NCBI GenBank assembly: GCA_021018995.1
Contig: CM037586.1
Coordinates: 148,594,060 to 148,658,059, forward strand
From: Chloranthus sessilifolius
Taxonomy: Eukaryota > Streptophyta > Magnoliopsida > Chloranthales > Chloranthaceae
Direction: 5' to 3'
Length of the DNA stretch: 64,000 bases
The translations under genes and the position numbers were made by a program. Numbering within the stretch: the stretch's first letter is position 1; each line of letters opens with the position of its first letter. Shown piece after piece: positions 1 to 64,000 of this stretch. The notes beneath the pieces are model-generated. The model did no database searches. It was given only the letters and a program-made list of their open reading frames with translations, and was not told the origin of the DNA.

Positions 1-1644
1 TTTGTGTTATGGGAATTAATCAATTGAAACCATAGTTTATCCAAATTTAGTGTTAGTGATCATTTTGATATTCCCAGTTAATTAATTAATTAATTAATAT
101 TATTTATTTATTTATGTGAATAATCAGAGCATTGTGCATAATAACCACAGCAACAACATAATTTCATCTCGTCTTGAAATTCCATATCAATAATAATATA
201 CTTAGCCTTACTTGAATGCAACATTTGCAACTCAACTGGTTTGTTTGGGGCAGGATTGACTATGATTTTGACCTCTATGATTTGTACTTGTCACTGATGT
301 CTTAACTTTTGTTTGTATTTTCACGAGCAAGTGACTCTTCTTTAGATTTATTCCTATCATCATCACCATCCCCACCACCTGCCCTTTTCTATCTATTTGT
401 GGTCAGCTTTGCAAGATTTATTTCTCCACTTGTTTCTGTTCGAGGCTAAACTCTTTGTTACTCCACAATATTTTTTTTCCTATATCTTCATCTGTTTCAC
501 TTCTTGAATAGAAAATATGACATGTTGCTTTTTTATATGATATATCTTCTTCTTCTCTTTCATTTCCGACCTTGAGCTTGGCTTTGCAAATGAAGGTGTC
601 CAAATATCTTATTGAGAGTAATGTCGAATGGATCTTGAGTAATATATTATATCTACATGTTAATATTGAAAACTACTCTTGTAGCTCTCCAATCTCCAAT
701 CATTTACTTGGTGGAGCATAATTTTTTTCAAGGCCCTAGGTAGCTTAACCTATGAAGACTGCATTTCCTGACTGAGAGACCGTTTGCTCATATTTCTATA
801 TTGGTATAGAAAAATATATGTGGCGTATATGGGACATTAACTTGTGGAGATGAATAATTAAGGGTATTACAATATGAATCATGAATATAGGATGAGAGAT
901 TATAAAAGCATTGACCTTATAGGCTACTAATATGCCACCCCTAGAACTATCAAGGGGGGATACTTCATTCATCCAAACTGACGAGCTTGGTCTACATATA
1001 GTGTTTGTTTTTTGTTTTTATTCATTTGATCCCTATGCCCGTTTTTGATCACCCACAATTTTGAGCAATTTGACATTCAAGTGTGGTTAAATTATCTAAA
1101 CCTCAAGGGGCAAAAACGTTGTTCCTCACAGTTTTGATCACATGCATTCGCCCGACTATTCCACAAAATATACCGAATATTCCACAAAATCCTCAAAATA
1201 TGATCATTGTCCCTCCAGTATTCTCCATTTGATCCAGCCAAAACAGAGAACAAATTTTCTTTTCAATATCCTGATGCTGGCATTCATTGATAATATTCTA
1301 GAAAATGTGCCTTGGTACACTTGTGATGATTTTATTTATTTATTATTATTTTTTTAAACTTTTTGTGGGGAAGGGAGAATCACTTGTCGTCTAGGAAGCA
1401 CTGGTGCGGGTACGGCGATACGGCAATTTAAAAAAAAAACAAGGTATGGGTACGGCGGGGGTACTTATATTAAAAAATTATTTTATATATTTATATATTT
1501 TAAGCTATTTTTAAATGTAAAAAATAGTTAATAATTGTAAAAAATTATTTTATGTATATTTTTGGGTATACATGACGGGCATGTGAGTCGGGCCCTTCAA
1601 AAATCTGGTCACGTGAGTCGGACCAATCACATATCAAGTTTTAT
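1..1644. other. AT-rich upstream region, no gene seen
   Basis: No convincing exon is visible. Open frames here are short and have no recognisable domain. Around 1395-1460 there is a GGTACGGCGATACGG-type repeat. Related CCCGTACCCGTATCC sequence lies at about 2545-2580, so an old transposon remnant may span the start of the next gene. The stretch 1440-1560 is almost pure A/T. Confidence 0.6.
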
Positions 1645-2080
1645 GGGACTGACTATCCTGACCGTCATTTAAGCACCAAATGATTTTAAGCACCATTTAT
1701 TGGCATGATCTTGGAAATTCATACCGTCAAAGTGATATATCATCATTTGAAGGCCTATGGGTAAAAAAATACACATTTTTGGGAGATTTGAACCATCTGA
1801 TTTGTGCATTTAATGTCAACAGTTGTTCGTAATTTTGATGGCTGATATTGAAGTTCACTGATCAGTTGATTTATATCCACTTATAAACATGATCCTTTGG
1901 CTGCGACATGTTCCAATGAGGGATTGCTACTTGGGCAATTTAGATTGATTATAGATGTGTGCTACATGGCACAATGATAAATCATGCTTCAATGGTGTGA
2001 GATATAAAATGACATTTCAATGGTGGGAGATCATTTATACAATTGTTTTAGGTGTATATGATGGTGAGATGAGTCGGGCC
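1645..2080 (-). mobile_element. Mutator-like MITE beside the BOP1 start
   Basis: This segment matches the reverse complement of the element at 21560-22020 along nearly its whole length. Shared landmarks include the end GGGACYGAC, the TTTAAGCACCAAATG motif, the central TTTTGATGGCTGATATT and the far end around GGTGRGAGATCATTT. It is non-coding and has drifted clearly. Its right end is about 30 bp from the proposed BOP1 start codon, so it may supply part of the promoter or 5' UTR. Target-site duplication could not be resolved. Confidence 0.6.
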
Positions 2081-2108
2081 CTTTAAACAGAGAGAAAACA
2101 AAACCCTT

Positions 2109-2255
2109 ATGCGAAGGGCCTTCGCTGAATTGCAGCCAAAAAAAAAAAAAAACCTTCGCAGGAAGAAGAAGAAGAAGATGAAGATGAAGAAGAGGAAAGA
2201 AAGGAAAAATAAAATGGCATCTGATTTGAGAATGCCTTCGCAGGGAGCGCAACAG
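2109..2255 (+). CDS. BOP1: Proposed first coding exon of BOP1
   Basis: Exon 2 (3021) has no in-frame ATG: the frame meets TGA just upstream of the TTGCAG acceptor, so an earlier exon is needed. The open frame from ATG 2109 runs to a CAG|GTACGC donor at 2255 after exactly 49 codons. That matches phase 0 of exon 2. Its product is strongly basic (KKRKERKNK), as expected for a nucleolar N-terminus. In-frame ATGs at 2178 and 2214 are alternative starts. The A15 run at about 2139-2153 inside the exon is odd and favours the 2178 start. No TATA box was identified. Confidence 0.55.
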
Positions 2256-5200
2256 GTACGCCCTCTGTTACTTCTTCTTCTTCTTTTTTTTGCCCCTCCC
2301 TTTTGCAACCCTAAAAAAGAGCCAGAACTTTTGCTCTTATTCTTCTTCTTTTTTTCCCTTCCTTTTGCAACCCTAAAAAAGAGCCAAAGAAAAGCAGCTG
2401 CAAACCGATTTCAGGCCCTAATAAGGTAACCCTAAAAAATAGGGACTGAAATAAAAAAAAAATTCAAATAATTAAACTTTGTATCCCGGCCGTATTGTAC
2501 CTGATTTTTTTTTTGTGGAAACTTGTGGGATATACATGCATGCGTATCCCGTACCCGTATCCGATACGTATAGGATACAAGTACAGATGTGCGATGAAAA
2601 TGAAATACTAGAGTCACATATTTGATACACTCACAAATAATATCTTAGTGCTACAGTATGTGCTTCTGCCCCAAGGTCATTTGCAGATGAAAGGAATCTG
2701 TTAGAAGATTTTAAGTCGTAACATGTATTATAAGATAAATTTTTGTTTGGTGGCTCGGAATCAATTGTTTGGTAGTTAGGGCATTTGAATTCTTGTGAAT
2801 TGATATTTTTTAGATGACAGTTGGTGGTGCTCCCACTTGTTTTTTTACGAGGATCAACATCTTAATAAACATTTCCATTATGAAGTTATAATAAATCTAT
2901 GATATATATTATTATTTGTATCCCTTGGTGTGTGAATCTATTTGTCCAGTCTCCCATATGTTCCTCTTTTCTTAATGGTAGTCAAGCCCCTCCATGAGAT
3001 GATATTGAATTTTATTGCAGGAACTTTCCAAGTATGACAATAGTGAAGAATCAATAGAAAAAGATTTTGATCAGGAAGTTATGGTTGAAGATAATGAAGA
3101 GCATCAAAGAGCAGACGAGAGTGAATCTTCAGACGATGAGGTACCTGGTAATCGTCTATTTTTTGTTTTCTCTATAGCATTGTCAGAATTCTGAACTGTG
3201 ACACTGATTGAGAATTGTTAGGCAAAATTCAGGAAAATAAGAAAAGATTAAAGAATAGGAGAAAGTACTAGACAGGTGAGGAAAATATAACAAGAAGTAC
3301 TAAAAGTACCATATAATTAAAATAGTCATTATTTAATTTATATTAAATTGCGATATTGGCAAATAATGTAATGTGAATAGAGATACAATCTTCAAAAGAA
3401 AACATTTATGATTTAATCATTATTTTTCCCCACAAGATAAGGAGATTTTGATGACAGACTTCCATAGTTTCATATGCATCTTCATTTTTTCTCCATTGGG
3501 GTATATTATTAAGTACGGTCAGGAAAATTACGTAATTTCCATTGCAGGATTTTGCTACGATTATCAAAAATGGAGATGCTTATGGTTTAGAAGATCAAGA
3601 TCATATTGCTGAAGCACATACAGTTGAAGAGAGTGATTTCTCAGATGATGAGGTCTATACTATATGCCTGAAATAATTTATATTGCAAATTTTTTTACCT
3701 TTGTAATTGCTTTTTTGCCTCCACTTGATATCTGTTTACAGGAATAATGGGCTATGAGAAGCATTTATAGATAGAGGCCATGAGAAGCTCCCATTTTAGG
3801 CCACATGGCATATCTTTTGAGCAAACCAAATTATTAAACTCGTAGCTTATATTGGGGGCTACCATCGGCCTAAAAAATGATCTATGCACTCTAATATGGA
3901 CGGTTGTGCACGTTTTTTTAGCGGTCGATATTAAAGCGCTGTCATTGGATGGTTCGAGTGTTGTGTGATTTTTGGGCTGAGTATGGTACAAATGATCACA
4001 CATGGAACACACAAAATGATTAAAGACGCCACATGGTCTAAATGGGTTCTTTTCATGGCAATATCTGTGTAGAGCGGTCATAGTAGTCGGTCCCCTCTTG
4101 ATATTATTTTACTTTGGATGACTAGCGTCACTTACCCCATATTAGAAATGTACCAAATGCTTATTTGACTTACGGTTTTGTTTCTGTGAGCTCAAGGCTG
4201 AACCATTATTTCTTCACTCTTGAGATCTATGAAAATTAGTTTTCACAATATTCTTTGGCTCAAAGGCATTTAGGCTGCATATGACATAGCTCTCTGCTAG
4301 CCCCTGCCATAGCAGAGTTCACCTGCTTTAGCAGGTTCCCATCCTCGTTGCTAACATCCTACTACCTTCTTTAGCAGGTACCCATTCTCCTTGATTACTC
4401 CTTGCATAGCAAGAATTATGCAAGATTTACCTGTTCAGTAGTTCTACCCTCCTCTCTACTCACTCCTTGTTAGAGCTGTTTTATTTGCTCTGGTAGGGAG
4501 TTAGTAGAGAGCAGGGAGGTTGATGCTAAAACAGGTAAATCCTCCTTTGCAGGGAGTTAGAAAAAAGAATGGGAACCAACTAAAGCAGGCGAACTCTGCA
4601 ATGGCAGGGGGCTAGCAAAGAGCTATGCCATACACAGCCTTACTACTTTTTAAAAAATGGGAATTTGGTGACAAATTTCTGTAGGTTAATATGCAGCTTC
4701 ATTTTTATTGGATATCTATTGGGGTATATTTAAAAAGTTACGTAATTTCTGTTGCAGGGTTTTGTTAGGAATAGTGAAGATGGAGACATACCTGATGCTC
4801 ATGGGCCAGTTGTTGAAGATGATGTTGCTGAAACACATACAGTTGAAGAGAGCGATTCCTCAGAAGATGAGGTCTGTGTTATATTCCTAATTTCTGAAAT
4901 AATATATAATTGCATATTTTAACCTTTACAATCGCTTTTTGCCTTCACTAGATATCATTTTATAGGAATAATTGGAATAAGAAGCATTTATAGAAAGAGA
5001 CCATGGGAAGCTATTATTTTAGGCTACTTGGCATATCTTTTGAACAATCCAAGTCATCAAAATCCTTGGCAATGTTTGGAGCTACTATGGGACCAAAAAC
5101 ACGGTCATTGGGAAATATGAACTGTCTGATCTATGCACTCTAATATGGATGATTTTGCACATTTTTTTAGTAATCCATATTAAAGTACTCTGATTGGATA

Positions 5201-8200
5201 TAGTTCCTGTGCTATGATATGTGTATTTTTGGGGCTGAGTATGCTACAAGTGATGACCATACACACTTAACGCTTAAATGGTAAGATGTATACCACATTG
5301 TCTGAATAGGTGCTTTTCAGGGCAATATCTCTGCAAAGCGGTCATAGGAGTCGGTCTCCTCTTTATATTATTTTACTTTGGGAGTGACTAGCTTACTCCA
5401 TTTCAGAAATGAAGCAAATGCTTATTTGCCTTAGGGTTCTGTAAAATGAGGACTTTCAGGGAGCTCATGAACCATTTATTTCTTCACTCTTGAAATCCAT
5501 GAAGGTTAATTTTTCATAGGATTTTTTGGTTAAAAGGCATTAAATACTTTTTAAAACGTGGGTGCAACTCTGCCCCCTCCATTTTATTTTCATTTATATA
5601 TTTGCAGGTTACACCTCGAAATACAATTGGAGATGTTCCACTGAAGTGGTACGAGGATGAGGAACACATTGGGTATGACATTAAAGGGAAGAAGATAAAA
5701 AAGCAGGCCCGAAAGGATAAGCTTGATTCATTTCTAGCTGGAGCTGATGATTCAAAAAATTGGTGGGCTTTTATTTTTTCCAAAAACTTTTCGTGCTTCT
5801 CTTTTGATTTAAATTTCTTCTAAACATATTTACTTATGACTGCCATATTGAGATAAAAGGATTAGTCTGAGTTGTTGGACATGCTGCTTTAAAAGTCACT
5901 TTTAATTTGAATCCTGCTAGATATATTTTATTTATGACCGACATGGCGACATATAGAGACAAAAGGATTAGTCTGAGTTGTTGGACATGCTACTTTAAAA
6001 ATATGGATTTTGCTACCGTATCAAATTATCATGACTTAATAATTTACTTTTAAATGATCTTTTGTGCTGTAGCCTGTAGGGCACTTGGATAGGAATGCTT
6101 TTATTGTATCGTTATGGCTCTTTTTATTTTCCAGTAGCAAACTTTCTACCTTATTGTTTGGGGGAGACTGAGTTAAATAATTCTGCCTTCTATATCACAT
6201 GTTACACTGAGATCCATCTCTTAGTTCTTGGGCATGATTACTTAATGCACTTGGTTTGATTTATCAAATTCTTTGGAAGCTTTAAAAAATTGGCATTTTT
6301 TCCTCACTGTGAGAATCATTTATATGACTAGCATTGGACATAGGTGTTCACGTGTTAGAGAGAGACACACATCAGGGAATCTGGCTTGGAAGCCACCTAA
6401 TTTTGGGCATCCTATTTGTTTGTACAGAAATAAATAAAAAATTTAAGAAAATAAAAATATCAGAGACTAAAGTACTTTACAATGAGTTCTATCAGGATGT
6501 TCACTTAGAGGGGGCCATTTGTCTAAGATATGCTCTCCTAGGCTTTACTTGACCTAGGTGAACACTTGGTTGTGTAGGATTCACTTTGGTTCCAGGTGAC
6601 TGCCTCCGACTTGAAGAAGTAATTTCCTTACTTCCCACTTTACAGCTATGTATCTTGCGTAACGATGGCTGCTACATACCTAGGGTTCATGTGAATATGT
6701 CTTTTCACTTGTTTTGTGTAATAAAGCCTTTGGTATCTTGTGATTCTTCCAAAGGCGGATTCATCTGTTGTTCTAAATTGATAGTAAATCTCTTGGCTCT
6801 CCGTTAAATCTGTGTATGGAGTTGTTTGATCCATTTGACTGCAACTTGTATAGTGTTGTTTGTTGCATGATAACAATGATTTGACTGCAACTTGTGCTTG
6901 CTTATTCACTGGCCTGGTGAAATTTCTCCTTTTCTTTTTATGTCTTTCTATTTTTGTCTTAGTGGCCTTTAGGCCGGTGACTGTTTTTGTTTTTGGCATG
7001 CTAGCCTCTCGCTATGCTGGGTTTTTTTTTTGTTTGCTGCTGTACTTTTTCCTTATTTATTATATTGCATTAAAACAAGGCCATTATCCAGTGCGCGTCC
7101 CGTATGTTCGGGGTGTTGGGAGTGGTGGACGGGATACAGACCTAGCCTTTGCCTTCGTTGACACAAATTGGCTGCTCTTTGGACTCGAACCCGTGTCTTC
7201 ACAATTGACAGTCCAAGCCTTTTACCTTTGGAACAAGCAATTGCCCCTATTTATTATACTACATTATTAAAGATAAAGTAAAACAATGATTTACTGATAT
7301 ACAATTGGTATCGTGGAAAACGGCAACAGTTCATTGCCTATTTTTTCCCCTATAATCAGATTTGTCGTTAGGGTCACCAATGCTAGGTGGCATCCTATAC
7401 TGGTCATATCAGATATATTTAGTGATCATTTTTGGGGGCAGTTTTTCGCATCATAATGTGCAGTCTGCTTTAAGTACACCAAAATTCTGTTTTTGCAATA
7501 GATAATTGTATCCTTCATTTACAAAAGGATCATGGTCATTATCATGTTTTTGCTTCTAAAACTGCATGTAATCTGTGTTGCATTAGATGGTTTATGGGAA
7601 GTTTTTTTCACATCCTGATGAGATATTAGAAAACGGAGCATGATAATTTTTGGGTTTCCTAGTTGACTATAAAAACTTTTGTTGTAAGAAGCTTGATCAA
7701 ATACCTAACCTATTAGTATAGGTAAAAGGTTTATCATATCTATGTGTTGTCCATTCAGGAGAAAAGTTTATGATGAATACAATGATGAGGAGGTGGAGCT
7801 GACAAAACAGGAGACTAAGATTATTCGTCGATTGCTCAAGGGAAGAACTCCACATGCTGAAGTCGATCTATATGCGGTCTGTAATTGGTCGAAGTTTCTC
7901 ACTGTTCATACTTTATTAGTCGTAAAGTAATAACTTGGTTATCACCTTCTGGATCAGTTTTCTTTCTTCATTTATCTTAAGTGCTTGTGCTATATATATT
8001 TTTCATGCAGCCTTATGTTGATTGGTTCACGTGGGATGACAAAAAGCACCCACTATCAAATGCACCTGAACCAAAGAGACGATTCATTCCTTCGAAATGG
8101 GAACATAAAAAGGCAAGTTTTCACGCCAGACGCATTTTTTTCTTCTTCTATTGAATATTCTTCATGATATATATGAAACTTTGGTGAGTCAAATTAAGTG

Positions 8201-8920
8201 TTGAACATGGGTTTGAAACTCATACCTGTATCTAAATGTTTATTGCACAAGTATTCCCCCTAATTAATGTTCTCTGTCTTCTCTAATTCTTTCTGGCACT
8301 GATTTCAGCTGAGTGGTGTGGTTTACTAATATCCAAATGATATTTCTTGCTCTAATAGATTATAATACTTAGAATAATCGAATACAACTATTTATGTATT
8401 TAACACTGAAAATCATTTGTTTTATTGTTATATTTCTATTTTATTTGACAATTTAAGCTAGCCAATGGAATGACACACTTACTTTATGTAACTGTCCAAT
8501 ATGAAACATTCCTTCGTCTTGTTACCTTTTTTTTTTTTTTTGCATGCATCCTTTTTGAACTCCCACTCTTATGCCTTGCAAGTATAGAACAAGGCTCTGC
8601 CATTTTTAGCACCTTTTTCAACTAGATCGACATGATTGGAGTTGCTTTTCCCTGAAACCTATCTTAGTAAAATGACAAAGTGACCTATAAAATAATTCTA
8701 AATTAAACCAGACAAATAATATTTTAAACCCTTTTTTTGGAATTGTCCATAAATTAATAATAAAAAAGGAAACCTACTTGTAATATTTAGGAATTCATGG
8801 AATTAAGGAAAAAGAATGAAAATCCCAAATATAGTTTCTTGAGGTCGATTTTGTTAAGAAGAAAAGGGAATCTGAAGATTCCTAAAAGTGGTGAGAAAGA
8901 GAGGTAGAGGAACCATGTAG

Positions 8921-8972
<52 letters not shown>

Positions 8973-10416
8973 GTGGTCCCCGCCTATTGTTTCCGTGACC
9001 ACTAAAAGCACCTTGATTTATGTGAATTCTGGATAACGAACTGTAGAAACTTGGGAGAGGAGGAAGAGACCATGATGATTGGCGAGAAGCCATTTGACAC
9101 ATCCAGATGCAAGTTAATCAGCTAACACAGTTGTAGTTGCGTCGAGAAGGAACCTTTTGTCAAATCTCAAGATCCTCATGTGGGACGACACTGAAGATGC
9201 CCCAGATCAAGTCCCAATGACAAATCAACAAATGGATTGTGATTTGAAATGCTGTTGAGGACTCAAATAAGAGTCTTATGAATATCAATGAAAGGATCAC
9301 AATATGGATTATGAAAAGGAAGTAGACCATCCAACAGGTAAAGATCAATAGTCCGACGAAGATCGGCCGGTGGAAAAGTTGTAGATCACCTAACCATTGA
9401 TGATCAATTGGTCAATGAGGATCCTACTGTTGTAACTATAGTTGATCGATTCTTAATTGACGATCAACAGTTAGATCCTCACCTAAGTAGCAATCAACAT
9501 ATAATTTGAGAGAAGGATGATTTTGTTTGCAAAGTGGGACAATATATGTAGATCCTCAATCATAGTGGGATCATCAAAAGGAGGACTGTTGAGAATGTTA
9601 CTAGAGCCTTCAGATCATGGAAAATGAAGGGAAAGATTCATTGTACCACAGAGTGGCATGATGAATGGGTCACAATTCATGGTAGGTTTACATCATCAAC
9701 TTCAAAAGAAACCACTTAAATTGAGGGAGGGAAGACGAGGAGAATCAAAATTGAGGACAAGTTTCCCCAACCGAGGGATAAGTGATTTGATTGTGAAGGA
9801 GATGTTGATGAGAAATTCAATGAAGAGACTAAAGAAGATGAGGGAGAGAAGTGGAGAAGAAGGCTTTTTCACTATTATAAACTGGTTGTTGTTAGGCTGT
9901 CTAACAGCCCATAACAGGGCCATAACAGACCTATTAATAGGTTTAAAGGCGCCGTTGAGTTGGTTTTTAATGGCATTCAAGAACCCAACAGATCAATGGG
10001 AAGAGGCCCAAGGAAGGCAACAGCAACCTGATGACTTATAAGTCATTTCATGAGTCTTAAGCGACTCAAAGTTGAGAATAGAAGAAGAGAAAATGACGAT
10101 AAAAATCTCGAGATCTCTCTGATATGCATTTGGGAGTTGACCATTTTTCGTTGACTTGAAAGTAGAAAAAACAGGAGACTTCTGGAGTAAGAGGATCTGG
10201 TTTTAATTATTTTATTGGCTTCTATTTTCCCGAAGTTGGAGATTTTCTTCAGAGTCACTATTAATTAGGAGTCCTATCTCAACTAGGAAACTAAATAAGA
10301 TAGGCGAGGTCTTTATTTGAGAGGGAGAAAACTAGAAACAACATTATATGGATGTGTTGACCTTGCACAAAAGTTGGACTTTAAGGTTGTGGCTACGGAA
10401 AATTTATTATGTGCGT

Positions 10417-10470
<54 letters not shown>

Positions 10471-13400
10471 GTCTTATTATAAATAACAGTTTTTAAATAT
10501 TTAATAAAAAGATTCCTCTTGAGTTTTGAAAATCGAAAATTCTCCTTGGATCTCGTCGGTTAAGTTACCCCTTGTTTATCAAGTTCGTTGCGCTCTCAAT
10601 CTTTTGTAATGGATCGCATTGAAGGTATGCTAACTATTTGTTTTATTTTCTTCTTTTTATGATCTACTTTTTTTGGCCTGTATCACATGCCATCCCTTGG
10701 GTTAGTATATGGAGTGCGACAGTTCCTTTAGGGTAATTTGCTTCGCTTGGACCACCATGTGGGAGATGACCTTAACCGTTGATCACCTCAAAGGCTCCGA
10801 TATGGTAGTCATCATGTCCGGAATAGGGTTAGCGTGCGATTTTCCTGCATCATTTTCCCTACCAGACTTGGAAATATGATATATCACATTTTTTCACATT
10901 GCTGTTTCACCTTTGAAGTTTGTAACTTTGTAACTTTGTAACTTTGTAGTACTTCTTTCAAATGGGTTTTTCTAGTTATGTTGGTGAGTCTATTGGCACT
11001 TCGAGCAATGGGGTATTTCCTATATGAGGTTGTTTACCTTAGAAAATTTACCCGGTTGATATACGTACTAAGTTGTCCCTACTTATTGATTGTCACTAAC
11101 CCTAGATCCTTCGCTCTCATAAATGAATCAATACTTTCTACTCGAGCTCCATCATGTACTATGTACATTACAACCGAACAAAAAACGGGGATCCTAGTGG
11201 AACATAACAAACTATGTTAAGTCAAGAGCATTTTCGTTGATATATAAAATGATGGATGTAAGAACCCACAATCGATCGCATCCTTCAAGTTGCATGTTGC
11301 TTTCTACCACATCGTTTGAAACTAAGTAATTACAATAATTTGGAAGCTTTAGAAGGAAAGAAATGATTGGATTGATTTTTAAACGCTTTTATTTGGTTTC
11401 TTCATCCCCGAATTACAAAGATGTGAGATGTGATGATTTGAGGAGATGTTTCAAAAATTTCCTACAAGTTGAAGTTAGTTGAGAGATGGCTGCTGCCTCA
11501 GCCGGGCTGTCTCAAGCTAAACTTTGATGGCTACTAGGGAACCTGAGACCTGCGGGAGGTGGGGATATCATTTCTGACCAGTCCAGAAAATTCCTGTTTC
11601 GCTTACTTATGCCCTGTTGGTATGTGCATCTCTACGGAAGCTGAGTTTTGGGATGCACGTTACAGACTGCAGGGTTTACAGTTGACGAGGCAGCTTCCCT
11701 TGCCATTGAAGGGGATTTCGTGTGTCACTAGTTTGCTGAAATCTGAGAGAATGGTGTGGGGGCTTCTTAGTCGTATTATGGAAGCACAAAAAATATGCAT
11801 CATGTTCATCTCAACAATAACTTGAAGGCAGATGTGCTCGCTAAATCAGGTGTAAATCACATATCTTTTGTATTTGCAATCCCACATTTCTTGAATGAGG
11901 CGTGAACCTCTTGGAGTTGGCTTATCCATGTTGTACTCCCTCATGTTTTCTCTTTTGTTTAAAAAACTTCCATGCTATTTACCAAAAAAAAAAAGATAAG
12001 CAATTTTTATCCTTTGTGGTCTACAGTCAAAGTTATGAGAAGCTAATTGCTATTACCAGTGCTGTTTCAACTTAATTTTCTCATTATCGAATTGCTGATT
12101 CTGAATCTGGATTTTAGTTTCAATTATGTCAACTGTTGTATCTCTCTCAATTATGTAAGCTATTTAAGCTAGATTCCTATAACTTGGTTGTTGTGTAGTA
12201 ATAAATTGATGAAAATGTTTTCTTACTCATAATAGAGGTGCTTCCTCCACTCTTTGGATCTGATTCCCTTTGGTGATTGTTTTTCCTGGGTTTAGGTTGT
12301 TGAATATGTTAGAGCAATACGGAAGGGTTTAATAAAGTTTGACAAACCTAAGGAAGAGTCACGCTTTTATCTATTGTGGGGAGATGATTCTAGCTCAAAA
12401 GAGAAGGCAGGGCATGGATTAAGTTATATTCCGGCACCAAAACCAAAATTGGCAGGTATTTACCTTTTGCTGCAGTAATCTTTCTGAATACAATGTAAAA
12501 ACAGGGAAGTCCATAAGTGTATAGGTGTTCTCAATTCTGGATTATAACCGCCTTTTAAATTTCGTGAAGTTAAGTTTTAAATTATCATTGTGTCTATTGG
12601 TTCCATGGCTTGTATTATACATCTGATTAAGTACACATTTGTCATTTTCTGAATCCCTACTTCTTTTGGTGTTTAAAAATACAATTTCCCCTACCCCATT
12701 TCGAACCCATCATTTCTTACATTATAATTTCCGTTCTCAGGTCATGAGGAATCATACAATCCTTCTATCGAGTATGTCCCTACGCAAGAAGAGATCAATT
12801 CCTACCAGCTGATGTATGAGGAAGATCGCCCTAAGTTTATTCCAAGAAGGTACCGTGGTCTTCACTCAAATTCTTATTGTTCAATAGCCACTACCTGTAC
12901 CTGTTTTATTTAATACTTTGACTATCTTAATCTATTAATCCTATCAAAACGGTTTGTGCTTTGAACAGGTACCAATCTCTTAGAAATGTACCGGCATATG
13001 AGAATGCTCTGAAGGAAGGATTTGATCGCTGTTTAGACCTTTACTTATGCCCTAGAATAAGAAAGAAGCGTGTAAGGAAGCCCATGCAATAGAAGCTATA
13101 TTAGCACCATATCAATTGTTGTTTTTGATTGTTTTTTCATAAGACCAGTCATACTCTTTTGAAATTTTTTTGAAGACAATTAAATTTGTTCGTTTATCAA
13201 CTTCTCAGATTAATATCGACCCTGAATCTCTAAAGCCCAAGCTACCAAGTAGGAAAGATCTAAAGCCTTATCCATTGACATGTTATCTCGAGTATAGGGG
13301 CCACAGAGATGCTGTTATGTCGATTGCTATTGAAGTAACAGGGCAATGGATTGCTTCCGGTTTGGAATGCCATTCCTATATCTTAATCTTGTTAATTCCA

Positions 13401-16400
13401 AAAATAAGTACTTTGCATGTTGTTTACATGTGAACTCATAATTTCCAATTTTTACTGCTTAAAGGTTCAACCGATGGAACTGTTCGTATTTGGGAGCTTG
13501 AAACTGGACGATGCCTTAGAGTTTGGGAGATTGGTGAAGCTGTTCAGCACGTTGCCTGGAATCCTTTGCCTGAGCTTCCTATATTGGCTGTATCTGTGTA
13601 AGCAAGATTACATAGTTACCTTATAGATTTTTTATTTTCTTTGGTGCAATCTTAATCTCCCTACTGAATATGAAACCGTATACCTTGAAGGGGGCAAGAT
13701 GTGCTTCTTTTGAATACGGGACTTGGAAATGCAGAAGAACAACTTAGAATTAAAGAACTCCTGCATGTTGAGGCACCTGGAGCTCCGGCTGACTCTGGTC
13801 AGTTAATATGATTATTCTTTCCATTGTTTAGAACAGAAGAATATGTTTAACCTTCTACATTCTGTACACGTAGATTGGAGCACATCTAGCGTGAGTTGGG
13901 TTCAACATGAAAAGCATGAAGGCATCAAGTTGAAGCATATCAAGGTAAATTACTGCATCCACTTTCCTGGACTTGTATGTTTCCACAATTATGATTTTGT
14001 TATCCAGTGATTTACCGGGCCGTTTTTTTTTTTGAGCTTTGACAGGGAGTTTCCTCAGTAGAATGGCACCGCAAAGGAGACTACTTCACTACAGTTGTCC
14101 CGAGTGATATCCTCGATGGTTAACTTTACTTTGTTGTGTTGTGTGTTTTCCATGCTTGGCTCTTTCTCCCCATCAATTGATATTACTAATAATGGCACAT
14201 GACTGCCTCTGTACGGATTATACCATGACTGTCCAGTGGTTAAGCCAGGTGGCAAGTGGCTTTGAGCGATCCAAGTCATCAAGATGGCAGCTAATGTATC
14301 AAACTGAAGTAGGCCAAAAAATCACGCTCATTGGAGGATCTGAACCATCTAGTCTATGCATTAAAAAATGAATGGTTGTTCATATTTTTTTAACGGTTGA
14401 AATTAAAGTATCCTAATTGGATGATTATAATCTTCTAATAGGCGTGATTTTTTGGCTGAGAAATATGTCAATCATGGACTGCTGGTTGAACTTCTTTGGA
14501 TCATCCAAACATATGTGCCATGTGGCATTAAAGTGGATAGTCATGTGACAATCTGTTTTAATGCAGTATTAGGAGTCCCTCTTAAAATTATTATCTAACG
14601 ATCAGTTCTTGCATCATGAACATCAGTCCTTTTGCAATCACTTATTGCATCACAAGGGCATGTACTGGAATACACACTGAGCTATTTTAGGATCTGAAAT
14701 GTTTAGAGAATCACACATATTGGAAATAAGGAGTCACATGCAAGTGTGTTTTGGCGAATTTGTTGGCAATGGTCTATGTTTAGATGCTTATGAAGGCAAT
14801 TTCCATTGTCGGATTCAAAATTGGGACGACCTCTAATATATATTGTTAGTTTGCTCCTTTTTTTGTGTTTCACGTGATTTTATTTAAGGGATTGGAAAAA
14901 GGGATCATCAAGGTTGAAAACTTTTTATGAAAAATAAAAAATACAAAAAAAGTTAAACTTTCTAATGAAGGGCTGACCTTTACATGCTTCTTCCTTTGTC
15001 GGGGTTGGCAGCTCAACTTCCGATCCATTGCACTCTCATAGGATTAGTTCTAAAGAAGACCATCACAATTCAGGTTCTCTCCTCCTTATCGGATATATGG
15101 TAGGCTTGACCTTGTAAAGTAACTATTACATATTTTTGTTTATGTATCATTCCTTGACCTATTTACGCACGTGATACAAGAGCAATACTTATACACCAAC
15201 TCTCCAAGAAGCTGACTCAAAATCCTTTCAAGAAGTTGCATGGGCTTCCAGTGTCAGCAGTTTTCCATCCATCTCGTTCAATCTTCTTCATTTCAACAAA
15301 GAAGAATGTCCGTGTTTATGATCTTTTGAAACAAAAGCTCATTAAGAAGCTTGAGACAGGACTTCGAGAGGTTTCTTCCATTGCAATTCATCCTGCTGGT
15401 ATGCTATTTCCATTCGTTGTTTTATTATCGGTTTTTATTCTTTTTGTCTGATTTTTTGATAAATATATCTGATTGTCTCCTCCAGGTGATAATGTAATTG
15501 TGGGAAGCAAAGAAGGAAAGCTATGTTGGTTTGACATGGATCTCTCATCTCAACCTTACAAAATCCTGAAGTATGTTATTAGAAGTTTGGCAAGATGATG
15601 ATTTTTTCTTTTATCTTTTATATTTGTTTAAAATCATTTTGAGATCTTCAGGAAGTTTACATTTAATTAACCATAAGGTCAACGAAAGAAATATTATTGT
15701 ACATGTTTCGATCTAGTTTTTATTGGAGATGGGAATTGTAAGAGGATACTGTTGGTGCCAATCATCATCATCATCACAGACTTATCCCGTCTATTTGGGG
15801 TCGTCTTTGTGAGTCATGTTTCACAACTCGTTTCCGATCAACACTAAGCTCTCTGTAACTTCACAATCCTTCATGTCCCTTCTCACTACTTCCCTCCATG
15901 TCTTCACTGGTCTTCCTCTTCTCCTATTTCCTAGTGCTTTTAGCATCTCAATTCCTTGTACATGATCTGTTTCTGGCCTCCAATGGACATGTCCAAACCA
16001 TCTCACGTGAGAAAGAGAGATTGAATGAGAAGGCTTGGTTAGGTTAGAGATATCCACTAACCTTTATATCTATAACAAATAATAAAGATGACAAGTATAC
16101 CCCTAATACAAGGAACACACCAATATATGTAAGTAGACACACACACACCAACGTAACAAGCCAGAATACCTTGTCGACCCAAAAGGGCTTATGGCGTAAA
16201 GTCGACTAATAGAACATATCTATAGAATCCATCACCATTAGGGAGTGGAACTACAAAATTTACCAAATTTGTACATGTAGGGACATTAATGGCTGGAGCT
16301 GAATTTACATTATATTTTTAGATGGTAAGCATTGGTTTTTATGTCTTATCCCATTAGATATACGACTGTGTAGTGTTCTCAAACTTCTAGTAGCAAAAGA

Positions 16401-19400
16401 AGCATCCATTCTTGCCTCTTGATTCTTCTTACTTTGAACCAGGATTAGTGTTCTCATTATATATCCTAAATAAATAAACTAAAAGCTGACAATATTTTTA
16501 CTTTGTCTAGTTTACCTACTATACCTTATATCATGCATGCCATCACCACAGGGTTAGATTTTGGTTTACCTTGCTTCATTATTCATTACCTTATTTTTGA
16601 ACCATTGTTTGTAGTGTTAGCACAATTTTATGAATCTCTTTGACTATCTTGGGATTGTTAAGAAAAGATGGAGCCTGCACATGCTATTCAAAGGAAAAAG
16701 TTATATATATTGCCTGAAACATGTCGACATAATTCAGAAGTTAAAATTTTTATTTTTGAGATAGAATATGCTCAAGGAATGGGAAAAAGAACTGGAAGGA
16801 TGGAAGATGTTGAAAGATATCAATTGACCAGAAAGGAAGCTAAAAAAATCGCGAGGATAGGTAGGAAGCATATGATAATTTGTTCGTCTGGTTGGGAACA
16901 AAGGAGGGGGAGAATGATATCTACAGCTTTCTAATCTAAGAGAGAGGAAAACTAGAAACCTTTGTTAGGTAAGGTGCTGACGGGGATGCCGACATCGTAG
17001 ACATCGGATATGGACCATTTCGTGTGTACCGACGTCGGAAGAAGTGAAATGTACATAAAAAATCGGCGAAAGATGAAAATTGGAGGAACCAGCAATTTCA
17101 ATCGATCGAAGTCCTTTTTCGATCGATTGAACGACAGCGAGAGGAAAAGCATATGTTCTGGAGTATATAATTTGATCGATCGAATTATATACTCGATCGA
17201 TCGAATTGAAAATTTGATCGATCGAGTTTCAATTTTGATCGATCAAATTTCTGCGGCGAACTTTTGAAATATGTTTTTCGATCGATCGAGTTTCACTTTC
17301 GATCGATCGAATTTCAATTTCGATCGATTGACTTCAATTTCGATCGATCGAAATTGCGCCGCTTATTTTTTTTTTAATTTTTTCTGAAATTCGAATTGAA
17401 CTTTTAAGGGCATACTTGTCCTTTTAGAATTTGTTTTAGGGTTTTATTTTCGTTTGAAAGGACTCCTATATAAGGTCCTTAAGTTAAACAATGTAGTCAG
17501 TTGATGATTAATGAAAGAGCTTTTGCTTGTGTGCTTGAGATGAGCCTCTACGAAGAGTGATTCTTCTTCCCGAGAAGGGTTTGGTGTGAAGCCAAGGGTG
17601 TGAAGCCCACAATTTATCCTTGTTTACGTTATCCTTTTAATCTCTCGTCCTTGCTTTAATTCAAACAACCTAAATCGGCCATCTCCCACCCAAATATCCG
17701 ACTCCCGAAATCCTAGCTTTACCCTAATCCATTGAGTCGATTCGATTCAACAACCGTAGATCCCAGTAGAGTTATTAAACCTTCCGCACCAAATACTCAA
17801 AGAAGATCAGTGATCCCATCATTGAATTGTGAGCGCCCTAATATGGAAAAACTTAGAGTTCTATCTCTAGGATCGATCCGCGCTGCAACCTAATGGATCT
17901 AACCCCCGGACTGAACCCATCTCGAATTATATGTGAGCCTCGAATGGAATACTGCGAACGCTAAGGTATTGGTTATATTTTGTGAGTTTTATTGTTTAAT
18001 TTAATTCAATTTAGTTTCGGCAAATCAATCATCGTATACACGTAGTTTAGGGTGCCGTCCTGCGTTAGGTGCATTATGGATGGAGATCAAAGGGTCTTGG
18101 TCATATTGTCATCATCATCACAACCTTATCCCATCTATTGGAGTTGATTTTGCAAGTCCTATTTCTCCATTCGTTTTTTATCAATGCTAAGCAGTGCTGT
18201 CAAAAGTAGCGCCTAGGCGCCGCCTAGCCACTAGGATATGTTTAAGACGACTGATCAACAAAAAAAAAAGGATATGTTTAAGACCTAAGTGCCAACCGCT
18301 TTAAGCGCTAATGAAAAAAGCGCTCGCTTTATGTTTCGAAGCCGGCGCTTCATGCTTAGAAGCAGGCACATTTTCAAAAATGCCTGCTTTTAACCAATTA
18401 ATATATGGTTTTATTTATTACAATAAGAGCTCTCTGTTTTATTCTATTTTTTGGCTCTCTTTAGCTCTCTGTTTTTTTTTTTTTATGGCTGCCTGCCTGC
18501 GTATGCGTACTTATACTTCCGCCGAATTTTTTATGATAAGTTGGTCACTATTAATTAGATTAGATTAATAGAATAAATGAATAATTGTGCTGCTCCTTAG
18601 TTTAAAATTCATAATTTAGCAAAGCTATCTTATGTTAATTATATTGAACAATTTTCCCCTCTTCATGATCATGATTTTAGGCAAAATTTTCACCACAATT
18701 TGTATAGGAGAGCTTCCTTTCCTTTTTCTTTTTGGTATTTTTACTTCAGGAGTAGCACCATTACTGACGGAGCAGCACCATAATGTGCATTTTTTTTGAG
18801 CAATCTCTTATATAAAATTAAATTAATGATGCATAATTGTGAGTGAAATATTAAATATTGTTAATCAACACATTCATATATATTAAATACTCAATGCACT
18901 AATGCATAATTAAATTAACCTATTCATATTTATCATTTGTATGGTATTATGTTACTATGGATTATGTGTTACAAAATTTATAAAAAAAAACAACCATCAT
19001 CTTTTCTTGATGCCTAGACCCGGCTTAGGACCCAAGGAGTTCACCGCCTAGAACCTGTCTGGCACTTTTGACAACATTGGTGTTAAGGTCTCTGTAATTT
19101 TGCAATCCTTCATGTCCCTTCTCATTGCTTCACTCTAAGTCTTCAATGGTCTTCCTCGTATCCTAGCGTCTCAACCCATCCTACTAGATCTATAGTTGGT
19201 CTTTGATGACCATTTCCAAACATTCTCAAGCAACGCGCTGTAATCCTTTATAGGTGCCACCCTCAATTTTTTTTTTATATATACTCGTTTTGAATCTAAT
19301 CCTTTCTTGTGACTCCATACATCCATCTTAACATACTCATCTCAGCCACATGTACTCTTATCTTCTTATCACTTGTTCATAGCCCAACATTTTGCACCAC

Positions 19401-21323
19401 ATAATATGGCAGATCTAACTGCCGTCTTATAAGATCGTCCCTTCAATCTAAGTGGGACTCTTGGGATGCACAATACTCTGCTTACTTGTCTTCATTTCAT
19501 ACAACCTGCATTAATCCTATTTGAGACGCCTTTTCTAATCCATAATCTGATTGTAAAGTAGAGCCTAAATAGCTAAATCTATGACAACGTGACACCAAAT
19601 GATTTTCTATTTTAACTAAATCTTCGTCCGGGCTATCATTTTCATTAAATTTTCACTGAATGTATTTTGTCTTTGTTCTACTAATTTTTCAAATCTCGAC
19701 TCCAAGGTTGTTCGCCATAATTATTTCTTAACATGCACCATGAAATCTCTTTGTATATGTTCAATCCATCTATGATTAGGGCAATAAAAAAGGCTCAAGG
19801 CTCCTTGATGCAGCCCAACTCCGCATGGAATTTATTCGTTTCTCCACACATTCTTACACTAGTTACCGCCCTTTTATACATGTCTTGAATAATTTAAATA
19901 TATAAGTTCGGGATGCATTTCTTCCTCAGTGTTCACTGGATTATATGTCTCGGTGGCATTCTATCCTACAGTAGTTAATTTTATATTTAATAATTGGTAT
20001 ACGTTGAGAAGGATTTGGTGTAATCAGCAAGAATAATATGGTAGCTTATATATGCAACTTTGATGATTTTCAGTCGTTTATCTTATTACTCAGCACGCTT
20101 ATAGTATATTTTTAAAAAAGTATTTTTATTCCGTAAGTCAGTAGGTGTCCTATTCTCCTTTTGGTGTTTTCTTAACACTTTGTTTTACAGAGTAGTTCTT
20201 GCCCCATAATTATAGCCTACTGGCATTAATATTAGACTTTATTGAAAACTAAACAATGATATGTCAACTGATTGAAATGAGTTCTGGGTTTGAACTTTAA
20301 ACTAAGGAGGCAAAATAAATACCCTGTTTTGGAAGGAACACCAACCTTTAGCAATGTTTTAAGATACAGATTTTATCTGGTCTATTGCTTCCTTGGGAAG
20401 CGTAGTGCTTTTATACAATTTACCTGTATGTGTTTCCTGTTATTATGAATAGCTGTTCAAGCACTTTTCATTTGCAAAATTGTTACGGCTCCTCATGTTC
20501 ATTATTTTTTCTCTATGGTTTGCAGGAGCCACCCCAAGGACATTACAAACGTGGAGTTTCATCGTTCATATCCTCTTTTTGCTTCGTGCTCTGATGACGG
20601 TACAGCATATGTTTTCCATGGCATGGTTTATTCAGATCTCAACCAGAATCCTCTTATCGTTCCTTTGGAAATTCTCCGGGGACATTCAACCACAAATGGA
20701 AGAGGTCAGTGTTCTATTAATCTGTTTTATTTGTGATCCAGCTGTCATTAAAGAGAAGGTTTAAACGTGAACACAATCAACTTTCTAGACTCATTTGAGC
20801 AAAATTGTGATTCACATGGATTTCTTAATGATTGGCAATTGACCTGTCAAGGGAGAGCTTCTAATGCGACAAATCTGCCTCCGGTCTTTTTTGTCTCTAT
20901 ACCCCCCTTTTCCTATTATATCCGTTCATATGGCTATACATGATGGAATCCATTGCCGGATAGTTTGGGAGGTATTGTATGAAAACAGGAGCTCCTTCAA
21001 GATCCGTGAGTTCAAATCCAAGATCATGTGGCATGTGGTCCTATAACAACACCCGTTTTTGGTGCACGAGCCACATGGCATATGGTCTCAAGTCTTTTGG
21101 TTTTGGGGACTTTTTTTCCCTTCAAAACGCTGGTCAAAGTTTGCCTACTGCCCACCTAACCTGGTGTTTCACCTTTGTCCACATTTTGGACGGTGGATAT
21201 ACACCCTTTTTTGGATGGACTTGGTCGTCCTTGGGCAACTTTCCATGGCACCTGATTCCCTGGATGGGTGCCATGTGGACCCCACCTGGTTCATCCATGC
21301 GTTTGAACCCATATCCATGGCCT

Positions 21324-21413
<90 letters not shown>

Positions 21414-22338
21414 TGCGCGTGTACCTCAAACGATTCTATGCATAGCAATCTCAATCCCTTCTCTCATTACTCGAGAATTCCCCCCGCCCCAATCAAATTC
21501 TATATATATGTGTGTGTGTGCGTGCTTGCTTTCATAAAATGGTACAACCATCTTATATTGGGATAATGGCTCGTGACCAACATTTAAACACCAAATGGTG
21601 TTTAAATGATCTTCCACCATTAAAATGTCACTTTTTATCTCACACCATTGAAGTTATTTATCATTGAGCCATGCGGCACACATCTTTGATCAGTCTAAAT
21701 TGTACAAGTGGCAATCCATTGTTGGAACATGTTCCAGCCAAAGGATCATGCTTATAATTGGATGTAAACCATCCGATTGGTGAACTTTAATATCAGCCAT
21801 CAAAATTAAGAACAACCGTTGAATCGTTGATATTAGAGGGCACAGATTGGATGGTTCGAATCTCCCTAAAAGTGTGATTTTTGGACCCATAGCCCTTAAA
21901 TAGATGATATGTCACTTTGACGGTATGGATTTCCAAGATCATAAGCCAATAAATGGTAAATGGTGGAAGATCGTTTAAACACCATTTGGTGCTTAAATAA
22001 CGGTCTGGAGGGTCGGTCCCTATTATATTTCACTTTGTAGCTCAAATTTCTAACAGTGTCACAATATTGGACAAACTTGACATTAGAACTGTTATTCATT
22101 TTACTTGGTTGCCTCATCAAGGGATGATGGTTATCATATGATGCATTTAATCCACCACCAATGGTTCAACAGACTTGTATCTAATTTTTTACTTGTTTGG
22201 GCTTTTTGGAGAGGGAACCAATTGATGAAATGATTCCTCTGTTTGCATGCAGGGGTAATGGATTGCAAGTTCCATCCAAGGCAGCCCTGGTTGTTCACCG
22301 CAGGTGCCGATTCCGTGATCAAGCTCTACTGTCATTAA
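2109..22338 (+). CDS. BOP1: Ribosome biogenesis protein BOP1 (WD40, PeBoW complex)
   Basis: Exons by splice sites and phase: 2109-2255, 3021-3140, 3548-3652, 4758-4871, 5608-5762, 7759-7876, 8011-8112, 12296-12455, 12741-12849, 12969-13071, 13209-13359, 13465-13597, 13691-13797, 13874-13944, 14046-14106, 15171-15398, 15486-15570, 20526-20704, 22253-22338. They sum to 2334 bp (777 aa). Residues 1-50 are Lys/Arg-rich and 50-162 are acidic Ser/Glu/Asp repeats. About 163-420 form the BOP1NT domain ([50 protein letters not shown]). The rest is WD40 repeats ending KLYCH. The family acts in the nucleolus with Pescadillo and WDR12 in 27S pre-rRNA processing and 60S assembly. This is not BLADE-ON-PETIOLE1, which shares the symbol. 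No frame break is seen in exons 2-19, so the gene looks functional. The family assignment is firm; the first exon is less certain. Confidence 0.93.
3463..4670 (+). repeat. Intragenic tandem duplication, copy 1 (with BOP1 exon 3)
   Basis: This unit holds intron sequence, exon 3 (3548-3652) and the following intron. It matches 4675-5555 in order: ATATGCATCTTCATTTTT and TTGGGGTATATT before the exon, exon codons ending [12 protein letters not shown], the intron start GGTCTATAC, GAAGCATTTATAGA, TTTTAGGCCACATGGCATAT, and a tail around TTATTTCTTCACTCTTGA. Copy 1 also contains a MITE at 4273-4639 that copy 2 lacks. Confidence 0.85.
4273..4639. mobile_element. PIF/Harbinger-like MITE (Tourist type) with TTA duplication
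   Basis: The ends are long inverted repeats: GGCTGCATATGACATAGCTC on the left against the reverse complement GGCTGTGTATGGCATAGCTC on the right. Pairing continues through GCTAGCCCCTGCCA and GCAGAGTTC for about 48 bp. TTA flanks both ends (4270-4272 and 4640-4642). Copy 2 of the surrounding duplication has the empty site (GGCATTAAATACTTTTT), so the MITE landed after the duplication. The element is 367 bp and non-coding. Family is inferred from the TTA target site. Confidence 0.8.
4675..5555 (+). repeat. Intragenic tandem duplication, copy 2 (with BOP1 exon 4)
   Basis: This is the second copy of the 3463-4670 unit, with exon 4 (4758-4871) in place of exon 3. Both exons are phase 0-0, so the duplication is frame-neutral and lengthens the acidic region by 35-38 residues. 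The exon products share the ending HTVEESDxSxDE but differ in the first half. By eye the introns differ by substitutions and small indels throughout, so the event is not recent. Both copies carry good splice sites (TTGCAG and GAG|GTC). Confidence 0.85.
8927..8972. repeat. (TC)n microsatellite
   Basis: An almost uninterrupted TC dinucleotide tract with one TG interruption, inside BOP1 intron 7. It produces spurious Arg/Glu open frames on the minus strand. Confidence 0.95.
10411..10472. repeat. (GT)n(AT)n compound microsatellite
   Basis: A GT tract runs directly into an AT tract inside BOP1 intron 7. It is likely polymorphic. Confidence 0.95.
11470..11998 (+). mobile_element. L1-type LINE 3' fragment (RNase H end)
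   Basis: Translated pieces show the plant L1 RNase H landmarks [12 protein letters not shown] near 11490-11530 and [11 protein letters not shown] near 11828-11860, followed by a short 3' tail ending in an A-run at about 11987-11996. The fragment is 5'-truncated. The frame is interrupted several times, including a stop soon after LKLNFDG, so it is dead. It lies in sense orientation in BOP1 intron 7. The left edge is approximate. Confidence 0.75.
14107..15170 (+). other. U12-type AT-AC intron in BOP1 (intron 15)
   Basis: The exon codons ([15 protein letters not shown]) require the intron to begin ATATCCTC at 14107 and end CGCAC at 15170. ATATCCTY is the U12 5' splice-site consensus. A perfect U12 branch site TTCCTTGAC lies at 15150-15158, placing its branch A 13 nt from the acceptor. 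No GT-AG pair preserves the frame here. Splicing should need the minor spliceosome (U11/U12, U4atac/U6atac). The intron also holds a MITE-like segment at about 14170-14590. Confidence 0.93.
14170..14590. repeat. Dispersed MITE-like repeat in the U12 intron
   Basis: This stretch shares ordered blocks with about 3740-4130 and 5030-5390 in the BOP1 duplication: a TCTATGCAYT block, a TGTTCATATTTTTTTAACGG-like block, TATTAAAGYR followed by TTGGATG, and GTGATTTTTTGGCTGAG. It is non-coding. Ends and target duplication are unresolved, so the superfamily is open. Confidence 0.5.
15762..16060 (-). mobile_element. RTE-type LINE 3' fragment, copy 1
   Basis: The minus strand encodes the C-terminal signature of plant RTE reverse transcriptases ([29 protein letters not shown]). 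It ends in the family's typical ATG/ATC trinucleotide tail at 15762-15780. Only the last 80-90 codons survive, so it is a 5'-truncated dead insertion. It lies antisense in BOP1 intron 17 (15571-20525). Confidence 0.8.
16940..18060. mobile_element. LTR-retrotransposon-like segment with palindrome array
   Basis: The segment looks like an LTR: a palindrome-rich first third, a TATATAAGG box near 17469, then a transcribed-looking stretch with GTGTGAAGCC repeats. No coding remains and no matching second LTR is in the window. Clean TG/CA ends and a target duplication were not found, so edges are approximate and the family is left open. It sits inside BOP1 intron 17. Confidence 0.45.
17098..17351. 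repeat. TCGATCGATCGA palindrome array, 21-bp pitch
   Basis: Twelve-base near-palindromes of form TYGATCGATCRA start at 17098, 17119 (pair), at 17172, 17193, 17214, 17235 (four), and at 17278, 17299, 17320, 17340 (four). Steps are 21 bp except one of 20. Spacers are 8-9 bp and differ. The array belongs to the LTR-like segment. Confidence 0.9.
18107..19960 (-). mobile_element. RTE-type LINE fragment, copy 2, split by a hAT-like insert
   Basis: From 18107 the sequence matches the 3' end of the copy at 15762 (TCATCATCATCACAACCTTATCCC, mostly shared, then CAATCCTTCATGTCCC and GTCTTCAMTGGTCTTCCTC). It extends much further 5' into the reverse-transcriptase region on the minus strand. It is interrupted by 18192-19079. 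Stops are frequent, so it is dead. The left 3' tail is clear; the right edge is approximate. It fills much of BOP1 intron 17. Confidence 0.65.
18192..19079. mobile_element. hAT-like non-autonomous element
   Basis: The termini are inverted repeats: CAGTGCTGTCAAAAGT on the left and, reverse-complemented, CAATGTTGTCAAAAGT on the right. GCGCCTAGGCGC-type subterminal sequence is typical of plant hAT MITEs. Flanks ATGCTAAG (18184-18191) and GTGTTAAG (19080-19087) make an 8-bp target duplication with two differences. It has no transposase and is 888 bp long. It inserted into the RTE fragment. Confidence 0.8.
21327..21418. repeat. (CT)n(AT)n(GT)n(GC)n compound microsatellite
   Basis: Four dinucleotide tracts run one into another in BOP1 intron 18. 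Long open frames here on both strands are low-complexity artefacts. Confidence 0.95.
21560..22020 (+). mobile_element. Mutator-like MITE with 9-bp target duplication
   Basis: Long inverted ends pair TTTAAACACCAAATGGTGTTT plus GATCTTCCACCA on the left (mostly) with the reverse complement of TGGTGGAAGATCGTTTAAAC on the right. Flanks TCTTATATT (21551-21559) and TATTATATT (22021-22029) differ at one of nine positions. It is 461 bp, non-coding and in BOP1 intron 18. Relatives lie at 1645-2080, 28128-28441 and 28836-29110. Confidence 0.8.
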
Positions 22339-23614
22339 ATCATCAAGACAAGGATATTGTAGATGGCACAATGAAGACGTGGACAAGATGTGTGCTCGTG
22401 TTTCCGTATTTGTATGAGCTTGAACTGGCATTTTGATCTTGAAGAATCTTCACAAAGCATGTTTATTTGTATCCTTTAACATTATTTATCGATGCTCTCA
22501 GCATTTTAAAGGCGCTGATTCTTTTGAAATGTCATTATGTCCGTTATATTTGAAAAATAGAATTGAGTTTTGATGCAAGAACAAGTTAGATGCTACTTGT
22601 GCTCCAATTTGGTGTCGTTGATGCCCCTTAAATTACTAAAAGTGACAATGCTACTATATACATGGAGTCGGAATTAGGTAGCAGATCTGAGTGCCAACTG
22701 TAAATTTCCCTTTGACAAACTTGGGAATGTGTGGAGATTGTTGAGAGCCAAATTAGTAAATGGTCAAAAGTGCCCCTTCACTGATTTAGCTGTTCATAAG
22801 CATATGTGCATTTCCCAAGATGTGACCATTTGATTGGTTTAGAATACAATTATGCATCAAATAACTTCAGAAATAAAATGTATCATTTAAATTTAGTTGA
22901 TTTTGTTAATGTATTACATGTCAAATTGTAGTCTCGAGCGCACTTCTCTTAAAAAAAATGGTGGTGACAGGGAATCTGGGATCGATTCTGCGACCTCAAG
23001 GTTGTAATACTGTCGACCTTTCAGCATAAATCGCCATTTCATGAGTGTGCACATGTAAAGGAGGAGAGGGATTTAAGCCCAAGATAAAACTCTCACCTCA
23101 CTTTTAAGCTAGCCATATGATTACACATGGCAAACCTATTTAACCAATCCAAGTTCTCTACTGGGCAGATATCTTATGACATTTGCCATCTCAAAAACAT
23201 ATGCTCATTGGAGTTTTTGTACCATCAAATCCCAGCACTTCAATAAGGAAATCATATGTTACATTTTAAACTTGTTTGATTGAGCATTTTCTCTTTTGAT
23301 CAAGTGATTTCCTTATGATGTTCAGCCTCGTAGGACAATTAGGATTGGCCCCCAAAATGTTGTATGATGTAGGGCTTTAACTTAGGGATAGGTGAACTCC
23401 CATTAACCCAATTGCAGATGATCCAGGTCAACTATATCAACAGACTCCCCTCAATGGCAATGGCATAGTTTTTGGCTATGTGTTAAATGAAACATTTGTT
23501 ACCAATCCACCTCGTGCAAGCGGTCAGACATCATATGAACTTCACTTAGCTTAAAATGTATACTCATCAGCGAATTAGCACCATCCAGGCCAAATACTTT
23601 AGTATAGACTTTAA
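22339..23614. other. BOP1 3' flank, no further gene seen
   Basis: The BOP1 3' UTR should begin here, but no single convincing poly(A) signal stands out. The rest has no recognisable coding or element structure. A TCGATTCTGCGACCTCAAGG patch near 22990 is weakly tRNA-like only. Confidence 0.5.
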
Positions 23615-24959
23615 GGGCCTGTTTGGTTTCAAGGGAAACAATGGGAAATAAGGGAAAACTTATATGCGCCAAATGAATTGTCGAGATTTTTGTTGTTTGG
23701 ATGACATCTGAAGGGTTGGAAATTATCTTCGCATTTTTCGTCAAAATTTGAGAACAAATGCCGAGAGGTCCCTCGATTTTCTATCTTCCGACCCATCGGA
23801 TTTCTCATCCGTACGACTCTTCTCACCCTTTTAGTAATACCACATAATTTATTCACGGACGAAAACCATTGACTGATTTGAATGAGACGATGGAAATTGT
23901 TTTTTTTTTTCAATCTTCCTCATAATAGACCTTAAGATCATGACGCCTCTATCAGATGGTCTGATGCATGGATCAAAATATCGTCCGATACCGATACGTA
24001 TCGGTATTGGACTAGGACGATACTGTACATTGATCTACCGTATCGTCCAATTTGTATGGGAAGGCCCGGACGATACTAATGTATCGTCCGATAAGTTACT
24101 ATTCCGATAGGTATCGTCCGATTCGTATCGGTTCGGAGCTCGGACGATACGTATCGGAAACGCGGGATTTTGACCCTTGGTCTGATGCTGATTCTATATG
24201 GCACACATTCTCAAAAATAAGAGGCAAAGTCACGTTATGACTTGGGTGGTCAATTGACTACCCAAACTTTCTAAAAATTTGTTATTAAGCTTTAGGGGTC
24301 CTAATTTATATCAGTGGATTCTCATCCATTCAAAATTATCTTGACCACCATAAAAAATCTTCAAACAATTTTTTTTATTGTATTTGCTTTCATAATAAAT
24401 ATTTTTTCTTTGATATTTTTTAACTAAATCTCACAAGTTTGGCCTATTTTTAAGCTCCCCTCCATATATTTAGGTGAGATTTCTCTTATAAGGGCTTTAT
24501 AGAACTATATACTCACATATATGGTGTATATGCTCTATTATAATTAATTAAAACAAATAAATAATTTATTACACATAACAAGGTTTGAACTTAGAACCTA
24601 AACTTCACAAAGTACCAAGTCAACCACTAGAGCAATTCACTATGATATGTAAGGAGAAAAAAAAACCTAATACATATATATAATTTTTTGGTCATTTTTG
24701 TCTATTTTTTAGTTTGGATGATTTTTGTTGTCTTATGACTATTTTTTTGTTAAAATATATTATTTTCCTATAATTTCCTGCATATCTATCCAAATATAGG
24801 ATTTGGTTAATCCTGCGTTTTCCCAACTAGCAATGCGGTTATCCAAACAATGGCAAGCAAAGAAATTTCATGGTTTCTTACAACTAAGGTATCCATGAGA
24901 AAATATAAGAATATTATTTTACTTTCTCATGTTTCCCGTGTTTTTATCCAAACAGGCCC
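23615..24959. mobile_element. PIF/Harbinger-like non-autonomous element with nested insert
   Basis: The ends are inverted: GGGCCTGTTTGG on the left and CCAAACAGGCCC on the right, followed inward by GGGAAACA on both sides. TAA flanks both ends (left at 23612-23614, right at 24960-24962). It has no transposase. It contains a smaller element at 23968-24177. A second, reverse-oriented copy of its right two-thirds is at about 57216-57894. Family is inferred from the 3-bp TAA site. Confidence 0.7.
23968..24177. mobile_element. Small Mutator-like MITE nested in the PIF-like element
   Basis: Flanking TGGTCTGATGC is exactly repeated at 23957-23967 and 24178-24188, an 11-bp duplication. The ends are weakly inverted (GGATCAAAATATCG against GGGTCAAAATCCCG). 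The interior is rich in ATCGTCCGATAC/CGTATCGG motifs, common in plant MITEs. A related end, GGATCAAAATATCG, starts the element at 53488. Confidence 0.75.
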
Positions 24960-25226
24960 TAAGTTTGATATTAAATGATTAAAATCAATTGATGGAATCA
25001 ATTTTAGGCTACATCAGTTCACTTGCTTTGCAATTTGGACAACTTTGAATGGTTAAGAATGTGTTCCATATGGCAAAACAAGTACACTTGCTAGTGCTCC
25101 ATTTATTGTTTATTGATGCTGATGACGCCCCATTAATCTCGGATATAACTGTAAAATCCTAGATTGTCAAATTCCATGCCAAAGAATATGTACATCTCCT
25201 ATGTGTCAATGCCAAGTGGTTGTGGT

Positions 25227-25689
25227 TAGGACTGTCAAAGGGCTGGCCCAGCCCTAAATGTTAGGGCTAAGGCCAAATGTTGAGCGCCCTAGGGTAGGGC
25301 TTGGCCTTTAAAATAAAAGCCCTGAATTATAGGGCCGGGCTAAAATAGGGTAATGCCAGGCCCGAGATGTTATATATATATATATATTATATCAAATTTA
25401 TCCTTTCTACCCTTTAATTTGATTATTTCATATTTCTTTCATATTTTCTATTGCAATTTTTATTTAAAAATATTTAATAATAGGTATTTCTGATATTTTT
25501 ATAGTATACGAACAAAAATGACAAAAAGTAATGTTTGGAAAGCCAAAAGCCCTGCTGAGCCTTGGGCTAGGATCAATCATGTTAAATCCTGCTAGGACCG
25601 ACCATACTAAGACTTTCCCAGGGCTAGGGCTAGGGCTAAGGTTAGGGCTAGGCAATGCACAAGCCTGGCTCAGCCCATTGACAGCCCTA
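25227..25689. mobile_element. hAT-like MITE with 8-bp target duplication
   Basis: Ends TAGGACTGTCAAAGGGCTG and, reverse-complemented, TAGGGCTGTCAATGGGCTG are near-identical. Flanks GTTGTGGT (25219-25226) and ATTGTGGT (25690-25697) match 7 of 8. The interior is rich in AGGGCT/AGCCCT repeats, including GGGCTAGGGCTAGGGCTAAG near 25620, which only resembles telomere repeat. It is non-coding. Confidence 0.8.
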
Positions 25690-26024
25690 ATTGTGGTCCT
25701 TTGGTCAAGATTGTATGGTCAATAGGCGCAATTCGGTTGATTGCATGAGCAATTGATCCAATTGCTCCACTAAATAGGATGACAGTTGATCAGTAGACCT
25801 TATTTGGGTTGACCATGAGCAGTTGAATCGATTTTTGAAAATTTTCATATAAATACGTTCTTATTTATGCCTTGAACCCTTTTCGAAATCTACAAATCTC
25901 ATAGTGGCATTTCATCTTTAAACACAGAAATGGGCATTTCATCTCATAGCGGCTTTGTTTGCTTAAAAACAGATTTCTAAGGGGTAAAAAATATTATTCT
26001 TGTGCTTGTGTGATGTTATTTTCT

Positions 26025-27531
26025 AGGGAAATTCACGGATCGGTCGGATCTTTAGTTTCATATTTAAAGCCTGATCCTTAGGTTAGCAAAATGCCCAAAC
26101 TACCCCCTCTTTTTAACACACAAAAACATCATCTTCTTCCTCATTTTAATTTGGTACAGTTTTTAAAAAGATGGCGTCTTCTCCTCAATCAAACTATTCG
26201 ATCTGTTGGATATACCTTTTAAGAGATGATTAGAATGAGAAGAAGAGATATACTATAATTTAAAATTTTAAATATTTCATTTTTCTATTTTTACGATGTG
26301 AAGCGAGATCTATTCCGATCCAAACTATTTGGATCGGACTGAAAATACATCTTTTAAATGGCGAGATTAGAATGAGGAAGAAGAGGATACACCTATATAA
26401 TTTAAAATTTTAAATATTTATATTTTTCTATATTTACGCGATATGAAACGAGATCTATGCCGTCTGATTTAAAGGCTACAATATAAAATCGATAGTTCTA
26501 AAGGCAGATATGAGAAAAAGGCGATATCGACTCTGTACAAAGTCGTCATTGACTCTGTACAGAGTCGATGGCGACTCAATACAGAGTCGTCATCGATTAC
26601 ATTAAAATTTTTAAATTTTTTTTATATAATCGATGACGACTCAGTACAAAGTCGTCATCATTTTTTTTTTTAATGTAATCAATGACGACTCAGTACCGAG
26701 TCGATGACGACTCTGTACTGAGTCGTCATCGATTAAATAGTTTTTTTAGAAAAAAAATTTATTATTATTATTATTATTATTATTTATTATATATTCGATG
26801 GCGACTCTGTATAGAGTTGATGACAACTTTGTACAAAGTCGATGACGACTCTTAAAATGATCGGTATCGACTATGTACGGAGTCGATATCGACTGTGTAC
26901 AGAGTCGATATCGCCTTTTTCTCATATCTATCTTTAGAACTATCGATTTTATATTGTAGCCTTCAAATCAGACGGCATAGATCTCGTTTCACATCACGTA
27001 AATATAGAAAAATGTAAATATTTAAAATTTTAAATTATATAGGTGTATCCTCTTCTTCCTCATTCTAATCTGATACCGTCTCTGACGAAAAAGGTGTATT
27101 TGGGTTGATCCAAATAGCAGCTTGGAATAGTTTGGATCGGAATAGATCTCGTTTCACATCGCATAAACATAGAAAAATGCAAATATTTAAAATTCTAAAT
27201 TATATAGGTGTATTCTCTTCTTCCTCATTCTAATCTGCTACAGTCTCTGACGAAAAAGGTGTATCTGGGTCGATTCAAATAGCAGATCGAAATAGTTTGG
27301 ATTGAGGAAAAGACATCGTCACCTTCGCCACCTCTGACTTTTAAAAACTGTACCAGATTAAAATGAGGAAGAAGATGATGCTTTTGTGCGTTAAAGAAAG
27401 GGGGTAATTTGGACTTCTTGCTATCCTTAGGGTCGGCTAGGCTCCCAGCTGGTCGATTTGGATAAAGGTGAAAATATAGGGCCTTTGACGTAAAAGCTGT
27501 ATCTGACAGGGCCGGTCAGGTAAATTTTCCT
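26025..27531. mobile_element. Long foldback DNA element with palindrome array
   Basis: Two arms of roughly 500-600 bp are inverted copies of each other. The left arm has CGAGATCTATTCCGATCCAAAC and AAACGAGATCTATGCCGTCTG; the right arm has their reverse complements, though near-duplicate blocks repeat within each arm. Outer ends AGGGAAATTCAC and AATTTTCCT pair loosely. ATTTTCT is repeated at 26018-26024 and 27532-27538. There is no coding. The whole could form a long hairpin RNA. The superfamily is unclear: Mutator-like or foldback. Confidence 0.75.
26529..26907. repeat. GACTCTGTACAGAGTC palindrome array, 22-bp pitch
   Basis: Copies of the 16-bp palindrome GACTCTGTACAGAGTC, with variants, start at 26529, 26551, 26573; at 26638; at 26687, 26709; and at 26803, 26825, 26847, 26869, 26891. 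Within each group every step is 22 bp. Most sit inside TCG...CGA flanks. An ATT trinucleotide tract lies at about 26758-26790. Confidence 0.9.
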
Positions 27532-27538
27532 ATTTTCT

Positions 27539-28127
27539 ATGCATTGATTTGTTAGATCTAATTGATTTAATTTTTAATAGCCTACTCATTACTCACCCCC
27601 GCCTTAATTTCCATGTAGACCCACTAAATTTTATTTCCATTTTCTTACATAGCTATCAAACTATAACAATTGAAAACTAAATATCATTTTCACACATAAT
27701 TACATTTCAATGTAATCAAACAATACTCTTAGAAATTCCATGTTTATGATCGCTCCCCATGTACTATAATATTGTTTTGCAAGTTTCATGGTTGCTGTAT
27801 TATATGACCACATTACTCCGGCTGACACCCAAAACATGTATTTGGTTCCGCTTGGGTGCACCATATTGACTCCCATATATGCGTAGGGTACCTCTAGTTG
27901 CACTCACCTGCTTATTAAAAGTGCCTACTTAATCATGTCCTACAGTGTAGTGGGCACTAGTCCGCACTTTTAGTCATTAATTTGTGGCCGCTGACAGAGG
28001 TATCCATAAGTGCATACACCTTTGGGTGTGTAAATTTACCATAACGCTAAGGGTTATGATCATGGCTCCGAAATCTGAGAAGTCTTGGACATGGTCAATA
28101 CCGAGATGTCTCCACGGTACAACGTGA
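27539..28127. other. Non-coding stretch, nothing recognised
   Basis: AT-rich sequence with no supported gene or element boundary. Confidence 0.4.
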
Positions 28128-28441
28128 AACGAAATAACACTTTAAATGATCTTTCACCATTAAAATAAGTGTTTGATCTTAAACCATTAAAGGATACTCC
28201 ACTATTATACCACGTGACAAATATCTGTGATCAATCAAAACAGTCCAAGTGTCTGTCCATAATTGGAACATATCTTAGTTAAAGAATCACCCCTATAAAA
28301 TAATTACATACCATCTGACCAATAAGCTTCAATATTAGCCATTAAAAAATAAGTATTATAGCAGATATTAGAGAGTACAAATTTGGACAAAGCATGATTG
28401 CCGGTCACAAGGTCATCACATAAACTAGATACAATGAGCAA
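28128..28441 (+). repeat. Mutator-MITE-like repeat, copy A
   Basis: This segment and 28836-29110 are diverged direct copies (shared GTCTGTCCATRATTGGA, AAAGAATCACCCCTA, TTAGCCATTAAAAAATAAG, TTTGGACAAAGCATGAT). They also align in order with the MITE at 21560, so both are probably degraded members of that family. There is no coding. Ends are not resolved. Confidence 0.65.
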
Positions 28442-28835
28442 AAGTGGCCGATACCGAAATGTCTCAGCAGTACAACCTGAGAATATGCCTAATATTTACA
28501 ACGCTTCGGTAATTAAGGGTCATGATATTATCAGTCAACAAATTAATTAATGTGACCTGTGAGGTATAACAATTATTAGGAAATAATCAAGTTAGAGCTG
28601 TAGCTATGAGTGCTACAGATTGCCTGATGAGAGGAATGAAAATGATTGAGACGAGAGTTCCATTTTCCTGTTGGCTCTTCCTGCGTTCCTTTTATCAAGC
28701 ATTATGATGCGAATTGGGCTTTAATGGAGAAGTCTCAACAAGGATTCAATTTAACTGCATAATCTATCGTATGAATGAAAGAGATTTACACTTTAAAGTG
28801 TAAGTAAACGAGTTGCTTAATTCTTCTTTACATCT

Positions 28836-29110
28836 AGGTGTTTGATCTTACACCATTAAAGAATACTCCACTGTTATGCATATGACAAATATATGTGATC
28901 AAGCAAAACAATTCAAGCGTCTGTCCATGATTGGAGCAATCTTAGTTAAAGAATCACCCCTAAAAAATAATTGCATACCATCCGATCAATAAACTTTAAT
29001 ATTAGCCATTAAAAAATAAGAATTATAGCAGATAATAGAGAGCACAAATTTGGACAAAGCATGATTTCCGTTCACGAGATCATCACATCGATTGGATACA
29101 ATGAGCAAAA
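28836..29110 (+). repeat. Mutator-MITE-like repeat, copy B
   Basis: Direct diverged copy of 28128-28441, about 400 bp downstream of it. The two could reflect a local tandem duplication or two insertions. The intervening 28442-28835 has no recognised structure. Confidence 0.65.
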
Positions 29111-29476
29111 ATAGTGTCACATGTATAAAAGTGAAAGTGGCAATTAGTATACTTGCAATGGTGCACTAGCCTAACATCCAATACAAATTAGAGTTTAAAA
29201 TAATTACTCTCTTCCGCGTGAGAAAACATGATATGATATCGTCTCGCTCAGCCTCGAGACATGAAACATATCACCCGAGAGACTTCATGGGCGATATTTA
29301 AAACCATGGTTATAATCACATTGAGCCTTTCAGAATACCAAAGGACCTAACGAGATTGGAAGATAGTCAATTGTACTAAGTGATCATGTGACTACTTAAG
29401 TGGCTCACACGGCCCCTTAAAGAGATATTTGTTTCATAAAAGTGAGCCATTACTTGCACACACGAAGTTGACCTTT

Positions 29477-29806
29477 GCACACAGTTTAAAAAAGGGCTCA
29501 GTATTTTGGGAACTTGTGGCAGGTGGAAACACTATCTAATTCGTCTGATTCGAATGTCATGATCTAAAATTCTTTAGTGCAAAAGATTGGCACAAAACAT
29601 GATCTCTATCATATGAATCTAACACAATCTAAGGCCATAATTTGATTCAACGGTTGATTGAGTTGAATTATATAATAGCGATCGTGTTTAGGCCTATCGT
29701 TTGTACCAAAGATATTTAGATAATGGATTCTAATAAAAAAGCTTAGATGATATTTTCACATCGAACAAGTTCCCAAAATACCAAGTCTTCTTTTTAAATT
29801 GTGTGC
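29477..29806. mobile_element. MITE with 40-bp inverted ends
   Basis: The left end begins GCACACAGTTTAAAAAAGG and the right end, reverse-complemented, begins GCACACAATTTAAAAAGAAG. Both continue to GGTATTTTGGGAACTTG or a close match. The interior is non-coding. No clear target duplication was found. Its right end abuts the truncated L1 LINE. Confidence 0.7.
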
Positions 29807-30142
29807 TTATGGCAAATGATTCTAAGAGTGCTATTGTTTTTAGCGAAGCATGCAGCATAAAGTCTGCTATTTGGTTGGCCTTAAATTTTCGTGAGGATTT
29901 TTTGCCTATCAGATATTTGGGGGTTCCTTTATTTGCTTCATGAATGAATTAGTCATTGTGTACTCCATTATTGTAGAAAATTCAAAAGCGTCTAGAGAGC
30001 TGGAGAGGGCACCTCCTATCTTATGTTGGACGTCTACAACTCATTAAGTCGGTGTTAAGCAGTTTTCATATTTATTGGTATGGGGCCTTCTGTCTCCCTA
30101 ACAGGACTATAAGACAAATAGAAAGCATCATGTGTAGATTTA

Positions 30143-32829
30143 TGTAACAACCTTGAAATCTAGAACACGAACCTGACTATTTCGATCTACGTGCCCGGCA
30201 TAGAAATCGAGATAGATTTAAAAATTTAAAATTGATATTAGTTAAGATAAAGTTGCACCATGGTTAGATGAGTTCACACGTGCATTTTCGCTTAAGTCTG
30301 AGTTGTGTAGGGTGTCAACGTAGTACGTTGCGCCGTAGCGAGCGTGTTTGTGCTCCACACCGGAACATAAACTAAGGGAAAACAGAAATATCTGTTTATT
30401 AGCTTATAAGAGAAGGAAGGGAGACCTAGAGAGAGTTCTTCTTCTTCTTCTTCTTCTTCCCCTTGCTCTAGAAGCTGAGAAATCTGTAGTTAGGTTGGTC
30501 TGTGAGAGTGTTCTTTGAGAAAACGGGGTTAGTGGTACCTGAGGTCCTACATTGTCCGAGATAGAGGATGGAGAGATGAAATAGGACACTCCACAACTAG
30601 TCTAAGAGTATGTACGGTCTTAAGGGTTGAAAAGGAACTGGTCGTCAACTTATCCGAGCCGTAGCGACAATAAACTCCGAGAACTGGATCCGAAACCCTC
30701 ATCCGGATCGATTTGCCGAAACCTCGAGAGGGCCCAAACAAAGGTGAGTCTGTGTGTTTAAATAGGGGCAAATGAGAAGCCCATATATGTGCATTGATTG
30801 TGTGTTAATGGTTGTTGGGAACCATTAATGAAAATGGGTTGAAATAGGGTTGGAGATGACCTCCATAAATGACAGAGCTTCTGTCATTATTGATCGATCA
30901 ATGAAGGTATTGATCGATCAATGACAGGTGGTGATCGATCAATAAAGACCATTGATCGATCAATCTGTATAAGACAGAAATGGGAACAGAAACCTTGAAA
31001 TTCTGGAAGTTCAGTGCTCGAAGAGCATTGATCAATCAATTTAGGCATTGATCGATCAATCCTGGGTATTAACCGATCAACGAGAGGGTGATCGATCAAT
31101 GACAATTGGTGATCGATCAACAAAGGTATTGATCGATCACTGGAGTGTATTGATCGATCAATGAAGGCATTGATCGATCAATCTGTATAAATAGTTAATG
31201 TGAACAGAAGGTGAGAAATTTTGAATATAGGTTATTGATTGATCAATGAAGGCATTGATCGATCAACAAGAGGCATTGATCGATCAACCAAAGTGGTGAT
31301 CAATCAATTTTAGCTGTGTTAGAAGTGAAGAGAAAAGAGGTTATTGATCGATCAATGAGTGTATTGATCGATCAATGATGAGTAGTGATCGATCAATAAG
31401 GGCTATTGATCGATCAATTGACTATGTTCCTGGATGAAAGCTAAAAGGGTATTGATCGATCAATGGGGTTATTGATCGATCAATAAGAGGTATTGATCGA
31501 TCAATAAGAGTGGTGATCGATCAATCACCCCTGTTTTGATTTTATGAGTTAAACACCACCGGACATTGTGCCAGTTAGCATTCTGACATCTCTGACACTT
31601 AAAGTACTATGTTTATGGTCTAGGATCAAACCCTGACACCTTGAAAGGCTTTAGATTTGCTTAGAAGATGTTTTGACCTGAGGTAGGGGAAAACCAGCCT
31701 AAACTATTTTTGAGTATGATTCCATGTTTATTTCATATCTATGCTCTGATTTCTGTTTTTAACAAGCATGTATGCATATCATAATTCCTATCTTTGATTT
31801 CAGTTTCCTGATTCGTATCCTGAAACCTGCTTCTGATTTCTGCTATCTGATCTGTGAGGTATATATGTATGCGATTTGATGATTTAAACCAGATGATCCC
31901 CACCGACCCGGCGGTATATCCGATGCCTGGCACACTTGTGCATCTGCTTGTGATTCTCGGCGCAATTGCACTCCATAGATGAGGCATTATTGTACTTTCA
32001 AAATTGTTCATATGAACGACGATTGGTTGGGGTTTCCTATCAGACATTCCTGTTTACTCCGTGCTATATAGTCACGGGAGTTTCTTAAGTTAAACATACA
32101 CAATTTAAGCTCTCTGATAATATACTTGCATAACATCTGATTTCTTGCCTAAAAGCTCAGTATTTGATTTGATTCGTCATGATTATACATTTTTGATTTG
32201 ATTTCTGTTATGAGATAGCATGATCTGCATATTCAATTCATTTAGTTGGAATTCTTCTATTGAGCTATGATGTAGCTCACCCTGCTTTCTAAATCACTTT
32301 TAGGTTCTGAGGCTGTAGCTCCCGACACTGAGAGTGACCCAGATTACCAGCTTGACCTAGAGGCTGAGGTCGAGGACAAGGAGACGGACATTCAGGCGGA
32401 CGAGTTCTATCCGTAGCCTGGGTACTTGAGTCCGATGTGATGTATTTTGATATTTTGGATTATTGTGTGCCTAGTGGCCACTTTTGTATATATTTTTAGT
32501 AGAATTACTTATTTTATTATTTATATATTCTATTCGGAACCACTATCGGGAACCATTGTTTGGGTGATGGATGTCCATCACCAATGGTTCTTCTTGGTTC
32601 CTTTTTGAGAATGCGTATTCTTTTGGCATATATAGAACTACGTATTTGAATTATTATTATTCTTTTATATTAAATGCATCTTAAGATGACTGACTCGACC
32701 TACCACTGCTGGATAGTGTCTGCTTGGTTTCCGCTATACGAGCAGATACTTCATGATTTGTCCCGGGGATCATCCAGAGAATGATCCTGATGGCACGAAT
32801 TTCCGGGCACGAAAATCCGAGTTGTCACA
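30143..32829. mobile_element. Solo LTR of a Ty3/gypsy-type retrotransposon (fossil)
   Basis: Ends are TGTAACAAC and GTTGTCACA, inverted with one difference. Both flanks carry ATTTA (30138-30142 and 32830-32834), a 5-bp target duplication. The LINE reading resumes cleanly across the site. There is no internal region or second LTR, so it is the product of LTR-LTR recombination. Length is 2687 bp. A CACCGACCCGGCGG patch and the long size suggest a Tekay/Del-like chromovirus, tentatively. It carries the palindrome array at 30890-31524. Confidence 0.88.
30890..31524. repeat. TTGATCGATCAA palindrome array, 20-21-bp pitch
   Basis: Cores TGATCGATCA begin at 30891, 30911, 30932, 30953; then 31029, 31049, 31070, 31089, 31110, 31130, 31151, 31171; then 31236, 31256, 31277, 31297; then 31345, 31365, 31386, 31407; then 31453, 31473, 31494, 31514. 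Steps are 20 or 21 bp (one of 19). Groups contain four or eight members, separated by linkers of about 30-70 bp. Spacer sequences vary. Confidence 0.95.
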
Positions 32830-34520
32830 ATTTATGTGGCGCGGACCTTCTTTGCCATAATCTATGCACCCAATCAGTTGGAGCAGTTTATGTAAACCAT
32901 TTGTTGAAGGCGGGATTGGAATCAGGAGGCTGAAGGACTAGAACTTGGTTGGTATGGCAAAACTATTTTGGACCCTTGTTTATGATGGCTCATTACTTTG
33001 GAGCAAATAGATTACAGCTAAATACATTGGTGATCAAAATATATGGGAATGTATGGAACCCAATGACCTTTCGTGGGCTTGGAAAGGCATAATCCGGGCT
33101 AGGGAAGTTGTTAAAGACAATTCTAGAATTATGCTGGGAGATGGGAGCCGAGTTAGTTTTTGGTTTGATCATTGGCTTGATGGGCACGCACAAATTCCCA
33201 AATATAGTAGACGTATTATACATCAATCTGGAATTGACGAGAGGGTGACTGTTCAGGATGTATTACACCATGGTACGTGGACTCTTCCGGAGCCTACACT
33301 TCTTAGAATGGAAGAAGCGTGGCAAGAGATTAATACTGTCTATGCGCCTCCTAATGGGGGCGCTGACAAATTAATCTGGGAACCTTCTAAGAATGATTTT
33401 TTTAGTATTAAGTTGGCCTGGCACTGTATTAAAGATGAGAATCCGAAGGTTGAGTGGAACAAATTTCTATGGAACCGGTAGTTTATACCTAGACAAGCTT
33501 TCTGTGCTTGGTTAGCTATTAACAACAAGCTCCTTACAATGGATAATCTGTGTAAGAGAGGAATGGTGCTTCCTTCTTGATGCGTGCTATGTTAGAGCCA
33601 TGGTGAGGACATTGATCACATCTTCGCCTGTGGCTATTCCAGTTGGGTTTGGCGGTCGATTAAGGTGAGATTGGATCTTATTGATAGCAATACCTTACCT
33701 TTGAAGGATGAACTGGCCAGATGCAAGGATGCCGTGAATTGTGGAGGCCGAAAAGACGCTCTTATCAAGAATGTTTTTTGTGCGACTATATATCATCTAT
33801 GGAAAGAAAGAAATGAAAGAATATTTCATGATCGCCAAAGGCATAAGAAGAATGTCTTACACTCTATCTTCAATGATATTTCCTTCCGAGTTGATGGTCT
33901 TGGAATTGAAGAGAATGAAAGCTTACTGTCTTCATTATGGCGATTAAGGAAGGTGCAGCCTAAACCTCTGTCTCAATGTTGTTGGAACCTTCCGAAGGAT
34001 GGTTATCTAAAGCTTAATGTTGATGGAACGTTCATTGATGATAGGGCCTCCATAGGTGGACTCATCAGAAATGAGAGGGGAGACATTATGATTTCGTTCT
34101 CTGAACCCACTATCACAGATAGTATTATGCATTCTGAACTTTTGGCTTTAGTCTGAGGTTTAGAAATGGGTGCAAAAATCTTCAGGTTGAATCAGATTCC
34201 AGTAAAGCTATTGGTGCAATTTCGGATACCAACAGCCCATGAAAATATCGTGAGGAGATAGGATTAATTAACAGCCTAGGAGGATATTTTCGGATGTATC
34301 TTTCAAGCATGTTTGGTGCGAGACTAATGGATGTGTGATTTTCTTAGCTAAGTATGACCTTCATGCTAACTCTGTGGTGCGATGGAACCCTTTAGATTTC
34401 CCTTATGAGCTTCTTTTTCTCATTAGAAAAGATTTGATTTGCATGTACAAACGTTCTTGATCTTTTCTGAATAATAAGGGGAGAGGAAACCACAACCTCG
34501 CTTCCCTATCAAAATTTTTT

Positions 34521-35058
34521 TTTTCCTCTTTTGGGAGAACATTGAGAGAGAGAGAGAGAGAGATATTAATTTTAATTATCAATCAAGTGCTTTAATTGGA
34601 TAAGGATTATTTGGATTAGTACTAAAAACATTTGATGTTCATGATTTTATTTGGAGGAAAATCAGGTGCGAGTTTTGTGAATTCTCGTGAAAAAGTAGTT
34701 ATCAAGTCTCACTATTATATTTCTGTGGTGGACTGAATCGTTAAAAGCACCTTATTATTATTATTATTATTATTATTTATTTGTAAATTCCCTTCTTTTG
34801 TTCTTATCACATGATCAAGGCCTGACGCATACTATCGTCATCAATAACAAAATTGTTGATGCATTACCCATCAAAACGACAGATCGTTTTCGGACCATTT
34901 TGCATAACCTCAGAATCTGAGATGAAGGGAGTATACTCTCCCACTCTATATCCACTGAATCCAATCTTCAAGCAATGACTCTCTCTATACACCAACCTCT
35001 CCCTGGCAGCAATGCCTCTCTATACACCAACCTCTCCCTGGCGTCTCCGGCCATGGAG

Positions 35059-35106
<48 letters not shown>

Positions 35107-35405
35107 GAAGCATTTAACTTGTGTAAATGATTTCTATGTAGGGCAAGTTTATTTTTGAGAAGGTGGTCTTCCCCGATATAGGACCTCAGCTATAGGTGGG
35201 ACATAGGGTAGCATGCTGATTCCTTTTCTATTAGTTTCTTTAAACGGATAAAAATGTAGAGCAAATGTATACTCATAAATCTTATACCATTGTTGTATCT
35301 TAAATTTTGACCAATTACTTTTGTGTATACGTGCATATGTTAATTAAAAGTGTCTCGGGCCGTCAATTACTTAGTTCTTAGCCCCCTTCACCAAATTCAA
35401 TTTTT
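34521..35405. other. Short spacer with simple repeats
   Basis: Holds a (GA)n tract near 34546-34562, an ATT tract near 34752-34779, a 26-bp direct repeat (CTCTCTATACACCAACCTCT and onward) at about 34980 and 35015, and a (CT)n(AT)n tract at 35059-35106. No gene is seen. Confidence 0.6.
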
Positions 35406-35410
35406 AAAAA

Positions 35411-36784
35411 TGATCGATTTTAAGTTTAACCCTTGCAAGTGCACAAGATCTATTGTAGCACGGTAAGAACAGAGGTGTCGAACCCACAGGGAAACGTGAA
35501 ATTTATCTAATTCTTTTAGAGACTTTAAAACACCCAAGGAAGTACCAAGGGAGAAATTCAATTTACCACATAAGTACCAAACGATTTTCAATGCAATAAA
35601 AGAAAACTAATCAAATTAGGATGGACAAATTATGATAAAGGAGAAAAATGACAGTTTATGAATTGATCAAGGAGTTAGCTAACCATCGATTCGTAACTTT
35701 TCTACCATTCACTCTCACAAATTCATTTTAAGTCAAAACACCATCATTTATTAGGAAAACAAATGAATGGAGAAAAATGCGACTATGGATCCGGCATATC
35801 CTATCTAAAAACTATGACTCAACCTATCATTGCGGTATGAGTCATGTAAAAAAGATAGCATATCTCAAAATCCTAAGTCACGACAATGATAAATCAATCA
35901 TTCTGCAGCCTAAATCGGCCTGCAGGGACAGATCTAGATGGAGTGCTTCTTTTACGGTCGTTGATAACCACGATCACCGACTGTAAACGAAGACTCGATA
36001 TTATTCAATCACTCATACACTTATAACAGAATGATTCAATGACAAAACCATGAAATTGTAGAAACAATAATAAAACCGTTACTTATCTCCGGTTCGCTTC
36101 CTCCTTGAGCAAATGACTTTAGCCGCTTATCCTCGGTATACAAACCCGTTGTAGATCCGAATACATCATTTTAACAATGCTTTTTTATTTATCATAAAAT
36201 CTCCTTACAATGCTTTTGTTCCTAGGTACAATCTATGCTCTCACAATTATAAAAGAGAATTAAAAAGAAACTCTAATACAATCTATTGAGAGAAAGAAGA
36301 ACCAAGAAGAAAACTCAAAAATTCAATCTCCCCCAATAATATCCAAAAAATAATGATTAAAGAAAAAGCCCATTTCAATGAGTCGTAGCTTCCTTTTTAT
36401 AAGGCCGAGCAAACCCTATCCCTAATAGCCTCAATCGATTGAGAATAAAATCTCAATCGATTGACTTTGAATTCAAAATAAGAGAGGGCAGACTTGTCTT
36501 CTCCTGTCAATCGATTGACACTTATTCCTCAATCGATTGACATCCAGGGGTAGATTCTCCATTCTCTTGGTGGATGTTGCTTCACGGATTTCAATGCTTC
36601 TTTTGACCTTTTTGTCCATAGCCCTTGTGGAGTCTTTAATTACCTTCTTTTATGCTCTTTAATGATCCAACGGTCAGAAACACCAGTAATCATTCAAACC
36701 TCATAACAACCATTAGATGCTTTCATCAGACAGCTAAATGTAGGGAATAGAGTGCGAAATATAGTTACATTTCAGCATTGATCA
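35411..36784 (-). repeat. 3' LTR of the Athila element
   Basis: 1374 bp, bounded by TGATC and GATCA. It matches the LTR at 48392-49744 end to end apart from scattered, mostly transition-type differences and a small length difference. It holds two palindrome pairs at 36431/36453 and 36507/36529. Confidence 0.95.
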
Positions 36785-39700
36785 CACCCCCAAACCTACA
36801 CTTTGCTAGTGTTCGAGCAAAGAGAATGAAAAATATGCCAAAGCAACTACAACTATCATCCTAAAAAAATAAATGCCACTTTCTTAGGGAGCACGATTGC
36901 ATTTGGCCTATGCAACAAGCCTTTAAACCCCTAGGTGATCCCTAATGGAGGAGTTTTGTCTCCTGAAGGTTTTCAGGGAAGGCACCTACAAACTTCAAAG
37001 CCTATGAATTTCAGAATTTTTTAGTCATGCCCTTAAGTAGTTAAATGCTTATGGAAAATCCTTTAGACAACTTCTTATCATGTTCAATTTATTAGTGCTC
37101 ACTCAATTCATTGTTTTTCCGATACTCATGATTCATTGCCTAAAAGTGTTATGCAATTACCACTGTTAAAATTCTTTTCTCTGAGAATGAGTTTGAATTA
37201 GGAACCTTTAGATCACATGTCTAGACTCAATCCTTTCCATGGGTATACACTCAGAATGAACTCACTTCGATGAGTAGTTTTACTTTTCTCTTACATGTGA
37301 TATGGAATTTTAACACAAATTAGAAAAATCTCACATGTTATAGGAAAGACGGTTCATCAACGAATTTTAAGAGAAATCTCATTTGAGAAAGATATTTGTA
37401 TCCTAAGCATGTATATACCAAGCACCATAGACATTGTATAATCACTCTCCGCAAGGGCATTTACCGCTCATAATCGGATCAAAAAGGTATTTTCTATGGT
37501 TGTAAGGGGGCTCGGGTAAATGGTTAAGAAAGAAAGGGAAGATTGGATTCAAATTTCTCTGAGAAATCGGAACAAGAAACACACTTGATTTTTTGATTTT
37601 TCAACTTTTTTTTCACAGTTTCTAGGACCATTTTCTTTTTATAAACACTTTTCTCCTTCTTTTCTTTTTCTTTTTAACACCACTTTCATATATTTCTTAA
37701 TACCGAATTTTCTTTTTCTCTCCCACTTTTTACGTTTTTCTGCCATGTATTCCTTACAGATATAACTGCCACAACTCTTAATTTCTTTCATTGGTTTCAT
37801 CCCTAATTTCTCAGAGATAACAGGGTAAGGCTTTTTCACATTAGTGTGGGGTATGACTAATATAGCTTATAAGGAATAATGAAGGCAAAATCTTTCAGTT
37901 GAGGCTCAAGGGGGGTGCAACAAGATAAATTCAATATAAGGAGGGGCCTTTTGGGCACAAACGAGCCAATAATGGCCTTAGATCATTTCCTTTTAAGATA
38001 GTAACAATACCTATTTGCCTTGAGTTTTTACACACTGATTTCTAGTGTAATGGTATAACACATGTGAAGTCAACAAATCAAAGACAGAAAATACGAGAAT
38101 TCAACAATTTAACCAGGAAATTCAAAGATACTCCGAATTTATTTCAGCACTCATCACAAACGAGGACAAAGTTTCAAAGCTCACTAGGTTTTGGTCTTTC
38201 TTTGTGATCTTAGGATTCCCAAGTCATATACTTATTTCTCATATTTGGAATTAAAGCAGAGTGATAGTACAAAATTTTTCAGGCATAGATCATGAACATC
38301 ATTATTCAATTTTTAAACTTTATGAGCATTCATAAAACAATCATGGCATGATAACGATTTTTTAAGGAATTTTCGGTCATCAATAATTTAAGATTATGAA
38401 TAAAATTCGAGATTCATAAGTTTAATGGTTATCAGTCGATCGATTGAGACAATGGTCTCAATCGATTGACTGATACAAATTTCCAATAGGCTAATGGGCA
38501 TCAGTCGATCGATTGAGACAGTGATCTTAATCGATTAACTGATAAACTTTAAAGATCCAAAAAACAGCCTCTTAATATGAATCGAAAATACCCCCCCAAA
38601 CCCGGATTGACCAATGTCCTCATTGGCTTGGATGCGTAGAAAGTATGGGAGACCCCCCCAAACTTGTTTACTGCAATCGAGGACCATGAAAGCCGACCAA
38701 GTGAAAGGTATTGTGATCAACAGTTCAAAACACAATTATATAACTAAACTAAACTTTGATTTAAACTGATGCAAATTATTACACTTATTGAAAATTTAGA
38801 GAAAAATAACCTAGTTGAAAACAAATTTAATAATAACCTAAAGTAAAACATGAAAATCAAATAGCAATAAAAAGGACTCCTAAAACTAGACCCTAAAGCT
38901 AACCGTCCTAATCCCTTCAATCATCCATGATGGATCTCCCTTCCTTCGGCTTCGGATGCGCGTAAGTTCACATCTCCTCCGAGATGCCGCCCTCGCGTGG
39001 TGATGAAAAGGGCGCTGGTGGTGGAGAAGATGGTGGGGTAGGAGGCGGGGGCAGATTCAATTCCGCCCATAGTAAGTCGGAATCAAGTTCAACGCCGGGT
39101 TGTTGACGGCTTTAATGGAGTGTGTAAAACTCGAGGGGGCTACGGGATCTGCTAGGAGGTCAAGATCAATAACTTCCCGCGTGGACAAATCTAGAGGATC
39201 CCGTGGCGGTTCTCAATGGAGTCGTTTACGTGCCGGTTCCATTAACTTCTTGACAACAGATCGGGTGGGGTACTTGGTAGGCGCCATAACTAAAGCTCGA
39301 AGAAGGAATAATATTTTGACTATTGGAAGGGACTACCCTAAGAGGAGTATAAATAGAGAAAACGTTCTAAGTACAGACTCCTAGGACTCATAGAAACTTT
39401 TAACCTAAGGACTCTACAGATGGTTCAAATTTAAATTTTCGGATTGGGAGATGTAACTTTCCAGAATTATACATCAGTCAATCGATTGACGTGGTTGTGT
39501 CAATCGATTGACACAAGATACCAAGGGAACCTTCTTATGCACGGCTCAAATTCTAATCCCGAAAATAGTTTATTTTGAGAACCTTTCTGTTTTTGACTTA
39601 GTTGGACAGTTTTGCCCATCAATCGATTGAAAAATATTCCTCAATCGATCGACTAATCGGAGTTGTGTTTTCGAAACAGATGAGAAAAGTGCTCAATTGA

Positions 39701-39940
39701 TTGAGAGTTGTATCTCAATTGATTGACTGATACACTATATATCAATTCGAGAATGAACATAAAATGTAACACATAAAAAACAATCCGATTTCATTGATTT
39801 TTAAGATTTGATTACAACCATATGATCCCGCACTACAACAAACTACGATTAATCCTACCCAAAAATAAAATTCAAAACACACCAACCAAATTAACACTAA
39901 ACATGAGCAGAAAATAAAAACACTAAACAAACACTAGACA
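36785..39940. other. Athila 3' non-coding region
   Basis: Between the env-position ORF and the 3' LTR lies about 3.1 kb without a supported gene, as is usual in Athila elements. It starts (element sense: ends) with the G-rich polypurine tract at 36785-36797. It contains palindrome pairs near 38436, 38505, 39478, 39619 and 39694. Confidence 0.7.
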
Positions 39941-42900
39941 CTAAACATCATCATCATCATCAAATTTAGGGTCTCCCTCCTCAATCATCGCCGCTCGCGC
40001 TCCTGCGATGAATTCGTCGGCACGCCCAGGGAACGATTCCCGGGCCATCCGCATAAGGAGAGAAGTCTGAAACCTAGACCGTCGATCAATACCTCCCACA
40101 GTGGTACTCAACCCATCCATCCGTGCCTCGAGGCGAGCGACTGCTGCCTCAGCGTTAAAATCGGGGACCTCTTCAGGACGAGGCCATCTAATGCCGCCGC
40201 GTTGGCATTGTGCGGGATTTGGTCGGGGAGGAGGAGGTATTTCATTTACTTCAATTGGAGGTGGCGTCACTCGTAGAATAGCTTTGATGCTCTTATCCCA
40301 AACGTTCATGTCATAGTGATAGAATTGCATATCACCCACCTCTTCATCATCATAAATCGGGCACCCAACTTGGTCTAGAAGATGCATCACATAGTGTGAG
40401 AAATGCAAGAGAATAGCTGCTCGCTTCTGTGGTTTGGTGGTGATCACGATGTCGCTGTGACATCGATACATCTCTTCAAGCATCAAACCAGGCGCATCAA
40501 ACCAAGTATTCGTGTGCACCGCGTACAATGCTAACACCCTATTTTTCGTTCGCTCACTGTTCGTGCCATGCGGTAGCAAATTATTGGACATAATGATGTC
40601 CCAAAACAAGATGTCCATTGATAGGACTGCTCTTTTAGTGGCCAAACTGGTCCCGCGCCGTCTTCCACACGTATCATTGATAATCAGGTCCTGGCTGAGA
40701 TCAACAACGGGATTGATGTGGTGGTTCAAGGGGCGAACCACGTAAAAATTGAAGGCTCGTGCGAGATCGGCCGCATGCAAGTTATATCTCCAATTGTCGA
40801 TGTTGATGCGGATGAACGGTAATCCCGTTGGTGACGTCGTAGCGGACACCCATTCCATGTTTTGGTACAATAGCCTTATAATACAGAGCGAAACATCAAT
40901 GGGAGGAGGAGCGAGCAATATTTCCAAGTGCAAGGCCTTGATGAATTCGATCGAACGGGTGCATTCTGCAATGTGACGGTATTTGGCGAGATCGAAGATA
41001 TTCTCCGTTTGAAATTGGCGATCGACATACTCGTCATTGGGAATGCGCATCGGGGTGTTGGCGGGACGAGGTGGTCGGTATATCGGTGGCCCAGGCGCTG
41101 CCATTTCGGTCGGACGAGGAGAATGAGAATGTGGAAGCTCGGCTCAGATTGGAGGTGAATTGAGATGAAGGGGACCACGGGTGTCCCCATTATATAATTT
41201 GAATGTCAATCGATTGAGGATGGATCCTCAATCGATTGAAAACGGTTGGCCTCCACACGTCACGGGGCTTCGAAAAGACACCAGGCATGCTGATGCGACG
41301 TGGTACAATCCACTCATCCACGCTTAATGTCAATCGATTGACACAGTTATGACAATCAATTGAGAATGACCTTTTCGCGAAAAGTCGTACCGGTTGGGTG
41401 CCTCGGGAACCGGTGGAGTAAATAGGCAATCAAGTCGATCGATTGAGAGGTTGGTCTCAATCGATTGACATAGATGTGCCCCAAAAGTTAGCTGCCACAA
41501 CAAGATGTGTCGATTGACACTCTGATTTCCGAAAACTAGCCATAACTTCAAAGTGATGTCAATCGATTGAAATTGGACTCTCAATCGATTGACAAACCAA
41601 GGGAGGGAATGATGATGATGTTTGAACATCAATCGATTGATAGGGTAGGTGTCAATCGATTGAGTACAGAAGGTCAATCGATTAACTCTTTGACAGTCAA
41701 TCGATTGAAAAAGACTCTTCTCCTAGGAAGCGTTGAGTTTAAATGTCGACAGCTCGACCACATTGTCGTTCAAATACTCGAGTCACTGAGGTATGTTGCC
41801 TCAATCCTCATATGGGTTATTGGCTCGATCATCGGCTTGAGTCATTGCCCATTGACTTTGAGAATTCGATTGTCCATAAGGCTTATAATTTCAATCGCAC
41901 AATTCACGGTAGTGGAGACGACCTGGAATGGTCCTTCCCACTGCGATTTTAATTTCCCTGGATGAAGCTTTAGTCTGGAGTTGAACAGTCAAACTTTTTG
42001 CCAATGTAAAAATCTTTCCGCAAAATTGACTGATCGTGCAAGGTTTTGTATCTTTCCTTATACATCTTCAAATTCTCATATGCATCGTAGCGTTGCTCTT
42101 CTAATTCATTCAGCTGAAGGCGTCGATTGGACCCTGCCTCTTTCATATCGAAATTAAATCGTTTTATGGGCCAGAATGCCTTATGCTCCAATTCCACTGA
42201 AAGGTGACAGGCCTTCCCATAGACAATCTGAAACGGTGACATTCCAATCGGGGTCTTGAATGCCGTGCGATATGCCCAAAGAGCATAAGATAGGCGAGTC
42301 GACCAATCTTTTCTGTCCGGTCGTACTGTCTTCTCTAAAACTCATTTGATTTCCCGATTGGACACTTCCACCTGACCACTAGTCTGCGGGTGATATGGCG
42401 TTGCCACCTTGTGGGTAACGCCGTATTTCTTCATTAAAGTGGCAAAATGACTATTACAGAAGTGCGAACTGCCATCACTAATGATTGCCCGTGAAATCCC
42501 GAATCTGTTAAAGACATTTTCTTTCAAAAATTTGACCACGACCTTGTGGTCATTCGAGCGGGTTACCACAGCTTCTATCGATTTGGAAACATAGTCAACA
42601 ACTATAAGAATATATGAAAACCCGAACGATGGGGGAAAAGGACCCATGAAGTCGATCCCCCATACATCGAAAATTTCAACAATCAGAATCGGGTTCAGCG
42701 GCATCATATTTCGTCGTGAAATATTTTCAAGCTGTTGACATCGTTGGCATTCTTTATAGAATTTGGCAATGTCCCGAAAGATGGAGGGCCAATAGAATCC
42801 GCTTTGAAGAATTTTGTGTGCGGTCTTTTTTCCTCCAAAATAGCATCCACAGGCCCCAGCATGGCAGAAGTTAATAACACTCAATTGTTCTACTTCAGGC

Positions 42901-45900
42901 ATACATCTTCTGATAACTTGAATCTGAACAGAATTTGAACAATTTGTGGCTCATCCCAAAAATAGTATTTTATTTGTGAGAAAAACAGATTTTTATCATT
43001 TTTACCCCATTGGGTAGGGATTCTGTCAGTAACCAGATAATTTACAATATTGGCAAACCAAGGAACATTTGTACCTGTTGTATCAATTGTCATTAACTGT
43101 TCATCCGGAAAGGTGTCACGGATTGTCTCAGAGACCGATGATTCTTCAAGCAGAATTCTTGACAGATGATCAGCCACAACATTTTCGACTCTCTTTTTAT
43201 CTTTGATTTCAAAATTGAACTCTTGGAGAAGTAAGATCCATCGGATCAACCTTGGTTTAGTGTCCTTCTTTGCTAACAGATATTTCAAAGCCGAGTAGTC
43301 TGAAAAGACCACTATTTTTTATCCAAGCAAATAGGAGCGGAATTTATCCAAAGCATACACCACAGCTAATAACTCCTTCTCGGTGGTGGTGTAATTTAGC
43401 TGCGCATCAATCAATGTCTTACTGGCATAGTAGATCACATGAGGTAATTTGTTTACCCTTTACCCTAAGACTGCTCCAATAGCATAGTTAGATGCATCAC
43501 ACATGAGTTCAAACGGTATAGAATAATCCGGTGGTTAGATTATCGGCGCATTAGATAACAGCTCACGCAATTTCAGAAATGCTTTCATGCAATCTTCATC
43601 AAAGTCAAAAGGAACATCTTTTCCCAGCAAGTTGCACAATGGCTTGGCGACCTTGCTAAAATCTTTGATGAATCTCCTATAAAATCCTGCATGGCCAAGA
43701 AATGATCGAATTTGTCGGACACTCTTCGGTGGTGGCAAATTAGTGATTAAATCAACTTTTGCCTTGTCAACTTCGATTGCTTTCTTTGAAACAACATATC
43801 TCAACACAATTCCTTGTTGTACCATGAAATGGCTTTTCTCCCAGCTAAGAACAAGTTTGGATTCGACACATCATTGTAATACCTGTGTAAGGTGTTGCAA
43901 ACACAGTTCAAAGGTCTTTTCGAAAACAGAAAAGTCATCTATGAAGACTTCGATGAATTTTTCAATCATATCCGAGAATATGGCCAACATACATCTTTGA
44001 AAAGTGGTAGGTGCATTACACAAGCCGAAAGGCATTCTTCAATATGCAAACGTTTCGTATGGACACGTGAACGTTGTCTTCTCTTGATCTGCAGGAAACA
44101 CCGGTACTTGATTATAACCTGAATATCCATCGAGAAAACAGTAAAACTCCTGCCTAGCTAACTTCTCAAGAATTTGATCAATGAATGGAAGAGGAAAATG
44201 ATCTTTTCTGGTAGCCGTGTTCAATTTCCGATAATTGATGTCCCAGTAGTTTCGCGAGTGGTCACCAATTCTCCTTCAGTAGTTTCTTTCACAGTGATTC
44301 CAGAATTTTTTAGAACAATTTAAACTGAACTTACCCATGCACTATCAGAGATTGGATAGATAATTCCAGCATCGAGTAGTTTTATGATTCCCTTTAAAAT
44401 GACTTCTTGCATGTTTGGATTAAGTCGCCTTTGCGGTTCCTTTGATGGTTTACTATTATTTTCCAGATGTATTTTGTGCATACATACTGATGGGTCAATC
44501 CCTTTTAGATCGGCTAAGGTCCATCCGATGGCTTCTTTATTTTCTTTCAGCACTTTCAACAACTCATACTCTTGTTCTGCCGACAATGTCGATGAAATTA
44601 TTATCGACAACGTTTCTCGAGGTCCCAGAAACACATACTTGAGTGACTCAAGCAGTTGCTTTAATTCCACAGTTGATGGCTGCTCAATCGATGGAGTCAG
44701 CTCACCCTTTTCCTCGAGAGGTAAGGTTCTACCTTAGTCACAATTTCACATAACTTATCCTCTTGACATGATGAACTCATCCTCTTTCCTTCTGGTTGTT
44801 TCCTTTCGGATCCTGTTTCCTCGTAGATGGCCAACAAAGTAGTTTCAAATTCTTCTTTGGTAAGCATTGACGGTAAAGCTTCATCCACTACGTTGTCCAC
44901 CTGATCGATGTAGAAACAGTCAACCTCATCCTCATTGAAAAAATGGTTTATTGCATGAAAGATATTGAGTCTAACTTTCATGTTTCCAAAAGAAACATCC
45001 ATGACTCCTGTTCGACAATTGATGCAGGAATTTGCGGTCGCGAGAAACGGACACCCAAGAATGATTGGGACTTGGGTTGATGGATTTAACTGGAGGTTCC
45101 ATGTCTAATACAACAAAGTCCACAAGAATGATTGGGACTTGGTTGTCTATTCCAACCAAAACATCCTTGATGATACCCCTAGGTCTTCTTTCTGACCTAT
45201 TAGCAAGTTGGAGTGTGACCGTTGTGGGTTTTAGTTCGCCTAGTCTTAATTTCTCGTAAACTGAGTAGGGGATCAGATTGACACTTGCTCCTAAATCCAA
45301 TAACGCCTTTCCAATTGGTTGCCCACTAATGACACATGGAAAAGTTGGGACTTCAGGGTCCTTAAGTTTCCGTGGGGTATCCAATTGCAGGATCGAACTG
45401 ACTTGATTTTTCAGGAACACTTTCTTTGAAACATGAGTATGTGTTTTTCTTTTTCGAGTGCATCGATCTTTGAAAATTTTGGCATACTCAGGGACTTGCT
45501 TGATTATTTCAATTAATGGGAGATTTATCTTCACTTGTTTGAATGTTTCGAAGATTTCTTCCATTTTTGACGCTCCCTTCCCCATTCTAGATGGAGGTGT
45601 TAGACACTCAGGGAATGGTACATTCGGGATATAAGAATGGGGTTCATTCTCTGATTCTTTTTCAGGTACTGGTTGGACAATTTGAGGATCTTCCTTCTCT
45701 TTTCCTTTATCTAGTCCTTTGCCTTTTCTCGCTTCTTTTTCTCCTTCCGTGTGAGGTTCCACTGGCATCTCCACTTGATTATCAACAGCTCTCCCACTTC
45801 TCAGCACTGTAACAGCTTTCAACTGTTGACTGTTTGATGGTCCTTCATCAAATGATGCTTGGCGTCGAGGATTGTTGATGGGTTGGCTAGGAAGCCTACC

Positions 45901-48302
45901 TTCCTCTCGTTGACTCAACTGATTTGTCAATTGGCTAAATTGATCTATCATCATCTGCTGAAAAGCTTACATATTTCGCATAATCTTTTCCTCCAAATCA
46001 GAATCTTTCGAAGCGGTGGTCTGAGATTGATTAAAATTTTGATTTTTTTGGTATTCAGAATTTAGATGATAATAAGGAGGGTTCTGTTGGAAATTAGAAT
46101 TCTGCTGGAAATTAGAATTCTGTTGTGGACGAAAGTTCTGTTGTCCACTCATTACATTGGATCTGTACTGCTGGTTCACCTGTCCAGTTTGGTTGGATCC
46201 TCCCCATCCTAAGTTGGGGTGATTTTTCCATTCCGGATTGTAGGTGTTTGAGTACATATTCCTACACTGTTGCTGATATGATTGAGTCAGATTCACCTGC
46301 TCTTGAGGAGTAGGTTCATCAGGAAAGAATGACAAGATAGTTGGGCAATCGTTAGCCATGTGACCTGGGTGATCACAGATTGAACAGGCGGTGGGGTTGT
46401 TGGGATTTTTAGCTTTCTTAGTTGCAGCTAACAACATGTTCATTTGCTTGGACAACATGTCAACTTTTGTTGAAAGATCGGAGGTGTTGTTGTTGACATC
46501 AACTAGACTACCTCTGGTTGACACATGAGATTTAGTTGCTACATCCAAATTAATTCACTCCATTGTCGTATTTTGGATTGAGGTTTGATATAACTTCTCA
46601 AACAATGCCCACAGTTCATCAGCCTCTTTCGTGGCACACGATCCTCCACAAGATGCATCAACCATGCACCTCTCTTCTGGAATTAGTCAATTGCAAAAAC
46701 TTTGGACCTGTTGCCACCTTGACAGTTGATGATTAGGACAACTTTTAATCAATTCCTTAAAGCGTTCCCAACATTTATGAAATGTTTCTGTAGGTTGTTG
46801 GGAAAAGAACTGGATCTTCTGACGCAACTCGATGATTTTGGTCATGAAAAAATATTTTTTTAGGAATTGACAATGTAACTTTGTCCAACTCTGAATAGAT
46901 TGTGGTTCTAAGGAGTAGAACCAAGTTTTAGCCTTATCTCTTAAAGAGAAAGGAAAGAGTCGTAGCTTAGCTATCTCGTCGGTCATATTATGCACTCGGA
47001 ACATTTTACACACTGCAATGAACTCATTCAAATGAACATATGGATTCTCGTTTGACAATCCATGATAAATCGGTAACATTTGAATCATTGCGGATTTGAA
47101 TTCATAATGGTTCCCTGGGATGGGGGCATGCATGATACTATCTTGATCCGCGTAAAAGCTAGGATCATTATAATATTCCAATATTCTTGGGCTTTCATCA
47201 TGATTATTATTCCCATTATTTCCATTATTAATGTTCTGATTATTTCCGTTCCTTTGATCTGCCATAGTCTCAGTATGATGATACTGATTCCTTTGGATTC
47301 TACGATTCTCTCTACAAGATCGTTCGATCTCAAGATTAAACGGTTGTAAATATGGATGATGAGAACGAGTAAAGCTCATGCACCAATACTCACAAAAAGG
47401 GTTGATGATTCCATAACAAACCACAAGTATCAACTTCAATCGATTGAAGTAATGCACACAACAAAATTTCCCAACAAGGACTTTATCAGTCAATCGATTG
47501 AAGTAGTGGTCTCAATCGATTGATATTCAAAAGTCAAACGGAGTCAGCACAGATTTTTCAGCTTAGAAGGCAAGTAGCCGTGGTCAAGTCAATCGATTGA
47601 CAGAGATATGTCAATCGATTGAAAGAGTTTCAACAATTTTCACAACAGATAATATTCCAGTCTCAATCGATTGACAGAGAATTTTTAATCGATTGAGTTC
47701 TATGATGAACAGTAGCCAGTATTAGAAGAAAAGAATTTTATTTATTTATTTATTTTTTAATTAAAATTTGAATTTAAATTGAATTTTTTTTTATTTTTTT
47801 TATAACAATAATAAAAATTAAATTCGAAAATTAAAATTTTAAAACTTAAAGCAATCCGACACAATCCTACAAAATCTTACCTAAAAGAGAAAAATAAGGA
47901 AAAGAATAAAAGATTCCTATAAACCCTAGAGCTAGAGTCCGATAAAAGCCACTAACTAGAATTTAGAAAATCCTAAAATATTTTCTAAAAGAGGAAGATA
48001 ATAAAAGAGTCTCCTACAAAATCTAAAATAAGAAATCCTAAAAATCTCAACTTCCTAAAAGAACTCCACAAAATCTTACCCAATGATAACAAAATAAAAG
48101 AAATCAGATTTTACAATTTATAGATAAAAAATGTTAATTCCAAATTTCAAAAGTCAAAATTAAACCTTAAAATTCAAGATTCGAAATTAACAATTCGGAT
48201 TTCACACAAAACAGTCTATCGATTGATGCTTTCGGCTCAATTGATTGACAATTCAACACTGAAATCTCACAGAACACAGTCGATCAATTGAGGAACAGAT
48301 CT
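38436..48302. repeat. TCAATCGATTGA palindrome pairs, 22-bp pitch, dispersed in Athila
   Basis: The 12-bp palindrome TCAATCGATTGA and close variants occur mostly in pairs separated by exactly 10 bp of varying sequence. Internal pairs start near 38436, 38505, 39478, 39619, 39694, 41207, 41332, 41433, 41558, 47490, 47588, 47661, 48212 and 48279. Two pairs near 41629 and 41672 have 11-bp spacers. Each LTR has two more. All lie in non-coding parts flanking the coding blocks. Confidence 0.9.
39941..41104 (-). CDS. Athila env-position ORF (element-borne fossil ORF)
   Basis: An uninterrupted 387-codon frame downstream of integrase, where Athila elements carry their extra ORF. It begins MAAPGPPIYRPPRPAN, contains an all-alpha-looking middle and ends in an acidic tail (DDDDDV). 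No clear signal peptide or membrane anchor was recognised, so an envelope function is not supported here. The class resembles the Athila ORF often annotated as a putative plant transposon or retrotransposon protein. Its openness in an otherwise decayed element suggests fairly recent insertion. Confidence 0.75.
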   Translation of the reverse strand: MAAPGPPIYRPPRPANTPMRIPNDEYVDRQFQTENIFDLAKYRHIAECTRSIEFIKALHLEILLAPPPIDVSLCIIRLLYQNMEWVSATTSPTGLPFIRINIDNWRYNLHAADLARAFNFYVVRPLNHHINPVVDLSQDLIINDTCGRRRGTSLATKRAVLSMDILFWDIIMSNNLLPHGTNSERTKNRVLALYAVHTNTWFDAPGLMLEEMYRCHSDIVITTKPQKRAAILLHFSHYVMHLLDQVGCPIYDDEEVGDMQFYHYDMNVWDKSIKAILRVTPPPIEVNEIPPPPRPNPAQCQRGGIRWPRPEEVPDFNAEAAVARLEARMDGLSTTVGGIDRRSRFQTSLLMRMARESFPGRADEFIAGARAAMIEEGDPKFDDDDDV

Positions 48303-48391
48303 CAATCGATTGACTGTCAAATAAATGCACAAATCTCTTTCCGAATTAATCAAAATTTTGCCGATTTTCTTCGGCAACGACGCCAAAAATT

Positions 48392-49744
48392 TGATCGATT
48401 TTAAGTTTAACCCTTGCAAGTGCACAAAATCTATTGTAGCACGGTAAGAACAGAGGTGTCGAACCCACAGGGAAACATAAAATTTATCTAATTCTTTCAA
48501 AGACTTTAAAACACCCAAGGAAGTACCAAGGGAGAAATTCAATTTACCACACAAGTACCAAACGATTTTCAATGCAATAAAAGAAAACTAATCAAACTAG
48601 GACGGAACAAATTATGATAAAGGAGAAAAATGACAGTTTATAAACTGATCAAGGAGTTAGCTAACCATCGATTCGTAACTTTTCTACCATTCAATCTCAC
48701 AAATTTATTTTAAGTCAAAACACCATCATTTATTAGGACGCGACTATAGATCCGGCATATCCTATCTAAAAACTATGACTCAGCCTATCATTGCAGTATG
48801 AGTCATGTAAAAAGGATATCATATCTCAATATCTTAAGTCACGGCAATGATAAATCAATCATTCTGCAGCCTAAATCGGCCTGCAGGAACAGATCTAGAT
48901 GGAGTGCTTCTTTTACGGTCGTTGATAACCACAGTCACCGACTGTAAACGAAGACTTGATAATATTCAACCACGCACACACTTATAACAGAATGATTCAA
49001 TGACAAAACCATAAAATCGTAGAAACAATAATAAAACAGTTACTTATTTTCGGTTCGCTTCCTCCTTGAGCAAATGACTTTAGCCACTCATCCTCGGTAT
49101 ATAAACCCGTTGTAGATCCGAAGACATCATTTTAACAATGCTTTTTTATTTATCACAAAATCTCCTTACAATGTTTTTGTTTCTAAGTACAATCTATGCT
49201 CTTACAATTATAAAAAAGAATTAAAAAGAAACCCTAATACAATCTATTGAGAGAAAGAAGAACCAAGAAGAAAACTCAAAAATTCAATCTCCCCCAATAA
49301 TATCCAAAAATAACGATTAAAGAAAAAGCTCCTTTAAATGAGTCGTAGCTTCCTTTTTATAGGGCCGAGCAAACCCTATCCCTAATAGCCTCAATCGATT
49401 GAGAAAAAAATCTCAATCGATTGACTTTGAATTCGAAATAAGAGAGGGCAGACTTGTCTTCTCCTGTCAATCGATTGACACTTATTCCTCAATCGATTGA
49501 CATCCAGGGGTAAATTCTACATTCTCTTGGTGGATGTTGCTTCACGGATTTTGATGCTTCTTTTGACCTTTTTGTCCATAACCCTTGTGTAGTCTTTAAT
49601 TAAATTCTTTTATGCTTTTTAATGATCCAACGGTCAGAAACACCTGTAATAATTAAAACCTCATAACAACCATCAGATGCTTTCATTAGACAGCTAAATG
49701 TAGGGAATAGAGTGCGAAATATAGTCACATTTCAGCACTGATCA
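48392..49744 (-). repeat. 5' LTR of the Athila element
   Basis: 1353 bp, the partner of 35411-36784, with the same TGATC/GATCA termini. Palindrome pairs are conserved at about 49391/49413 and 49467/49489. Confidence 0.95.
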
Positions 49745-49749
49745 AAAAA

Positions 49750-51079
49750 CGATCAGACAAATGTGTTCAACATGCACCGGATAATATGCGTACATATTGG
49801 ATGGTTGAGGCACTTCTAATTTCCTACAATTTCCCGAGAAAAACTCAAGAACAACAAGAAACTGGTGTTTTTCTAGGAAAATGCAGAAATCTGAGCATTT
49901 TTCAGCAACTCAAGAAACACTTGCAAAGAAATGCAGCTTACGGGAAATTCACGAATATGCCAAGAATCTGACCTGCCCACTTATTGAGCTTATCTCGGAG
50001 AAGCCCAGAAACAGACGAAAGAGACCTTAACTTGCTCTTACAAACTGTTATTCGTTGTATTTTTGAACACTGGTCACAGGTTTGACCCCAACTTATTACC
50101 CCATCAAAAAGGCGAAAAAGACTTCCAACTCTGAAACATCATTTTGTTATTCAAATTCAAAGGAGAGTTGATATACAAGGGGGCCAAGGAGCATGCCGGA
50201 AATTCCGTCCGAGCATATAAAAAAAACAAGAAAACAAGCACAAAAAGGGAGGAGAAAGACAAAAGATATGCACTTCATTTAAGCAAATTACAGTGGAAAG
50301 TTCTCCAAATTAATGGCTGCATCGCTTGCACAACCTACTTTGCAATTTCTCTACAGCACAAACTTGAAAACAGAAGCAAAACTCAGGACAGAAAAGTTTT
50401 TAATTAACTCGATAAGAAAAAAAAAAATACTATACTAATGATGTCTAAAGAAAAATGGAAATGTCAATGTAACTTCTTAGACAAAGCATACAAAAACAAA
50501 GCAAAATTGGTTCAGTGGAAGTTGAAATAGTTAGTTTTCCATCCAACCCCATCACCAGCTCAAATAAAGTAAATATAAGCAAGTCCCACAACCGAATTGA
50601 AGTCGTAGTTGCCCCCAATGTTCAAGTTACTTTTCCCAGGGACTCTTACTTCTTGAATTTTTTGAGATGTCAGCTTCCTCAATTCTGCACCGCAGTCCAC
50701 TCTGCTCCTGCTTCATCGACCCATTTTTATTAATTGAACAAGCTTCATATCTTTGCAGCATGGTCATGAATTTTTACAAATATACGTAGAACCACATGTA
50801 TCTCTTCTTGCTCTCTTGCTCCTGTACACAGACGACTCACTTCCCTAACACATTTATTTCCCAGAATCCCATTACCAAGAAGCATAGAATCTCACAGCTT
50901 TTCAACCCTTCTCTCTAGCATGTTCTCCCAAAACTAGTTAAATATCGTGGCATAAAGCTCCAAGTTTTTTCATATTACCTTTTTCCCATTAACAGTTACT
51001 GTAAAGAGAAATACAACAACAAAATGGAGACAGAAACCCTTAATGCCTTCATGGTGTTATGACATGGGACCATGCACCC

Positions 51080-51120
<41 letters not shown>

Positions 51121-52537
51121 GCCACCACATGCATGATTGTCCAAAGCTGGAAGTTATTCAATTCCCATGGCTGGATGAGTCCCCAGCTGGCTGAAATAGA
51201 AATAGTAAGTTTTTTTTTTTGAGATGGAATAGAAATAATAAGTTGAACAAACTTAGTTTGGCAACTGAATGAATAATTAACCAAATGACTGATTATTAGG
51301 GTACTTTATTCCATTTAATTATTTAGAAAAAATTATAAACCAAATTTCCACCCAATAGTCACAATATATAATGGCATATCCATCAGAAATGTACGACCCT
51401 AGAAGCAAGGGAATCACTCTTTGGTTACTAATCTAGCTTGTAACTCCAAAATCAAAATCAATATCTAGAAATGTAGCTCAAATTCTAGTCCACCTGGTGA
51501 ATCTACTCCACGCTCACCCAAGAACATCTGTGAATAGCCAAAAAAATATTAAACAGCCTAATATTTCAAAACCTAACCAAACTAGGTACGAAAATAGCTG
51601 CATTTTGGATGCAGCAGAAACCTACATATTCATATTCCAACCATCTCTATAATAGCATGCATCAATTAATCAATGTATCACTTATTTAAAAGCTTTTGAC
51701 TCTTTTGAACTACTTAACAGTAATGTTTTTCAATGTAAACTTTGACCTGCCAACGTTTTGTGTTGGACATTGTTGCAGCCAGTTACGTTGCACCATATAA
51801 GCTGTCTGCAAAGTTGTCTATCAAAAATTGTTCACCGTTTATAATTTTCTTTTTATATTAGATACTTAAAATCACACAACACATTTGATGAAACTAAGTG
51901 TGACATGTCAGACAATCGTGACCTGTTCCAAGTCTTTGTTAGAAAGGCATATGCACCATTTGTGGTGCATAGGTAAACTTTTGATACACGTGGAATACAT
52001 TTCGGCACCCTTGTAACATGTGCTAGATGGGCTACAATTTAGATTCAGTCCAAGGATGGTGCTATTGAACAGTTTCTATCACATGATCAAGAGAATTCAA
52101 ATGGATGGCTAGGCAACATATGATCAACGGTCCATGTTGAGGTAGATAAAGTGTTGTGCTACTATGATTAGAAACAAGCATGAGTTTTGGGCTGGATGCC
52201 ATATAATCATTAATGTTACATAGGGCTATCAAGGGGGTCTGGTTGTGCCAAAATTTCTGCTGTCGACTGATCAAGGATATATGCCCGACCGACCCCCAAT
52301 CGATAATTCATTAAAACTGCCCTATTTGCTTGATTTTATATATAAAATACTGGGACCTGACCTTCAAGTCAAGTCGACCCAACCCGACCAGACATGAAAA
52401 CTTGACCTGATGCTTGACCTGACCCTAAAAATCGGGTTAGACTTTCGACCTGATGACAACCCAAAGTTGTTACCTGGTTTGTTGGTTCGAGTTTGGTTTG
52501 AACCAGATGCTACCATCTTCTGGCAATACAAGTAGAG

Positions 52538-52605
<68 letters not shown>

Positions 52606-53487
52606 CAGGTCTTACAATGCATGCCTCAGTATGGTCCATTTTCATTCATATGTTTATTAGGCCCGTACCTAGTCTAGTGGGCCTAACAAAACGACCCAAT
52701 CCAATAAAAAATTCTGCCCACACTGTGAGCCCAATTGCAAAGCCATTACAAGCCTTGATACTACTAAACAAAAAGAGTAAATTATCCCCTATGGCCTTAA
52801 AAGAGTTAACCTACTTATTCCCTTGAAGGCCATTTGTACCAAAGGAGCATAGCTCGCTCACATGATAATACAACACTTTTTTGCCAGCTATATATAAAAA
52901 GTTTTTTTATTTTCTTTTAACAAGACGTGGGACTTTTTCCCACAAAAGTTTCTTTTCTTATTATAATTAATAAAAAATTATGGTGTATCTCATATATTCT
53001 ATCTCATATATTCCAACATTATATATAAAAATATATTCGATTATAAGTTAAGTATTCAAGGCCCAAAAATCCGATATGATCCATCCTACCATCTATCGGA
53101 GATTCTGCATCCAGTGGAAGATAACAAATTAACATCATTTCCGATGTTTTTGGGTTGTTCACCCTATACCTATATGGACTTTGACGCTTCTCATCAACCC
53201 ACCGAGCGCTTTGGAGCAGTCAAGTTAGTAAACAAAGAATCATGGAACCTTTTCTCTACTCTGCTCTTACATTCTGGAGGAATTTTGCATTCATTTTCAA
53301 ACTTAAATTCCATGTTACACTAGTCTATAATGGGCATCAAAACTTTATTTCTTGATTCCTTCATCTCCTATGATGCCAGGACATCTAGATCAATACCATA
53401 TGCTTATTGGGATACCAAAGCTTTATTCCTTAGTTCACTATCTCCATTTTAAAGTTTCCTTCGTATAAAGATCAACTCTCCTCACCA
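49750..53487. other. Gene-poor region with simple repeats
   Basis: No gene is supported; the open frames are short and lack domain motifs. Contents seen: a (TC)n tract at 51082-51118, a GGTCGGGTC-rich stretch near 52220-52460 typical of degraded hAT-like elements, and a long (TA)n tract at 52539-52601. Confidence 0.55.
52539..52601. repeat. (TA)n microsatellite
   Basis: About 31 uninterrupted TA dinucleotides, likely length-variable. Confidence 0.97.
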
Positions 53488-53649
53488 GGATCAAAATATC
53501 GATTTCAGGCATGACCGAAACTCAAAATTTGACCAAAATTTTCAGCCGAAATTTCAGCCAAAATTTTCACTACCATACATAATGTGACCAAAATTTTGGG
53601 AATTGTTTTCCTTTCGGTGTGGACCGAAGCCAATAAATTTTGAACCATG
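53488..53649. mobile_element. Small Mutator-like MITE
   Basis: Flanks CTCCTCACCA (53478-53487) and CTCCTCATCA (53650-53659) match 9 of 10. The left end GGATCAAAATATCG is the same as that of the element at 23968. The interior is rich in CAAAATTTT/GAAATTT repeats. It is 162 bp and non-coding. Confidence 0.6.
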
Positions 53650-53729
53650 CTCCTCATCATCATCTTAACGTTATTAAAAATGAACATTAGAAAAATGAGA
53701 CTACGTACTTAAAGAAAGTTTCAGCCTAT

Positions 53730-54080
53730 TATACTATTATACAAAGTTTTTAAAAACAAGGATTGACACACTTTTCAAGTTTTCCAAGAAGTCATTCGCG
53801 TCAATGTGTAGAAGAAAGGGTGATTTGAATTATGAAAAATGTCCTCACAAGGTTATTCGGACAAGTTGTTGGAAACATAATGATTGAAATTATGAAAATA
53901 CCTTCTATTAAATGCCATATAATACAAATGACAACGTGTATTTAATTGGAAAGAAAAATGGTTCTATAAATTCAACTATCTGTTTTTATCACACGTTGAT
54001 CGAATATCTTATTGGGCACTCCAAATATCGTTACAATCTTCTTTGTTTTTTTTTATACTTTTTGTAAGTACTATAATACG
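53730..54080. mobile_element. MITE copy 1 of a diverged tandem pair
   Basis: The ends are inverted: TATACTATTATACAAAGTTTTT on the left (in part) against ACTTTTTGTAAGTACTATAATAC on the right. The interior aligns in order with 54170-54505 (AAGTCATTCG, GAAATTATGAAAATACC, TGTCATATAA-like, TTTAATTGGAAAGAA). It is non-coding and edges are approximate. Confidence 0.6.
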
Positions 54081-54167
54081 CTAATTTTTTTTTTAAATAA
54101 TCCTTGTTTTTAAGAAGCCCATTTAAATTTTTTAGAAAAAAAAGAGACTACTTGAAGAAAGGTTTAT

Positions 54168-54505
54168 TGTATAATACTACTTCAAAAAGTTACAAAGAAA
54201 AAAAGGATTGTCAAGATTTCCAAGCTTCCCAAAAAGTCATTCGGTTAATATGTGAGGAAAAGATGATGTGCAACTACAATAAAGTTTCCCAAAAAGTCAT
54301 TCTGAAGAAACATTTAGAATTGAAATTATGAAAATACCCATCAACAAAATGTCATATAACAATATAATAATGTACGTTTAATTGGAAAGAAGGTGATTTG
54401 ATAATCTCAACTACTCTCACAGTGACTGAATGTTTTATTATTGGAGCCCAAAACAAGTCATGACAATTCTTTTTTACTAAAACTTTTTGAAGTAGTATAA
54501 CACAT
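54168..54505. mobile_element. MITE copy 2 of a diverged tandem pair
   Basis: Inverted ends ATACTACTTCAAAAAGTT and AACTTTTTGAAGTAGTAT are clear. It is a direct-oriented relative of the copy at 53730 and lies about 140 bp past the 3' end of the iron-transporter gene. The superfamily is not assigned. Confidence 0.65.
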
Positions 54506-54645
54506 TAAAACATTTTACAAATAATCCTTGTTTTGTAAATAAGTCAAAAGTTGACCATTATCTCATCCAAAGATGACACCATTTCTGATCCCCCTATATA
54601 TAGGGTTATGTTCCTATAACAAAAGAACCGTACAAATAAAGATGG

Positions 54646-55365
54646 CTAATGGCTTGAGAATGTTTCAAGTCCAAAAACAATCCCAAAAACTTTCAGGACA
54701 CCATGGGTGACTAACATAGCCAACCAACCACCAAAAAGGACCCTAATCATAGATTTTCCCACTTCTTGTGTGCCACCAACCACAGCCCCTGCCGCACCGA
54801 ACCCTCCCAAACCCAAACTAGTCACTGCATAGACAACAACTAGGCGCACCCACCAAGCCTTTATGAACCCACCCGCCAGCAAAGGCAAAACGCCCCCTAG
54901 TGTAAAAGCCAGAGCCGAGGCCCCTGCCGCCTTTAAAGGGCTCGGAAGGCGGGCCAACTCCTCTTCACTTGCCTCTCTTGCTCTCTCTATCTTCTGCCTC
55001 TCCATTTGAACCACCTCAATATCGTACTGTGCGTAAACTGACACAAACTCTCCAATGGCCATACTACATGCACCAGCGACTACGCCGGCGAGTCCCGATA
55101 CAAGCATTGCTTTGGAGGTTGCGGTCACTGCGCCAACGCCGATCATGAGAGAGGTGATGGACACAAGCCCATCGTTGGCTCCGAGAACTGCGGCACGTAG
55201 CCATTGGGCCCGCCCCAAGTAGTCCAAAGGATTTGCTTGGGTTTGCTCTTGCTCATGAGTTTGGGCTTGAGGAAATGATGCTGGAAGTTGAATGAATGTT
55301 TCTTGGTCAGATGGGGGTGGTGGAGAGGGAATTGCATGAATTTGGTAGTTGACACTATAAGACAT
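54646..55365 (-). CDS. Vacuolar iron transporter-like protein (VIT/CCC1 family)
   Basis: An intact single exon of 239 aa starting MSYSVNYQ at ATG 55365; upstream in-frame codons have no ATG. A variable N-terminus (1-60) is followed by the CCC1 core: YLGRAQWLRAAVLGANDGLV, SLMIGVGAV, AMLVSGLAGVVAGACSMAIG, EFVSVYAQYDIE, then a short charged loop (QMERQKIERAREASEEELARL). Three further hydrophobic segments follow to residue 235. That gives about five membrane spans. The loop is much shorter than the metal-binding domain of VIT1, so it fits the VTL/nodulin-21 subgroup, which moves iron (possibly manganese) into the vacuole. The intronless structure matches that subgroup. Substrate is inferred from family only. 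Confidence 0.95.
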   Translation of the reverse strand: MSYSVNYQIHAIPSPPPPSDQETFIQLPASFPQAQTHEQEQTQANPLDYLGRAQWLRAAVLGANDGLVSITSLMIGVGAVTATSKAMLVSGLAGVVAGACSMAIGEFVSVYAQYDIEVVQMERQKIERAREASEEELARLPSPLKAAGASALAFTLGGVLPLLAGGFIKAWWVRLVVVYAVTSLGLGGFGAAGAVVGGTQEVGKSMIRVLFGGWLAMLVTHGVLKVFGIVFGLETFSSH

Positions 55366-55430
55366 GATATGCTTAGGAGAGAGGGAGAGAGAAAGTATGT
55401 GGGGCAAGGTATTGTGGAGGACAAACGATA

Positions 55431-55440
55431 TCTATATATA
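55431..55440 (-). promoter_or_regulatory. TATA box of the VIT-like gene
   Basis: The minus strand reads TATATATAGA about 70 bp upstream of the ATG at 55365. This would give a short 5' UTR of about 35-40 bp containing a GA/CT-rich stretch. Inference from position and sequence only. Confidence 0.6.
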
Positions 55441-55756
55441 AGAAATTAAGAATAGAAATATGAAGTTGCAAAAAGTTCCAACTTCATTTTAACATTTTTG
55501 CGAGTGCAACTAAGAGAAAAAGTTGGGTGAGATCAATTTTAAGGTCTTTTCTCTCAATCAATTTTAAGGTCCGTGGATATTAACCATATGATCAATGCAC
55601 TAATGCCAACTCCGGCTCAAAATATAGTAAATTATCTAGGATTTTTCTACAATGACTGGACGGCACATCCCATACTGATCCTAAACAATGCGCTGACTTC
55701 TTGTCACCCAGGCAGCAACAGGCACTTTGAGATGTGCATAGAATTTTACGTTCTTT

Positions 55757-55978
55757 AAAACCTCAAGGGGTTAGGTGATCTAGCCAGGTACCTGCTTTCA
55801 AAAGTAGGAGACCTGAGTTCGAATCCACTCCCCCCCCCTCCTTGAGACCACGCTAGGGATTTATATCCTGTGCTGACCCGATATGTGCTGAATTTGGGGT
55901 GCGCATGTGCCCTAGGATTAGGCGGGTGCTCTAAAAGGCCCAAATACCCAGGTTATTAAAAAAATAAAATAAAAAAAA
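55757..55978 (+). repeat. Possible tRNA-derived SINE
   Basis: TAGGTGATCTAGCCAGGTACC resembles a weak A box and GAGTTCGAATCC is a near-perfect B box of a polymerase III promoter, about 35 bp apart. A roughly 150-bp body follows and then an A-rich tail (TTATTAAAAAAATAAAAT). Folding as a true tRNA is not supported. Ends and target duplication were not confirmed. Confidence 0.4.
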
Positions 55979-56220
55979 TGCGTTCAAACATTTTTATAAA
56001 GGAAAATTATAATCGTAGCATATATTTGTTGTGGATAAAGTGCAGGCGGCTAACATAACGCGATGTTATTGTCTGCACTAACTTGCATTAATTAAGCCTC
56101 ACCGCACTTGCAGCCAATTGCATCGCACCACATCAGTCGCCTGCACTTTGTCTGCATAAAATCTGTCCTCCATATAATACTGTCCTTATATAAATTATAT
56201 ATAGAGGGATCAAATCATTG

Positions 56221-56395
56221 GGACCAAGGTGTCAAATCGGTATCGGACTCGGGTATCGGTCCATGGAGGACTGATACGACTCGGCTGATACCGATATGTA
56301 TTGGCCTATTTTTTTTTTTTTTTTTTTAAATAGAGGTATTAGCCGATACCAAGTTGTGATACCGATTCGTATTGGTTTGTATTAGGTAAATGGCC
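56221..56395. repeat. TATCGG/CCGATA-rich MITE-like repeat
   Basis: Contains repeated GGTATCGG and CCGATACC motifs in both orientations around a T-run, like the interior of the element at 23968. Boundaries are unresolved. Confidence 0.4.
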
Positions 56396-56859
56396 TCCCA
56401 CACAAATCTTTAGATACATACACATGGCTTTGGGACATGTGCTGCGACTCAGAGCCCCTAAATAATGCCCTTGTTTCTGTGTGCATCTGACAGCAACACG
56501 AGAGCACTAGATACACCCCTGTGGCTGTACCTAATACAAACTCACTATATATAAAAGTGCATCTGTTAAGGGACAATCTTTTGGTATTTTTGTAATTTGA
56601 AACCGAAACCAAAATATTTTGATTTTGGTTCAATTTCGGTATTTTTATTATATATTTTATGTTTCTAATATATTTTCAAAGCTTTTCGGTTTTTCTTCCT
56701 TTTTTCGGTTTCCTCATCGTACCCTCTCGATTTTATATTTTTTCCACCATAAATTGAAACCGAACGATAATCGGTTCGGTTCGGATCAGTCTTAATCGGT
56801 TTTTGGGCCGTTCGATTCCCTGGATTTTCAGTTTGATTTTATAATTCGGGTCAAAACTT

Positions 56860-57026
56860 CACTATAAAAAATAAGATTATTAGTGACAGTTTTTTACTAT
56901 AAAAAATTGTCGCTATTAATAAAAAAAATTATTAAAAACTATTAAGATTATTAGCGGGAGTTTTTTTTATTAATAACGAAAGTATTTGACTGCTGCTAAT
57001 AATTTATTTTTTATTATTTTTTAGTA
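56860..57026. mobile_element. Short CACTA-like element with CTT duplication
   Basis: Begins CACTATAAAAAATA and ends TATTTTTTAGTA, a degenerate inverted end. CTT flanks both sides (56857-56859 and 57027-57029). The interior has TTATTAGYGRSAGTTTTTT subterminal repeats typical of plant CACTA elements. It is 167 bp with no coding. Confidence 0.7.
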
Positions 57027-57215
57027 CTTGCATCCCTGAAGAGCAACCTCCACTCTCATAAAGTATTAATTAAAGTGAGTTTCTAGAAAAACAAGTTGGA
57101 TGTTGACTTTGACTCTTGGCATATAGAACAAAATAATATAAGCAAAAAGTCAAATGTTTTTGGTACGCACAAAACGTGCACATTAATTGATGAATTACAT
57201 AAGAAGAAGACTTCT

Positions 57216-57894
57216 TACATTCCTGTTCGGATAAAAAATACAACACGAAAACGCCAAAAAGTAAAATAATATTCTTATGTTTTTTTTTTTTTTTTTTTTT
57301 TTATATTAGATACCTAAGTTGTAAGAAATTATGGGATTCCTACGATCTTCTTTAATTTTTGTTATTTGGATAACTACATTGTTAGCTGAAAAAACATAAT
57401 ATTAATCAAATCCCGTGTTTGAATATATATGTAGGATATTATAGGAAAATAACATATCCTAACAAAATTAGTGGTTAACTTAGTTCTTTGCGAAGATTAG
57501 GTTTTAGATTTAAACTTTGTTATGTGTAATAAATTATTTATTTATTTTACTTAATTATATTAGAGCATATACATCATATTTGAGAGTATATAGCTTTACA
57601 ACATAGTAGAGCCTATTATGAGAGAAATCTCTCCAAAAATAAGTCCGTGTAACACTTAAATAGATGGAAGAGAGAAAAAAAAATCAAAGAAAAAATATTT
57701 GTTATAAAAATTAATACCATAAAAAAAATTGTTTGAAGATTTTTGATAATTTTAGATGGATGAGAATCCACTAATATAAATTAGGACTCCTAAAGCTTAA
57801 TAACAAATTTTTAGAAAGTTTGGGTGGTTAATTGACTGCCCAAGTCATAACATGGATCTGCCTCTGATTTTTGGGGATGTGTGCCATATAGAAT
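57216..57894 (-). mobile_element. PIF-like element copy, interrupted by the Mutator-like element
   Basis: Reverse-complement match to about 24190-24950. Landmarks include GTTCGGATAAAAA with AAGTAAAATAATATTCTTAT, TTATGTGTAATAAATTATTT, GAATCCACTAATATAAATTA and GTGTGCCATATAGAAT. The match stops abruptly at 57894, exactly where the next element begins. The remainder presumably lies beyond the window. Confidence 0.75.
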
Positions 57895-58229
57895 TAAGGA
57901 AAATTTGCACTTTCGGCCCTATATGTTTGCGTATTTGCAGAAACGGCCCTATAGTTTCAATCCTTGCATAAATGGCCAGCTCCAAGCCTAGCCGCGTGCA
58001 CGTCAGATATCTATATATATGCTTCTCTATGCAAGCATTGAATCTAGAATTTTTGTATCATCTTTTAACAATTTTTATCTCTCTTAGAAAGCGATTTCGA
58101 GATTCCACTAAAGGTCGTATAACATAGAGAATACAACAGGCTAGGTAAGATATCGAGTACAATATTTTTTAAGTTATTGTTTTCCCAATTTCTCAAAACA
58201 TTGTAGGCAAGTCCAAGATATATAAGTTA

Positions 58230-58312
58230 TCGGTCGATATCTTAAGATATCGTCCGATATCTTAATTTATCGATCGATATCTTAAGATATCGACCGATAT
58301 CTTAAAAGGTTT
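58230..58312. repeat. ATCGRYCGAT palindrome group, 20-bp pitch (MULE left array)
   Basis: Four units ATCGGTCGATATCTTAAGAT-like follow each other at exactly 20 bp: central palindromes ATCGGTCGAT, ATCGTCCGAT, ATCGATCGAT, ATCGACCGAT alternate with ATCTTAAGAT-like palindromes. Degenerate copies continue to about 58430. Confidence 0.9.
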
Positions 58313-58559
58313 TTTTTTTTAGTTTTTGGATTATGGTTTACGTTAAAAGTCCATCCATCGGCTATATATCTTAGGATATCGGCCCGATATCCTAATATCT
58401 TAGGATATCAAGCGATAACCTATGATTGACAAAAACTCTAAAGTTTTCATTCCTTTAATTTTTTTAATAATATTTTTAAACAATTGTAGCGCTAAGTCAA
58501 GTATAACTCTTTATAAACAACTAATTTTAATTTTAATTTTGTAAATATTGTAGGTTGAA

Positions 58560-61224
58560 ATGGATGTTCCCCTTCTTTGCCATTTTGATTTCGTACGTGT
58601 GAGAGAAAATACTTACAATGGAGGACATCGGAGGATTGTCACTGTCACGGAGAATATATCATTTGATGAGTTTATAGAGAAAATGTACAAAGTCACTTGG
58701 ACACTAATTTAAGAACATTCTATTACACTATCGCTTCATTACGCATAGGAATGAGCTTGTATTTGCCGAATTGTTCCGACTGATGATCTTACAAACTTAT
58801 TTAGAGCATATCGGTGATGGTGTATAAATATTTATATCGAAAAATCATTAGTCACTACTGTAGAAACATTTCAACCGTTTAAGGAAACAAACGAAGATGA
58901 TCATGGTGTGGGAACAGAACATTTGATTGAAAATCAAGGAATACGGTATGAAGAGGAGAACATTGTTGCACCGATAATAGCCGACGATGATAGAAATATA
59001 AATATAGGATTTCGCCCCTACAGTAAACTTCCAGAGCAACCCTATTCAGACATTCCGATGAGTGAAGGCGATGAAGATCAAGGATATTCTCATCAAATGA
59101 ATCCGATGCATGATACATCTCAGTTCAACTTCGATTCGGTAAATCAGTGGGAAACGTTTTTAGTCGGCCTTAGTCCATATCAATGGCCTTCCGAACAAAT
59201 AGCTTCGGAGCCAACGATAATCGAGCCTTCAACAGAACAGCCTCTCATACATCAAACATTCCCGCATCGGCTAACATCAATCCAAACAACTGCACATCAA
59301 CCAAGCGTACATCGACGGGCTCAATCCCAATCACGTAATAACCATCCAGTCGATGACGGTGATAGTGATCCTGAAAATAATGAAGCCCCGCCGTCTCCCA
59401 CTTCGCGTGTTTATACTAATAGGGGAATTGATCAACCTCTGGTGGACGAAGACTATCAGCTTAATGACTCGGAAGGAGAGTATATGGATTCGCGATGAGA
59501 GGCGTATGAAGGGGAACGATTACCATTGAGCGTTTAGAAATAAGAAATCATTTCAAAAGTTCTTAAAGAATTTGCGATGACAAATAATTTTCGATTAAAC
59601 CAATAAAACCACCTCTTCGAGTAAAATCGCGAGGTGTGCTGAAGTAGGATGTGCTTGGCGAATACATGCATCGAAATTAGTAGGCGTAGACACGTTTGCT
59701 GTGAAAACTTTCCATCCGGAACACACGTGCGGAATGCTAGCTTTTGGAAGCGGGCATCGCCAATGTACGACATCGTGGATAGCTTCATTCGTTAGAGATA
59801 AACTATTAAAGGGTTTTGACGAGACTCCTGCTTCAATAATTTTTGATATTGAAAAAAAATACGGTATATGAGAGGTTCTTGGAAAGCATGGTGAGGAAAA
59901 GAACTGGCGTTGTATGTCATCCGAGGTAGCTGCTCGTTGCAATTTATGATGTTACCGTCATATGTTGTCGAATTACAGCGGGTCGATCCAGACTTACAGA
60001 CCGAATTGTGTCTCGAGTCTGATAAAGCATTTCAGAGATTCTTCGTGGCATTCGGACCTTGCATTCGAAGCTTCGTAATACTTACTTTACTAAGAATAAT
60101 TATGCGGTAGATGGAACGCATTTGGGACGATATAAGGGAGTGTTGTTAATAGCTACGGGGATGACGGAATAGACATTTATTTCCTATAGTGTTCATTAGA
60201 AGAAAATGAAGACCATTGGACATGGTTTCTTGATCTATTAGGGAGACGTGTAATCGGTGAATTTGAAGAACAATTTGTTTTGATATCAGACAGACAGAAA
60301 GGTTTGATGGAAGCAGTGGAAATTTTTTTTCCTAATGTCTTTCACAGCTACTGTATGTGACACCTGGCTCTAAATCTGTTTGATAAATATAAGGATACAA
60401 TCTCTAGACCGCTTTTCTGGGTTGCTGCCCGTGCATTTTCAGAAGCAAAATTTAAAAGAATTATGCGAAAAATAGAAGACGACGCCCCGCCGGAATGTAC
60501 AAAATGGATTAAAGAAATTGGTGATCATTTCTGGGCACGCGCTTATTTCCAAGGGAGGCGTTATGATATGTTGACAACTAATATAGCTGAAAACATAAAT
60601 AGTGTGTTGAAAATAGCTAGGGAGGAACCGATTGTGAGCATGTTAGAAACTATTCACACAAAAGTAGCCGAATTTTATTTTCGTCGTCAGGAGGAAGGAA
60701 ATAAAATGACACATGTGTTAACACCGATGGCAGAAAAACACATAAAAAGAAATTCAGGATGGGCCCGTCGAAAAAACGTCATACCATATGGTCGTGATAT
60801 ATTTCAAGTTAAACGTGGTGATTACACTCACAGTGTCGATCTAGAATCGCGAACATGTACATGTAGACGTTGGGCTATTCTTGGATTACCATGTTCACAT
60901 GTGATTGCCGCATTATCGCGCCGAAACAGAGAAAGAGAGATCCCCCAATTTTGTGAACCTTTGGTTTACCTGACTTATTTAGAAACTTATAAAGAACACT
61001 TTGTCCCGGTTGACAAGCGCCAATGGACTTCGCAAATAGAAGACATTCAAGTTTTGCCCCCCACAAAAAATACGTCCAAGCCGGCCGTCCGAAGAAAAGG
61101 AGAACAAGATCTAAAGGGGAAGTTCGACCACTACAATGTAAAAATTGTAATAAGTACGGTCATAATCGTCGCTCGTGTAAATTTGTTAATATTTGAAATT
61201 AACTTATATTACATCAAAGGTTGA
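58560..61224 (+). pseudogene. MURA-like transposase pseudogene
   Basis: Recognisable from ATG 58560 (MDVPLLCHFDFVRVRENT), with an open acidic stretch at 58908-59498. Next come a MuDR-type DNA-binding region at about 59530-59870 and the MULE core VDGTHLGRYKGVLLIATGM at 60105-60160. ISDRQKGL follows near 60285 and TTNIAENINS near 60580. A SWIM zinc finger (CTCRRWAILGLPCSHV) is at 60853-60903. A zinc knuckle CKNCNKYGHNRRSC lies at 61134-61175 in another frame. Stops in the 58.7-kb, 60.17-kb and 60.36-kb regions and frame changes near 60.19 and 61.07 kb make it inactive. The 60463-61224 frame is open. Full-length relatives are about 750-850 aa. Confidence 0.88.
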
Positions 61225-61544
61225 GATTGAAAACAGATTTAGATTAGATTAGACCTAGTGGCAATCGAGCTTCCAAATGATTTCATTATAGAAGAATATT
61301 TTTCTTTTTTCTCTTTTTCTTTCCTTCAATATAAACAGATTAAACCTCAATAAAAGAGCGATCAACATCTACCAATTAATTAATATATTTTTTTGGAATT
61401 GTGACTAAAATATATTGTTGTGCTTCTTAATAAATCATTCATTCATTCAAACAGGATTTGAAGTTGCCAAATTCGCCCCTAATCTTCTAGTGATTGGCAT
61501 AAAGCCAAACCAAAGATATCAGGCTTCACAATTCAGAAAGGTAT

Positions 61545-61956
61545 ATCTTAGATCATCGGCCGATATCTTAGATCATCGACCGATATTATCGGCCGATGAT
61601 TTAAATTATCGGCCGATGTTTTAAAATATCGGCCGATGATTTAAAATATCGGCCGATGATTTAAAATATCGGTCGATGATTTAAAATATCGGCCGATGAT
61701 TTAAAATATCGTCCGATGATTTAAAATATCGGCCGATGATTTAAGATATCGTCCGATAACTTAAAATATCGGACGATGATTTAAGATATCGGACGATAAT
61801 TTAAATCATCGGCCGATGATTTAAGCTATCGTCCGATTACTTAAAATATCGGCCGATAATTTAAATCATCGTCCGATGACTTAAATTATCGGCCGATGAT
61901 TTAAGATATCGGACGATGATTTAAGATATCGGCCGATGATATAAGTCATCGGCCTA
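61545..61956. repeat. 20-bp tandem palindrome array (MULE central array)
   Basis: About 20 units of TTAAAATATCGGCCGATGAT follow one another at an almost exact 20-bp period. The palindrome ATCGGCCGAT varies to ATCGTCCGAT, ATCGGACGAT and ATCGGTCGAT. The spacer is a second weak palindrome, GATTTAAAAT. It lies in the non-coding gap between the convergent transposase and protease genes. Confidence 0.95.
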
Positions 61957-62138
61957 TTGGAATTGCTTCAAGAGAGGAAGGCTCCATTGATACATTAGGC
62001 AAGGTGATACAAATAAGATAAATAAATTGATAACAACGATAATGAAAATTATACAAGTTAATAAAAATTAATAAAATTAAATAATTTACAATTTCATCAA
62101 AAAATATCTTTACAAAACACTAAATTTTTTTACAGATA

Positions 62139-64000
62139 TTAACTCTTCTTCCCAAACGTGCACATTCGATGTCCGATTTCGGCTCTAAATTGTTGCATAT
62201 GTTTATCGTCGAAATCAATAGGTCATTTGTTGGGAGAAGTATTCTATATACTTCAAAACGTATACACCGCAATCCCAACCGTTTTCTTGGATCGGGAGAA
62301 CGACACTGTTGAATGCCGATACCTTCCACTGTTGATCGAAAGCTGACTTCAAACCGATAGCGTAAAGAAGGCGCGGAAGGTGATTTAATAGACATTCTTT
62401 ATGCACTTCAAACCTTTTTGAGCACTCTCGGTCTGCTGGATCAATTAACTTAATTTCTCGATCAACTAATGAAATTATAGCCAACGCCCAATGGCTATGT
62501 TTTTGGCTATGCATCGGAAGATAAATCTACACATAAACGGAACCGAAATTTTAAATAATAAATTTTATTTAAAAGCCGTTAACGTTAAATAAAACGAAGT
62601 TTAGTATTAAAAAACGTACCATTCCACAGTCGATCGCGTGAATTCCGCGGATATTATTTGTCAATAGTGGTTCCATCGGCTTTGAATTGTTACGAACATT
62701 CTATTCGTCACAATAGGCCTGCCACCTATCGAGGTCGCTGAGCGCAGCTATACCTTCATTATCGATATATTTTTCAAATTTTTTCTCGTCTGCCATAAAC
62801 AAGGTCTGATTGGCCGCAAACAGTAGAAGAAGTTAATCAAGAGTCGTGATTGAAAAGACAAATAAAAGAAACAAACGAGCTTCCAATAAATATTTTGAAG
62901 CGAACCGACTTTTTTCGGCATTGGTAAACATTGAATCGTTTATAACTTCAAGGACTCTCAGTATCGCCGATGACTTCATTGTCGAACAACGGCGTCCTTT
63001 GAGAACCTTCAAAAGCAACTGTGATCTCAACACCGCTGATAGTATTAACGATCACATTGTCCTCGTTCTCCGGCCGATTCCAAAAACTAAGCATATACTT
63101 TTGCTCCATTGATATTGCCTCATCCTCCTCCTCCTCTACAACCAATCTTCGTTTTTTTATTAATGCTTTAGTGGTCGGAGACTTTCTCTTCTTACGAGCA
63201 CGCAAGTCATAACCTTCGGCTTCATTTTTTGTAGATGATAGTTTCACTATAATTGTTTTTAGTGGTGCTGTGACTCACGAGAAGGTCACAGAAGAGGAGC
63301 ACCATCATCACCCACATCAACCAAGGGTTGTTTAGTAGGCTGAGGAGCAGTAGGTTTTGGGGCAGCGGGTTTTGGGGCAGTTGATTTATTTGTAAGTTGA
63401 GGAGCAGTTGGTTTTGGGGCACTGGACTGATGGCTTTGTTGAGGAGCAGTGGGTTTTGGGGCAGTAGACTGATGGCTTTGTTGATGAGTGGTGGGTTGAG
63501 GGACAGTTGATTGAGGGTAAGTGGGTGAAGGAACGAAGGTGTCAAAGAGCACAGAGGTTAAAATATTTATCTGCATAATTGCAAAAAAATATCCATTACA
63601 AAAAATAGAAATAGAAATAAAACTGCATTATCGACCAATAATTTAACTAATCGGTCGATAATGTAAATAGTCGGTCGATAATTTAGTTATCGATCGATAA
63701 TTTACATTATCGAATCGACAATTTCAGTTAGTTTCATCGATATCAGAAATTATCGATCGACAATTTAAAATTCCGATAATGTAACTTATCGTCCGGTAAT
63801 GTACATTATCGATCGACTATTTAAATTATCGGTCGATAATGTATATCGTCGGACGGTAAGTTCCATCTACGGACGACAGGCTAATTTTGCATTAAGTTGT
63901 AAAGAAATGATTTTGTTCTAAATTTGAAAAGTCTTGGTTTGATACCTTTCTTAAATGAGAGATGACCGCATCAAGATCCTTCCGTATTGCTTTATTTTCT
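62139..64000 (-). pseudogene. Ulp1-like SUMO/ubiquitin-like protease gene in the MULE (C48), partial and probably broken
   Basis: The peptidase core reads HSHWALAIISL (catalytic His), KLIDPADR (Asp), then LPIQENGWDCGVYVLKYIEYF (in part; Gln and Cys), at 62215-62526. An intron at 62527-62619 joins DCGM to VIYLPMHSQ-like sequence (GTACGT donor, TGTAG acceptor). Upstream pieces include a basic region (RARKKRKS...KKRRL, EEEEDE) at 62948-63247, a Pro/Gln-rich repeat (QQSHQSTAPKPTAP) at 63286-63576, and an exon-like ENKAIRKDLDAVISHLRK at the window edge. A stop in the penultimate exon near 62.70 kb and a one-base shift near 62.22 kb suggest inactivity. Cellular Ulp1 enzymes cut SUMO; the role in MULEs is unknown. 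Confidence 0.78.
63631..63860. repeat. Palindrome groups, 20-bp pitch (MULE right array)
   Basis: TCGRYCGATAATTTA-type units start at 63631, 63651, 63671, 63690, 63710, then at 63789, 63809, 63829 and 63849. Steps are 19-20 bp. The palindrome is ATCGATCGAT with variants. It lies in an apparent intron of the Ulp1-like gene. Confidence 0.88.

What the first reader, a model, noticed from the sequence alone, without database searches (positions are those of the whole stretch)
17098..63860. Unrelated elements share palindrome arrays with a two-helical-turn pitch
Five separate elements each carry many copies of their own short palindrome: TCGATCGATCGA (LTR-like, 17.1 kb), GACTCTGTACAGAGTC (foldback, 26.5 kb), TTGATCGATCAA (solo LTR, 31 kb), TCAATCGATTGA (Athila), and ATCGGCCGAT/ATCGATCGAT (MULE). 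The sequences differ, but in each the copies repeat every 20-22 bp with variable spacers, commonly in pairs or fours, and always in non-coding parts. A pitch of about 21 bp puts every site on the same face of the DNA. Retention of CpG-bearing palindromes in likely methylated DNA hints at selection or recent spread. I infer a shared host-side cause, such as a cooperative DNA-binding factor, an anti-silencing platform, or hairpin/small-RNA behaviour. I know of no described system with this form.
Basis: partly seen in the sequence, partly recalled or inferred. Interest (0 to 1): 0.92.

Follow-up and report, generated by a model that had tools for sequence, protein, structure and literature searches.

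The report
Palindrome arrays at a 21-bp pitch
In this plant genome several unrelated kinds of jumping gene carry rows of short mirror-image DNA sites, each kind with its own site but mostly spaced about 21 bases apart; the sites change far less than the DNA around them, which looks like docking platforms for DNA-binding proteins, and one of the elements carries a gene related to a known anti-silencing protein.

Summary
In the window, five elements carry 10-37 copies of their own palindrome; adjacent spacing is 20-22 bp in 73 of 102 cases, and no random placement reached the observed value for any family. It extends beyond the window: of 15 palindrome clusters in 200 kb sampled evenly along one chromosome, 90 of 130 spacings are 19-23 bp and 2 are 10-18 or 24-32; mirror-repeat and Markov controls gave no cluster. 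Exact pairs within 30 bp number 22,664, 33,275, 1,921 and 18,336 for four palindromes in 2.17 Gb; the reversed palindromes give 0.
The sites look constrained. In the solo-LTR family, four copies 16-26% diverged elsewhere differ by 1.8-4.9% in the palindromes. In the Athila-like element flanks of the copies are near background.
Closest known: Sirevirus repeated motifs and VANC anti-silencing targets. The MULE is a complete element; its second gene matches a protein with DUF1985, VANC's domain, and four non-coding parts hold arrays.
Best reading: cooperative docking platforms for dimeric DNA-binding proteins, anti-silencing in the MULE, promoter-linked in the LTR elements. One host factor for all is not shown. 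'Same face' holds only within runs.

The parts
17098..17351 (.). Array A: 10 copies of TCGATCGATCGA (2 mismatches or fewer), 20-21-bp pitch, runs of 2, 4, 4; element LTR-like but its borders are not established
17467..17475 (+). TATA-like box 116 bp after array A
   Evidence: a TATAWA is expected by chance in 17-24% of 100-bp stretches
26026..27530 (.). Element B: foldback element with 9-bp target duplication TATTTTCTA (26017-26025, 27531-27539); MULE-type by that duplication (recalled criterion)
26529..26906 (.). Array B: 10 copies of GACTCTGTACAGAGTC (4 mismatches or fewer), 22-bp pitch within runs
30143..32829 (+). Element C: solo LTR, TGT...ACA, 5-bp duplication ATTTA; homology of eight loci (six places) starts at 30140-30144; the right end rests on the duplication and on one place (L007/L008) whose homology ends at 32832
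30890..31524 (.). Array C: 24 copies of TTGATCGATCAA, pitch 19-21 bp, runs of 4, 8, 4, 4, 4
35411..49744 (-).
36431..36540 (-). Array D in 3' LTR: two 22-bp pairs; TATA box 30 bp downstream
38436..38538 (-). Array D: two 22-bp pairs in 3' non-coding region
39478..39652 (-). Array D: two 22-bp pairs in 3' non-coding region
39941..41104 (-). env-like ORF with weak Transposase_32 (PF20167) match, E about 5e-4, below Pfam cut-off
41206..41708 (-). Array D: 12 copies (four 22-bp pairs and a run of four at 22-23) 5' of the env-like ORF; TATA-like box 10 bp after the last copy
46687..47379 (-). gag from its first ATG
47436..47696 (-). Array D: 7 copies 5' of gag
48280..48313 (-). Array D: one 22-bp pair between 5' LTR and gag
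49391..49500 (-). Array D in 5' LTR: two 22-bp pairs, TATA box 30 bp downstream
57898..64000 (.). Element E: MULE, runs past the window end to position 65963 (8.07 kb); terminal repeats about 95 bp, 94% identical; 9-bp duplication TAGAATTAA; nested in a Harbinger-like copy
58229..58298 (.). Array E1: 4 copies of ATCGNNCGAT, 20-bp pitch, 5' of the transposase gene
58554..61221 (+). MULE transposase gene pieces: DBD_Tnp_Mut, MULE core and SWIM over cut-off; PB1 and CCHC knuckle below cut-off
61555..61957 (.). Array E2: 21 copies of ATCGNNCGAT, 20-bp tandem, between the two convergent genes
62218..62526 (-). Ulp1 (Peptidase_C48) piece of the second gene
63630..63854 (.). Array E3: 9 copies (2 mismatches or fewer), between coding pieces of the second gene (probable intron, inferred)
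63895..64000 (-). Start of coding pieces that match the DUF1985/PMD protein of copy L027; they continue past the window to about 65190; a fourth array lies at 65384-65573
23979..24156 (.). Sixth cluster, TATCGTCC/GGACGATA incl. three ATCGTCCGAT, irregular spacing 14-36 bp, inside an element 23615-24959 with duplication TAA (Harbinger-like by recalled termini)

Best explanation
Each array is a row of binding sites for a protein that binds as a symmetric dimer. Neighbouring dimers sit two helical turns apart and so can touch and bind cooperatively. Each transposon family has its own palindrome, kept by selection, and runs of two to four sites are the usual unit. In MULE E the likely ligand is the element's own DUF1985-related protein, a relative of the VANC anti-silencing proteins; its arrays flank both genes, so binding would keep the element's non-coding DNA free of silencing, as VANC does in VANDAL transposons. 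In the LTR elements arrays lie next to TATA boxes, in leaders and 5' of the env-like ORF, so they most likely act as promoter-linked activation or anti-silencing platforms; their ligand is unknown. Shown: the pitch, the abundance, the constraint, the positions, the DUF1985 match. Inferred: dimer binding, cooperativity, effect on silencing.
For: Pitch concentrated at 19-23 bp across different palindromes. Pairs abundant, reversed palindromes absent. Palindrome letters vary less than right flanks: D 12/348 versus 130/232, C 12/288 versus 92/192, E half-sites 1/200 versus 64/250 (E1 and E2 only, 25 of 34 copies). Between C and four diverged copies, palindrome mismatch is 1.8-4.9% versus 15.7-26.4% (3.1% versus 8.0% in a fifth, closer one), and CpGs in palindromes are conserved in 17-20 of 21-24 versus 21-31 of 49-95 elsewhere in the four. 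In E2, 19 units in a row without a skip keep the half-sites while the centre varies, as expected of a dimer site. DUF1985 (E=2.8e-9) and plant mobile domain (1.2e-11) in a gene of copy L027, which matches E at 88.7% over 2.6 kb; E matches that protein in three pieces at 72.5-90.4%. dN/dS 0.39 over 271 codons between the two copies, no significance test. VANC proteins bind short motifs arrayed in non-coding regions and cause loss of methylation (PMC5735166, passages).
Against: No binding, methylation, accessibility or small-RNA data. Sites are not held on one helical face between runs, and E drifts at 20 bp. The Harbinger-like cluster has the E-type motif without the pitch, and 3 of 15 sample clusters have at most one spacing of 19-23 bp. 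For MULE E against L027 palindrome conservation is not significantly above the rest (2/68 versus 158/2415, p=0.32). Copies were found by likeness to the motif, which favours the core; a global aligner may pair non-orthologous palindromes, and 5 of 9 loci of the family were compared. The VANC21 match in the PDB (E=0.24) is weaker than two matches of the coiled coil to VipD (E=0.1). The published VANC motifs are not palindromes. A TATA-like box was found within 150 bp after 5 of 12 array edges tested (two of them the same LTR), with 17-24% expected per 100 bp. No element-encoded ligand is identified for A, B, C or D; the fold of the env-like protein was uninformative (pLDDT 33).
Confidence: 0.6

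Rival explanations
1. One host factor, or one family of host CpG-sensitive factors, binds all these palindromes, and transposons have converged on it.
For: A, C and D share the core ATCGAT (10 of 10, 20 of 24, 27 of 29 internal copies) and fit TYRATCGATYRA; the tobacco Sirevirus Tnd-1 motif ACAATCGATTGT has the same core (PMC2829016, section 9). In 12 of 15 clusters of the genome sample the 70% consensus with its flanks holds a CpG; two more are the TCAATCGATTGA type with the C or the G below 70%. Of solitary perfect palindromes, 54 of 238 hold a CpG (not fully like for like, since the clusters include gapped words and flanks).
Against: CGCTCGAGCG, CGATTAATCG, ACGGACGTCCGT, ATCGNNCGAT and GACTCTGTACAGAGTC have different half-sites. 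E carries its own VANC-related gene.
Confidence: 0.2
2. The arrays matter as RNA or single-strand hairpins: a source of small RNAs or a structural signal.
For: Array C and the array 5' of the env-like ORF fold far better than shuffles (z -16.6, 20 shuffles; z -9.3, 100 shuffles). In maize Sireviruses palindrome clusters are small-RNA hotspots (Bousios 2016, known here only through passages of PMC10760457 and PMC5311732).
Against: Any palindrome array folds this way. Of 14 D pairs tested (of 16), 7 are imperfect and none shows a compensatory change. Letters, not just pairing, are kept. Loops of 6-10 bases every 12-16 bp should make poor long duplexes (inference).
Confidence: 0.1
3. Neutral tandem expansion of a 20-22-bp unit, as in minisatellites of retrotransposon non-coding regions.
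For: Array E2 and the six-copy array in L027 have conserved spacers. Of 46 non-palindromic clusters in the sample, 41 of 200 spacings are also 19-23 bp against 27 of 200 at 24-32; by eye some come from degenerate palindromes.
Against: Flanks of D copies are at the composition background (30% versus 27%) while motifs are 93.5% identical; constraint between diverged copies; mirror-repeat words form no clusters.
Confidence: 0.1

Closest known systems
Sirevirus (Ty1/copia) palindromic repeated motifs, RM boxes (PMC2829016; section 9 and passages read)
   [quoted passage not shown] ACGGACGTCCGT arrays of this genome resemble the RM of Usier (GTCGGACGTCCGAC) and sit 5' of Transposase_32 ORFs; whether those elements are Sireviruses was not tested.
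   Different: Here the same form occurs in a gypsy-type element, a solo LTR of other sequence and MULEs. That paper reports the motif as absent from classic retrotransposons of its Ty1/copia set. The words spacing and helical occur there only in the reference list, so I saw no pitch described.
VANDAL MULEs and their VANC anti-silencing proteins (PMC5735166, PMC10398659; passages read)
   Same: A MULE with a second gene related to DUF1985 and motif arrays in non-coding parts.
   Different: VANC motifs (YAGTATTAY; AGTTGTCC/AC) are not palindromes; VANC has DUF1985 and DUF287, here the DUF1985/PMD part is followed by a coiled coil and a Ulp1 piece.
Short interrupted repeat cassettes of Arabidopsis (PMC10342631; passages read)
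   Same: Short direct repeats with diverse spacers; some repeats contain palindromes.
   Different: 2-8 repeats, about 57% without palindromes; no common pitch in the passages I read.
[quoted passage not shown] passages read)
   Same: Arrays in non-coding parts of plant gypsy elements.
   Different: The passages describe family-specific tandem repeats, not palindromes.

Membership tests
Sirevirus RM boxes | palindromic motif in at least 8 copies per element | tested here: met
   A 10, B 10, C 24, D 37, E 34
Sirevirus RM boxes | cluster in LTR shortly upstream of TATA | tested here: met
   D: TATA 30 bp after the last copy in both LTRs; A: 116 bp; C: none within 150 bp after either edge, one inside the array
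Sirevirus RM boxes | further copies upstream of env | tested here: met
   D: 12 copies at 41206-41708, 5' of the env-like ORF
Sirevirus RM boxes | host element is a Ty1/copia Sirevirus | tested here: not met
   D has RNaseH before integrase, the gypsy order (order criterion recalled), and E is a MULE. For A, C and the ACGGACGTCCGT elements the class was not tested
VANDAL/VANC system (MULE E) | MULE transposase with terminal repeats and 9-bp duplication | tested here: met
VANDAL/VANC system (MULE E) | second gene with DUF1985 | tested here: met
   E=2.8e-9 in copy L027; E itself was not scanned but matches that protein in three pieces at 72.5-90.4% identity
VANDAL/VANC system (MULE E) | DUF287 in the second gene | tested here: inconclusive
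   not among Pfam matches up to E=10 for the 435-aa piece of L027; the gene is in pieces
VANDAL/VANC system (MULE E) | motif arrays in non-coding parts | tested here: met
   four arrays
VANDAL/VANC system (MULE E) | protein binds the motif and removes methylation | not testable with these tools
   needs binding and methylation data

The most novel reading that the evidence does not exclude
A general architecture: plant transposons of different superfamilies (gypsy and MULE here, copia in published Sireviruses) have each evolved CpG-bearing palindrome arrays at a two-turn pitch as docking platforms for private, co-evolving anti-silencing proteins, VANC-type DUF1985 in MULEs and the env-like Transposase_32 protein in LTR elements. 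The shared pitch reflects one kind of cooperative protein filament.
Probability: 0.22. Interest if true: 0.93.

Novelty: new variant of a known kind. Interest (0 to 1): 0.76.

Why it matters
Palindromic boxes in Sireviruses and motif arrays in VANDALs have been separate stories. A shared spacing rule, seen across unrelated elements and palindromes and at tens of thousands of site pairs in one genome, points to a common physical way of reading transposon control regions. It gives a simple sequence signature by which such platforms and their protein partners can be sought, and makes the question of how LTR retrotransposons evade silencing directly testable.

Tried and rejected
Homologues of the env-like ORF: none at E<=0.001 among 7996 candidates scored. 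Viral-contig scans for D- and C-type pairs: 0. Single-sequence fold of the env-like protein: useless (pLDDT 33); no fold search made. Env-like protein against the L025 Transposase_32 protein: no similarity. PDB search of the L025 protein: no match. The idea that every Transposase_32 ORF has an array: 7 of the 8 best matches fetched (150 of 13,855 candidates were scored); of 5 lower-scoring ones, in 1.8 kb upstream, 1 at the same threshold and 2 at a looser one; all with one motif, so the link is shown for one family only. The one locus without the array among the eight, L032, has reverse-transcriptase-like sequence upstream (read by eye); I first took it as a sign of Sirevirus origin and withdrew that, and lowered the novel case from 0.25 to 0.22 for it and for the 1 of 5. 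DUF1985 genome matches (150 of 4046 candidates scored) could not be read for arrays. Bousios 2016 and Sasaki 2022 are not held.

Limits: the genome sample is 20 stretches of contig C1 plus one each of C2 and C3. Spacing lists for four palindromes are the first 50 plus-strand places on C1, not random ones. The reversed control palindromes have the same bases but other dinucleotides. In one search, loci L004 and L006 of family C were left out, and L002 and L008 overlap tested places. Pair scans for TCGATTAATCGA and ATCGGCCGAT did not complete. Names Athila, Harbinger-like and the link of 9-bp duplications to MULEs are recalled.
Full report
What was checked. The window lies in a 2.17-Gb genome of 32 contigs. 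Five palindrome arrays were reported, and all five are there. Allowing few mismatches, A (TCGATCGATCGA) has 10 copies, B (GACTCTGTACAGAGTC) 10, C (TTGATCGATCAA) 24, D (TCAATCGATTGA) 37 and E (ATCGNNCGAT) 34; adjacent spacing is 20-22 bp in 7 of 9, 5 of 9, 18 of 23, 17 of 30 and 26 of 31 cases. With sites thrown at random in the same spans, none of 5000 trials per family reached the observed number (D without one LTR copy, 15 of 27). Motif lengths are 10, 12 or 16 bp and spacers of pairs at this pitch 6 to 11 bp, yet the centre-to-centre distance stays near 21 bp. Runs are short: D has 16 pairs, one four and one single; C has 4, 8, 4, 4, 4; A 2, 4, 4; B 3, 1, 2, 2, 2; E has one run of 19.

Corrections. 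The pitch is a neighbour rule, not a face rule. Gaps between runs carry no common phase; the best-fitting helical periods are 10.6 (A), 11.4 (B), 9.9 (C), 10.9 (D) and 10.0 (E). Array E2 is a real tandem array; C and D are not. A sixth cluster, in a Harbinger-like element, has the E-type motif at irregular distances of 14-36 bp.

Genome-wide test. I took 20 stretches of 10 kb at even steps along contig C1. Perfect palindromic 10-mers gave 8 clusters, 7 of them with repeated 19-23 bp spacings (72 of 99 spacings in all, none at 24-32), among them CGATTAATCG, CGCTCGAGCG, CGGACGTCCG, CAATCGATTG, ATCGATCGAT and TGATCGATCA; five Markov controls gave none. Dyad words with a centre gap of 0-4 gave 15 clusters in 9 of 20 stretches; 90 of 130 spacings are 19-23 bp, 1 is 10-18 and 1 is 24-32; 12 of the 15 clusters have two or more such spacings, and L011 (1 of 5), L012 (1 of 3) and L013 (0 of 4) do not. 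Mirror-repeat words gave 0 clusters, direct-repeat words 4 (11 of 32 spacings at 19-23; one of the four is the CGATTAATCG array), three Markov runs 0. The clusters are not all independent: by motif or homology those in L027 and one in L028 belong to the window's families C, D and E. Two further stretches added no cluster. Against this, 46 non-palindromic 10-mer clusters also show some excess at 19-23 bp (41 of 200, versus 27 of 200 at 24-32); by eye part of these are degenerate palindromes. Exact pairs within 30 bp number 22,664 (TCAATCGATTGA), 33,275 (TTGATCGATCAA), 1,921 (ACGGACGTCCGT) and 18,336 (CGCTCGAGCG); the reversed words, palindromes too, give 0 each. Of the first 50 listed pairs, 41, 44, 37 and 38 are spaced 19-23 bp; in the second and third families 6 of the other 6 and 12 of the other 13 are at 40-42 bp, two pitches.

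Constraint. In D the 29 internal copies are 93.5% identical to one another, their flanks 30%, against 27% expected from composition; in C 92.6% versus 38-44% (28% expected). Variation avoids the core: D 12/348 versus 130/232, C 12/288 versus 92/192, A 7/120 versus 31/80, B 16/160 versus 17/60, E half-sites 1/200 versus 64/250 (arrays E1 and E2, 25 of 34 copies). Copies were found by likeness to the motif, which favours the core; in E2, though, 19 units follow one another without a skip. CpGs of the motif, the most mutable steps in methylated DNA, are kept in 27 of 29 (D), 21 of 24 (C), 49 of 50 (E1 and E2) and 23 of 30 (A). Between the window's solo LTR C and five other copies (L003, L007, L001, L028, L005), palindrome mismatch is 3.1, 4.9, 2.4, 1.8 and 4.9% against 8.0, 26.4, 25.9, 15.7 and 24.2% elsewhere; CpGs inside palindromes are conserved in 19/25, 20/24, 19/21, 20/23 and 17/23, elsewhere 40/65, 24/95, 31/91, 24/49 and 21/52 (the first CpG comparison alone is not significant, p=0.23). 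The aligner may favour pairing palindromes, which would inflate this. For MULE E against copy L027 the difference is in the same direction but not significant (2/68 versus 158/2415, p=0.32). The LTR pair of D also points the same way (0/48 versus 68/1309 mismatches; CpG kept 4/4 versus 24/36), on too few sites to count.

What the elements are. D is a gypsy-type (Athila-like) element, 35411-49744, duplication AAAAA; arrays lie in the LTR 30 bp before a TATA box, before gag, before the env-like ORF with a TATA-like box between, and in the 3' non-coding part. Of 12 array edges tested, 5 have a TATA-like box within 150 bp. C is a solo LTR, 30143-32829, duplication ATTTA, its start fixed by homologous loci. 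B is a foldback element with a 9-bp duplication. A is LTR-like; its borders were not established. E is a complete MULE of 8.07 kb, 57898-65963, duplication TAGAATTAA, nested in a Harbinger-like copy. It holds a transposase gene (DBD_Tnp_Mut, MULE core, SWIM) and a convergent second gene. In copy L027, 88.7% identical over 2.6 kb, this gene has an open frame of 435 aa that matches DUF1985 (2.8e-9) and plant mobile domain (1.2e-11); a Ulp1 piece follows in the window copy. DUF1985 is a domain of VANC (PMC5735166, figure legend). VANC21 of the PDB appears as a weak sequence match (E=0.24), below two matches of the coiled coil to VipD (E=0.1). Four arrays lie in non-coding parts: before the transposase gene, between the genes, between coding pieces of the second gene, and before its DUF1985 part. 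Between the two copies dN/dS is 0.39 (16 synonymous, 26 non-synonymous differences, 271 codons, no significance test).

A second case with a gene beside it. In L025, ACGGACGTCCGT boxes, partly in 20-22 bp pairs, stand 5' of an ORF with Transposase_32 (3e-17). Of the eight best such loci fetched, seven carry this array 5' of the ORF; of five lower-scoring ones, one at the same threshold and two at a looser one. The palindrome resembles the Sirevirus Usier motif, and the layout is that described for Sireviruses, but the class of these elements was not tested. The window's env-like ORF has only a sub-threshold match to the same domain and no BLAST similarity to the L025 protein.

Mechanism. Fixed short palindrome, free spacer, fixed neighbour distance and short runs fit symmetric dimers binding side by side. 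Hairpin function predicts compensatory change between the two copies of a pair; none is seen in the 7 imperfect pairs of 14 tested, though the arrays do fold strongly. For the MULE, VANC-type anti-silencing is the natural reading, since its gene, array positions and element type match. For the LTR elements, position points to promoter-linked control. These functional steps are inference.

Known and new. Palindromic repeated boxes are known in Sireviruses (PMC2829016: section 9 and passages read), small-RNA hotspots there are known (through passages of PMC10760457 and PMC5311732), and VANC target arrays are known (PMC5735166, PMC10398659, passages). New here, as far as I could search: the same form in gypsy-type and MULE elements of one genome, with a common 20-22 bp pitch across unrelated palindromes, nearly always with CpG, and apparently under constraint. 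I did not find this pitch described (open-licence papers only). I therefore call it a new variant of a known kind.

Noticed in passing
23615-24959 and 57222-57894: Two copies of a Harbinger-like element (ends GGGCCTGTTTGG...CCAAACAGGCCC and duplication TAA seen in the first); the second is interrupted by MULE E.
   Followed up: partly
38423-38482 (and, less perfect, 38492-38550): In the 3' non-coding part of element D a pair of palindromes with its spacer and flanks forms a near-perfect hairpin with arms of about 21 bp and a 4-base loop (read by eye; dyad counts).
   Followed up: partly
L011:8893-9236, L013:3907-4143: A non-palindromic motif TTAATCATAC occurs in pairs 22 bp apart within a longer tandem repeat.
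   Followed up: no
L018:6270-6680, L019:840-1460, L019:6220-6460: Degenerate boxes near CCTNTCGANAGG and CTTTTCGAAAAG look, by eye, like eroded members of the same phenomenon.
   Followed up: no
63289-63557: The second MULE gene has a proline-rich stretch (TAPKP type) partly coded by a 42-bp tandem repeat.
   Followed up: no
54646-55431: VIT1-family ORF on the minus strand.
   Followed up: no
15158-20733: Pieces with weak WD40-type matches on the plus strand on both sides of array A, so A may lie in an intron.
   Followed up: no
33011-34156: Remnant with a weak reverse-transcriptase-like (RVT_3) match just after the solo LTR.
   Followed up: no
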